64,000 nucleotides of DNA from positions 3,166,483 to 3,230,482 of the forward strand of contig RPFO01000065.1 of NCBI GenBank assembly GCA_009746045.1. The letters run 5' to 3'. The DNA comes from Mesostigma viride. Its lineage: Eukaryota > Streptophyta > Mesostigmatophyceae > Mesostigmatales > Mesostigmataceae. Both the position numbers and the translations under genes were made by a program. Positions 1 through 64,000 of this stretch are shown here, piece by piece. The notes under the pieces were generated by a model. It was not told where the DNA came from, made no database searches, and saw only the letters and a list, made by a program, of their open reading frames with translations. Positions within the stretch are counted from its first letter, which is position 1. The number at the start of each line of letters is the position of its first letter.

Positions 1-3000
1 CACCACCAGATCCTTTCTTTTTTCGTTTTCCTTCCATGTCATTGTCCTGTATGCGATCCAGTCGGGTCCCATCTTCACCCCGTCCCAATAGGTGAAGGCT
101 TCCAGCCTGTCCCACCACCCCCTCTTGGCCTTGGCAGTCCCCTCCTCCTTAGCCGCCGCCTGCACCTCCTCCTCCGCCGCCGCCTCCTGCTGTGGCACAC
201 CCAGCAGATGTTTGGTCTTCACCCCCAAATCGTCATACAAATGACGGGGGTGGGAAGCGAGCAGCCCTCTCGGGAACTTCCAGTCCTTCTGGTCGACCAC
301 TTTCCTTTTAGCCGGCGGAAGGTCCCTCAGCGTGAGAATGATCGCCCTCGTGGCCGTGACGATCACCCGCCAAAAGTCTCTGGTCAGGCGGCAGTCGGCG
401 ATGAACTTGTCGAGGTCCGTGGCGACGGTGCCCTTCAGCTTCACGCCAAACACGTGCTCCCTCACCAATACGGGGTCGAAAGTCCCGTTTAGTTGTTTGC
501 AAGCGGCCATCAGCTCGGGGTTCTCCAGGAACTTGATGTGGGCGAATTGCTTTGCCGCCTCTATCAAATTCTTGGCGACTTCCATTATTTTTATCAGGTT
601 GCTGGGAGGGGCCTCACAGGACATGATCGGCGCTTGGATCAGGCTGTCGAAGTACTGGAAACTCGCAAGTTCCCGATGCGCGGTGAAAATGGACAGTTCG
701 TGCGCCTTGTCTTTAGGGCGCGTGTCAAGGAAGTCTTGCCGAGCCGCGATATCCTGTGCGATCGCCGGCTTGCCGTCGACAGCGGGCTTCAAAGGGTCCT
801 CACACCAGAACAGCCAGCGCTGCATGAAGTTCTTCTGGTCCGGCCCCCACTTGTCCGTCTCTTCAGCCCCTCCTGCCTTGTCGCCTGCGCCGTCCCCTTC
901 GGCCTTGGCTTGCTCTCCTTTCTGCCAAAAGGGCTTCACAATCGCCCAGATCTTGCCGTACAGAGGAGTTGGGAGAGACACGCCCTTCCCTCTCTTGACG
1001 GGTCCATATGCCTGGTAGGCCCGGTGCACATCCCCCAGCGCTGAGCCCCACGTTGCCTTGGCTTGGGCTGTGTCCTCGGCGTTCATGGCGTTCCCGAGCT
1101 GCCTGACAACTTCGATCATCTTGCCGACTTGTTCGGTAACCTGCATCCCCGTAGGGCAACAACGCGCAGAGACACATCGACAGTCCTCCCAAATAAGCAC
1201 AACTCAACTGAGAACAAGAATACGACTGACAGAAACGCCGGCGGTCGCATCTTGACCAAAATATGGCATGCTAAGGTGGAACATGAAAACCCCTTATAGA
1301 AACGCCGGCGGTCGCATCTTGACCGAACTAATGGCATACTGAAATTAACACAAGAAAACCACTTATAGAAACGCCGGCGGTCGCAACCTGGCTTACCTTC
1401 TGTTCACGGATCTGCCACCAGGTCGGCAGGATGGTCTCACCCTTGAGCATCTGCACGTCCACCCCCCCGAAATTCGTCCAATCAGTTGCCCACTCCTCCA
1501 GCTTCGCCGCGGCCACGGTCTTCGTGACCTCCTGCTCCTTCCCTCCCCGCGCAACGACCCTGAGCTTTTCCGCCTTCATGAAACCATTCAGCATTGCCTG
1601 GTACCACACAGATCTTTGGTCCACCGTCATATTGTCGGTGACCAGTTCGAATTTCACCGATTTGATGAGTGTGGTAAAGTGGTTCCCGTCCAGCACGAGA
1701 AAGCCGCAAATGGCTGGCGGCAACGGTGTCTTCTTCTCGAGTGGAGCCATCTCCCAGGCGGACTTGCACAAACTGTCCAAAAGCGCGGCCTTTCTCACGT
1801 CCACGGGCTTAAGTGAGTCCAGAATATCGGCCGGTCCTGTCAGAACCGCGGTGGAAGCAGCTTCGGCCATTCCCTTGGCCGAGCTCGTTCGCAGGTAGAT
1901 ATCAATCTCTTTGTCAGTCATTGCGCGAGCGTAGCCAGCCTTCATTGTCCGTGCCCCCCCATCTCCCCGAAGAGTTGCGCGAGCTGACGCTGGGTGCCTT
2001 CCTTTTTCATCCAGTCATGAAAACTGTTGGGGCACCGGTCAGCCAAAAACTGGAACGAGTACCGCCACACAGGAATCACCAGCTTGTCGTGGCCGTAGTC
2101 GGACTCCGAGTTTGCAAAAATGGTGGCGTTCTGCTCGGCTCTAGACAGATGCAAGTCTCGTGCGAGGAGCTTCTGAGGCCCCACGAACAGGTTCCTTGTC
2201 CACACCCGATTTCGATGCACCAAGGCTTTGGACATCTCATCGAGGTCCCGAGGCTGAACGGCAAGCTGCTTCCGCAACCGTTTGCCCTTCGCGATCTCAT
2301 CGTTCACATCCAGGATGTCATCATCATCCTGCGACACCGGGGACTTCTCCCATTTCTCAAGCAGAGACACGGGAGCATCCGCAACCTCCACCTCCTTTCC
2401 TTTCCCCTTTCCCTTCAGCGCCTTCCCCTTGTAGGTCGCAAGTGCTTCGGAGAGTCCCTTCTGGTGTTCGTCGACGGCAGCAGTCCACGTACTATCTATT
2501 TTCATGTTCTCGCGGCGCGCGTGCTGGTCGAGGCTGATTGAGTACAGGATGGCCGCGTGGGTCGCCCTCTCGGCCTGCACGTACTGCGTTGATGCGAAAA
2601 AATCAGGAAAGCATAACCAAAAGGAATAAAGTAAATGCCGATTGAGAAACGCCGGCCGTCGCAACCTACATGAAACCTGAACCTCAACATCAAAGCCCCC
2701 CTCACGACAGAGGTATACTTACCTCGTTCCCCTTAACAATGATATGAAAAAATCAGGAAAGCATAACCGAAAGGAATAAAGTAAATGTCACACTTGAGAA
2801 ACGCCGGCCGTCGCAACCTAGATGAAACCTAAACCTCAAGATCAGAGCCCCCCTCACAACAGAGGTACACTTGGCTCATTTCCCTCAACGATGCGAAATC
2901 AGGAAAGGAAGTAAGTGTTAGTCAAAAGGAAGTAAGTGTCACACTTGAGAAACGCCGGCCGTCGCAACCTACATGAAACCTGGACCTCAAGAACAAAGCC

Positions 3001-4717
3001 CCCCTCACAACAGAGGTAGACTTACCTCATTCCCCTCAACCGCTGCTGCTTCAGCCGCTTTCTTCGACCCCTTCGCGATCTTCGGAGACTTGTCCCGGCG
3101 GGCATCGTGTTCCTTCAACATCTTGATCAGAGTCTTGGCGTCCGCCATCGTCACCGTCTTCAGTTTACACTTCCTCTCCTTCCCTTTGCCCTCGAACAGG
3201 TTCTCCTCCATCCACTTTATCAAGGCCTTGGCGCTCGGGATCTCCTCAGGCTGTGTGGCGCCATCGGGCGCGCACGCATTCTTCACGATCAACTCAGCGA
3301 CTTGATGGAGAGTCATCATCTGGTTCCGTACCTCAGGTGGGGCTGTTTCCGTTCTCACCTCGGCCACAACCCACTTTGCCAACTTCTTCAGTTGATAAGC
3401 ATCCGCTTGCTCCTTAAAGCGTGTCATTTTCGCAGTATCGCCGTCGCTTCCACCCGCGCCCTCTGACACAGGCTCACCGACAGCGATAGCCCCCTCTCCC
3501 TGGAGATTTGCCCCACCCTGACGACCGGCTTCCTGCAAGAACATTATCAACGGAAGATTTTTAATGTAAGAAAAGTGTAGAGAAACGCCGGCCGTCGTAA
3601 CTCTGTCAATTGAGGACGAACCTAAACTTTCAATTTGTAAGTCAACGGTAACTTACCCTTCCCCCCTCTGCAGTGGAACCACCGTAAGATCCACTTCCCC
3701 TCCTGTCACCGCCCTCTTGCTGCTCGAACGGACTTCCCTGTAAAAATAGCAAACGCGATTGTCCATTCACAAGAAAAAAATTACTACAAAAATAAACAAG
3801 GATATACGCACGCAAACCTTTTCAATACAAGTAAACCGGAGAGGAATCTGACGCACTCATGTACCTGGGTGCTTCCCGCCATTGAGCGGGCTTCTCTTGC
3901 ACCAACATCCTCTTGCCGGCCCTGCGAACATTTCAACGGAAAGTAAAAATCCGCTTAGTTGTCGGAAATGACATGTCTGGCGAATATTGCAAAAAAATGC
4001 GTATTGTATTTCACGACATCAATTTAATGGGCGGAGACTTACGAAGATCGGCCCGCCACCTTCCAAATTGCCCAGCGTCATATCGAAAACATCGAGGACT
4101 TCCCCTCCATCGACCCCCTTCCCCCTTCCCCTCTGCCGCGGCGGGGGCATATCGCCCGTCGCGACCGGCTTGGAAGTCGCGGGGGGATCCCTTGCGGTTG
4201 AGGGCACTGCGGCCGACTCGTGCACACTCTCCCCCCTCTTTTGGGCTACTGCGGCAGGCGCGGCATGGGAGGGCGCGGCGGCTACTGTCTCTGGCGCATT
4301 CTGAGCCAACCGACGCAACCTTAGCTCCTGCTGGAGCAGGGTTTCGAAACGAGGCATGAATGTGCGCTTGGAGGTATAAGGCACCTTGGCGACTTCAGGT
4401 TTGTCATTAAGGATGTCTTGGTACAGCGCGAATTGCTGTTCACGAGTGCCATTCGCGAGTCGCTCAAACCGCTCAATCTGAATCCGCTTAACCGGATCGT
4501 CCACCATCTCAAGACCACCGTGGTACTCATCCTTCCCAGTGACCGCGGCAAAGCTGACACCAGATTCCACCATTGGGGGCGGCGTGCCCTCCCTTGCACG
4601 CTTGTGAGGAGGCTGTTGTGGGGAGGCGCCTTGGGCCTGAACTGGTTGCCCTTCTGACCCTTCCCCCCTAGGGGGAGAGTCGCCGACCACCTGCGATGTA
4701 GGGCCGCCCTTTTCCAT
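1..4717 (-). CDS. Unrecognised multi-exon gene, 3' end beyond window
   Basis: I do not recognise the product. Exons on the minus strand: 4717-4043, 3921-3865, 3737-3657, 3532-3026, 2583-1397, and 1140 to the window edge. All junctions are GT-AG and all are phase 0, which supports the model. The first Met is preceded directly by a good 3' splice site (T-rich tract, then CAG before ATG), so an upstream exon or 5'UTR intron exists. The predicted protein exceeds 1,200 residues. It has a low-complexity Pro/Gln/Gly-rich first exon, Lys/Glu-rich basic middle exons and a Trp-rich C-terminal part. Exon 2583-1397 is 1,187 nt, one short of a multiple of three, and the frame jumps in a run of seven G near 1950-1957. 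This is a one-base loss, either an assembly error or a mutation. I see no catalytic motif. Several introns carry the 20-nt motif described separately. Confidence 0.6.
1141..1396 (-). repeat. Intron with three ~65-bp tandem units carrying the 20-nt motif
   Basis: The intron starts GTAAGC directly after an AAG codon and ends at CAG before the 1140 exon. It is built from three tandem copies of a 62-69 bp unit. Each has the motif core (plus-strand positions 1232-1251, 1299-1318, 1368-1387) followed by a TATAAG-GGTTTTC-type segment. The first motif copy starts only 9 nt from the 5' splice site. Confidence 0.7.
2584..3025 (-). repeat. Intron made of three ~151-bp tandem units, each repeating the exon end and 5' splice site
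   Basis: Motif copies lie at 2949-2968, 2798-2817 and 2646-2665, spaced 151-152 bp. Each unit also repeats the last bases of the upstream exon and the donor. The working donor is GAATGAG followed by GTAAGT at 3025. A dead copy near 2870 has GT changed to CC, and an intact GTAAGT copy lies at 2722. Reading past the first donor reaches a stop within seven codons, so use of the first donor is favoured. Confidence 0.7.
3533..3656 (-). other. Intron with a single 20-nt motif
   Basis: GTAAGT donor at 3656 and TTGCAG acceptor at 3533. One motif copy lies at 3582-3601, about 55 nt from the donor. The two smaller introns upstream (3738-3864 and 3922-4042) have no motif, so the element is common but not obligatory. 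Confidence 0.65.
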
Positions 4718-4984
4718 CTGCAACACAAAACAAAAAAATTGGAAAAAACATACGAGTCAGCAGGAAGATGCGCCCCACGTCGCAACTCAATACAAAAAAT
4801 GCATCATTATGTCAAGGTACAAACAACGTTATAATTCAGAATGAACAGAGATTCATAACAAGAGAACGACGCACTAAAAGATGCGACCGCCGTCGCAACT
4901 TTCGTCAATTCACTCTCTATACAAACAACTCTATGTCCCTCATAAAGAATCAATTGGCAAGGAAATGCAAAAAAATTCCGTTAC
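4718..4984 (-). other. Spacer or intron with two GATGC-type motif variants
   Basis: It separates a likely donor (GTAACG at 4984, or GTGGTA three bases earlier) from the CAG-ATG acceptor at 4718. Motif variants lie at 4880-4899 and 4767-4786. In both, the distal end reads GATGC on the plus strand instead of GAAAC. The 4880 copy forms a complete stem (GCGAC with GTCGC). Confidence 0.5.
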
Positions 4985-5674
4985 CACCTCCGTCGACCCA
5001 TAAGTGGTTCGCGAATGGGAAATCGCTGCTGATTTTCGGTCGAGCCCTTCACGGTATTTTCGAAATCTCGAGGCAAGGTTGCGCGGAAGAGGGCCCCCCT
5101 CAATCATGCGTGCGATCGGACTGGCCATGGAAACGGATACCTGGTTCCTGGACTGCCTTGCACGGTCAACCATCTTGAAACTTCCCCGGAGAAGGAAATC
5201 AGACGTCAGACGGTTGAATATGCGAACGTCAAGATTTGACCAACCCATCATCCATTCCACCACCTTCTCCGCGGCATCATGGAAGACCTGCCTCTCATCC
5301 GCCACTCCTCGAGACCCAAACACACAATCGGCCGTGTTATCGTCGTGCCTCTTAAGGCGAATGTTCACGTCCTCTTTGTCATCATCCATTTCCGACAGCC
5401 GAATTACAGCCCTTTTGGCTCCGTCCACTCCATCCTCAAGAAGGACGTCCATCTGCGCCCCTCCCACACAATTGTTGTCAACGTATTGTTGCAAATGACG
5501 GGAAATCATGTCCTTTCCAAAAGCTACGATGTGTTCCCCACACAGACCCATGTCGGTAATTGACAGCTTTTTACATTTCCTATCCCGGCACTTCTTTTCG
5601 GGATCCTTCTCAAAAATCCGGAAAACAGCGTCCTGATATGGACGTCCCCTTATGTCGACCGTCAGACTGGACAT
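4985..5674 (-). CDS. Unrecognised protein or exon with a C-x4-C-x10-C-x2-H site
   Basis: The ATG at 5674 follows a TCGCAG acceptor directly. The frame is open for 230 codons to a phase-0 donor at 4984. If unspliced it runs on to a stop at 4940 (244 aa). Near the N-terminus, Cys29, Cys34, Cys45 and His48 form a likely zinc site. The spacing is identical to that in the next protein upstream (5955-6821), and the surrounding K-C...C-K-K...G-L-C text is similar, so I infer paralogy. The rest is charged and helical-looking with no known domain. It may be an upstream exon of the 4717 gene, since phase and splice sites allow a direct join, or a separate gene. Confidence 0.5.
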
Positions 5675-5954
5675 CTGCGAAACCAGAACATACCGGCCGC
5701 GAGTAGTTTATATTATTAAAAAAAACTGGCATTTATTAAGTCATCTTCATCTATTTATGCGAGCTAAAATTTGAAGAAAATGCAACAAAGAAACGCCCTG
5801 GGGCGCAACTTCCTCAACAACCACTTTCTACGTACAAACGAATGGCAATCACATCGACTACGATTGTCACTACATACGAATGTCCAGACAATATAATGTG
5901 TATGTAGAGGGGGGGCATTCAAGACCAGAGAAACGCCGGCGGGCGCAACTCATA
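5675..5954 (-). other. Spacer or intron with two motif copies
   Basis: Motif copies lie at 5930-5949 (immediately after the stop codon of the upstream ORF) and 5790-5809 (centre CCAG). The distal end is T-rich and closes with GGTATGTT...TCGCAG before ATG. This acceptor context is shared with the next spacer upstream, as expected if the two exon units arose by duplication. Confidence 0.5.
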
Positions 5955-6821
5955 TCAATATAGACTGTCCCGCGACTCGTTCCACTCTCTGCAGGTTTTG
6001 CAACAACCGATCGAGCGAACTCTCGGAACCTCTTTCGCCGCCATTTCATCGACACGAGCGAACATCTCTTCTTTGGCGGCCACCAACTTTGCCTCCTTGT
6101 TGCCGGTGTCAGGATAGATTTCGGACCTCCTCGTCTTCATCGGGGCCACTCTCTCCAAATACTCTGCACACAGAGAATCCTGCTCCTCCTCCACAATCGC
6201 CTTCACGCCGGATACAATCGCTTTGGCTTTTGTTTCCACGCGAAAATCGAACTCTCGTTGAGTTATCAGCGGAATGTCGGCGAGTGCAAAACACATACGC
6301 CGATAAAGTTCGCTTACATCCGTGTCACGCGAGTCGGCAAAAGGTGTCGTCATCAAAAAGCATCTCAAGCTACTCCAACCATTTTCTTGGGCGCCGGCAA
6401 CGTAGCCTCCCTTTGCCAAGTCCGCACCTGTCGCGGAGTCTTTGACTATCCAATCTTCAAGGAAGTACTCGTCTCCCCTGGTGAAATCAAAATTTACACC
6501 CACGACCTCTCCGACAGTCATGTCCAGGCGAAGTCGCAGGGCCCCCCCCGCCAATCCAGGTCCGAGGGCGCCCGCCATTCCAAGTCCGCGACTGAGGGCA
6601 TTTTCGATGTGACGAGAATGTTCTTCGTGCTTTCGGCAATACAAGTCAAATCCGAGAGCGGTTTTCTTGCAAGTGGACACATCACACTTGCGCGGCGCCC
6701 CTATTGAGCGAGCAACACTCTGAATGACAGTGGCAACCGCTTGGTGTTGTTGAAGTCGTTGCCAATCCTCCATCAGGAGGTGACTAGACGAATCGGACGA
6801 ATCTTCCGTCGAACCGGACAT
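5955..6821 (-). CDS. Unrecognised 288-aa protein with a C-x4-C-x10-C-x2-H site
   Basis: The ATG at 6821 follows a TCGCAG acceptor; the stop is at 5955. The N-terminus is Ser/Asp-rich. Cys46, Cys51, Cys62 and His65 form the same zinc-type spacing as in the protein at 4985-5674. A short Cys-Cys-x2-Cys occurs near the C-terminus. A phase-0 GAG-GTTCCG donor at about 6029 could splice it to the 5674 exon instead of using the stop. I cannot decide between these. No enzyme motif is visible. The neighbours are same-strand genes of similar make, so a tandemly expanded family or one long gene are both possible. Confidence 0.5.
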   Translation of the reverse strand: MSGSTEDSSDSSSHLLMEDWQRLQQHQAVATVIQSVARSIGAPRKCDVSTCKKTALGFDLYCRKHEEHSRHIENALSRGLGMAGALGPGLAGGALRLRLDMTVGEVVGVNFDFTRGDEYFLEDWIVKDSATGADLAKGGYVAGAQENGWSSLRCFLMTTPFADSRDTDVSELYRRMCFALADIPLITQREFDFRVETKAKAIVSGVKAIVEEEQDSLCAEYLERVAPMKTRRSEIYPDTGNKEAKLVAAKEEMFARVDEMAAKEVPRVRSIGCCKTCREWNESRDSLY

Positions 6822-6985
6822 CTGCGACAAGTTACGATAACATACCGGCCCCGGAAAATAAAATTCAAAAAACGTTTTGAAATTTTTTTATTGTACTTGT
6901 TTATTAATACGAAGGTTTAAATTTGGCGCAAAGAAACGCCCCAAGGCGCAACTTGTCGAACAGCAATATGGCGATAAAACATTAT
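6822..6985 (-). other. Spacer or intron with one motif copy
   Basis: Motif at 6933-6952 with centre CCAA, the same centre as in the introns at 27.1-27.3 kb. The spacer ends in a GGCCGGTATGTT...TCGCAG acceptor before ATG 6821. Confidence 0.5.
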
Positions 6986-7192
6986 CTATTCAATGTGCGA
7001 TTGATGTGCTGAAACCTTCCAGACTTTGACACTGTCCGGTATCACCGGACTCGGACGAGGAGTCGAGTCGGAAGCGAGCCAGTAATCCTCGACTATTTTT
7101 TTGATGTACAATGGAAGACTCCTTCCATTATGTCGAAGTGTGTCGGTCCTTTGCCTTTTGGCCAAACTCTCCTTAACCTCCACCATTTCCTG
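6986..7192 (-). CDS. Small exon or ORF, unrecognised
   Basis: An acceptor (T-rich, then CGCAG) lies at 7193. The frame is then open through a basic segment (K-R-Q-R) to either a stop at 6986 or a phase-0 AAG-GTTTCA donor near 7017. At about 58-68 residues it is too short to classify. It lies between the MYND gene and the 6821 ORF on the same strand and is most likely an internal or terminal exon of one of them. Confidence 0.3.
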   Translation of the reverse strand, partial: QEMVEVKESLAKRQRTDTLRHNGRSLPLYIKKIVEDYWLASDSTPRPSPVIPDSVKVWKVSAHQSHIE

Positions 7193-7287
7193 CGCGTAGG
7201 AGGAAAATGATACGTTATAAACATTAAACATTAAACATTAAATATAACATCATATAAACAAGTTATTACTCTACATTTCAAGTTTTT

Positions 7288-8043
7288 CTAAGAGGCAGAG
7301 CCGTCGTGGAAGTTGAAGGAGAAGTCGACATCAGACCCCATAGTTTTATCCAGTATCGTCGTCACGTTAACCCCCCACTTCACCCCTGCCAGCACCTCCC
7401 TCGCTTGCCTCAGACGTTCGCATCTATCCTTATGCCTACTCCAGTCCGCACGCTGGCACTCCTCACTGCAATATCTGGCATCCCTACATCCTCTACACCA
7501 CTTGATATGAGGTCCTGTTTCGCACCCACACCCCTCCTTGGAGCACTTTCGCGTACTACGCATGCGATCCCCATCCCTCACGATCGGGTCAGAGAGCAAG
7601 AAAAAGTTCATGTTGAGGGGTACTGCCCCTACACATGCATCAGCCCTCACGCGCAGAGAATGCGTAACATTCGGGTAAAATGCGCGCCCGTAGGTGCACC
7701 CAAGCTGAGCCCCTTCCTCTTCCCCCAACTCTATCTTTGGCCCCTTTGTAATGAACGACACCAAAAGGCGGAACTCCGTCCTTGGGTCTATGGGCACTCT
7801 TAGATCCATCTGTGGTCTGAAAAAACCCTCTTGAATACAGAAGTTCATATCAGCTAGCTGGGCGTACATAATTCTCTCCATTTGGCTGAACGAATCAAAC
7901 GCCAATAAAACGGCCAAGTGGCGGCCTGTCCTCTCCTGCGCGACTCGAACTTCCTCGAATATGACACGCGACAGAAAGCGAACTTGTTTGAAAACGTTTT
8001 GAAGGACGCTTCCGTAGACTTCATTCACGATCTCGGACTCCAT
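7288..8043 (-). CDS. MYND-type zinc finger protein
   Basis: 251 aa from the Met at 8043; an in-frame Met at 8067 gives 259 aa. Residues 167-208 carry the full MYND pattern: C-x4-C, a pair C-x2-C, then Y-C-x3-C and H-x3-C. MYND fingers are protein-interaction zinc modules, often binding proline-rich peptides in chromatin or signalling proteins. The N-terminal 160 residues are not recognised: there is no SET domain and no ankyrin repeat. The first half of the finger has the same C-x4-C-x10-C-x2 spacing as the zinc sites in the two proteins encoded downstream, which suggests a shared origin. Single-exon as read; the 5' end lies beyond an AT-rich gap from a small ORF. Confidence 0.75.
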   Translation of the reverse strand: MESEIVNEVYGSVLQNVFKQVRFLSRVIFEEVRVAQERTGRHLAVLLAFDSFSQMERIMYAQLADMNFCIQEGFFRPQMDLRVPIDPRTEFRLLVSFITKGPKIELGEEEGAQLGCTYGRAFYPNVTHSLRVRADACVGAVPLNMNFFLLSDPIVRDGDRMRSTRKCSKEGCGCETGPHIKWCRGCRDARYCSEECQRADWSRHKDRCERLRQAREVLAGVKWGVNVTTILDKTMGSDVDFSFNFHDGSAS

Positions 8044-8111
8044 CTTTTTCAGGGAAAAAACGAACAAAAAAATTCATAAACATTAATTTATTATTTTATA
8101 ATAACAAGTTA

Positions 8112-8351
8112 CTATTCCTCGGAATAGTTTTTTTTTATCCATTCCACAAACGCGTTTGTCACAAACACCTTCCATGCTTTCTCAAGAACTTGTCCCCCTG
8201 ATGTTTTTGAGTATTCAAACTCGTCATCCGAAGAAACCAACTCCGGCACATCCTCCGAGAGGGTCTCTAAATTGTCATCGGCTTTCCTTTTGCGCTTGTG
8301 GTTTCCGAAGCATTTTTTTTGTTCTTCTTCTGACATTTGTTCTGCAACCAT
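8112..8351 (-). CDS. Small acidic/basic ORF, unrecognised
   Basis: 79 codons with an ATG start and a TAG stop. It has a Lys/Arg cluster (K-R-K-R-K) followed by an acidic stretch, as in small nuclear proteins, but nothing specific. It is the most upstream reading frame of the minus-strand block, lying between the MYND gene and the upstream motif array, so it could be a first coding exon. Composition alone does not prove it is translated. Confidence 0.3.
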   Translation of the reverse strand: MVAEQMSEEEQKKCFGNHKRKRKADDNLETLSEDVPELVSSDDEFEYSKTSGGQVLEKAWKVFVTNAFVEWIKKNYSEE

Positions 8352-8462
8352 GGAGTCATTTCGAGGGGGGTGTGGTTTAACGGGTGCAGATTTAAAGTAA
8401 TTTGTTTTAGGTGAACGATGGTAAAAACTTCATTAGATATTTTAAACGAACGAGAAGCAACA

Positions 8463-8865
8463 GAAACGACGGCGGGCGTAACTATCATGGGAAACTTTGA
8501 TATCACAAGATCACAATGGACACGAACGCGCTGCAACTTTCACGACATATTCTTCGACATCGAAAATAAAAAAGAAACGACGGCGGGCGTAACTATCATG
8601 AAACATTGATCTTACAAGAAGCTGACGGGGATGCAACTTTCACGACAAACACTTCGACATCGAAGATGCAAAAGAAACGACGGCGGGCGTAACTATCATG
8701 GAAAGATTGAGCTTACAAGATGACAAGTTAACTGACGGGGGTGCATCTTTCCCGAGATATATTTCGACATCGAAAAGGCAAAAGAAACGACGGCGGGCGT
8801 AACTAGCACAACCAATGTTGGTCATGTGCTCTTCCAGTAAGACAAGAAACGACGGCGGGCGTAAC
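8463..8865 (-). repeat. Array of five 20-nt motifs upstream of the minus-strand gene block
   Basis: Copies at 8463-8482, 8574-8593, 8674-8693, 8784-8803 and 8846-8865, all reading GTTACGCCCGCCGTCGTTTC on the minus strand. The first four are spaced 100-111 bp. Between them sit degraded half-copies (CGCGCTGCAAC, GACGGGGATGCAAC) followed by a conserved CTTTC-CGA-ATC-TTCGACATCG segment. The repeat unit is therefore composite. It lies upstream of the first ORF, where a promoter or 5'UTR intron would be. Confidence 0.75.
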
Positions 8866-8919
8866 TATCACACGGTCCAGGAAGAGTGACGTTGGCAGAA
8901 TTATGGTGTTTGTAAAAGG

Positions 8920-11240
<2,321 letters not shown>

Positions 11241-11261
11241 TTTAGCCACATCGTGTTTTGT

Positions 11262-12055
11262 TCTTGGATTGATGACGCACCGCACGCAACGCTCGTGACC
11301 TGCACCCGCAGGCGAAAAAGAACGAACCACAATGATAGCATGGTTGTGAGTGACAATTGACGACATCACGCTACAAGGAGCATGACGCAAAAGGGATTAA
11401 AATCGGCATGAAAAACCTGGTGAAAATAAGAGGGAGAGGGGGGGGAGAGGGAGAGGGAGAGGAGTCGTCGTTCAGGAAGCCGGCATGACGCAAAATGGGA
11501 TGAATACTCAACATGACAGGTGAAAAAACATGAGAAAAACAACGTACATAAAATCCCGCAACTCACTTTGTTGTTGCTGATGCTGCTGTCGTTGTTCTTG
11601 TTGTCAGGCCCGTTGTTCTTGATTTAATGATGTAAGTGCTGCTCGTACGCAACGCTCGTGACCTTGCACCCGCAGGCGAAAAAGAACGAACCACAATGAT
11701 AGTATTGTTGTGAGTGACAATTGACGACATCACGCTACAAGGAGCATGACGCAAAAGGATTTAAAATCGGCATGAAAAACCTGGTGAAAAATAAGAGGAG
11801 AGGGGGGAGAGGGAGAGGGAGAGAGAGTCGTCGTTCAGGAAGCCGTCATGACGCAAAATGGGATGAATACTCAACATGCCAGTGTGAAAAAAAAATAGAA
11901 AAACCACGTACGTAAAATCCCGCAACTCACTCTTGTTGGAGCTGATGCTGCTGTCGTTGTTGTTGTTGTCAGGCCCGTTGTTCTTGATTTCCAAAGAAGA
12001 AAGCCGTTGAAGCTGCTCGTACGCATTATGGGGCTGCACCCGCAGGCGAAAAGAA
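11262..12055. repeat. Two ~360-bp direct repeats plus a partial third
   Basis: Copy 1 starts near 11262 and copy 2 near 11625. A third partial start lies near 12010. Each holds the segments ACGCTCGTGACC...CACCCGCAGGCGAAAAAG, then TTGACGACATCACGCTACAAGG, a short GA block, and a (TTG)n/GCTGCTG part. No convincing coding frame. The small GA blocks suggest these repeats seeded or captured the large GA tract beside them. Confidence 0.7.
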
Positions 12056-12240
12056 CGTGGACCACAGTCGGTCACTGGACGTGCGGTGGCGGGCGTGGTG
12101 GGCGCATCCGCGGTGCGCGCCTGCAAAACACCGCATCAATTACCTGGGCGGGCTGGGTGCGCACCTTCCAAAGTCCCTGGTGTGTGTCAGTGCAGCGTCG
12201 ACATGGCATGCGAGGATATGTGCGTACGTACGACGAATCA

Positions 12241-12819
12241 TGTGAAACGACTGGTCCAACCTGAAAAATTTTAAATTTTTGCCGTGTCCAGTAACGGTCC
12301 TAGGTTGCACCCGCGGGACGTTCCGACAGCTGTACAGAAAAGATCACAAAGATACGCCGCGCAACGACGCCTGTGCCCGGCAAATCATTTGTGAGCCCGG
12401 AACTGAACAGTCACTGCAAATGTCGAGTATTTATTGCTCCATCCCCACAAAAAGCGTTCCGGACCTGTTCGAAGCGAAGAGCACTGACAGGGATCGGACC
12501 CGAGCCAGATTTGTGTGCGGACCATGATGGCTGGCCTCCCTCACTCCGCAACCTCACTCTGGACGCAGGTTCGATCCTGTCAGTGCTATTCGCTTCGAAC
12601 AGTTCCGGAACGCTTTTTTTGGGGGGTGGAGCAATAGATTTTCGACGTTTGTAGTGACTGTTCAGTTCCCGACTCACATTTGCCGGGCACTGGCGTCATT
12701 CCCGGCGTATCTTTCTGATCTATTCTTACAGCTGCCGGAACGTCCCGCGGGTGCAACCTAGGACCGTTACTGGACACGGCAAAAATTCAAATTTTTTAGG
12801 TTGGACCAGTCGTTTCACA
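12241..12819. mobile_element. 579-bp foldback (palindromic) element
   Basis: Two ~245-bp arms are inverted copies, running from TGTGAAACGACTGGTCC at 12241 to its complement ending at 12819, around a ~90-bp centre. The arms differ by scattered substitutions and small indels, so the palindrome is old and not a read artefact. No coding capacity and no clear target duplication. Most likely a non-autonomous foldback or MITE-like element. Confidence 0.6.
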
Positions 12820-13409
12820 CCAAACGACTTTTTGCACCAATAGAGTCGACACTGCGTGTTCAGACTCCCAAGTACTCGGCACCCACACCTGCCGGGGAGT
12901 ACATTGTAATGCTATTCACTAAACAGTTCCGATGTAGCGTTAGTGATGATGTTGTACAATATATTTCAATCACGTTTGTCAGAGTGTGCGTTTTTCCGAC
13001 ATGTAGGGCAGGTTGTACAACATTCTGTGCGCCAACATGTGTACTACATGTATCGATTAGTATCACTACATGTATATTCCGTCATGATCGCAGATTAGTA
13101 ACTACTGGGCTACATGTTAGTGTACCCTTACTAGGCTACTATGTAGAACCTTCAGAACCTGATTCTACCTTCCAAAATTCTAATTATGCGCCATGGATCA
13201 GTTTTGAAATGTAGAACGAGCCTACGTGGAGGCATGACATCAGTCCAGCTGGCACCGCGCGCACCATGACCGAGGGAACACGCCGTCACGTGCATGTAAT
13301 GCAATGTTTGGAGACGACGGGCATGCATGCATGGTTAATTTTTGGCGGCGAATATTTTCCGCGCCAAAAAATTCCGCGGTACCCTCCGTACCGTGAAAAG
13401 TGGGTGCAC
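12820..13409. other. No recognisable feature
   Basis: Mixed-composition sequence with short ORFs only. One frame (12801-13214) is open for 137 codons but has no recognisable content. Confidence 0.5.
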
Positions 13410-14629
13410 GGTGCGCGCACCCCTTGCGGAAGTGGCCATGGCGACTGCTTTTAGACGAAACGTGACAAATCTGGCTCGCGGAAAGCAGAAAAAATGCTCG
13501 ATTCTTGGAGAAAATTAGTTACTGATTCTAATTTATGGTGGATAGTTGCGATCTATAATGTCGCGGGCTCTTTTTCTTTACCATCGGCAGGGGGGTCCGG
13601 CCTGAATTTCTGTCGGATGAATAAAGTATAATTGATGCCTGCAGGTGTGATTGTCGATTGTTGCCAGTTTTGATGGTCCTAATGGAAGCTAGTTTAATGA
13701 TGTTTCTAAGCCGTAAAAATTCCCGCTGCTATCTTTACCTTTCCCGTCATTTTGCGTAAGATAACATTAGGCCTGCGCATGCGCGCCCGACCTCTCCATG
13801 AAAGGGTGGCCTTTCTTGTGCGCTGGGCACGAATAAATGCCCGTTATGGTACGTTCTTGTATTAAACGTCCTAAGATAGCGCTTTCCTGCTTTCTTACCT
13901 CGTTGAGCGTAAGCTTTTTGCCTTCTTTCCGGCCAGATGCAGCCATGAAGTTGCGGGTCCTGGCGCTGCATCGCTGGATTCCTGGATGTTTTAAGCAAGT
14001 TCGTCTGTGACGTGGCTGGCTTGCTGCAGCGCGTGGCCCACAACCTGTCGGGAAGGTGTAATGCTTTTATTTCCATGCTTCTCGAAATTTCTTTTGCTTT
14101 ATAGACAGTTGTGTTCGAGGAATTCCGCGGTTTCCTAAGCAGCGGCATCATTTTCCCCAGACACTGACGAGCTGGCACCTGTCTCCTAAAGAGAGCGGTC
14201 TGTGTTAGAAAGGAGGCAGTGTGCATTTGCGGGACACAATGCTTTGGTGGCACATGCGTCAGGTAGCTGTTCCAATGGTCTCTTCACCTTTCCCACTGAG
14301 TAAATGTTAGCATTTGTCATGCTAACCAGAGCAGCTAGCCACAGGTTGGCTGGATAAAAAGTCAGCTTATTTTCCTTTATATACTGCGTGTGTGGTCCTC
14401 CACGTGTCCGGCTTGTTGGGCATTTTGGAAGAGGGTTTATAATGTGTTGTTGGGTGGAACAACTTGGTTGTTGGCACAAATCACACATTATTAGCCTGAG
14501 TGGCATGACATATGCTGCTCAGGCGTGTCGTCTACCAGGCCTTGTTGTTAAGGTAGACTCACAAGGCTGGCTGTTGCCGATGGGGTGGTGGGTCTGCTAG
14601 CCCCCCAGCACCCCGCATTGCATGTAGCC
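13410..14629 (+). repeat. Left inverted arm of the palindromic element
   Basis: Runs from GGTGCGCGCACC into the first bases of the G-rich satellite before the gap. On its minus strand (reading outward) it holds a TATA box (14375-14383) and a 168-codon open frame (14253-13747) that begins with GTG and is lysine/arginine rich. The equivalent frame in the right arm is broken, so I do not call it a gene. Confidence 0.8.
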
Positions 14630-15500
14630 NNNNNNNNNNNNNNNNNNNNNNNNNNNNNNNNNNNNNNNNNNNNNNNNNNNNNNNNNNNNNNNNNNNNNNN
14701 NNNNNNNNNNNNNNNNNNNNNNNNNNNNNNNNNNNNNNNNNNNNNNNNNNNNNNNNNNNNNNNNNNNNNNNNNNNNNNNNNNNNNNNNNNNNNNNNNNNN
14801 NNNNNNNNNNNNNNNNNNNNNNNNNNNNNNNNNNNNNNNNNNNNNNNNNNNNNNNNNNNNNNNNNNNNNNNNNNNNNNNNNNNNNNNNNNNNNNNNNNNN
14901 NNNNNNNNNNNNNNNNNNNNNNNNNNNNNNNNNNNNNNNNNNNNNNNNNNNNNNNNNNNNNNNNNNNNNNNNNNNNNNNNNNNNNNNNNNNNNNNNNNNN
15001 NNNNNNNNNNNNNNNNNNNNNNNNNNNNNNNNNNNNNNNNNNNNNNNNNNNNNNNNNNNNNNNNNNNNNNNNNNNNNNNNNNNNNNNNNNNNNNNNNNNN
15101 NNNNNNNNNNNNNNNNNNNNNNNNNNNNNNNNNNNNNNNNNNNNNNNNNNNNNNNNNNNNNNNNNNNNNNNNNNNNNNNNNNNNNNNNNNNNNNNNNNNN
15201 NNNNNNNNNNNNNNNNNNNNNNNNNNNNNNNNNNNNNNNNNNNNNNNNNNNNNNNNNNNNNNNNNNNNNNNNNNNNNNNNNNNNNNNNNNNNNNNNNNNN
15301 NNNNNNNNNNNNNNNNNNNNNNNNNNNNNNNNNNNNNNNNNNNNNNNNNNNNNNNNNNNNNNNNNNNNNNNNNNNNNNNNNNNNNNNNNNNNNNNNNNNN
15401 NNNNNNNNNNNNNNNNNNNNNNNNNNNNNNNNNNNNNNNNNNNNNNNNNNNNNNNNNNNNNNNNNNNNNNNNNNNNNNNNNNNNNNNNNNNNNNNNNNNN
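14630..15500. other. Assembly gap (871 N)
   Basis: The gap lies where the mirror image of the G-rich satellite should be. By comparison with the right half, more sequence is missing than 871 bases. Confidence 1.
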
Positions 15501-15539
15501 TCTTTCTTCAATTGAAGATATGCTGGTATCTCATTGTTC

Positions 15540-18500
15540 CATGAATCAAATGGAATCCGTACGTAGGACAAGCCATGATGAACCCCATGGGAGCCTAAAT
15601 CCTCATCATTAAATAAACATAAATCGCCACCATGTACGTAGACGGCCATGAGACACCAATGGGAAGCCTTGAATCCTTCATCATTTAATTACATAAATGC
15701 ACCATGATACATAGACAATCCGATGATGACACCATGGGGAGCCTGATCCTTCATCATTAAATACATAAATGCCAACCATGTTACGTAGGCCAGCCATGAT
15801 GACACTATTGGAGCCTGAATCCTCATCATTAAATTTCATACATGCCAACAACACGTTGAGACGGGCCAAATGACACCCGGGAGCCTGAATCCCATCCATT
15901 TATTTTATGAGAATCCAGTTACGTAGGCCAGCCATGATGACACCATGGGAGCCTGAATCCTTCCACATATTTTTTCTGAGACATCCATGTTACGTAGGCC
16001 AGCCATGATGACACATGGGAGCCTGAATCCTCATCATTAAATACATACATTGACCATCCATGTACGTAAAGACAGGACCATGATGACACCATTGGGAGCC
16101 TGAATCCTCATCATTAATTACATAAATGCCAACCATGGTACGTATTTACGGGCCATGATGACACCTGGGAGCCTGAATCACTCATCATTTTTTTAGGAAC
16201 ATCCATGTACGTAGGCCAGCCATGATGACGCATGGGAGCCTGAATCCTCGTCATTTTTTTTTTCTTTGACATCCATATACGTAGACGGGCCATGATGACA
16301 CATGGTGAGCCTGAATCCTCCATCTTAATTACATACATGCCATCCATGTAACGTAGAACGGGCCATGATGACCACCATGGAGCCTGAAATCCTCATCATT
16401 TTACTATTCGTGACATTCCATGTACGTAGGCCAGCCATGAGAACATTATGGGAGCCTGAATCCTCCTCGTTAATTACATAAATGCAACCATGTACGTAGA
16501 ACAAAGCCTGATGACACCATGGGAGCCTGAATCCTCATCATTTACTATTACCTTGACATTCCATGTACGTAGACGGGCCATGATGACACATGAGCCTGAA
16601 TCCTCAATCATTAATTACATGGATGGCATTTATGTTATTTGAATGATGAGGATTCAGGCTCCATGGTGTCTCCAGGCTGGCCTACGTACATGGATGTCAA
16701 GAATAGTAAATGATGATGGATTCAGGCTCCCATGGTGTCATCATGAGCCTGTCTACGTACATGGATGGATGTGGCATATGTAATTAATGAGGAAGGATTC
16801 AGGCTCCCATGGTGTCATCATGCGTGTACGTACATGGATGGCATGTATGTAATTAATGAGGAGGATTCAGGCTCCCATGGTGTCATCATGGCTGGCCTAC
16901 GTACATGGATGTCAAGAAAGAAATGATGAGGATTCAGGCTCCCATGGTGTCATCATGGCTGTCTACGTACATGGATGGCTGTAGTAATTAATGATGAGGA
17001 TTCAGGCTCCCATGGTGTCTCCATGGCTGTCTACGTACATGATGGCATGTATGTAATTAATGATGAGGATTCAGGCTCCCATGGTGTCTCATGGCTGGCC
17101 TTACCATGTACATGGATGGCAATGTAATTAATGATGAGGATTCAGGCTCCCATGGTGTCATCATGGCCGTACGTACATGGTTGGCATTTATGTAATTAAT
17201 GAGGATTCAGGCTCCCATGGTGTCATCATGCTTGTCTACGTACATGGTTGGCATTTATGTAATTAATGATGAGGATTCAGGCTCCATGGTGTCATCATGG
17301 CCCGTATTACATGGATGGCATTTATGTAAAATGATGAGGATTTCAGGCTCCCATGGTGTCATCATGGCTTGTCTACGTACATGGATGCAAGGAAGTAAAT
17401 GATGAGGATTCAGGCTCCCATGGTGTTCATGGCTGCCTACGTACATGGATGTAGGCATATGTAAATGAGGATTCAGGCTCCCATGGTGTCATCATGGCTG
17501 GCCTACGTACATGGATGTCAAGAAAAAATGATGAGGATTCAGGCTCCCATGGTGTCATCATGGCTGGTCTACGTACATGGATGTCAAGGAATAGTAAATG
17601 ATGAGGATTCAGGCTCCCATGGTGTCATCATGGCTGTCTACGTACATGGATGTCAAGGAATGTAAATGATGAGGATTCAGGCTCCCATGGTGTCATCATG
17701 GCTTCCTACGTACATGGATGTCAAGAATAAAATGATGAGGATTCAGGCTCCCATGGTGTCATCATGGCTGGCCTACGTACATGGATGTCAAGGAATAGTA
17801 AATGATGAGGATTCAGGCTCCCATGGTGTCATCATGGCTTGTCTACGTACATGGTTGGCATTTATGTAATTAATGATGAGGATTCAGGCTCCCATGGTGT
17901 CATCATGGCTGGCCTACGTACATGGATTGGCATTTAATAGTAATGATGAGGATTCAGGCTCCCATGGTGTCATCATGGCCCTACGTACATGGATGGCATT
18001 ATGTAATTAATGATGAGGATTCAGGCTCCCATGGTGTCATCATGGCTTGTCTACGTACATGGTTGGCATTTATGTAATTAATGATGAGGATTCAGGCTCC
18101 CATGGTGTCATCATGTACATGGCATTTATGTATGTAATTAATGATGAGGATTCAGGCTCCCATGGTGTCATCATGGCTGGCCTACGTACATGGATGTCAA
18201 GGAATAGTAAATGATGAGGATTCAGGCTCCCATGGTGTCATCATGGCCCGTCTACGTACATGGATGGCAATGTAATTAATGATGAGGATTCAGGCTCCCA
18301 TGGGGTCATCATGGCTTGTCTACGTACATGGTTGGCATTTATGTAATTAATGAGAGGATTCAGGCTCCCATGGTGTCATCATGGCTGGCCTACGTACATG
18401 GATGTCAAGGAATAGTAAATGATGAGGATTCAGGCTCCCATGGTGTCATCATGGCTGGCCTACGTACATGGATGGCATTATGTAATTAATGATGAGGATT

Positions 18501-21500
18501 CAGGCTCCCATGGTGTCATCATGGCTGTCTACGTACATGGATGGCATTATGTAATTAATGATGAGGATTCAGGCTCCCATGGTGTCATCATGGCTTGTCT
18601 ACGTACATGGTTGGCATTTATGTAATTAATGATGAGGATTCAGGCTCCCATGGTGTCTCCATGGCTGGCCTACGTACATGGATGTCAAGGAATAGTAAAT
18701 GATGAGGATTCAGGCTCCCATGGTGTCATCATGGCCCGTCTACGTACATGGATGGCATGTATGTAATTAATGAGGAGGATTCAGGCTCCCATGGTGTCAT
18801 CATGGCTGGCCTACGTACATGGATGTCAAAGAAAAAAAATGATGAGGATTCAGGCTCCCATGGTGTCATCATGGCTGGCCTACGTACATGGATGTCATAA
18901 AAAAATGATGAGGATTCAGGCTCCCATGGTGTCATCATGGCTTGTCTACGTACATTGTTGGCATTATGTAATTAATGATGAGGATTCAGGCTCCCATGGT
19001 GTCATGGCTGGCCTACGTACATGGTTGGCATTTATGTAATTAATGATGAGGATTCAGGCTCCCATGGTGTCATCATGGCCCGTCTACGTACATGGATGGC
19101 ATGTAATTAATGATGAGGATTCAGGCTCCCATGGTGTCATCATGGCTTGTCTACGTACATGGATTGCAATGTAATTAATGATGAGGATTCAGGCTCCCAT
19201 GGTGTCATCATGGCCCGTCTACGTACATGGATGGCATTTATGTAATTAATGATGAGGATTCAGGCTCCCATGGTGTCATCATGGCTGTCTACGTACATGG
19301 ATGGCAATGTAATTAATGATGAGGATTCAGGCTCCCATGGTGTCATCATGGCTCTACGTACATGGATGTCAAGGAATAGTAAATGATGAGGATTCAGGCT
19401 CCCATGGTGTCATCATGGCCCGTCTACGTACATGGATGGCATTTATGTAATTAATGATGAGGATTCAGGCTCCCATGGTGTCATCATGGCCTACGTACAT
19501 GGATTTATGAATTAATGATGAGGATTCAGGCTCCCATGGTGTCATCATGGCTGTCTACGTACATGGATGGCAAGTAATTAATGATGAGGATTCAGGCTCC
19601 CATGGTGTCATCATGGCTGTCTACGTACATGGATGGCATTATGTAATTAATGATGAGGATTCAGGCTCCCATGGTGTCATCATGGCTTGTCTACGTACAT
19701 GGATGGCATGTATGTAATTAATGATGAGGATTCAGGCTCCATGGTGTCATCATGGCTGGCCTACGTACATGGATGTCAAAGAAAAAAAATGATGAGGATT
19801 CAGGCTCCCATGGTGTCATCATGGCCCGTGTATGTACATGGTGGCATTTATGTAATTAATGATGAGGATTCAGGCTCCATGGTGTCATCATGGTGTATGT
19901 ACATGGTTGGCATTTATGTAATTAATGATGAGGATTCAGGCTCCATTGGTGTCATCATGGCTGGCCTACGTACATGGATGTCAAAGAAAAAAAATGATGA
20001 GGATTCAGGCTCCCATGGTGTCATCATGGCCCGTCTACGTACATGGATGTCAATAGTAAATGATGAGGATTCAGGCTCCCATGGTGTCATCATGGCCTGT
20101 CTACGTACATGGATGGCATGTATGTAATTAATGATGAGAATTCAGGCTCCATTGGTGTCATCATGGCTGGCCTACGTACATGGATGTCAAAGAAAAAAAA
20201 TGATGAGGATTCAGGCTCCCATGGTGTCATCATGGCCCGTCTACGTACATGGATGTCAAAAAGTAAATGATGAGGATTCAGGCTCCCATGGTGTCATCAT
20301 GGCCTGTCTACGTACATGGATGGCATGTATGTATTTAATGATGAGGATTCAGGCTCCCATGGTGTCATCATGGCTGGCCTACGTACATGGATGTCTCAGA
20401 AAAAAAATGATGAGGATTCAGGCTCCCATGGTGTCATCATGGCTGGCCTACGTACATGGATGTCAAAGAAAAAAAAATGATGAGGATTCAGGCTCCCGTG
20501 GTGTCATTATGGCCCGTCTACGTGTTGTTGGCATGTATGAAATGAATGATGAGGATTCAGGCTCCCATAGTGTCATCATGGCTGGCCTACGTACATGGTT
20601 GGCATTTATGTAATTAATGATGAGGATTCAGGCTCCCATGGTGTCATCATTGCCCGTGTATGTACATGGTTGGCATTTATGTAATTAATGATGAGGATTC
20701 AGGCTCCATTGGTGTCATCATGGCCCGTCTACGTACATGGACCGTGGCATTTATGTATTTAATGATGAGGATTCAGGCTCCCATGGGGTCATTGATGATC
20801 ATGGCATTTATGTATGTAATTAATGATGAGGATTCAGGCTCCATTGGTGTCATCATGGCTGGCCTACGTATGTACATGGATGTCAAAGAAAAAAAAATGA
20901 AGAGGATTCAGGCTCCCATGGTGTCATCATGGCCCGTCTACGTACATGGATGTCAAGGAATAGTAAATGATGAGGATTCAGGCTCCCATGGTGTCAGATG
21001 TCATGGCCTGTCTACGTACATGGATGGCATGTATGTATTTAATGATGAGGATTCAGGCTCCCATGGTGTCATCATGGCTGGCCTACGTACATGGATGTCT
21101 CAGAAAAAAAATGATGAGGATTCAGGCTCCCATGGTGTCATCATGGCTGGCCTACGTACATGGATGTCTCAGAAAAAAAATGATGAGGATTCAGGCTCCC
21201 ATGGTGTCATCATGGCTGGCCTACGTACATGGATGTCAAAGAAAAAAAAATGATCAGGATTCAGGCTCCCGTGGTGTCATTATGGCCCGTCTACGTGTTG
21301 TTGGCATGTATGAAATTAATGATGAGGATTCAGGCTCCCACAGTGTCATCATGGCTGGCCTACGTACATGGTTGGCATTTATGTAATTAATGATGAGGAT
21401 TCAGGCTCCCATGGTGTCATCATTGCCCGTGTATGTACATGGTTGGCATTTATGTAATTAATGATGAGGATTCAGGCTCCATTGGTGTCATCATGGCCCG

Positions 21501-21600
21501 TCTACGTACATGGGTGGCATTTATGTATTTAATGATGAGGATTCAGGCTCCCATGGGGTCATCATGGCTTGTCTACGTACATGGAGTCATATTGATTCAT
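15540..21600. repeat. ~70-bp satellite, with an orientation switch near 16625
   Basis: The unit is 60-72 bp with core GAGGATTCAGGCTCCCATGG, then TGTCATCATGGC, CTACGTACATGGATG, and a variable AT-rich end. From 15540 to about 16620 the units are in reverse orientation; from about 16640 to 21600 they are forward. Many units carry small indels, more on the left. Open frames through the array are by-products of unit length. Confidence 0.95.
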
Positions 21601-21601
21601 G

Positions 21602-21855
21602 GAACAATGAGATACCATTCTTAATTGAAAATTGTTCTTGATACTTTCACATGCATGCCCGGAATCGTGAATTTGTGCGGGTTTCCATGATGACAATCCT
21701 CATTGAATTCTTGAGCACACAATATTGAGCAATTTAGGGGCACTTCGGCAATGTTGACCATTTTCATTCATGATCAATAAAATTAACATTTAATGCAATA
21801 AATACATATTCCACTCATTTTAATAAACCATGCAAAAACTTTACAAGCACGCTCA
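21602..21855. other. Unique spacer between the two satellites
   Basis: AT-rich sequence with no gene. Its first 30 bases mirror 15505-15545 beyond the gap, which confirms the palindromic layout. Confidence 0.6.
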
Positions 21856-21859
21856 AGCT

Positions 21860-22630
21860 AGGGGTGGGCTGGCATGCACGCGTGGGTGTGGGGGTGGGCT
21901 GGCATGCATGCGTGGGTGTGGGGGTGGGCTGGCATGCACGTGTGGGTGTGGGGGTGGGCTGGCATGCATGCGTGGGTGTGGGGTTGGGCTAGCCTGCATG
22001 CGTGGGTGGGGGGGGGCTGGCATGCATGCGTGGGTGTGTGTGGGGGGCTAGCATGCATGCGTAAGTGTGGGGGGGGGCTGGCATGCATGCGTGGGTGTGG
22101 GGGGGGCTGGCATGCATGCGTGGGTGTGTGTGGGGGGCTAGCATGCATGCGTAAGTGTGGGGGGGGGCTGGCATGCATGCGTGGGTGTGTATGGGGGCTG
22201 GCATGCATGCGTGGGTGTGTGTGGGGGGCTAGCATGCATGCGTGGGTGTGTGGGGGGGCTGTCATGCATGCGTGGGTGTGTGTGGGGGCTGGCATCCATG
22301 CGTGGGTGTGTGGGGGGGCTAGCATGCATGCGTGGGTGTGGGGGTGGGCTAGCATGCATGCGTGGGTGTGGGGGGGGCGGTCATGCATGCGTGGGTGTGT
22401 GGGGGGGCTGGCATGCATGCGTGGGTGTGTGGGGGGGCTAGCATGCATGCGTGGGTGTGGGGGTGGGCTAGCATGCATGCGTGGGTGTGAGTGTGGGCTA
22501 GCATGCATGCGTGGGTGTGGGGGGGGCTAGCATGCATGCGTGGGTGTGGGGGGGCCGGGGCCGGGGCTAGCATGCATGCGTGGGTGTGGGGGTGGGCTAG
22601 CATGCATGCGTGGGTGTGGGGGGGGCTAGC
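21860..22630. repeat. 30-bp G-rich satellite (CATGCATGCGTGGGTGTGGG)
   Basis: About 25 units of 28-32 bp. Each has a CATGCATGCG core and several runs of three or more G on the plus strand, so quadruplex formation is likely. The reading frames on both strands are repeat artefacts. Confidence 0.95.
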
Positions 22631-23842
22631 ACGCCCCACCCCTCCATCGGCACAGCCAGCCTTGTGAGTCTACCCTTAACAACAAGGCTGGTAGGACGAC
22701 ACGCCTGAGCAGCATATGTCATGCCTATCTCAGGCTAATAATGTGTGATTTTGTGCCAACAACCAAGTTGTTCCACCCAACAACACATTATAAACCCTCT
22801 TCCAAAATGCCCAACAAGCCGGACACGTGGAGGACCACACACGCAGTATATAAAGAGAAAATAAGCTGACTTTTTATCCAGCCAACCTGTGGCTAGCTGC
22901 TCTGGTTAGCATGACAAATGCTAACATTTACTCAGTGGGAAAGGTGAAGAGACCATTGGAACAGCCTACCTGACGCATGTGCCACCAAAGCATTGTGTCC
23001 CGCAAAATGCACACTGCCTCCTTTCTAACAAGCACGAGCCGCTCTCTTTAGGAGACAGGTGCCAGCTCGTCAGTGTCTGGGGAAAATGATGCCGCTGCTT
23101 AGGAAGACCGCGTGAATTTCCTCGAACACAACTGTCTATAAAGCAAAAGAAATTTCAGAGAAGCATGGAAATAAAAGCATTACACCTTCCCGACAGGTTG
23201 CGGGCCACGCGCTGCAGAAAGCCAGCCACGTCACAGACGATTAACTAGCTAAAAGACACCCAGGAATCCAGCGATGCAGCGCCAGGACCCGCAACTTTCT
23301 GGCTGCATCTGGCCGGAAAGAAGGCAAAAAGCTTACGCTCAACGAGGTAAGAAAGCAGGAAAACGCAAGCTTAAGACGTTTAACACAAGAACGTACCATA
23401 ACGGGCATTTATTCGTGCCCAGGCGCACAAGAAAGTCCACCCTTTCATGGAGTGGTTGGGCAGTACGCATCGCGCAGGGCTAATGTTATCTTACCGCAAA
23501 ATGACGGGAAAGGTAAAGATAGCAGCGGGAATTTTTACGGCTTTAGAAACATCATTAAACTAGCTTTCCTTACGACCATCAAAACTGGCAACAATCGACA
23601 ATCAACCCGGCAGGCATCCAATATACTTTATTCATCCCGACAGAAATTCAGGCCGGACCCCCCCTGCCGATGGCAAAGAAAAAAAGCCCGCGACATTATA
23701 GATCGCAACCATCCCGCCATAAATTAGAATCAGTAACTAATTTTCTCCAACAATCGAGCATTTCTGCTTTCCGCGTGCCAGATTTGTCACGTTTCGTCTA
23801 AAGGCAGTCGCCATGGCCCCTACCGCAAGGGGTGCGCGCACC
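22630..23842 (+). repeat. Right inverted arm of the palindromic element
   Basis: Mirror of 13410-14629, ending in GGTGCGCGCACC. A short frame (23274-23483) matches part of the frame in the left arm, but its upstream part is broken by indels. Confidence 0.8.
22847..22855 (+). promoter_or_regulatory. Candidate TATA box directing outward transcription from the arm
   Basis: TATATAAAG in a GC-richer context, conserved in the left arm (14375-14383, minus strand). Each arm could therefore start a transcript running outward into flanking DNA. Motif evidence only. Confidence 0.35.
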
Positions 23843-24480
23843 ATGCCGACATAGCTTTTGGGCCTCAATTTGCACCGAAATTTGGTCCGTACCGTCCAGC
23901 TCAGTCGGATTATGTATGTGGATCGGCCGTGTTGGTTGCATACGCAGGTATATTAATTCTTGCATTCGCCCCGGACCTTCCCCAGGACAGGTCAGGATAT
24001 AACAATAATTCTTGCATTCGCCCCCGCCCTTTCCTATGGCCTGGTCAGGTTTGGGCGCGACGCCACTAGCGCGGCGCCCGCGACAGAGTGGCCAGGCTCG
24101 AGCACGTTTTCTGGATCCCAAGCACCGGATTGGACACTGTCCGAGGACTGGACAGGAATTGGCTGACCAATCGGATGCTTGCTCGTCGTCTCCAAAAACA
24201 TATATAAAGAGCCAAATCGCGCGAACTACGCAAGGATCCTTTAAGCAGCGTTACTCTGCCGAAATGTCAACCTAGGCCGGTCAAGTGACGCCGAGGTGTT
24301 CACCGATAGTTCAGGTCAGCCACAGCGCGCCTTCGAATGTAGGCACGGTCGCATTTTTTTTTAGGAAATGTAGAATTGTTGTCGACCAGCTACCAACGCC
24401 CGACCGGACCCATACAACGGAAACATCAAGGCGATGTGATGTAGGTGTGTCTGATATGTCATTAATACACAGAGCATCGT
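23843..24480. other. No recognisable gene
   Basis: Contains a short imperfect duplication (ATTCTTGCATTCGCCCC at about 23956 and 24008) and short ORFs without recognisable content. Confidence 0.5.
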
Positions 24481-24625
24481 GAATATAATATATAATATAA
24501 ATTATATAATATACTATAATTAATATATAATTTTAATTTTATGTTAATTTTAATGTTATTTCATATAACATAATATAGCATAATATAATATAATATAATA
24601 TAATATTATATAAAGTAGTATATAA
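24480..24625. repeat. TA-rich low-complexity tract
   Basis: Degenerate TATAATA repeats. No gene. Confidence 0.85.
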
Positions 24626-24943
24626 AAAATTAAAATGTAAAAGAAAAATATCTACCTTATTGGGGTTTAATGTTCCTTTCCAGTTCAGCATAAGTACACT
24701 CTTGAGTGTGTGCAATGTTTGGTTATACGCCATTGTCTTAAAATAGCAACCAATGTAAACCTCCGTCCTAACCACATTTGGATACAATAAAGACATTGAT
24801 GCCTGACACATAGCATTCATTGCTTGAAATACCATGCATATTTTGTGTCAATGTTCTGCAGACCACAGCTTCAAGTGGGCATACTTCGCTTTCCTCAATA
24901 TAATGGCGACATGGCATTTGGTGAAAGTGGTGAGTGCCATGAA

Positions 24944-25498
24944 GTTGCGCCGGCCGTCGTTATCCATGACGAACTGAATGGGTTTCGTGCAAATCAAGTT
25001 TTTTGTTTTGGTGTTCCAGTTGCGCCGGCCGGCGTTTCCAATGGTATCTTGCGCGCACTTGCAAAAGCTTGCACGCTTATCAACATTTTGTGTTGGTAAA
25101 CATTTTATCACCTCTGGGATTTCCGCCTTCACTACCTGAGTTGCTTCTTTGTGGTTTTCAAATGCAACCGAGTTACGCCGGCCGTCGTTACTCATGACAA
25201 ATTGTAGGGGTTTTGTGCAAATCACTTTTGTATGGTTTATGTACATGCATCCAGTTGCGCCGGCCGGCGTTTCCAATGGTATCTTGCAGTTGCGCAATCA
25301 GGCCCCATTACCAAAAGTGTGTTTGTACATCTTTTTTACACCTGAAGGATTTCTGCCTGCATATCCTGAGTTGCTTCTTAATGGTTTTTAATTGCGCCCG
25401 AGTTACGCCGGCCGTCGTTATTAATGACAAACTGTATGTGTTTCATAAAATCACTTTTGTATGGTTTACATGTATCCAGTTGCGCCGGCCGGCGTTAT
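24944..25498 (+). repeat. Array of six 20-nt motifs in a two-type higher-order repeat upstream of the transposase-like gene
   Basis: Copies at 24944, 25019, 25172, 25254, 25402 and 25479. They alternate: type A ends CCGTCGTTAY-CATGAC, type B ends CCGGCGTTTCCAATGG (the last copy is altered). A-to-B distance is 75-82 bp and B-to-A about 150 bp, so the unit is ~230 bp in three copies. The array stops about 80 bp before a CCTCAG acceptor (25579), so it probably lies in a 5'UTR intron or promoter. Its orientation relative to the gene is the same as for the copies inside the introns. Confidence 0.8.
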
Positions 25499-25642
25499 TA
25501 ATGACGCTTGTCGTTCTTGTTTGATGCCCATCGTTTTCGTCGTGTCTTTAATGGTGATTATTTATCATTACTCATCCTCAGGGCTTTCGGTGCCGCGGGA
25601 TTAAGAGGCGAAAAAAATCAGCTGCCGTCTGACCAAAGTCTG

Positions 25643-28600
25643 ATGGCGCGATCGGGGCGGGGGGCCGTTTCCGACGGTTCGCGTCCCTTGTCCAATGACG
25701 ACCGGGAGCCTGCACTTCGCGGTCTCTGGAGCGACAAGTACATCGAGAACAAGGGGTACAAAATTGCCAATGACATCTTTCCTATCATGGCGGAACGCGT
25801 GAAAGCAAACAACCACAGGACGCCAGAGATGAGCGCGGAGGTTCTGTCTTGCGCAGCTTCAAGACTAAATGCCATGGTGGCGGAGAGCAACGGCATTAAG
25901 AAGAGGAAGAACTGTGACGGCGGGCTTCCTGAAAATTGGGCGGAATCTCTTCGGGATAACATCAAGAAGGCTTTTGGCGACTTGGGAACATCTGAGAAGG
26001 ATCGTGGGCTTAGGTGGGCCTTGTGTGGACTTGTTACGAAGGCAATGGAGGGCGTCCCGGACAGGATTGTGGAGCGCGCGTTCGGGATTGACAGGCGCTT
26101 TGTCGCAACTGTTCGGGGTCACAGGGATGGAATGGAAGAAGGGGAGGACGACCTTTTGATGAGTGCGCCAGAGAGGAGGAGGAGGAAAGACGAGCTTCCG
26201 ACGGAAGTCATTGCCCTGATACAAGCGTGCTGGAGGGATGATAACTTGACGCGGGCGTCTCCGAACATGAAGGATGTTCATTGTGAATGGACCAGAAAGG
26301 ATTACAAACATACACTAGCGTTTTCGGAGGGTGCGCGCTACTATACTGTCTCCAAGTCGAAGATTTACGAAGTGTTCATTTCCCGCCATCCGGAGTTGAA
26401 GCCACCGCGGCGGATGGACAGTAGGGAGGGGGGGGGGGGAGGGAGAGGAGGGTGTGAGGGGGGGAAATCAGGTGATTTTGGAGACGGAGGCAGGGATGTC
26501 AATGCTACGCACGAATCAGAAGAGCACAGTTCATGTGGGATACACTACTTTTTGCAAGCATATGCCCGCATGCGTCAAGGGGCGGTGGAAAATGCGGAAC
26601 TTGTGCGCATGCCAGCACCACACTACCATGCAGTCCATGGTTGGGGGGTTGGCCAAATTTCGTGCAACTTTTCATGCCAGATGCGAGTGCGGACCTGAAT
26701 GCCACGCGTGCGATCATGGTAGCCAGCTCGACGTGGGGTCGTCCGTGCCCACATGTTCCATTTTCAAAGCCACTCACACGACAGAGTGGGTGAACAAGTT
26801 TACTTGTGAGGTGGAGGGGATGAGGGAGGGGGGAGGTTCGAGGTCGTCTGTGGGGTCGTCGCGGCCGCAGGTTCAGCCTTTTCAGGGCGAACTTGAGGAT
26901 CTGCCCATGCATGGGAGGGTGCTGGACGACGAGGAAGGGGTGCCCGATCATGACCTGGGCGAGGAGTTGGGGGTTTGCTCGATCCGGCGTAAGGCTTGTG
27001 TGTTGGGCACTTGCCTGGCTCCCAAGTGTGGAATTCGGAACTTCATGTTATGCGAACGGGAGGAGGCTTCCAACCACCTGATTTCATGGACCAGATACGA
27101 GATGCAGGATGTGCCGCCGGGTGCGGTTCTTGGGCCAGAGGTAATTTTTAGTGGAGTGGTTGCGCCCCAAGGCGTTTCTTTTGCAATGTTTCCTGAAGTT
27201 CTTGGGCCAGAGGTAATTTTTAGTGGAGTGGTTGCGCCCCAAGGCGTTTCTTTTTCAATTTTTCCTGAGGTCCTGTCTTTTTTCTTTCTACAGGTCATTG
27301 GTGGGTCGAAGTTGATGTCTTTTCTGTATGTGCACACTGCGCATATGCAGGACGACTGTGACGAGATCGCAAAGGCTGGTGGGCAGCGATTGACGCAAGT
27401 CGACGTCAAGTCCACACCAACGGAGCTAAAGGAGGCAATTGTGGACAAGTGGCCGGACTTCATCCAGCATTGCTTCAACGCGTGGTGGCAAGCGGACGCC
27501 TCCAAGGAATGTCTCTCAAGGATGCGGGTGGGGGACCTTGTATGCCACACAGATTACGCCGAGAACTACCAGTCTTACACCTATCACAATCTCCAAGCAC
27601 AGTATTGGCATCCAGTCACATTCGTCCTTATGCCCTGGATCGTGCGCTACTTGGATCCAGCGTCGGGAAAGGTCGTGAGAAGGGAGTTTCACTTCATCGG
27701 ACAGGGCGGAATGAAAAGGGACGGGCGGGCCCTCCGTTTTGCTATCCTCAAAATCCTGGCGACACTACGGTCAGAAGGGGTAGAGGTGAAGCGCTTCATT
27801 GGGTGGTCGGACAATTGCTCCATGCAGTTCAAGTCAAGGAATGTGATCGCGGAAGTGGCCCGGCTGCTGACGGAGGATCCGCACCTGGAGTCATTTGAGT
27901 GGAATTACTTTGGGGAGCAGCACGGAAAGGGGGAGGTGGATGGAGCTGGTGGGACTGTGAAGTGCATGTTGAGGAGGTGGCACATCAGGGAAGAGAACCA
28001 GGACAAACAGACGGCCGCCCAGTTGGTGGAGAATCTGGCGTCGGGGGCGGTGGGCGGGACCACAACGACCAGGCGTAACTTCTTCGAGTTCCCCGAGGTA
28101 ATTAAGTGTACAGTCCTCGTTCAGGGAATAGTTACGCCGGCCGTCGTTTCTAGGGCGTTCTTGGAGTCCTGGCGATCAGGAGTGCTTAATAAAACACAAC
28201 TAGCTCGATGGTCTCGTAACTTCAACTTTCCCTTGTGCAAATCTTGTCTTCGACGCGCAGGTGCTTCCTTACAGCCCAGGGCGCGGCGAAATCAAAGGAG
28301 TGAAGAAGGCGCACTGGTGGCGCATGGACAAGTCGAATGTGACGCGCTTAATGCTGCGCCAGTATTCCTGCTATTGTGGCGGTGCGTGCGCCGAGGAAAG
28401 GTGGTGGGATTGTCGAAAGGAGTGGACCGACATGGACGGCTGGAATGTGGGAGGTGCTCGGATGAAGCTCCACAAACTGGGGGAGCCAGTGCAAAGGAAC
28501 CCAAACGGACAAGGGGGGCACGCAGGGACGCGACTGAACAGACTACAGGCAGAGAGGACGATGATGGGAAGGAGACTGAAGCTGCGAGACATTTTTGCCG

Positions 28601-28992
28601 TCGAGTCCTACTCTGGTGATGAGTCCCACGATCCAGATCATCCATATTGGCTAGCGGAAGTCTTGCAGGAGCCTTATCAGGTGGCCGCTACTTTCGTGAG
28701 GCGAGTGGCCGACAGAAACGGCAAGGTCGATAGGGAGTTGTTCCGTAAGGGACAATGGGTGGTGGGGGTGCGCTACTGGGACAGATTTCCGGGTATGGCG
28801 ACGATGTTCAAAATGGACGCCGATGCGCAAGCTGAACAGCCAAACTTGGTCAATTGCTACCTGTGCATGGACGCGGGGTTCGAACACACCATTGTTGTCA
28901 ACCCAGCTAACAATCGCCAGGCCATCTTGACCATTCCGACAGACGTCGAGAAACGGCTCACGAACTTGGCCAAGAAGAGACCTGTTGAGTAG
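25643..28992 (+). CDS. Transposase-like (DDE-type) gene, three exons, one frameshift
   Basis: Exons 25643-27140, 27294-28097 and 28261-28992, joined in phase 0 at GT-AG introns; about 1,010 residues. The first exon changes frame in the G-rich run at 26426-26450 (one extra base), followed by a Cys-rich segment. Exon 2 holds H-T-D-Y-A-E-N-Y (Asp at 27552), then W-S-D-N-C-x2-Q-F-K-S (Asp at 27810), then H-G-K-G-E-V-D-G-A-G-G (27921-27953). That order and spacing of acidic residues match a widespread set of unnamed eukaryotic transposase-like proteins as I recall them; the nuclease role is an inference. Exon 3 has further Cys residues and ends in an unassigned C-terminal domain. No terminal inverted repeats were found. 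Confidence 0.6.
27129..27293 (+). repeat. Intron 1 with a 72-bp tandem duplication spanning the exon end, donor and motif
   Basis: Two copies of the segment CTTGGGCCAGAG, GTAATTTTTAGTGGAGTG and the motif (27159-27178 and 27231-27250) sit exactly 72 bp apart. Donors at 27141 and 27213 are both intact and both phase 0. Using the second would add 24 in-frame residues with no stop. The acceptor is TTTCTACAG at 27293. Confidence 0.8.
28098..28260 (+). other. Intron 2 with one 20-nt motif
   Basis: Donor GTAATT at 28098, motif 28131-28150 (33 nt downstream), acceptor CGCGCAG at 28260. The reading frame changes across the intron exactly as phase-0 splicing requires. Confidence 0.75.
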
Positions 28993-29640
28993 GCCAGCTC
29001 GCCCGGGCTTGGTTGGACGAGGTGGACAGCCTTGAGAGCACGTGCTTCGTTGTGAGCACTTGCCTTTCAGCCGTGATTTGCAAACGAGTTCCTTGTCCTG
29101 AATTGTAAAGCTCGATTCATGCTCTTTTAAGGAAGTGTATAATATTATCCAGATCATGTATATATTTAGATCTAGACCTGAGTTCAAATAACATTTCTTA
29201 GAGGGCTGAGATGCGCGAGGTCCAGCATACATGTATATATCCATGGAGACATGTTACAAACTCAAATGTTTCATTGTACGTACCACTAGCTCGTCGACGG
29301 GGGTATCCCATGTAATGTATGATTTATGAATTAATTAATCGCTTAATTGTACAATTTAAATGGATCATGAACTTGTCAAGTGGCCTAATTTGGTTTATTT
29401 GGTTCATCATTTATTGATGTCAATCATTCTTAATTGAATCTCGAGCAATAGCAATCATGAAGCACATCCTAATCATGTGATTCGCATAATGAGAATAGGC
29501 AACAAGTGCTAAGTACTTTGAGGAATGCGGGGTTGGTCAGGTTATTATAGAGCTAGAGCTACAAACGGCACATATATTGCAAACTTTGCGCTCCAGGCAT
29601 GGAATTTCAAAAGTACCAAAATTGGAGCAGTAGATGTTGG
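28993..29640. other. 3' flank of the transposase-like gene, no feature seen
   Basis: AT-rich sequence without a supported ORF, poly(A) motif cluster or inverted repeat. Confidence 0.5.
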
Positions 29641-29649
29641 GGACGCCCT

Positions 29650-30970
29650 AATGTTGCTGGGCCGGCGTCTCATTCTGGTGCTCGATCGCGCCGGTCCGGC
29701 GACGTATATCTGAAAGACTTTGAGGACGCCGGTTTCGGTGCCGCTGCTGAGCCACATTCCGGGACATGTACAACAGCAGTAGGCAGTATAGCTGCAGTCT
29801 TGGTAGCCTCAGTGACCAGTACGTTGGCGATGGCTCGGTCAGGTTCTGGCTGCCGGTTACGTCGGCGAATGTGGTCTGTTTGGGTCTTTGGGAGGTGGGG
29901 CCGCCATGGGTGCCTTCCGGCTCCGGCCAGCAGGGTTGCTGTCGTGACAGCAGACTCAGGCCTCCGCCATCATATCTTCATCTCGCCTCGCATATAGATC
30001 GAGCGAGGTGAGAGACTGCGTCAGGTCGTGCAGCAGCGCGGACGTGGAATCGATCGCGGCTAGCTGCTGCATGGGGCGGGTGTAGCAATGGCCACCACGG
30101 CCAGCGGCTCGATCGCAGAGTTCAGGGCAGCACGTAAATAGGCAGGCAGCTAGTTTGGAGCTGCAGTCAAGCTCCCACTTATGCCATTTAGTGCATACGG
30201 GCCAAGGTCACTGACACGATCATCCATGCATGCTGATGGAGGTGTCATCCAGCAGACGACAGGCCCCGATGACACGCCGCTTGTCGTGCATGGATGCACC
30301 ATGGTAACGATCGGGACCGGCAGGCCCAGGGGGCCAGGCACTTGAATCATTGCCGCGCACGTTCAATGCAGATGTAGCACTGTTGCAGAGCTGCGCAGCA
30401 CAACTAAGATCTCCGAGCCTCGCAGGGCCTCGGAATTAGTTGCTGGGCCGGCGTCTCTTTCTAATGCTCGCCAACGTACCTGAAAGCCTTTGAGAACGTC
30501 ACCTGTTTCGGTGTCGCCGCTGAGCCACATTCTGGGACATGCACAACAGCAGTAGCAGCAGACTGTCTTGGTAGCCTGACCAGTTGACGATGGCGGCCGT
30601 CAGGTTCTGATTGCTGGTTACGTCGGCGAATGAGGTCTGTCTGTTTGGGTCTTTGGGAGGGGGGCCCGCCATGGCCGCCTTCAGCTCGATCCGGCCAGCA
30701 GGGTTGCTGTCGTGACTGCAGAGGCCTCCGCCATGCATATTATATCTTCATCTCGCCTCGCATATAGATCGAGGTGAGAGACTGCGTCAGGTCGATCGCG
30801 TGCAGGCTGCAGTGCGGTGGCATCGATCGGCTGCTGGGGCGGGTGTAGCAATGGCCGCCATGCCAGTGGCTCGTTATGTAGAGAGTTCAGGGCAGCATGT
30901 AAAAAGGCAGGCAGTTTGGAGCTGCAGTCGAGCTCCCAGTTATGCCATTCGTCCTGAGTACGTGGGAAGC
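29650..30970. repeat. Diverged tandem duplication, unit ~780 bp
   Basis: 29650-30200 and 30440-30970 share many blocks in the same order, for example GAGCCACATTC-GGGACATG, GGTTACGTCGGCGAATG, CTTCATCTCGCCTCGCATA and TTTGGAGCTGCAGTC. Indels and substitutions are frequent. No gene recognised in either copy. Confidence 0.7.
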
Positions 30971-31189
30971 ATCGTCGTCCGGACGTCCGCCATATATGTT
31001 GAAAATATAATTACTTACAGCAGAGCTATGAAATCACTCAAACCAAAGCAAACGCCCAGCTATAAACCTATATTATACAGAGCCATGTCAAAGCTCTATA
31101 CTACGATAAGACCAATGGAAACGCCTCACGGGAGGAACCTAATAGCCCTGCTGCACCGCAAAATCAGCCCGCGTACGGCGGAGCATGAT

Positions 31190-31654
31190 GTCAGCCATGG
31201 CCCGAGTCAGCGCCACCGACAAGCGCTGACGCCAATATGACGTCCAGGTCCGCGCCGACCATGGGGCCCGCTGGCCCTCCAGGTCCAGCCGGTCCTACCG
31301 GAGCCGGCAACACTCCTTGAAGAAGGCGGAGGTCAGGGGCCCCATGGCCCCAAACTCCTCCAGGACAAAGGGCACCACACGATGGTGCCCGACGTCGCCG
31401 TACTGTAGGCCAGGAGCTTGGCCCGCTCCACCCGGTCCGCCGTGTAACCTGCCGTGAGGGAGGCCCCAGCCACGTGGCTAAGAGCCAAGGGCCGCGCCAC
31501 CGAAACGTCAATAAGCAGATGCCGGCCACCCCCATCAAAGTCCAGCACCACGATGTCAGGCCGGTGGTTGGGGGAATAGAATTAAGGCAGCGCCATCCGC
31601 ATCCTCGGACCGGATGTTCGCGTGGGGGAAAACCGACCGAACCATGGCGAGCAC
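31190..31654 (-). pseudogene. C-terminal part of a non-LTR-type reverse transcriptase protein (downstream half)
   Basis: The minus-strand frame after about 31570 reads R-P-D-I-V-V followed by a G-G-G-R-H-L-L-I-D-V segment and a helical stretch (E-R-A-K...Y). This arrangement is familiar from C-terminal regions of plant and algal non-LTR-type polymerase proteins. The frame breaks near 31575 and again near 31340. Its upstream half lies 31 kb away (63035-63469), separated by the LTR element with an AGCAC duplication. Assignment rests on pattern memory only. Confidence 0.45.
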
Positions 31655-32049
31655 AGTTAGTCTAAGTCTCCCGCCTGTAGCCTAAGTGGACACGTGCCAG
31701 CACCGCCGGCGCCCAATTGGGTACTGGGACGGTGCTGGACTAGAGCAGTCGTGGCATGGACACGTGGTTAGACTCAGTATGTGATGAGCCGGTACCTCAG
31801 TACCGGGACTGTAGTTGTCATGTTAGGACTGACTAGATCAGGTTGTAAAGTTGATAGGCTAGTCCGTCCAGGATCAGTAAGTTAGGCTTAACTTACGCAA
31901 AGTCTGGTCAGCCGCAAGTGACGGCTGACCAGCGGTATATGTGCCATTCTATCCTAATGCCAAGGTGTCTCGTCGTCTCCACACTGGCCATTTGGCAGCT
32001 AGCGTCTGTGTGCACTGAGTTTCCCAAGCTCTCAGCCTGCACTATAACT
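31655..32049 (+). repeat. Left LTR of the copia-like element
   Basis: Matches 62642-63029 except for a few indels (for example ACTATAACT against ACTACT at the end, and a small deletion near GGCAGC). Preceded by the AGCAC duplication. Confidence 0.85.
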
Positions 32050-32188
32050 TGCATTAAAAAAGCACTCCGTGAGGTGTGCATTTTTTGACGACGAGCGAAC
32101 AAGCGTTATTCACAACCCGGTTTTCTACACCCAATTTTTTTTCAAAAAATGTCTAACCCGAATTCATGCTAACAAGGGTAAGGCTCCG

Positions 32189-34745
32189 ATGTATCCCAGG
32201 AGCCGGTCCAGCTCTCCGACGTCCTCGTCTTCGGGGACGTCCGACTCGGAGCTCGCCGCTCAGGCAGAGATTGAGCGGGCGGCTAGGAGCTTCAATCAGT
32301 CTATGGAGGCTGACCCGTCGACGTCGGGGACGTCTTCATCGGGCCACTGGTCCGAGGGTTCTTACAGTAGCGTTGTGCTGCGAGTGCCCCTGTATCCGCA
32401 GGGGAGGGGATCCACGCCTGTGGTCAACAGGCCGAGGGGTCCTCCTTACGCCCCGACAGCTGCAGCGGCGGGGGCGGGACCTTCGGCACCTCCTGCAGAG
32501 GAGGAGTCCATGGAGCTGTATGGGCTCCAGCCTGGTTCCTCAGCCGAGGAGCAGGACGACGCCCGTTCGCGGCAGGTGGCCGCGGATGAAGGCTTCGCTC
32601 GGGCGATGGCTGAGCGCGAGGAGCGGGAGCTTCGGCGCGCGGACACGCACGCTCGTGCTCGCGCCCAGCAGAGGGCGGATGCTGAGAACGTGCGTCGGGC
32701 GTTGTGTCGCAGTGATGTGGCTTCTGGCGAGGAGCAGTTTGAGGTGATGCGTCGGGGGGACCTTGCCTGTTTTAAAAGTCTGCGTCGGTCTCGTGAGCCG
32801 AAGGTACACCTAGGTGTGCATCAGGAGTCGGAGTTCTCTTTGACAGGTCCGTCGGGGGCATCTGCTGAGGACGAGATCCTCATGACCCCGGCAATGGTGG
32901 CGCGGGAGCGTGAGGCGCAGAAGCGCATGGAGACATTCACAGCCGACAAGCTCCGTCGGCAGGCGCGGAGGGCCGCGGCAGAGGCGAAGAAGGAGCGCGA
33001 GCAGGCGGAGCGGGAGAGGCAGGTTGCGCTGGCGGAGCGCATCAAGCTCAAAATGTCGATCACCCAGGTGCGCCGGGACCGGATGGTCCGCGAACTCAGG
33101 GTATGGAAAAAGGCGCAGGCGATGAAGCTGCAGCGTATGGCTGAGATGGAGGCGCCTGGCAGGCAGGAGGCGCAGGATCGAGCGTTACCGACGCTCGCTG
33201 GCACGGTGGGAAGCCAATGTGGGCAGGATGGAGGAGCGTATCCTGAAGCAGCGACGACGCATGATCAAGCATGCACGTAAGACAGCGGTGAGGGGACCGC
33301 TTGGTGAAGCGGTGAGAGCCGAATTCGGCCTTGGGCCGGATGAGGATGTTTCTGCAAGCCAAATGTTTTATTATTTGTCGCAACCCAAGAAGACCATCAC
33401 CAACCGTGATGGCACTGCCGCACGCACGCGTGTTTACAGGCAGCCTGGTGAAGCCGGACCGTCTAACCTGTCCAACAGGGAGGACATCATCGAGCAGCTT
33501 CAGCTGGCGCAAGCCATGCTGGAAGGCGACCACCCGCTGTCTCCCGACGAGCAGGGGAGGTTGGCCGACACGGTGACCAGGCTGGTGGCATCGCTGAAGC
33601 CGGCCAAGCGCAGGGCGCAGGCGGAGGCATGCGCACCTCAGCCAAAGCGCAGGAGGGAGGAGGGGGCGGATGGCGGAGAGGGGGGGGGCAACCAGGGCGG
33701 GGTAGGACACGGCACCCAGGAGTCTGACCAACACGTCACGAGGGCGGTGAGCGGCAGCAGCAGCAGCAGCAACAGCAACAGCAGCAGCAGCAGCAGCCGC
33801 CTGCGGGAACGACCACAACCTCCAACATGGCCTTGTGTAGGCCCAGGTTTGATCCAAAAAAGAAAGAGGATAAGCTAGTGTTCCCGGGTTTGCCAGAGGG
33901 CCATACCCAGGACGAAGCTAGGGAGTGGTTGTTTAAGTTGTCACATGCGTATGCTAGTGATAATGTCCGTGATTGGTTTGCATCCCTACGTGCATCCACA
34001 CCCATCCATCAATCTGCCAAGCCTATCCAGCAGTTGGTACAATTGTACCAAAAGCGTGCCAGCAGCGGGGTAGATGTGGCAGAAAATGTGTTGTGGGCGC
34101 AGTTCATGGTAGACCTTAGGGCACTTGTTACCACGGGGGAGCACTTAGAAGTATACTTAAGGGCTTCCAGTGGATAGAGGCGTAGTAGGTCAATAAGCGT
34201 GACTATGTGAGTGACAACAAAAAGTATGTCATGTACATAGAGGGGGATGAGGAGCTGAAGAAGCTCAATGCCAAGTACCTAGAACACCTAAGGCTACAAA
34301 AGGCAGAACTGGACCCTACCACCCTGTCAGTCATACTGGCAGGTCTGAAGGATAAGTGGGAGGACTTCAGGAAGGCAATGGCTTATGTGCAGCAATGCCT
34401 AGAGCCATTTGCTGCTGCAGCCAAGGAGGTAAAGGTGAAGCAGGTAAAGGGGGAGGAAGCCTCAGGTACGGGGCTCTCCAAAAAGCAGATGCAGTCGCTG
34501 GTGGCCCAGGTAAAGGCGGTAATGGGGGGGGATAAAAACAAAAACAATAAAAGTGGGGGAGGGGGAAACAAGGGGGGGGGAAGAATAACAATAACAAAAA
34601 CAGAAAACAAAGTGGGGGAGCTAGCAAGCCAGGGGGTGCTAAGCCAGCAGGGGGGGACAAGAGGTTACCTCATGACCCCACCAAACATTGCACTAGGTGC
34701 CTTTGTAAGGGGCACCTAAAAGATGATGATTGCTGGAAGGGCAAA
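32189..34745 (+). pseudogene. gag-like region of the copia-like element, frameshifted
   Basis: Starts at ATG 32189. The N-terminal part is Ser/Pro-rich; a long Arg/Glu/Ala coiled-coil-like region follows (32560-33300). Then come a Lys/Arg nuclear-signal-like stretch, Ser/Asn repeats (33750-33800), a globular segment (33827-34160) and a Gly/Lys-rich linker. It ends in a CCHC-like knuckle, C-x2-C-x4-H-x5-C, near 34692-34728. Frame changes occur near 33180, 33830, 34170 and in the G-runs at 34550-34660, so as assembled it cannot be translated in one piece. The knuckle fits nucleic-acid binding by a nucleocapsid. Confidence 0.55.
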
Positions 34746-34952
34746 CCCGACTATGGTTCTGACGTTGATGTTTGTCCTGGATGCTGGAAAACACGTCACC
34801 CCATTGCAGCAGGAGCGCGCTGCACGGCTCCCAGGCACAACAAGAACACGCCAGGGCGCTACAACCGCGCAGGGGCGGCAGACCAGGGAGAATCCTGTAA
34901 GCTACCCTCACCATTTTTCACAAATGGTTTCCTGTTACCTTCTGTCTGCCAA

Positions 34953-35447
34953 GTGTTGCCTGAGTGTGATGATGTGGATTGGGAAGTGGCATATGACATG
35001 ACACTGTCACACATGATGCGTGACCCCACCATAGCTTCCCTAATTAGTGCAGCAGCAGAAAAGGTAATCACGTATGGTGCTCTAGCAGAGCAACTGCACA
35101 AGGTTATGGGCCATGAGGCTGTGGCTGAAAGGCTAGCCAATAAAATACAAGGCCATGATCTGGAACAGATGTGCAGGCACGTACGTAAGCACTGTGAGCA
35201 ATGTCAGCTATATGCTCCTAAGCCCAGAAAATGGCATGTGGCCACACCACCACTGGCTAGAGGCAAACTGGTTGGGGATGTTATACACGTGGTGAAGGAC
35301 ACGGTATACTACCTAGTCATAAAGGATGCCTGGTCAAGGTTTGTGGTAGTGGAGCCTCTGCCTGGGATGGATAAAGAGCAGCTGCACAGAGCTTTATACA
35401 GATAGCCTTGGCACGTTTTCACCCCATTGAAAAAGTAATGCTGGATC
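34953..35447 (+). pseudogene. Integrase of the copia-like element, N-terminal half
   Basis: The HHCC zinc site is visible: H-x3-H from 35097 and C-x2-C at 35193-35204. It is followed by a D-V-I-H-V-V...Y-L-V-I-K-D-A-W-S-R stretch holding the first catalytic Asp region. The frame shifts at about 35400, and the CACTA insertion interrupts the core at 35447. The downstream half continues at 42868. Confidence 0.6.
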
Positions 35448-35461
35448 CACTAGGAGCCGGG

Positions 35462-35835
35462 TGTTGACAAAGTGTGACAAATTTTTGTCAACAATTGTCA
35501 ACTTGTTGACAAAGTGTGACAAATTGTTGACAAATTGTTGACAAAGTGTGACAAAACTAGACAAAACTAGACAAAAAAATGTCAACAGCTTGACAAAACT
35601 TGACAGAATGTTGACAATGTTGACAAAACGTTGACAATCGTTGACATGTCAACTTTGTGAGCATGTCAACAAATGTCAAAACACTGACAAGCCAAGGTGA
35701 CTTGTCAACAAATGTCAAGACGTTTACAAACGCAGGCCAAACGCAAGAAAAATGTCAACAAAATGTCAACAAATGTCAACATGACAAAATGTCAACATGA
35801 TAAACAAAGGCATAGCAAACTGACAAATCAACACC
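35462..35835. repeat. Left subterminal repeats of the CACTA element
   Basis: More than 30 copies of TGACA/TGTCA words, often as TTGACAAA or TGTCAACAAA, on both strands. The right counterpart is 42475-42850, including three perfect copies of TTTTTGTCAC. Confidence 0.75.
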
Positions 35836-36390
35836 ACGCACAGGTAAACTTACTTCATTAAAATCAATATGGCTGCTGCCTTGCTGCCTGAATTGCGGTT
35901 TTCTGCATTACATTAGCATGACAAACTTTACTGACAAAACACATGAATGAAGAGTGCACTCAATCACAGTCCGAGGGTGGCGTGCAAGATGTACAACCGC
36001 AAGCATCTCACAAATGCAGTATAACATCCGTCGTAGGGCTGTCCCAGCGATCATTGCTGAAAAAAATGTGGACTCTCTAGAAATTTATCGCATGACAATG
36101 TCCAGTGCTACAGCGATGTGACGAGGGCTCAGAGCCTACAAAATCTGTGTCCGCAGGTGCCCTCCCCGCCATGCTGGCCAATGTGTCCGCCATGGTTGTG
36201 TTAGGTAGATCGCCTGCATGCAAGGGATACATGCGTTATCCGGCAAAGCAGCAAAGGGAACACACAAAGATCTTAAGTGAGATGAATACCCGAAATCAGC
36301 TGTGTGTAATGAGACGTCGTGAGAGCACAGCAGTCGCGTGGCTGTTTGTGAGTAATGGCTTGATTTTAGGACCGAGAAAGTGAGATAGTG

Positions 36391-36392
<2 letters not shown>

Positions 36393-36479
<87 letters not shown>
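36393..36479. repeat. Perfect (GA)n microsatellite
   Basis: About 43 uninterrupted GA dinucleotides inside the CACTA element. Confidence 0.95.
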
Positions 36480-36481
<2 letters not shown>

Positions 36482-39400
36482 GGACTGGTATTCTCACCTA
36501 ACTCGTCCCCATGTACCTCACAAGATGTGGAGAACAGCGAAACCCCAGGAATCCCTAGAGAAGAGCGTTGCGTTGCAAACCGCCGAAAAAACAAGCGGGA
36601 GCTGTAAAGTTTCTCCAAGATGCCAGGATGCTTTACGATCTACTTTCTTGCAATCTCACTATGGTGAATACGGCACTCTGAGAAAGAAAGAAGAAAGATT
36701 GACGCCAGATCCATGCGAAGGAAAAGTTAGGCCAATCAACTGAATATATGCCCCGTACAGGGTACGAATAAAATCTAACGAGGTAGAAGGCATCATAACT
36801 AAAGTTGACAGAGAAAGGAGTCGTTTGGTGTGGGGGGGTGTGGGGGGTGTGGGTGAAAAAATCCTGTGATTATCAGCAAAAAGACGCTACTAAGGCAAGA
36901 AAGAAAGAAAAAATCTATCCATGCCACGCATGTCAACCAAGGCTTCTGGATTTCACAGAAGAGCCTCCCAACGGCAAAGGAGTTCGCATGATTTGTAGCT
37001 AAAAGCAGGGCTCCAAAAATATGCATAGAAGCTGGAAGCACAAAATACACTTTCCAAACTGCTACATTTAATTCCAATTATTAATGCTGGAGGGATCACC
37101 ACCTACAAACGCTCAATAAAACAAGAATGCAGAAAACAAATTATTCCCGTGTGTGCTCTCCTGTCTGCTTTCTAGCTACCAAACAAACAAAGAAAGTATA
37201 CATTCTTTGGCTCTCCAATGTGCCTCTTTAGCGTTAAAAACAAAGAAATACAATTCTTCGGCTCACAATTGTGCTTCATTGGCGGTAACAACAGTGCTGC
37301 CGGCTGGGCTATACCAGAACACAAAGAACTATTAAACGGCACAGTCAGTAGAACCGTTGTAAAGTACTAAGCAAACGAACAAACAAACAAACCGGAGTTA
37401 AATATTCAAATAAAGAAGGCGTTCCCATGAGGGAATTGCAACCGATAAAACATCATTATCAAGTCCCGAAGGCCTTTGGGTGCCCCTGGACTAACTTACA
37501 ATGCGGACATCCAATGGTGGCTGCAACGCACAGCATGTTTACAGCTTCGTGAATGGACAATAGATGAAGAATGATGACAGTTGCTCACCATAAAAAATTG
37601 GCCGCGCTGGACAGCCGACCACGCCGCTGCCACATGCGATGGGGCCACGTGCAAGTCCAACGGTATCAGGCATCACAAGTACACGCGCGAAATTGACATC
37701 GAAATGGCAGCACAGATGCAAACATACGAATGTATGGAGAACCGTTAGCTTAAACAACGGAAGTTTGTGAAAAGAAGGAAAGTGACGCAATAGCAGACCG
37801 TGTCATACATGATACGCTCAACCTGTACATTATTTAAATACCTAATTCATAAGCACGTGACGCAACCTGTACACATCGGCAGGCTCGAGCTACCATGGTC
37901 CGGATTCTCCCATGCGCTGGTTGTCTCCTTGATATCGATGCCCTTCATAAGAATTGAACCAGATTTGGTTTGAATAGTACAATTGACCTTGTGTATATAG
38001 GAGAAAATGAATGTACTGCGAGCATGGCTAACTTGGCGGGAAACTCTGGGCGGCCCATGTAGCATCATGGGCGGTGGGCCCTAGGGCAATGCATGAGAAT
38101 GTCACGTGCGTACGGCGTGTTCAAGTCGATGCAAGACTGTCAGTATTTCGGACGAAGAATTACTTACTCACCTCAAACGGTTAAGAGTGGGTTAGCTTCT
38201 GGATGTCCGAATGGCGCTGTGCCTACCAGCGAACAGATCGATGACAACTTAATTCTAGATCCTGGCTGTGTTTCTCCCCCGATGGCTTCTTCTGGCCCTC
38301 CGAGCTAGCTAGATAAATTTCATCAAGGACGGCGATTTAATTGCTAAGTAAATCATGACGGTCATCAGTGAGTCTATGATCCTATTCCTTATACGTAGTT
38401 ATTCGTTCCTACCATACCGCCATTGCTGAAAAAGTCACAGCATGTAATTCCCACCTTGGCTGCGAGCCTTGGCGTAGCTTCCGTCTTCCACCTTCCCCGG
38501 CCACAAGCTTTTCCTTGGAGCACAAGCACGTCTTTCGTTTGTCATCGTTTAGCTTCAACGGGAACACCCGCGCAAGTCGCAAGTCGCAACCACGGGAATC
38601 ACTTGCACAAGCTTGCAAGACTTTGCGCAAGACGATAGTTGGCGTCGTCTATTAGTATTGTCCACGCATTTGCGGCCGTCTGTCAGTCTGCTGACTCTTA
38701 TCGGCGGTCCGTAAGTTTATTTGTGGCCATGCCCTGGCCATGCCAGTCATCCGACAGATATTCACGGCCATCAGATGACGTCCAGTAAATTAAGTAAAAG
38801 TACTTATGACGAGTATTTACCAGTGGTAGAGAAACAGTCGTCACTCTACAGTATCGCTTGGTTGGGATCGCTTGCTGCTGGCGTAATCGCGTCCTTGATC
38901 GCCGTACCATTCAGGGAGCGGCCGTACCCGGAAAAACTGCATTGCGCAACAGTTGCCCGTCAGCATCCTTTCCCAAAATTCAAAGTTTGCGCCAAAGGCC
39001 AGAGTTCAACGAAGGCAAAAGTAGGTGTTGCGCGCAGGAGAAACCATGTCTACGGTTAGTGCTTGGGGCTAGCGCCGGCCGCCGGGCAGAGAGGGCTCGA
39101 GCAACGGGGCCACTCACCGAAGTTCTATGTAAGCAGTGAGCGCCATCCAAGATTGTGCAAAAGGAGATGTTGCAGGCCCTCGAAGTGATGTGATTTCTTC
39201 AGCAACCGCTATCAGTAACGATGTAGGTGCACTGTCGATGTATGTATGCTGAGCTAGGACATGGTGGTAGCCATTGAGGGAGAAACGTGTGCAGTCCTGA
39301 GCCAAGCAGCTCTTTATGCTGTAACGCAGCTCGAACAGGACGTCTGGAGCGCGCCAAGCTCCTTCAACGGCACCACGGTCAGCGAATTTTTGTCGTACGG

Positions 39401-39780
39401 TTTAACTAACAACACGAATATAGTTAGCATCCCGTGCTCGAATGTGTAGGGCCGTTTCGTTGCGGGTAAAGCTTGCCACGTATTTCAGAGATTTTAATGT
39501 GTATTCTCTGAATGCTTTCATTACCATGGTGCTTTCCGTGCTCGTCATCATATGTATACATTTGTGTTGCCGTTTCCTCTTCCATTTTGCGCGTGTACTT
39601 GCGGGTGACTGACACCGTCGGACGGGCATGCGGCCTACCCGCGAATGGCTGAGACTGGCTCCTGCTTGAGACTTGTGGTGAGTAGTGGTTACGATCCCAT
39701 ACATAGGGTCTATACTAAGGATATCACCGTGCTGTAGGTGGAATCGCATGCAGTGCCTCCTGTTGTTTTTAACTCCCTTT
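36480..39780. other. CACTA interior without recognisable genes
   Basis: Only short ORFs (under 120 codons) with no recognisable motif. The sequence could be captured host DNA. Confidence 0.5.
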
Positions 39781-39789
39781 ACATGGCAT

Positions 39790-41745
39790 TTTTGCCGAGG
39801 GGTGAGGATTATTCCTTGTCATGGGGGCATACAGGACGGGTTACTTATTCCTTGTCATGGGGGCAGGCAGGACAAGTTAATTATTCCTTGTCATGGGGGG
39901 CAGGCAGGACGGGTTAATTGTTCCTTTTCATGGGGGCAGGCAGGGCGGGTTAATTATTCCTTGTCATTAGGGGCAGGCAGGACGGGTTAATAATTCCTTT
40001 TCATGGGGGCAGGCAGGACGGGTCACTTATTCCTTGTCATGGGGGCAGGCAGGACGGGTCAATTATTCCGTGTCATGGGGGGCAGGCTGGACCTGTTAAT
40101 TATTCCTTGTCATGGGGGCAGGCGGGACGGGTTAGTAATTCCTTGTCTTGGGGGCAGGCAGGGCGGGTGAATTATTCCTTTTTATGGTGACAGGCAGAAC
40201 GGGTTAATCACTCCTTGTCATGGGAGGCAGGCAGGACGGGTTACTTATTCCTTGTCATGGGGGGCAGGCGCATTGCATATACATTTATTCCTTGTCATGG
40301 GGGGCAGGCAGGACGGGTTAATTGTTCTTGTCATGAGGGGACGGCAGGGGGGGCTCATGATACCCTGTAGTGGGGTGGGCGAAGGCAGGGGGGGTTAATG
40401 ATTCCCTGTCATGGGGTGGGGGAAGGCAGGGGGGGTTAACGATTCCTTGTGTCCATGGGGGGCAGGCAGGACGGGTTTCTTATTCCTTGTCATGAGGGGA
40501 AGGCAAGGGAGGTAAATGATTTCCTGTCGTGGGGTGGGAGAAGGCGGGGGTAATAATTTTTCCTTGCCATGGGGGCAGGCAGGACAGGTTAATTATTCCT
40601 TGTCATGGGGGCATGCAGAAAAGCTTAAAAATTTCTTGTCATGGGATTGAAAGTACCTCACAGTCAGTTGTCCTCCCTTACGAAACGGCGATTTTGTAGC
40701 TAAATGATTAACAGAGCATATGCTCTAAATCTTGTAGCAATGGGCCGCGTTATGTTTCTGTTCGTGTACTTTCAAGCATTCATCATTTTTGTTTTTCTTT
40801 TACATTTGTCTTGTTGCGGACAGGGAGGGTTGATTGCCTTTTCATGGGGGGCAGGCAGTTAATTATTCCTTGTCATGGGGGGTAGGCAGGGGTGGGGGTT
40901 ACTCCTTGTCATGGGGGGCAGGCAGGGGGGGTAGATTGCCTTTTCATGGGGGGCAGGCAGGGGCCGGGGCTTAATTATTCCTTGTAATATGGTGCAGGCA
41001 GGGGGGGTAATGATTCATTGTCACGGGGGCAGGCAGGGGGGGGGTAACTCCTTGTCATGGGGGGCAGGCGGGGGGGGGTGATTATCCCTTGTCATGGGGG
41101 TTCAGGCAGAGGGGGCTAATCCTTGTCACATGGGGGGCAGGCTGCGTGGGTAATTTTTCCTTGTAATTAGGGGCAGGCAGGGGGGGTAGTTAATCCTTGT
41201 CATGGGGGACATGCAGGGGGGGGCAATGATTCCTTGTCGTGGGGGGCATGTAGGGGGCGTCAAGTGCTCCTTGTTATGGGGGCAGGCAGGGGGGGGGATG
41301 ATTCTTGTCGTGGGGGGCAGGCAGGGGGGGCGGATGATTCTTGTCGTGGGGGGCAGGCAGGGAGTGTTAATTATTCCTTGTCACAGGGGGCAGATAGGGG
41401 GGGGCAATGATTCCTTGTCGTGGGGGGCAGGTAGCGGGGGTTAGTTGTTCCTTGTCGTGGGGGGCAGGCAGGGGGGGTCAATGATTCCTTGTCATGCCCA
41501 TGGGGGCAGGTAGGGGGCGTAATTATTCCTTGTATTGGGGGCCAGGCGGGGGGCGTTAATCGTTGTCATGGGGGGCAGGCAGGGGGGTTAATCCTTGTCA
41601 TGGGGGGCAGGCAGGGGGGCTTGTTCCTTGTCATGGGGGACAGGTATGGGGGGGACATTATTCCGCGTCATGGGGGTAGGCAAATGGGTTAGTTTTTCCT
41701 TGTCATGGGGGGCAGGTGGGGCAGCTTAATAATTCCTTGTGGTGG
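39790..41745. repeat. ~40-bp minisatellite inside the CACTA element
   Basis: About 45 degenerate units of ATTCCTTGTCATGGGGG, CAGGCAGG and a G-rich end, with a unique interruption at about 40650-40820. The G-runs vary in length, so the unit count is uncertain. Flanking segments near 40720 and 41790 (CTAAAT/GATTAACA-CATATGCTC) show the interruption is also duplicated at the array end. Confidence 0.9.
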
Positions 41746-42474
41746 GTTTTAAGCACCTTGCAATCGTTATGCCCTCTTAAGGAAGTGTGCTTGCGTAATC
41801 GATTAACATAACATATGCTCCAGATTTCGTACACAATGGATACCGTAATAAATTTGTTATTGACTACGAATAAACATTCATAATTTTTGTTTTTCTTCCG
41901 CAGGAAGTCTCGGCTGTTCTGGTGCCATATGCATCCTCACCATCGTCGTCATCGACGTAGCCGGCGGACTCGTCTAGGTTCCATGCACGGGTTGCTCAGG
42001 TTTGTCTTTGAATCTGTGTGATGAGGTGTTTTCTTTGCGCAGTGTATGTTTGCCTGCAGCTACCTTTTTTGTTCCGAATAGATCAGTGCTTTCTTCTTTG
42101 CATTTGCAGCAAGAGAGGGCAGTTTTTGTACAGGTTTTTTGAACGTAATCTGCCTCTTTAATGTTGCACAACTGACAACAACCATGTATACATTGATGTT
42201 ATTTCCACCTCTGCATCTTTTTTCTGTGTTTTACAGGAGAGTCGAGAGCTTTTAATCAAAATGACATCCGCAAATGACGGCTGCACACAATATACCCAAC
42301 GGGCGGCTGCCTGCAAATTCTTTGCAAGCATTTAGAGCTTTCCGTGGAAGTCATGCTCACAACGGGCTGCACGCAACGCAATGGGCTGCCGTCCGAAATT
42401 TGCCTACGAGACAATCGTTGTTGCTGTCAGCATTAAGTAATGCTTATTTTGTAATAAAAAGGAAAATTTCACTG

Positions 42475-42850
42475 GTTTTTGTCACTTTTTGTCACTTTTT
42501 GTCACTTTTTGTCTGTTTTATAGTCCTGATAAATTTTCAGGATTGTCTGTGATATATCAACGTTTGTGTTGTGATAAATGTGCACAAATGTCACTAATTG
42601 TGGTGTGATAAAATGTGATAAAATCTCACTCTCATGTTGACAATGCGTGACGTTGACAATGTGTGACATTTTTTGACACTTTCACCTTGATAATTTGTCA
42701 AGAATTGTCTTGTAAAATCGACCTGATATGTCATGGTTTTGTCAACATTTGTATAGCTTTTGTCAACTTTTGTCAAGTGACATGTCACACTTTGTCACAC
42801 TTTGTCACACTTTATCAACCTGACATGTCAAGCATTGTCACACTTTGTCA
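42475..42850. repeat. Right subterminal repeats of the CACTA element
   Basis: TTTTTGTCAC, GTGATAAA and TGTCACAC words in inverted relation to the left subterminal zone. Confidence 0.75.
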
Positions 42851-42867
42851 ACACCCGGCTCCTAGTG

Positions 42868-43470
42868 TCAGCAGTTCCTCTGCATTCAGGACAGGAATGA
42901 TCTGCCCAAGATAGAAGTGTCTGGGGCTCAAGATCATGAACGTCAGGGGTTGGTAGAACGTACCATGAGAGCCATCAGGGATGTGATAAGAAAAATGCCA
43001 TCCAGGTTGGCTGACTCTGCATGGTAGCTATGCTGACAGGGCATCTTGGGCAGCAGGGGTGACTACCCAGCTAAACGCCAAACCAATAATGTCCTCACCT
43101 TTTGGGGAAATCACCCCAACTGGCCTTCAGTCAGGCAGCTATGCTTCAGAGGTACACACTCACTACAACACACAAAGGCAGCACTTAGCCAAGTTGCTGG
43201 CAAAGAAAGACAAAAATAATGCCAGGCCTGTGTTTGAAGTGGGGGACCATGTGTTGTTTTTCAGAGAGGGTGACAGAGGAAGAGCACACTCTGCCAGATG
43301 GCACGGTCCAGCTGTAGTCACCAAAATTCATGAAGAAGGGACTGCAGTCACTATACAACATGACAGAGAGCGTGTGGTCAGCAAGCATAGACTCAAGCTT
43401 TATTACCCACCACTGGCAGACGTGTCAGGGGTAGAATTCTTGGACATGGATTCAGAGCAGGAGTCTGGTG
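42868..43470 (+). pseudogene. Integrase of the copia-like element, C-terminal half
   Basis: Continues the core with a G-L-V-E-R-T segment (third catalytic Glu region) near 42950. After a frame change at about 43020 comes a C-terminal module with V-G-D-H-V-L-F-F and A-R-W-H-G-P-A-V-V (43235-43320). The latter resembles the GPY/F module of Ty3 and retroviral integrases, which is unexpected in a copia-class element. Confidence 0.55.
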
Positions 43471-43699
43471 GATTGATCTCACCCAATGAATTGGCTAAGG
43501 ACGTCATTGATGCAAGCACTAGTACCACAGTAGAAGCTCCTGTGTTCCTCAGTAGTGCAGCCCCACTACAACCCAATAGTCCACCTGGGCAGGAGGACGG
43601 TGCACAGGGTGAGCAGCAGGTAGCACCTCCCTCACACCTGGAGGAGTCACAAAATAGAGCAGATCCTGTCGTTCCCAGGAAGTCATTTGCTGAGATTCT

Positions 43700-44105
43700 T
43701 AAGGCCTTGCACAAGGCACACAACACTAAAGCAGTTGTGGCAACAGTTACAGCACAAGTCAATGCTGTAGGGGATGCAGGACAAGATCCTAGTATTTTGG
43801 CTGTAGACACCCAAGCACAGGTGAGTATCATCAGTGCAGCAGCTGTATCTGGTCTGAAAATGAAGGCCTCACCATGGCCGCTAGAGTGTCAGATTTTTCA
43901 GGCAAAACCAAAATGCAGGTCAAAGGTCAGGTGAGCATTCACATCTTGGGTATGCCCACTCCATTTCAGGTGGTTGAGGGTTACTCAGGGAATGCCCTGT
44001 TAGGGGAACCTTTTGTATCTTACCCTGGTGTTGTCATCTCAGCTGGGAGGTTGAGTGTGGCAGGGGTAGGACAGGTGCCTCTAGATCATTTTAAAATCCC
44101 TTTGA
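43700..44105 (+). pseudogene. Retropepsin-like protease of the copia-like element, frameshifted
   Basis: An active-site-like V-D-T-Q-A-Q-V-S-I-I lies near 43803-43832, with Gln where Gly is usual. After a frame change near 43900 comes V-K-G-Q-V-S-I and the A-L-L-G motif (about 44000), which corresponds to the conserved hydrophobic-hydrophobic-Gly of aspartic proteases. It lies after integrase and before RT, not between gag and integrase as in standard copia elements. Confidence 0.5.
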
Positions 44106-44126
44106 GCCAGATTAGCACTGCCAGGG

Positions 44127-45398
44127 TTGGATGCTGCCATCAATGCAGTCAAGCCCAAGTACCTCCCAGGTCAGGAACCGTGTGTGGAGGACCTCATACA
44201 CTCTCAAAAGTTACACCCTTCAGCGTTTGGGCTTGGTAGATGGGATGTTGCATCCATGTCTCCCCTGTCCTATGATGATATTGTACGGGACTGCCAGACG
44301 CAGATTGGGTTTCTTAAGTGGCTGGAGGCTTTTACCAAAGCCAGGGAGGAGTGGGTTGTTCCAGATGCACGTAGTCCCACACACACACCACCTGTGACTC
44401 CTCTTGATGCTATGCCAGCAGGAGCCAAGAAGCTAAGGTTAAAGTTTGTGTGCAAGCATAAACCTCAGGCTGATGGGGGACCACCCATTTTCCATGCTAG
44501 GCCATGTGTCACTGAGTTCAGGGGCTCTACAGAGCTGACAGAGGCTGAGCTTTATACTCCTGGTATTCAGCAAACGTCTCTCAAGGTGTTGCTTTCCTTG
44601 TTTTTGCATCAGCTTAATACAGGGAAGGATTATGTGTGTAAAGCCACAGATATCAAAAGAGCCTTTCTAAAGGGGGACCCTGCCATAGCACAGCAGGTCT
44701 GGAGAGGTCAGGTATACGTGGTGAATAATCCTAAGGTGTGGCACAGGGATATATATTGTTCAACCCTTGTTGAGGCCAAACCTGGGGGTTGAAGGGTTGC
44801 AGTCAGCTCCAAAAATTTTTAGGCTGTCTGCACAGGAGGTATTCATGAAGCTAGGGGCCACCTATGATGACATTGACCCTTGCTTGTTTGTCATCCCACA
44901 CCCTGATGGAATGATGATGTTTGTCTGGCATGCGGATGATCAGTTAATCTCAGGTCCTAGAGCTGCAGTGGATGCTTTCATATAGCTCAGGTGTCTGCCA
45001 GTTTTGAGATTGGCAAGCAGCTAGAGCTGGGCAAGGAGCCAGTCAAGTTCTGTGGCATGATGCTTGAGTTGCTGCAGCAGCAGGGCAGCTGGGTTTGTTC
45101 CATGCAGGCCTCTGCTGAATACATTAAGTCTTGTCTGGATGTCCTGCCTGTTCACATCACCCCTGACATGTGCCCTACCATTAGAGGCAAGCTTGGTTGG
45201 CTATGTGCTACATGTGCACCCCACCTGGCTTTTGTGAGCAGGGTAGATGATGAGGTACTACAGGAGGTAGGAGCACGGGCAATCAAGCAGTTATTGCATG
45301 ATGGTCCACCTTTGATGCTTCACTCAGAGGGGATTCATAGGTGTTTGCTCAATTTCACAAGTCTTCAAATGAGTAAAAAAAAAATCTTTCAGATCTGA
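44127..45398 (+). pseudogene. Copia-type reverse transcriptase, frameshifted
   Basis: Three overlapping frames (44127-44792, 44767-44985, 44991-45398). Recognisable landmarks are a K-A-T-D-I-K-R-A-F-L-K-G segment (first Asp), D-P-C-L-F-V, then F-V-W-H-A-D-D-Q (catalytic Asp pair, replacing the usual Y-V-D-D) and a K-F-C-G-M segment. The sequence between RT and RNase H is displaced by the satellite structure starting near 45405. Confidence 0.65.
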
Positions 45399-45404
45399 GG
45401 GTAC

Positions 45405-46985
45405 CTAAAGCTGGACTGTTGCAGGCAGCATGTAGACCATGAAAATAGACCACCCACGAAAATTGGGCTCATTCTGAGCTCAAATGGTGACATGTGACAG
45501 CATACATGTGCAGTTTTTCGTCATTTTCCCCCTTTTCTTACATGAAACAAATATGAATAGTGAACAAATGAACTCATATCAGGCTGGATTCTTGCAGGCA
45601 GCATCTAGACCATGAAAATAGACCACCCACAAAAATTGGGCTCATTCTGAGCTCAAATGGTGACATGTGACAGCATACATGTGCAGTTTTTCGTCATTTT
45701 CCCCCTTTTCTTACATGCAACAAATATGAATAGTGGACAAATGAACTCATTTCAGGCTGGATTCTTGCAGGCAGCATGTAGACCATGCAAATAGACCACC
45801 CACGAAAATTGGGCTCATTCTGAGCTCAAATGGTGACATGTGACAGCATACATGTGCAGTTTTTCGTCATTTTCCCCCTTTTCTTACATGAAACAAATAT
45901 GAATAGTGGACAAATGAACTCATTTCAGGCTGGATTCTTGCAGGCAGCATGTAGACCATGAAAATAGACCACCCACAAAAATTGGGCTCATTCTGAGCTC
46001 AAATGGTGACATGTGACAGCATACATGTGCAGTTTTTCGTCATTTTCCCCCTTTTCTTACATGAAACAAATATGAATAGTGGACAAATGAACTCATTTCA
46101 GGCTGGATTCTTGCAGGCAGCATCTAGACCATGAAAATAGACCACCCACAAAAATTGGGCTCATTCTGAGCTCAAATGGTGACATGTGACAGCATACATG
46201 TGCAGTTTTTCGTCATTTTCCCCCTTTTCTGACATGAAACAAATATGAATAGTGAACAAATGAACTCATTTCAGGCTGGATTCTTGCAAGCAGCATCTAG
46301 ACCATGAAAATAGACCACCCACAAAAATTGGGCTCATTCTGAGCTCAAATGGTGACATGTGACAGTGTAAATATGCAGCTTTTCGTCATTTGCACCGGTT
46401 TCTTACATGAAACTAATAGGAATCATGACCAAATGAACTCATATCGAGCTGCCAGGATTCTTGCAAGCAACATTTAAACCATAATACTACACCACCTACA
46501 AAAATTGGGCTCATTATGAGCTCAAATGGTGACATGTGACAGTATAAATATGCAGTTTTACGCCATTTTCATCGTTTTCTTACACGAAATAAATAGGAAT
46601 CATGACCAAATGAGCTCATATCGAGCTGGATTCTTGCAAGCTACATTTAAACCATAATACTAGACCACCTACAAAAATTGGGCTCATTATGAGCTCAAAT
46701 GGTGACATGTGACAGTATAAATATGCAACCTTTTGTCATTTGCACCGGTTTCTTACATGAAACAAATAGGAATCATGAACCAATGAACTCATATCCAGCT
46801 GGATTCTTGCAAGCTACATTTAAACCATAATACTACACCACCTACAAAAATTGGGCTCATTATGAGCTCAAATGGTGACATGTGACAGTATGAATATGCA
46901 GTTTTACGCCATTTGCACCGGTTTCTTACATGAAACAAATAGGAATCATGACCAAATGAACTCATATCAAGCTGGATTCTTGCAA
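45405..46985 (+). repeat. 173-bp satellite, left array (~9 units)
   Basis: The unit contains GGCTGGATTCTTGCAGGCAG, AGACCATGAAAATAGACC, ATTGGGCTCATTCTGAGCTC and ACATGTGACAGCATACATGT. The first five units are nearly identical; units after 46330 are more diverged, so homogenisation is stronger at the outer end. Confidence 0.95.
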
Positions 46986-46989
46986 GCTT

Positions 46990-47730
46990 AACATCCATGA
47001 AATATGCTCATTGTATAATGGTTTACGATTTATGAATGCAGGGGGGTCGCTACGCGAGTGACCAACAAGCACTCAAGTCAACAATATGCCCAGAAAGAAG
47101 GCAGGGCCAGGTAAAGTAAAGGCTGGTCCTGAAAATGCACCCAGGGTGCCCACAACATGTCTACGTTACACCCTCGCTATCCTAGACCCTGCAGCCTGCC
47201 GGGGGGGGCACAAAATGTAACTGGCAGCCAGGGACCATGGTGCAGGCCAAATAGCAGGTGTAAAGCTAGCTCAAAGCTAGCTCAGTCCAAAGAATGAAAT
47301 AATAAGAAGCAAATACTTGGCAAGGTTAGGTCCATGATCGTTATTGGAGGCTTGGCTGCCACCACGGTGCTCGACAATGATGCTGAAGCCTTCAATTATA
47401 TATAAAGCAGATACTGCAAAGAGGCACAAATAGCAATACAAGCACAATGTAAGCATGACAAGCTCAAGTTTCCAAGCCAGTCTAGCTCACTTGGACATGA
47501 GTTAAAGCGTTGGAAACATATGGGCAACATCCCAGCAGGCCTTGAAAAAGTTTTCAGCAACAAGGCAGTATATGTGTTAAATCAAACTACCACATTGCAA
47601 TTCTAAGCACAGTGACTTCTGCTTGCTGCTGTTTTGACGACACAAGGCCGTTTACCTTTTCAGTGACAACACGGGAAAAGAAAGCATTACCCAGCAAACT
47701 TCCTTTAAGTTCCGATCCCCGGACATAGGC
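46990..47730. other. Core of the inverted-repeat structure, no gene seen
   Basis: Unique sequence with a short duplicated GCTAGCTCA. No supported ORF. Confidence 0.45.
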
Positions 47731-47734
47731 GTAA

Positions 47735-48379
47735 TCACAACCACGACGTTGGGCATCGAAAAGAACCGGAATCATAAAGTCTGCGGGAGTTATAAGCTAC
47801 GATACTCTTGACACGCTTATTTAGAACGACGCGGTTGCGGATGACATCCGGAACCTTGTTCTTGACGTGCGCCCAGGCCGCCAGCTGCGCGGAACAGCTC
47901 AAGAAATATATATTAAAGGACGGTGACGCCCGGGAAGCACCCAGCCTTGCGGCAAAAGTAAAATATGGCTCGCGCTCGCCGTGGTTTTCGCCAGGCGTGA
48001 CTGCGATATCACGACGAAAAAATGGAGACTCTTTGACCCATCTAACTGCCCAGGTCCCTCTGTTGCCCGGGTCGCCCATTAGCCCAGAAGCGTACCATAA
48101 CCCATACTCGCGATATCCGCAGCTACTGGGCGGAAAAAGAAATTGTAAAACCGAACAGCATACTGACCTATCATGCCATCTACGTAGCTTCCAGAATTTC
48201 TTCACCGTTGCCAAAATCCGTTCATGAACAATATTTTCGACGTACACAAAGCACCTGCACGTCAATCTCCCCTGACATTGGTTATCTGCCCCATCTTCAT
48301 GATCTAACACGCAAACACCTAAAGTATTTGCATAACACAGGCGTTTTGCCCTCTGGTTCTCAGTTTCACTCATTGCCAT
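47735..48379 (-). CDS. Unrecognised 214-aa ORF
   Basis: Open from ATG 48379 to a stop at 47735, with Cys-rich and Trp-rich segments but no known motif. Near its end another frame continues the open reading (to about 47640), reached by a possible intron ending CCCGCAG at about 47782. The real gene may therefore be spliced and longer. It lies in the unique core between the satellite arms and could be the coding part of that element or captured host sequence. Confidence 0.35.
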   Translation of the reverse strand: MAMSETENQRAKRLCYANTLGVCVLDHEDGADNQCQGRLTCRCFVYVENIVHERILATVKKFWKLRRWHDRSVCCSVLQFLFPPSSCGYREYGLWYASGLMGDPGNRGTWAVRWVKESPFFRRDIAVTPGENHGEREPYFTFAARLGASRASPSFNIYFLSCSAQLAAWAHVKNKVPDVIRNRVVLNKRVKSIVAYNSRRLYDSGSFRCPTSWL

Positions 48380-48604
48380 ATCATATTATGCAGGCACGTT
48401 TTGGTAAACAATCGCCGGCGACGTTGGTTTTGTTCGTGCGCGCACAAAGTAATTACCGGTAGTGCTTGGCAGGCTGTACGCACCTGCAGCCGCGCGCGCG
48501 CAAAGACGACGGTCACTGTGCTTTGTTCATTCAAATGCCATTTGCATGCGAGGCTCGGACAACACCGCGGACTGTTTGAATCAGAATTTTTTCACTTTTG
48601 GATG

Positions 48605-49150
48605 GTCCTTCGTTTCTCGCATGTTCAGCCCAGTTCAGGTTGTACGGTCAGTGTTGGGGGTCGGTGCATGGGTTCTCAATGGAATTCTCAATGGAATGCC
48701 GCAACAGCCCATTTTCATTGAGAATGCAAGTCCTTTTCGCATGTTCAGCCCAGTTCAGGCTGTACGGTCAGTGTTGGGGGTCGTTGAATGAGTTCTCAAT
48801 GGAATTCTCAATGGAATGCCGCAACAGCCCATTTTCATTGAGAATGCAAGTCCTTTTCGCATGTTCAGCCCAGTTCAGGCTGTACGGTCAGTGTTGGGGG
48901 TCGGTGAATGAGTTCTCAATGGAATTCTCAATGGAATGCCGCAACAGCCCATTTTCATTGAGAATGCAAGTCCTTTTCGCATGTTCAGCCCAATTCAGGC
49001 TGTACGGTCAGTGTTGGGGGTCGGTGAATGAGTTCTGAATGGAATTCTCAATGGAATGCCGTTACAGCCCATTTTCATTGAGAATGCAAGACCTTTTCGT
49101 ATGTTCTGGCTGTACGGTCAGTGTTGGGGGTCGGTGAATGAATTCTGCAT
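48605..49150. repeat. 120-bp tandem repeat (4.5 units)
   Basis: Units at 120-bp spacing contain ATGTTCAGCCCAGTTCAGG, TGTACGGTCAGTGTTGGGGG and AATGGAATTCTCAATGGAAT. The first four units are almost identical; the last is shortened. Confidence 0.95.
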
Positions 49151-49339
49151 GAATGGAACTTTCATACGCCGCGCTGAGTCGGTGGAAGATCGAGCCACAA
49201 AAGAGGCAGGAGAGGCATCATTGGGAGAGGCGTGCCAACCCCGAGCGAGACGATGGTGAATTCGATCAAATTGGCTGATTGCAATAATTTTGCGGAGCTA
49301 GAATAATCGCTCGTGACGGCCTTTAGTAAGGAGCACGAC

Positions 49340-49594
49340 ATGGCCCATCTGCTATACTCCGATGGCGACGATGAAATAGTGGGATTTGATGAGGTGCAGG
49401 CTGCGCTTTGCGCATGCCCCGGTGTGCAGTTGCCAAATCTTCCACCTGCGAGCATTGCGCGAGGGAAGGCGGACATTACTGAGTGCATTCGCAAGCAGGT
49501 CGCCCAGCGTTCCACGGCAATGAAGCAAGCCAAGGCCACCCCGCGCCACAAGCGCCGGCCTCCCATCATTCCTGATTCAGACTCTGATGACTAG
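49340..49594 (+). CDS. Small acidic-to-basic ORF, unrecognised
   Basis: 84 codons from ATG 49340 to TAG. Acidic N-terminal half, basic K-R-R segment and an acidic Ser/Asp tail. No homology recognised. It follows the 120-bp repeats in the core of the inverted-repeat structure. Confidence 0.35.
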   Translation: MAHLLYSDGDDEIVGFDEVQAALCACPGVQLPNLPPASIARGKADITECIRKQVAQRSTAMKQAKATPRHKRRPPIIPDSDSDD

Positions 49595-49854
49595 CCTTGC
49601 CGCATGTGGCTTTTAATTTTTCATGGCTGCCCTACCTTCTCGGTGCATGCTTTGCGGCTAGCAGCCTTGTGATCAACACATTCCGTGTCTTATGACCTTG
49701 GTTCATAGGTTTATTACATGTCCTTACAATTGGTAGAACATATATCAAATGGGATAAAACCATATTTGGGTGAACAGGTTTCATGGCTCATGGCTCATCT
49801 ATTTTTTTTCAATGGGATATGACGTAAAAGCTGGCAATGTGCATTTTCTAAATG

Positions 49855-50438
49855 CTGCCTGCAAGAATCCAACTTGATATGAGTTCATTTGTTCACTATT
49901 CATATTTGTTTCATGTAAGTTAACCGAGAAAATGACGAAAAACTGCACATGTATGCTGTCACATGTCACCATTTGAGCTCAGAATGAGCCCAATTTTTGT
50001 GGGTGGTCTATTTTCATGGTCTAGATGCTGCCTGCAAGAATCCAGCCTGAAATGAGTTCATTTGTTCACTATTCATATTTGTTTCATGTAAGAAAAGGGG
50101 GAAAATGACGAAAAACTGCACATGTATGCTGTCACATGTCACCATTTGAGCTCAAAATGAGCCCAATTTTCGTGGGTGGTCTATTTTCATGGTATAAATG
50201 CTGCCTGCAAGAATCCAGCCTGATATGAGTTCATTTGTTCACTATTCATATTTGTTTCATGTAAGAAAAGGGGGAAAATGACGAAAAACTGCACATGTAT
50301 GCTGTCACATGTCACCATTTGAGCTCAGAATGAGCCCAATTTTCGTGGGTGGTCTATTTTCATGGTATAAATGCTGCCTGCAAGAATCCAGCCTGAAATG
50401 AGTTCATTTGTCCACTATTCATATTTGTTGCATGTAAG
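49855..50438 (-). repeat. 173-bp satellite, right array (interrupted)
   Basis: About 3.5 units in reverse orientation relative to the left array. The array is broken at 50438 by the chromovirus and resumes at 59798. Confidence 0.9.
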
Positions 50439-51141
50439 TGTAACAACCAAATGTTACATCCAAAGTTTTCCTACTGATTTATCTGATTATGAGTTCTTTA
50501 GGACAATTATTTGGGAAGTTAGGAGGCTGCGACGTCTGATAGATAGTGTGCCTGCTGAGATCTGCAGATATTATTGTTCTACCCTCATTGGTCGTGGCCT
50601 GATCCACGTAGGGTACTTTGCATGGTTGTGTTCAGTCAGTCATAGATTCTCATTAATACCGTTGCACCTGGTGGATCTGGTTCCAGGTCATGGAGACTCT
50701 GTATGTGCTGGCTTTGTGTTGTGTTGAAGATTTGGAAGCTAAGATCTTATCTTGAGTGATTCTCACTTTTGATTGGTCCTTCCGAGTTAGGGCTGAGCCG
50801 ACCCTGCGTGCATGATGATTTTTATCCAGTTTGTGGCGGCTGGAAACGTGTGCGTGTAAGAAAGCTAAAGCTATGGTGTAATTCAAGGGATTCCTTGTTT
50901 CATCAATCAAACAACCCTCGCTAAAAGTCAACTATAACTTCAACAGATAGTCGACTTGGATATAACATTGTCTGTTGTGTCTAACAAGGGTGGGGACTCA
51001 TTCCCTTAACTGTTGAAGATCCATCTTCATTGCTTCTCTGGACGTGAAGTTATCTGTCGCGACTCCAACCCAGGTATAAAGATCTTTTCACATCAATGTT
51101 GAACTGAGGCTGTTGCAAACACAACATTTTTAGTCGTTACA
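50439..51141 (+). repeat. 5' LTR of the chromovirus
   Basis: TG...CA ends. A TATAAA (about 51076) lies near the 3' side, in a plausible position for the core promoter of the genomic RNA. Confidence 0.95.
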
Positions 51142-51142
51142 T

Positions 51143-51154
51143 TGGTATCGGAGG
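51143..51154 (+). promoter_or_regulatory. Primer-binding site, initiator-Met tRNA type
   Basis: TGGTATCGGAGG, one base after the LTR. It differs by one base from the TGGTATCAGAG widely used by plant LTR elements. Confidence 0.7.
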
Positions 51155-51363
51155 TTTCTACCTCGGTGTTGGTTGTCTTGATAGTATTAGTTCACGGTTA
51201 ACAATGGAATTCTTGCCTGACCCAGAGAGGGTACGTTATGCTGTGTGTTCGGACAGTTTTTAGAGTGTGACTCATCCTTATGTGACAGTCTTGCTCTGAG
51301 AGCTGCTTTGAGCGTACAAGCCTCTAACGTTTCCCCAGTCCGGCATGCGCGACCCATGGAGTG

Positions 51364-53104
51364 ATGAGTAACCCGGAGACACAACCACCGTTATCAAGTA
51401 AGAGAGTTGAAGATGCAACCACATCTTTAGCAGCTCAACGGACGACCGGTGATGAAAGGGCTTCATCATCTACTCCCAGACGTCAACTATTTGGAGATAC
51501 CACCTTAATGTCTGCTTCCCGCAGATATTCGCTGTCGGTCGGCCCAAAGTTCTCCATCTTGCCCCTCGGTGTGCAACCAGGCGAGCCCTCCTTGCGTGGC
51601 ACTGGTAGAGGTGGACCACGGTTCTCCAACGTGGAGGACACGCGTTCGCCAGCACCCGAATACGGTTCGGCTATTCGTTTTGGCTACAACACGGTGCCGG
51701 GGCGAGACGGCACTCGGCTAGCGGCTGACGAGCTGACAGCGGAGAAAATTCGATTACAACATGAACGTGAGGAAGCTGCGAGAGCTAGAAGTGTGGCGGA
51801 AGCGCTGGAGAAGAGTGTGGGTAGGACTATTGCGCGTGTGCAGCAACTTGAGTCGCAAGGGCAGGCGGGCGATGGAGAGTCTGTTTTCGTGGATCAACCG
51901 TCTCCAACACTGGGTATACGAAGGGTATATGCGGCTGACGCTCCTTTTGTTGATGAAGGGACAGATGCACAGGGGCATGAGCCTCCACGGCTCTCGGTGG
52001 CTGCGACATTGCCGGGAGTCAGAATGCACCACCGCCCCAGTGATGGAGCTCACGTCTTTGTATCCTCGTACTGTTCCTTTCCCAAGGTGGAGTCGGTAGA
52101 CAAGCTATCGCTGACCAACCTTACCCATCGCAGCTTCGACCATTTCTCCACCAAGTTTCAGGATGTCTTCGCTATTCACTTCGCCAACTACGGGCCCAAG
52201 GCAGAGGAACGTCTCACGATGGACATCCAGAAGAGAATGGTTAGGCAGCGGATGAGTGACAGTGCCAGCGACCGTTTTGATGAGTTTTTGCGTTCTGTGG
52301 CTGGACGTGCGTGTACCGACCTCCCTCTCTCTATTGGGCTTTCGCCGGTTTCTGTTACCCCAGGATCAGCTTCGCATGGATCGGGACGCACTGGCTAACT
52401 GTACACAGGCTGGTTTGACGCTGCCACAGTTCGTGGAGCAATTCACCAACCTTAGAGCCAAGATTCCCCAATGCTCTGACGCAGAGGCGCTTCACAGACT
52501 CCTGCATGGCATGGCTCCCCACGTGCGACTGGATGTGGACAAGCACTTCTCCCAGTTCGACTATGTGGACTGGCAATGGGACAAGGTGTTGTCTTATGTG
52601 CTCACCCTCTGTCGTGTGCCTGCTTTTTCTGTCAAGTGGGAGCCTGTGGCCACGCCAGTGCCACCCATCAAGAAGTCCCTGAACCAGCTGGATGACCTCC
52701 TGGGGGAGCTCAATGCCTTGGATCCCACCCAGGGTAACTGTTTTATCTGCAACCAGCCAGGTCACTTTGCACGGGACTGCCCTAGACGGGACCAGTTTCC
52801 CCCTGCCACGAGAGGACCTTTTGGCGCCTTACCATCTCCCAGGCCACCCAGCCTTCCTCCTGGCGTTCCTGCTGGCGATCACCGGATGCAGCCAGGGTTC
52901 CAGCCCAACTTCCAGCCCTCTGGGAGGTTCCAGTCCCGCGCTCGACCCTTCAGCAGACAGGATAAGCGTAGGATGGTGAACGCTCTCATGCAGCTGCTGG
53001 CAGATGAGGAGGGGGGGGACGAGGATGAGCCTCCAGCACCACCTGAGCAGCTTCCACCATCAAGCAGTGGAGCACTCCCAGACCCACCTGAGTCAAAAAA
53101 CTAG
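51364..53104 (+). CDS. gag: Chromovirus gag (capsid and nucleocapsid)
   Basis: ATG at 51364, stop TAG 53102-53104. It has a disordered N-terminus, a charged coiled stretch (about 51730-51830) and a helical capsid-like region with the V-E-Q-F-T-N-L-R...L-L-H-G segment. The zinc knuckle C-x2-C-x4-H-x4-C sits at 52739-52780, followed by a Pro/Arg-rich tail. The frame changes once between about 52320 and 52375. Since the LTRs are almost identical, an assembly indel is likely. The last codons before the stop form a slippery site for pol expression. Confidence 0.8.
53095..53101 (+). promoter_or_regulatory. Predicted -1 ribosomal frameshift heptamer (A AAA AAC)
   Basis: In the gag frame the bases read TCA AAA AAC TAG, so the heptamer sits directly before the stop. 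Slipping back one base enters the protease frame, which is open from there. A 7-bp stem (CAGGTCA 53114-53120 with TGACCTG 53142-53148) begins 13 nt downstream. The same heptamer is a known frameshift site in retroviral gag-pro junctions. Confidence 0.6.
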
Positions 53105-56100
53105 TTGGGTCCCCAGGTCATCCTTCTGTCATGGCCAGGTCTGACCTGCCTGCTGTTGACGTTAGGCCAGTGAACACTGTGGGTGCTTCTGACCCTGCTG
53201 TCCCTGTGGGTCCTCCTGTACCAGGTCACTTACTCAAGTTTCAGGCTAGGCTCCTCAACGTGCCAGTTCCCTTGGCTCAACCAGCTTGCTTGTTTATGAT
53301 TGATTCTGGTGCTGGCAGTAATTATATTGCTGCATCCTTGGTGCAGGAGTTGAAGTTGCCTGTGTTGGCCCACCCCACACCTGTCATGGTGCAGTATTCT
53401 GATGGCAGGAGAAGCTGCTCACCTGGCTATGTGCAGCTCATCTTCCAAGTTTGTTCATCCCAGACTTTGGAAGTGACAGCAGATGTCATTCCCCTCACGG
53501 CAGCAGATGTGATTTTGGGGATCCCATGGTTGTCTGACACCAATCCTGCTATTTCTTGGCCTGACAGGGTGGTCCAGTTCAAGGATGGGGCCGTGTGGGA
53601 TGCTACCTGTGTGTTGCCAGGGGGGAGAAGAACAGCCACTGAGTGCTGTTCCTCACAGACAGCTGTCAATGATGGCAAGGGAGGGGAAGCAGGTGCGAAA
53701 GGGTGGATCAAGAGCCGACTTTGGAGGAGAAACGGGCTGCCCTACTGAAGCATGTGTGGTCTGCCAAGCATACTCTGTCTTATTTGGCCACCTATCCAGT
53801 GGAACACATCTTTTTCCTGCATTTGGTGCCTAATGAACCTGAGTCTGCTAGTGGTCATTCTGTCAATGCTGTCAGCTCTACTGTCACCACTGAGCAACAA
53901 CAACAGCATGATGCCTTGTTGGACAGGTATGGAGCCATCTTTGAGGACAAGATGCCCCAGTATCCTCCTGAGGGACCCATCACACATGTCATCAAGTTGG
54001 TAGAGGGTGCTCGTCCTCCTTTTGTGCCTATGTATAGGATGGGCCCTGCAGAGATGGCAGAGCTGAAGACCATACTTATTGGCCTGTTGGAGGCTGGTCT
54101 GATCCTCCCAGCTAACAGCCCTTTCAGTTCTGGGTGTTTGCTTGTACCCAAGCATGATGGGGGGTGGAGGTTGTGCATTGACCTGAGGGGACTGAACAAG
54201 GTGACTGTCAAGTCCAGGTACCCTCTGCCCAGAATTGATGAGTTGCTGGAGAGGACTGCAGGAGCTGCCTTCTTTACCAAGTTTGACCTCAGGCATGCTT
54301 TCTGGCAGATCAGGGTGGCTACTGAGGACATCCCCAAGACGGCCTTTTCTACCCCATGGGGACAGTTCCAGTGGACAGTAATGCCCATGGGTGCCTCTAA
54401 CAGTCCTGCCACCATGCAGATGTTTGTCAATGCCATCTTTGGCCACCTGACTGGAAATGCCCTTCCGCAGATCTCACCTGACCTTCGCAACCCCAGGTTC
54501 AAGGACATTGCCCACTTGTGTGACACTACCAGGGTGGTCTTCAGGACTTGTGTGGTCGTCTACCTGGACGACATTCTGGTACACTCTCGTACCTTCAGGG
54601 AGCATCTGGAGAACGTGGAAGAGGTCCTTAAGGTGATCCAGCAGTATCATCTGTCGGTGAAGAGGTCCAAGGTGGAGTGGGGCCAAGAGGTGAAGTTTCT
54701 GGGCTACCAGCTGAGCGCTGCAGGTATGACTCCTGAGGCCAGCAAGGTCTCTGCTGTTTTGGAGTGGCCTGTGTTGAAGTCAGTTCAGGATGTCAGATCC
54801 TTTCTGGGCCTGGTGGGCTGGTACCGACGGTTCATCCCTGACATGGCGGCCATCTCTGGTCCCCTGTTAGCCCTGCTCAAGAAGGATGTTCCCTTTGAGT
54901 GGACTGCAGCATGCCAGCAAGCTTTTGATGTGTTGAAGCAGAAGCTTACCACTGCTCCCTTACTGGTGGGCCCCAACCCAGACTTGCCATACCAGGTTAG
55001 GTCTGATGCCTCACAGGGTGCTATTGGGCAGTACTAATGCAAGATCATGGTAATGGCCCTCAACCAGTGGAATACATGTCCAGGAGTATGACGTCTGCAG
55101 AACGTAACTACCCTGTTCATGAGCAGGAGCTGCTGGGGTTGGTGGTGGCCTGTCACAAGTGGGAACACCTACTGAAGGGGGCTCAGTTTTCTGTGGCCAG
55201 CAGCGCCAGGGATGGGCAGGGCAACGAGTCTATTACTCTGATGACTGATCACAGGCCCTTGGTACATGTGTTGGAACAGACCCGGATGAGTAAGAGGATG
55301 GCTGGATGGATGGAGTTCCTGGGGGGGTTTGGACCTTTCTCTGTGAGGTACATTCCTGGTACGCAGAATGTGGTGCCTGACGCCCTGTCCAGGAGGAGGG
55401 ATTTGATGGGGAGTTTTCATGAGGACTTGGACATCTGTGCTGCCCTGATTTCTGTGGTAGAGTGTGGAGCCTTGACTAGAGCTCAGGCCAACAACCAGAA
55501 GGTTTCTCAACTGTTGACACCACCTGTAGGGAATAACGGTGGTCCCGTGATGCTCATCGACCAGGGCTCTGTCCCAGAGTTGACAGGCGTCCAGGAGGGT
55601 GTCCAGTCACTGTCTGACAGTCTTAGGAGAATTCCTGAAGGTGTGGTGCCCACTCCCACAGTGCAGCCAGGTGAGGGAGACCCTGCTAGGCGCAGCAGAG
55701 GTAGACCCAGGAAGTGGGTCATGGACCCTGTGTTGGTAGGCCGGTCCAAGGTGTTGGCCTCTCAGGTGATGGCAAGGTCAAAAGGGCCTATAGCTACTAC
55801 TGTCTCATCCAAGCAGTTGGTGGCTAGCCCTGGGCAGGAAGAGGAGATGCAGATGCAGCCCCTGGGACCTGACAAGGACCTGGTGTTGCCTAATCCTTTA
55901 AATATTTCCCTGCTGGACGTCATCAAGGCCTTCACCAAGACGGAGGACATGGCTACTGCAGCTATCCAGAGGGGCAACTTTGGCAATAGACCTGTAGAAT
56001 ACTGGGAGGGCGTTCTGTATGTTCACACTCATGATGCAGAGCACACGGTGACTAGAAAAGTGTATGTGCCTGAGATGGCCATCCCACAGTGTTACATTGT

Positions 56101-57464
56101 TTCCATGACGATGTAACTGCATGTCATCCTGGTTATGCTAAGCTACTTCATGAGGTGCAGCAGAGGTTTTGGTGGCCTGGCCTTTATCAGGATGTTAAGG
56201 CCTATGTGGATTCCTGTGACTCCTGCCAGAGAAATAAGGTCAGGAACCAAGCCACGCCCATCTTTCCCATGGCTATGCCATACCCCTGCGCCCTTGGATC
56301 AGTGTGACTATGGATTTTATCTGTGGTCTTCCCATGTCAGATGGTGGCAATGACAGGATCCTAGTAGTCATGGACAGGCTGTCCAGGATGTGCCACCTGA
56401 TTCCTTGCAATACTCATCTCACCGCTGCACAGTGTGTGGATTTGTTTATGAAGGAGATCTACCGTCTGCACGGCATGCCTAGAGTGATCATCACTGATCA
56501 GGACCCCCTCTGGCTGTCAGGGTTTTGGAAGTCATTCTTTGACATCCTAGACACTAAGCTGGCATTCGGTGTGGCCTACAGGTGTGCCAGTACTGGGGCG
56601 GTGGAGAGGATGAACAGAATTGTCAGGGAGTGTCAAAAGCACTATTGTACACACGACAACAAGGACTGGGACAAGAAGATACCTTTCATAGAGTTCGCAA
56701 TCAACAACTCTCCTCTGGCTCCTCACCAGATGTCCCCCTTCGTGATCTGCAATGGCCAGTGCCCCTTGACACCATTCGACTTGGAACTGCCTGACAGAGA
56801 CGCTGAAGGCCCTTTCCAGCGACGTCTTGGTTCAGTCCAGCAGTTGTTGGCTTCCTTCCAGGAGGCTCACAGCATTGTGGCTACCCAGCTGTTGAGGACA
56901 CAGGACAAGTACCTGACTAACGCCTGGCAGCAAACAGTGGCCAGTCATTCCTTTGTAGCTCCTGGGGACTTGGTGTTGTTGGAAGCCAACAGAGTGCTGC
57001 CTGAGAAGGAGCAATGCAGGAAACTGCAACCACTCTGGTTGGGTCCTTACCCAGTGTTGGCCACCTTTCACTATGGTACCGTGGTTCAGGTCCAGGTGCC
57101 TTCTCACTGGAAGCTCAGGAATAATATTTTCCACCTAGCACAGCTGAAACTGTACAAGCGTAACACCTTGCCAGGCAGATTGTCTGCCCCCTTGCCTTAT
57201 GAGTTGGATTCAGAGGGGGAGAAGATCTATGAAGTGGAGCGGTTGTTGGCTCACAGGGTGAAGGGGAAAGGTCGTACTAAACAGCTGCAGTTTAAGGTAC
57301 ACTGGAAGGGAGAGCTAGAGGTGACTGCTACGTGGCTGTGGCTGTCTGATCTCACCAATAGTCACTCTGCTGTACTAGATTACTGTCAGCGTCATGGGAT
57401 CACCTTGCCTGAGTGGTACGTCATGGGCTCTGAGCAGAGTGCTCCCCTTCATAGCTCCCAGTGA
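53101..57464 (+). CDS. pol: Chromovirus pol (protease, RT, RNase H, integrase, chromodomain), frames broken
   Basis: Protease: D-S-G-A at 53302-53313 and the V-I-L-G-I-P-W motif near 53512. RT: F-D-L-R-H-A-F-W-Q-I near 54280 and Y-L-D-D at 54561-54572. RNase H: D-A-S at about 55005, then T-D-H and D-A-L-S-R. A 400-nt linker with a G-R-P-R-K AT-hook-like site follows (about 55695). Integrase: H-x-C-C zinc site at 56110-56240 and catalytic D (56313), D (56496) and E (56604), a D,D(35)E spacing. A chromodomain lies at about 57225-57410, stop TGA at 57462. Frame changes lie near 53690, 55025 (GGG run), 56100 (TTT run) and 56290 (CCC run). Confidence 0.9.
57228..57410 (+). other. Chromodomain at the integrase C-terminus
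   Basis: Y-E-V-E-R-L-L...F-K-V-H-W-K-G...T-W-L-W-L-S-D-L follows the chromodomain pattern. In chromoviruses this module recognises histone marks and steers integration into heterochromatin, which fits the satellite target here. Confidence 0.8.
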
Positions 57465-57513
57465 GCACTGCTAACGCCTCCTTTTTGGTGCTGTGTGTCT
57501 GTGGTTGCCAGCC

Positions 57514-58704
57514 ATGGCAGACTCCCATCCTGAGGGGCCACCCAGGCCACCTGCCCCACTCCAGGAAGACCCTGGATTCGTGGAGGGCCATTTTCTCAAC
57601 CTATTCCAGCGGATGGTCCATGACCAGCAGCGACACGAGCAGCGACACGGGGCCCTTATCTCCAGGTTGATTCATGTGGAGGATTTGGTGACCCAGATGG
57701 CAGCACATTTGAGGGCGGGGCACCTTCCACTGGTGGGTTCTGATAGGCCTGCAGCCTTGGAGGCCCAGGTAGCTCAGGAGGTTATACCCACCATGGTGAC
57801 CTCAGTCCCCTCCCCTACGGAGGCTCCTCCGCCCTCTAAGGTGGTGGTACACTTGCCCAGGTCTGTTGTCCCAACGAAACAGGTGGAGCAGTACTTGGAC
57901 CACCGTAAATGTACCCCTGAACAGTGCGAGTGGTGTAAATCCTTGTACACAGCCATGAAGGCCCTCGACCAGACAGTGGTGGAGGAGGGTGAACTAGTAC
58001 CCGAGGGTATGGTAGAGTTGGCCCTGGACTGTCTGCCCCCCAGTCTTTGTGAGATTGGTTCACCCATGGTGGCTTATATTATGCACACCGTCTTTGCAGT
58101 GTACCCGTGGCCTTCGTTTGACATGAGGCCGGTGGAGGGCCAGGACCTGATGGCAGCTCTGCCCAGTGATCTGAGACTCGCCTTTGCAGAGCTCCAGCCA
58201 GTGGGTTACTCCCAGACCTATACTGAGCTGTTAGAGCAAGCTGTTCAGCAGGGAGAGTTTGACATGACTCCGTCGTCCAGCTGCTCTGTGATGTCATGTT
58301 TTCCACACAAGGACAGCACAGTTTTCGTGGGGCTGCAGTTACCAAAGTTCCCTAACGAGCTGAGAGCCAGGCTCACACCCTTGAGAGTGCTGGTACCCAT
58401 CTTGGGGGCCAGGTGGGGGCCTATCAAGGCCTTTCTACAGCTGTGGTGGGCCTACAGCAGCTGGCTATGTCGCCATAAGACTGCCAGTGGCTGGGTCTTC
58501 GACCCCCTCCGACAGGCTGTGGTTACTCTGGCCTATCCTGCCCAGTGCAGTAGGTTTTCAGCTGAGTTGGGCAAGGCTGCTGAGACCTGCATGGCTATCC
58601 AGGTCAGCAGGAACTGGCCAGATCTGGTGTCCATGGTGGAGCATTTCCCAGTGTTTGGAACGAGGGGGAAGGACACGAAGAAGGGGGATTGGTTCACTTT
58701 GTGA
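57514..58704 (+). CDS. Additional 396-aa ORF of the chromovirus, unrecognised
   Basis: ATG at 57514 in a strong GCCATGG context, 50 nt after the pol stop; intact to TGA 58702-58704. This is the env or accessory position, but I see no signal peptide and no clear transmembrane anchor. The N-terminal 100 residues are His/Gln/Arg-rich and helical, perhaps a short coiled coil. A C-x4-C-x2-C cluster follows (near 57910-57940), then a globular C-terminal half with several Trp. It is free of the frame breaks seen in pol. Captured host gene, accessory protein or displaced structural gene are all possible. Confidence 0.7.
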   Translation: MADSHPEGPPRPPAPLQEDPGFVEGHFLNLFQRMVHDQQRHEQRHGALISRLIHVEDLVTQMAAHLRAGHLPLVGSDRPAALEAQVAQEVIPTMVTSVPSPTEAPPPSKVVVHLPRSVVPTKQVEQYLDHRKCTPEQCEWCKSLYTAMKALDQTVVEEGELVPEGMVELALDCLPPSLCEIGSPMVAYIMHTVFAVYPWPSFDMRPVEGQDLMAALPSDLRLAFAELQPVGYSQTYTELLEQAVQQGEFDMTPSSSCSVMSCFPHKDSTVFVGLQLPKFPNELRARLTPLRVLVPILGARWGPIKAFLQLWWAYSSWLCRHKTASGWVFDPLRQAVVTLAYPAQCSRFSAELGKAAETCMAIQVSRNWPDLVSMVEHFPVFGTRGKDTKKGDWFTL

Positions 58705-59076
58705 AGGGTTTCCAGGATGGTTGGAGATGGGGCTGTGGAGTGAGGTGGGGATCCAGAATGGAGGAGGCCAGTTCTGATGTCCAGTCCAGATTTCCAGTAA
58801 TGACAGTTCTGAGTTCCTGACAGTCTTGCAGTTGTATTATCCAGGCATGGTTGCCTGTGTGTGTTAGTCACTTGATAACAATTCATCAGTGGGTGAAATT
58901 GTCTTATTCAGGATTGACCATGGTCAGATGATAATGAGATAGGAGGCCCCTTTGGGGATGTAAAAACCCACTTGCTTGTCCCAAGAGGTGGTGGACTTCC
59001 TGTTTATTGTTGTGTTGTTTTGTAGAGGTTGTTGTTTTATTCTTCTTGGCTTCTAGGAACTGGGAGTTCCTGTTTT
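58705..59076 (+). other. 3' untranslated region of the chromovirus
   Basis: No ORF of note. GT-rich near the end, leading into the polypurine tract. Confidence 0.6.
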
Positions 59077-59088
59077 GAGGGGGAGATA
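59077..59088 (+). promoter_or_regulatory. Polypurine tract
   Basis: GAGGGGGAGATA directly before the 3' LTR; the expected primer for plus-strand synthesis. Confidence 0.8.
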
Positions 59089-59792
59089 TGTAACAACCAA
59101 ATGTTACATCCAAAGTTTTCCTACTGATTTATCTGATTATGAGTTCTTTAGGACAATTATTTGGGAAGTTAGGAGGCTGCGACGTCTGATAGATAGTGTG
59201 CCTGCTGAGATCTGCAGATATTATTGTTCTACCCTCATTGGTCGTGGCCTGATCCACGTAGGGTACTTTGCATGGTTGTGTTCAGTCAGTCATAGATTCT
59301 CATTAATACCGTTGCACCTGGTGGATCTGGTTCCAGGTCATGGAGATTCTGTATGTGCTGGCTTTGTGTTGTGTTGAAGATTTGGAAGCTAAGATCTTAT
59401 CTTGAGTGATTCTCACTTTTGATTGGTCCTTCCGAGTTAGGGCTGAGCCGACCCTGCGTGCATGATGATTTTTATCCAGTTTGTGGCGGCTGGAAACGTG
59501 TGCGTGTAAGAAAGCTAAAGCTATGGTGTAATTCAAGGGATTCCTTGTTTCATCAATCAAACAACCCTCGCTAAAAGTCAACTATAACTTCAACAGATAG
59601 TCGACTTGGATATAACATTGTCTGTTGTGTCTAACAAGGGTGGGGACTCATTCCCTTAACTGTTGAAGATCCATCTTCATTGCTTCTCTGGACGTGAAGT
59701 TATCTGTCGCGACTCCAACCCAGGTATAAAGATCTTTTCACATCAATGTTGAGACTGAGGCTGTTGCAAACACAACATTTTTAGTCGTTACA
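59089..59792 (+). repeat. 3' LTR of the chromovirus
   Basis: 704 bp, matching the 5' LTR apart from one substitution and one indel. Followed by the GTAAG duplication and the resumed satellite. Confidence 0.95.
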
Positions 59793-59797
59793 GTAAG

Positions 59798-59905
59798 AAA
59801 AGGGGGAAAATGACGAAAAACTGCACATGTATGCTGTCACATGTCACCATTTGAGCTCAGAATGAGCCCAATTTTTGTGGGTGGTCTATTTTCATGGTCT
59901 GAAGG
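59798..59905 (-). repeat. 173-bp satellite, right array (resumed)
   Basis: Continues the unit interrupted at 50438. It ends at CATGGTCT, after which copia-like sequence resumes. Confidence 0.85.
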
Positions 59906-60039
59906 CTGGATGACCCCTGCTTTATTGACAAATATAAGGATTTAATCACATGTGGAAAAATTGAGTAAAATTTATGAAATTGAGCAAACACTTATGAATC
60001 CCCTCTCACTGGACCTGTTTACTCCCATTCACATCACGT

Positions 60040-60679
60040 GCATGATGGATAGTTCAATGGAGTCCAGGGTAGTTACCAAGGTTCAAGCCAGAGAGGCTGG
60101 ATTGTTTTTCCTGCATAACCAAGGTGGGAAGAAGTCACTAGTCTCCTGGTTCAGTAGATTGCACAAGAGGAAAGCTGTGAGTAGCAATGTAGCTGAATGC
60201 AGGGCAGTGTGGTGTCTTCTGTCTTGCATGCAAGGTATCTCAATCACTTGCTGGTCTGGCTTCAACACCAGGCTGGTAGCTCTGCAGGAGTGAAAGCACA
60301 TTTGCTGACTGACTCTCAATCTATCATATCTTTCCTTGCCAATCCTTTGGCTGTACACTCGGACCTGGATTGGATTGTGCTAAAACAGGAATGCAAGTAC
60401 CTGGAGTCTAAAGCCCACGTCAGGGACAAAGACAATGCTGCAGATGCACTGACCAAGGTGCCACAAGCAGCAGGACCACAGTACCAGGTCTTGCATGTAT
60501 GGGTTGATGAACCCTGGTTACAGTCTGAAGTGACTGGCACATTGTACATGTTAGCCCATGACCCCCTGCCTAATACTGCAGCTGAAAGGCTGCAGTGGCA
60601 GCTGGGTAGTTTTCTGACAGTGAGAAGCACTGGTCTAGAAAGTTGGGACATGATGAATGTGTTATTTATTGAATAAAAT
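60040..60679 (+). pseudogene. Copia-type RNase H, frameshifted
   Basis: Landmarks: C-M-M-D-S-S (first Asp), S-W-F-S-R...S-S-N-V-A-E-C-R-A (Glu), then after a frame change near 60240 L-L-T-D-S-Q-S (Asp) and D-N-A-A-D-A-L-T-K (last Asp), followed by a C-terminal tail to the stop at about 60675. It belongs to the same pol as 44127-45398, about 14.5 kb upstream. Confidence 0.65.
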
Positions 60680-60777
60680 TTTGTGAGACACCGGTTTGGA
60701 TGACCATGACATGCTGGGGCCTTGAGCACCCATCTCACTCAGTTAAGAAACCATGCTTGAGACATGGGGCCTTTTTA

Positions 60778-62499
60778 ACTCGTCGTCTGTCCCAACTCAG
60801 TCCTCACAGGAGGACTGAGTTGACAATTTTCAACCGCGTGTAGCGACTAGGTGGGGGGTCCATCCCAAATGGTTTGATGTGGATCGAGGGTGTACTAGAT
60901 GTCATTTTGTTGGCAAAAATACTGCATATGTGAAAACTTGACCCGAACACCTGAAAATTACACGGACGATGGGCACCCCTCGCGAATTTGCATTTTTCGG
61001 GATAAGAACGAGTGGGAAAAATTCAATCAAATCCTCGTGCATGAAGAAAAAATATAGGCATGTAAACAATATAGTTCTTGAAACGTGGAAAAAAACTGGG
61101 CTCGATTTGGCCACTGCAACTGCCTGAAACAATTAAAAAACTCTCAGTCCTCAGGAGAGGAATGGGGCTTTTGCTAACTTTGCTAGCATGTAAGTGCGGT
61201 CATACTACACACCATCGTGGCCACCAACCATCCCAATCAACTCATTTCCCTTCAAGCATTACAGGACAACACACTTGCATCATCATACTTCAGGTATATC
61301 ATACCTTATCATGTAGTGAGAGCCTATGCATGCATGTAGGGAATGGGCTTGGATACCCTACCAACAAAGGGTTATGTTATAAGTGTCAACCACCAATATA
61401 ATGGGTAGGTTAAGCATATTTCCATTGTTTCTAACAACAATAGATATGGCTATAACTGTTTTGCCTTGCCATGATGTGGCCAACATAGTTGCTGGCACAT
61501 GATGGCAGTGGTTTGTCACCAAGACTTTTCACTCACCCGTAAAAGCTTGAATGCACCCTTGACGCGGCCCGTGGCCTCAAAATCATGCAGTATGAACGTA
61601 GCAAAAGAATAACTAACATATATGAAGGTGTTTAAACCTGCACAGCTCCTAAAACCCTGCACAACTACACTGGGTCAAGGCAAATGCCTGATAACATCAT
61701 CTGAAAAGGGGGTTTTGGAGAGGGCAGGCAACGGTCAAGAAAGAGCATCAATACTTGAACCTGACAACGCCTCGCAAGCTTAAACTCATGTACGAACATC
61801 AAGAAACGAAGAGGCAACGATTATCCGGCTTTACCTGGCACGGCTGGCGTTACCTTGGCCCAGGCGGTGCCCGCAAAAGTGGCACTTTGCGGCACATAGA
61901 CCATGACGTGACAGAATGGTTGAAATACTCAAATCTATACTGTCACTCAATTTATTCTAATACAATGCATGTTAAAATGTAGAAAGAAACCTGTCAGCCA
62001 TTGAAATTGCGCCGGAAAGCAAGCGCAGCCATCAATTCCGTCGACCTGCCTTATCGCAGTTTTTTCCAGCAAGAACAGTGCCGACACCGGGTAAATCGCA
62101 TCCCCGCGAGCTAAAAATGTACTTTTATCATCTTTACGGCATGTTAAATCTATTTCCTGAGTTTGGACAGCTAACTCGTCCGCAAACGTAAACTGCATGC
62201 ATGGGCGCGAGCCGCCATGGCTAGGTCGTGCATTTCCGGAACTCGCGTTTCACGTGGAAAAGTACCCTTACCACCTGTACTTTGACCGTACATTTAGCCG
62301 CTCATACCAAATCCAAAAAAATCCCAAAAATATGTCCAAGAAAGATCTTTTCACGTAGTATTTGAATAAATTTTGAGAGAATTTTTTTGTCAAACATTCT
62401 GACCGGGGCGAATTTTCTACGAAACCCAAAAACTCGGTCCTCTAGAGAGGACTGAGTTCAACTCAGTCCTCCGTAGAGGACCAGGGACAGACGACGAGT
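60778..62499. mobile_element. 1.72-kb TIR element with TA target duplication, non-autonomous
   Basis: Terminal repeats ACTCGTCGTCTGTCCC are inverted at the two ends, each flanked by TA (60776-60777 and 62500-62501). A TA duplication is typical of Tc1/mariner-type insertion. Just inside are strong hairpins: AACTCAGTCCTC-ACAG and its complement at 60794-60821, and two related ones at 62431-62485. The longest internal ORF is 107 codons and unrecognised, so it should need a transposase in trans. Confidence 0.65.
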
Positions 62500-62641
62500 T
62501 AATGCATCTCTTGTACATGTGTGAGGTGACCTTTGGGTCCTAGTAGGTTATCTGACAGTTTTTCTAAGGCATTGGGAATGGCTGCGTCCATTTAATGGCT
62601 ATGTGTGTTTCTGTTGAAACCCAAAGAAAACTTAAAGTGGG

Positions 62642-63029
62642 AGTTAGTCTAAGTCTCCCGCCTGTAGCCTAAGTGGACACGTGCCAGCACCGCCGGCGCC
62701 CAATTGGGTACTGGGACGGTGCTGGACTAGAGCAGTCGTGGCATGGACACGTGGTTAGACTCAGTATGTGATGAGCCGGTACCTCAGTACCGGGACTGTA
62801 GTTGTCATGTTAGGACTGACTATAGATCAGGTTGTAACTGATAGGCTAGTCCGTCCAGGATCAGTAAGTTAGGCTTAACTTACGCAAAGTCTGGTCAGCC
62901 GCAAGTGACGGCTGACCAGCGGTATATGTGCCATTCTATCCTAATGCCAAGGTGTCTCGTCGTCTCCACACTGGCAATTTGGCAGCGTCTGTGTGCACTG
63001 AGTTTCCCAAGCTCTCAGCCTGCACTACT
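62642..63029 (+). repeat. Right LTR of the copia-like element
   Basis: Ends ACTACT, followed by the AGCAC duplication. Near-identical to the left LTR although the element carries several older-looking lesions, so part of the internal damage may be assembly error. Confidence 0.85.
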
Positions 63030-63034
63030 AGCAC

Positions 63035-63469
63035 CACCGTCAGGAGGACAGTGTGCAAATACAAATACCAATTCTGATTCTGTTGGCCCCCCATGCAGGC
63101 AAGGTAGTGAGTCCCCGTGGGATCCAGCGGCTGCCCACAGCTACCACAAGGCCGCCCGGCCGGAACAAGAGGCTGCGGGGCAAATAGCTGGTGCCGGCGG
63201 AGCGCCACCGAGTAGTGGCTGGGAGCTAAGGCGAATGGGGGGGCCATGGGAAGAGCACGAAGGTACGCCGAGCCCACACTCCGCAAGGAAAGCGAGAACA
63301 GCCACGCACGTCCCTGGGCGTTGAGGTCCGCGAAAAGAGCCATCCAATCAGCCGTGTGCAGAATACCCGCGTAGGTTTTCTGGTGTTTATCGATGACGCG
63401 AGCAGGGAATGCGGCGGGAGATTGAACGGAGGCGACCGAGGGAGTGCCGCGAGGGAGGTGGCGCTGCAC
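63035..63469 (-). pseudogene. C-terminal part of a non-LTR-type reverse transcriptase protein (upstream half)
   Basis: The minus-strand frame holds a helical segment, then C-x2-C-x9-H-x3-C (near 63090-63150), a zinc-type site common in C-terminal regions of such proteins. It runs into the target site of the LTR element. Joined across one AGCAC it continues in frame into 31654-31190. The upstream RT core is not in the window. Confidence 0.45.
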
Positions 63470-64000
63470 CGCCTGAGCGGCACGGACGGGAGAACAGGCC
63501 TGCTGGATCTCAGCATAGGCCTCCTGGATGGCGGTGATATATGTAACGTACCGCCATATATGTAACGTACCAGGCCGTTACCAGGGTGGTGGATCTGGTC
63601 GCCATTCTCGCGCTGCGGATCTCGAATACTTTTCGCTTGGTCGACAGTCATAAATGCCGAAAATTAATGCTCAGTAATGGCAGCCGGCTGCAGGCATGCA
63701 AGTGCCGATAGGCATGCATTTTGGAATTAAAACAAAAGTATCTGGCGAATTGTGTTGTCGTCAGCCGCCATCGGAAACTGCTTCTGTATTTCTCGGCCGT
63801 AAACTAGCTCTAAGATAGCGTCGATCGTTTTCGGTGATTATAGGGCGCCATTCTCGACTTTGTTTGCGGCAATATATAATGGTATCCATTAAGTGCGAGG
63901 GTCAGGAGCTGGAGACGTTGCCGACATGTTGGTGGCAAAATATAATTAACCCATAAGACGCCTAGTTAGCATCCATAGCTACGATCGATCAATATCGCGT
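63470..64000. other. No recognisable feature apart from a 19-bp duplication
   Basis: ATATATGTAACGTACC occurs twice in tandem near 63537-63571. Beyond it, no supported ORF. Confidence 0.45.

Follow-up and report, generated by a model that had tools for sequence, protein, structure and literature searches.

A near-symmetric 20-nt motif repeated in sense orientation in non-coding segments of apparent mobile-element genes of Mesostigma, a candidate protein-binding site

Introduction

Several DNA transposons carry short repeated motifs to which a transposase or regulator binds, such as the TNPA sites of En/Spm and the hexamers of Ac. The motif described here resembles them in its many short CpG-containing copies and in being arrayed ahead of the leading gene of a unit that resembles a transposon. 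It differs in being a 20-bp dyad, in lying always in the sense orientation, and in having further copies within internal introns and between genes. Subterminal repeats that bind a transposase would be expected at both ends of an element; downstream of the block 2 gene the motif was not found in full, and the element ends were not located.

Three other systems invite comparison. Introner elements likewise place one sequence in many introns in sense orientation, but here the common part is 20–22 nt rather than the whole intron, and the splice sites are outside the unit. In plants, intron-mediated enhancement involves short sense motif copies in introns and leaders near gene starts; the present motif has the form of a 20-bp dyad whose spacer is fixed, and it recurs in late introns of an apparent mobile element. 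A likeness to structured hairpins in intron RNA lies in the arms, which are able to pair across a 4-nt centre in seven of 17 distinct copies, but the motif lacks covariation and one pair is broken in ten of the 17. The literature titles screened, by subject rather than by the motif letters, include none on such a motif. Repeats of Mesostigma have been described in general terms (PMC6947507).

The two gene blocks

In the window (the whole 64-kb stretch of DNA analysed), whose sequence matches Mesostigma viride, the motif accompanies two blocks of genes:

8112..8351, minus strand, gene 1, small ORF
7288..8043, minus strand, gene 2, MYND-finger protein; preceding spacer lacks the motif
6986..7186, minus strand, gene 3, small ORF; preceding spacer lacks the motif
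5955..6821, minus strand, gene 4, Cys-containing ORF
4940..5674, minus strand, gene 5, ORF
1..4717, minus strand, genes 6-7, a unit of several exons (introns 1-5) that runs past the window edge; a G-run near 1950 interrupts the frame
25643..28992, plus strand, block 2 gene with introns B1 and B2, tentatively transposase-like; the reading frame changes between 26395 and 26529, close to a G-run

In each block the genes resemble those of a mobile element, apparently a multi-copy one in Mesostigma, because the block 1 genes recur often in this alga and the block 2 gene is tentatively transposase-like. Of the 17 protein clusters matched by gene 5, 16 bear the name Mesostigma. Genes 6-7 matched 46 clusters (42 named Mesostigma, four without a named source) among the 7998 candidates sharing most words with the query; the search with the block 2 gene was scored over the same number of candidates, and neither is proof of absence outside Mesostigma.

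The label transposase-like is tentative because the predicted structure of the block 2 protein is poor (mean pLDDT 39) and its model found no Foldseek match at E 0.001 or better. One scan of prokaryote genomes gave no relative of this protein. The structure predicted for the block 1 protein was uninformative (mean pLDDT 30). The gene 4 protein had no Pfam match, and there was no similarity between genes 4 and 5 (BLASTP) or between genes 1 and 3. A viral origin was considered and rejected, three queries having no relatives in viral contigs; a stricter, exact version of the motif matched 58 viral stretches once each, a count that comes without a computed expectation.

Intron boundaries were drawn from the sequence and from public gene models of other element copies, which conflict in places. 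P0001 takes a different acceptor for intron B1, and several models omit the small exons flanking introns 1 and 2. An apparent ATGA overlap of genes 6 and 7 was discarded as a frame break at the G-run, since P0045 and P0053 read straight through it; P0008 stops at this position, as the window sequence does.

Number and placement of the copies

The copies below come from a motif scan of the window, and their placement from our gene models:

1232..1251, minus, GATGCGACCGCCGGCGTTTC, intron 5 array
1299..1318, minus, intron 5 array
1368..1387, minus, intron 5 array, 9 nt past the donor; retained in another element copy (P0053 translates it as VATAGVS)
2646..2665, minus, intron 4, 151-bp triplication
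2798..2817, minus, intron 4
2949..2968, minus, intron 4, 57 nt past the donor
3582..3601, minus, intron 3, 55 nt past the donor
4767..4786, minus, upstream of gene 6, right arm CGCATC
4880..4899, minus, upstream of gene 6, right arm CGCATC
5790..5809, minus, gene 5 ATG 115 nt downstream
5930..5949, minus, 5 nt past the gene 4 stop codon
6933..6952, minus, gene 4 ATG 111 nt downstream
8463..8482, minus, gene 1 upstream array, ATG 111 nt away
8574..8593, minus, gene 1 upstream array
8674..8693, minus, gene 1 upstream array
8784..8803, minus, gene 1 upstream array
8846..8865, minus, gene 1 upstream array
24944..24963, plus, block 2 upstream array, 14 nt past the putative donor at 24930
25019..25038, plus, block 2 upstream array
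25172..25191, plus, block 2 upstream array
25254..25273, plus, block 2 upstream array
25402..25421, plus, block 2 upstream array
25479..25498, plus, block 2 upstream array
27159..27178, plus, block 2 intron B1, 72-bp duplication
27231..27250, plus, block 2 intron B1
28131..28150, plus, block 2 intron B2

With up to three mismatches allowed, the 20-nt motif has 29 matches in the window; 100 shuffles gave 1.72 on average and never more than 5. Twenty-six of these are the copies listed, 18 exact and eight with one or two mismatches, so that the count of about 26 given by an earlier, sequence-only reading holds. The other three are an opposite-strand palindromic self-match at 25172, an antisense match with three mismatches within coding DNA at 26090, and a match with three mismatches at 44210.

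The same reading had every copy in the sense of its gene and outside exons, and both statements were borne out. All 17 copies between 1.2 and 8.9 kb are on the minus strand and all nine between 24.9 and 28.2 kb on the plus strand. None of the 26 overlaps coding sequence under our gene models, yet only 27% of the two blocks is non-coding. The proposed position soon after donors also stands: the first copies lie 9, 55, 57, 18, and 33 nt inside five introns, and the first copy of the block 2 upstream array would follow its putative donor at the distance listed, in an intron that no public gene model supports. From acceptors, every copy in a modelled intron is at least 43 nt away. As claimed, two introns (4042-3922 and 3864-3738) lack the motif, and so do the two spacers before genes 2 and 3.

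Introns are not the only sites. The motif is present in ten of the 14 non-coding segments of the window, with duplicated copies in five of the ten. Under our models five of these segments are introns and four lie upstream of or between genes; the tenth is an upstream array that may be a leader intron. The nearest copy precedes the ATG by 111 nt in genes 1 and 4, 115 nt in gene 5, 49 nt in gene 6, and 144 nt in block 2.

A 20–22-nt unit amid unrelated flanks, with a spacer constant within each of five sets and different between segments, could be the relic of a tiny mobile or intron-making sequence copied in one orientation to many non-coding places. We regard this origin as improbable. Introner-like copying would leave near-identical whole introns and splice sites within the unit; outside the motif, masked 6- to 8-mers shared among the 14 segments stay within what shuffles give, and in modelled introns the first copies are 9–57 nt from donors, with acceptors 43 nt or more from any copy. 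Copies are not positioned at splice sites, and in four cases they multiplied by tandem duplication that carried the flanks along. A second shared word, TAACTTGT, occurs in four segments, within the shuffle maximum of five.

Symmetry and conservation

Both arms of the motif fit one half-site, GWWRCGMC, and the full pattern is GWWRCGMC-N4-GKCGYWWC. It fits 23 of the 26 copies (46 matches over both strands) and always with a 4-nt spacer; spacers of 2, 3, 5, 6, or 7 nt gave no match. Inverted half-sites at a fixed spacing are what a dimeric site would have. Over the 17 distinct copies, half-site positions 5, 6, and 8 are invariant in both arms, and position 7 is A in six and C in 11 copies in each arm, all four arm combinations occurring (6, 5, 5, and 1). 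Shifting the register lowers the paired cells from 90% to 31–65%, as expected of a true dyad. The symmetry is incomplete: the arms prefer different bases at positions 2-4 (left mostly TTG, right mostly AAA), and the copies at 24944, 25402, and 25479 break the pattern at the outer right arm. Both features count against a dyad site.

The duplicated copies allow the motif to be compared with its surroundings. In five of six sets the motif is 93–100% identical and the flanks 46–75%, and in those five no 20-column flank window attains the identity of the motif. Arm conservation exceeds the flank rate in all five sets tested (P 0.005 to 1e-10), a comparison that takes the array flanks to be homologous and diverged, which is doubtful for the array upstream of gene 1 (46% identity). 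The 4-nt spacer is constant within each of the five sets and varies among segments.

Near-exact local versions repeated within arrays, together with length and sense orientation, would also suit targets of an element-specific small RNA of 20–22 nt. This is very improbable: versions vary between segments at several positions, the centre included, and many copies would be removed by splicing or never be transcribed.

The common half-site, the constant spacing, and the conservation over flanks instead favour a dyad that a dimeric protein would recognise. Thus the protein-binding option of the sequence-only reading gains support at the level of sequence, whereas its hairpin does not. We put at about an even chance the view that the motif is a dyad-symmetric duplex-DNA protein-binding site, probably bound by a dimer, that lies in the non-coding gaps of a mobile element and regulates it.

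With a tentatively transposase-like gene in block 2, the sites might serve mobilisation. Subterminal transposase-binding sites, with the intron copies as a by-product, would account for the arrays of five and six copies before the first gene of each block and for the CpG-rich motif. A 15-nt inverted match (93%) links 31111-31125, downstream of the block 2 gene, with part of two array copies (right arm plus flank), perhaps by chance. This reading is nevertheless quite unlikely, as 28.99–64 kb holds no full copy (only the three-mismatch match at 44210), no long terminal inverted repeat was detected in 23.8–32.1 kb, and internal introns contain copies too.

A possible role in RNA

All 26 copies, in ten segments, point one way. 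This is not required of a symmetric DNA site and goes unexplained by it, which keeps an RNA-level role alive. The sense motif, as a hairpin or a linear protein site in nascent RNA, might mark or aid the removal of introns and leaders. The non-exonic sense placement and the short distances past donors, real or putative, are consistent with it. GCAG occurs within 9 nt before the ATG at four of six block 1 gene starts, against nine of 175 ATGs on the same strand (the four included), and in several public models genes 5 and 6 are joined over two motif copies; hence copies called "upstream" may belong to introns or leaders too.

Folding gives a divided answer. Seven of the 17 distinct copies form a 5–6-bp stem around a 4-nt loop, with energies of -7.5 to -10.1 kcal/mol, but the remaining ten reach just 0 to -5 kcal/mol, and most of these do not outdo shuffled sequence. 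The z-scores run from -2.79 to +1.58 and are above zero in eight of the 17. Pair 7/14, one of five core pairs, is non-standard in ten distinct copies. The changes first taken to preserve pairing do not exceed chance: the covariation score is 0.176 against 0.182 in shuffles, and 297 of 500 shuffles score as high. An RNA hairpin maintained by compensatory change is accordingly not supported, and neither is the proposed splicing hairpin. Curated RNA families, a library of described families only, gave no match at the gathering threshold. With two introns lacking the motif as well, we judge a role in RNA, in hairpin or linear form, unlikely.

How a dyad site might work

Returning to the dyad protein-binding site, the sites would be scattered through upstream arrays, gene-gene spacers, and introns of the gene blocks of a multi-copy mobile element. 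A dimeric protein, encoded by the element or the host, would bind GWWRCGMC-N4-GKCGYWWC and, once bound, might switch transcription of the element's genes together, silence them, or mobilise them. The two introns and two gene-gene spacers without the motif count against a dyad site, and the copies in late introns are oddly located for promoter elements.

A more specific proposal is that a streptophyte-alga mobile element tags its non-coding segments with an oriented dyad word read by its own protein, an operator system extending across introns; we consider this unlikely. Were it true genome-wide, Mesostigma, a basal streptophyte alga, would offer a compact case of a mobile element whose introns double as docking sites for regulation. 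The single 20-mer provides a clear sequence handle for finding both the binding protein and all the element copies.

Other copies of the element

A metagenomic relative, P0004, seems to extend into an intron and might conceal a dyad there, but conservation of the motif in it was dropped as a candidate: random peptides fit equally in 19–24% of cases, and within P0004 itself 43 of 442 windows are dyad-compatible. As a single, closely related copy, P0053 offers a weak indication that the motif is conserved elsewhere; one of 67 proteins compared, it reads into intron 5 and retains the motif.

Motif copies, conservation and symmetry

The motif is real and non-random. Scanning the window for GTTRCGMCNNNNGKCGTTTC and allowing up to three mismatches returned 29 matches against 1.7 expected, and 26 of these are the copies already picked out in the sequence-only reading:

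1.2-8.9 kb, minus strand: motif copies in block 1 (n = 17)
24.9-28.2 kb, plus strand: motif copies in block 2 (n = 9)

The remaining three are a self-match of the near-palindrome, an antisense match with three mismatches that falls in coding DNA (26090), and a match at 44210. All 26 copies lie in 10 non-coding segments, five of which hold duplicated copies.

The duplicated copies from these five segments were aligned as six sets. In five sets the motif is 93-100% identical vs. 46-75% for the flanks, and no 20-column flank window in them matches its conservation; the sixth, which comes from a recent duplication of 72 bp, is uninformative. In all five sets tested, conservation of the arms exceeds the flank rate; within sets the 4-nt spacer does not vary either (P < 0.05 in two). 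The entire 20-mer is either under selection or homogenised. Highly different flanks, such as those before gene 1, may be non-homologous altogether.

When both arms are read from the outer end towards the centre, positions 5, 6 and 8 are invariantly C, G and C, position 4 is a purine, and position 7 is A or C in a 6:11 ratio in each arm, with all four left/right combinations occurring. Positions 2-4 draw on the same letters in both arms, but the left arm favours TTG and the right arm AAA. Of the 26 copies, 23 conform to the symmetric pattern, which is found only with a spacer of exactly 4. This agreement of the arms, together with the fixed spacer, looks like a protein-dimer site. The motif is dyad-symmetric and appears selected, and most likely serves as a protein-binding control site in a mobile element of Mesostigma.

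Gene context, orientation and the hairpin test

Block 1 comprises five small genes (1-5) plus a multi-exon unit that covers genes 6-7, and block 2 a single gene with two introns; boundaries were taken from gene models of other copies rather than from RNA. The motif was said to avoid exons, and indeed no copy (0/26) touches coding DNA, the non-coding share of the blocks being 27%. It is absent from four of the 14 defined non-coding segments (introns 1 and 2, and the spacers that separate gene 2 from genes 1 and 3), an absence that does not sit well with the control-site reading. The first copy in an intron begins 9-57 nt into it, and genes 1, 4 and 5 have their closest copy 111, 111 and 115 nt upstream of the ATG, respectively.

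The gene models disagree. P0005, a public model from another copy of the block genes, runs through gene 5 to its stop, and several others fuse gene 5 with gene 6, so that the two motif copies between them would be intronic. An acceptor-like GCAG also lies at most 9 nt upstream of the ATG at four of the six block-1 gene starts; hence 'upstream' copies could sit in introns or leaders as well.

Such placement would suit a role at the RNA level, as would the orientation of the motif, which is sense in every segment holding it, though a dimer site needs no orientation. An RNA role is therefore possible, as is a directional factor. Of six possible stem pairs three are invariant, the pair between motif positions 7 and 14 is non-standard in 10 of the 17 distinct sequences, and covariation scores of the motif pairs are no higher than in shuffles. 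Folding gives -7.5 to -10.1 kcal/mol, with the stem closed by a 4-nt loop, for the seven sequences that keep this pair, and only 0 to -5 kcal/mol for the remaining ten. A hairpin common to all copies is thus unsupported. The two copies with a CGCATC arm, both located in a single gene-gene spacer, had been suspected of preserving pairing: one is the best folder of all, the other breaks a pair.

Other features of the window

A 12-mer, GGCCGGTATGTT (6839-6850 and 5687-5698), starts 29 and 24 nt upstream of the ATGs of genes 4 and 5, which are dissimilar to each other; it may be a core promoter, or else a very short intron. At 5389-4943, gene 5 is matched with 89% identity by a protein labelled Prorocentrum lima, which would reflect either contamination or transfer. 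In the present copy or assembly, the reading frame shifts between homologous stretches near G runs at 26395-26529, possibly a missed small intron, and at ~1950, where other copies read through. A 0.77-kb tandem duplication (29653-30950) twice contains GTTGCTGGGCCGGCGTCTC, similar to the right half of the motif, and ACCAATGGAAACGCC (31111-31125) agrees in inverted orientation, at 14 of 15 positions, with the right arm and flank of two motif copies in the block 2 upstream array.

A GCGTAA/TTACGC hexamer array (10271-10671) adjoins long AGAGGG arrays. A smaller foldback around CCTAGGTTGCACCCGCGGGACGTTCC (12290-12790), spotted by eye, is apparently another inserted palindromic element. The long inverted repeat at 13406-23846 (arms at ~13.4-14.5 and 22.75-23.85 kb, in pieces 86-100% complementary) encloses an N run and arrays of a 71-73-bp satellite. 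An insertion at 35450-42865, seemingly within a retroelement reading frame, is flanked by an inverted repeat beginning CTAGGAGCCGGGTGTTGACA, with TTGACA-rich repeats close to its ends and 36-bp satellites inside. Finally, an LTR retroelement (50439-59792) inserted into a 173-bp satellite array is recent, since its 0.7-kb LTRs are 99.7% identical.
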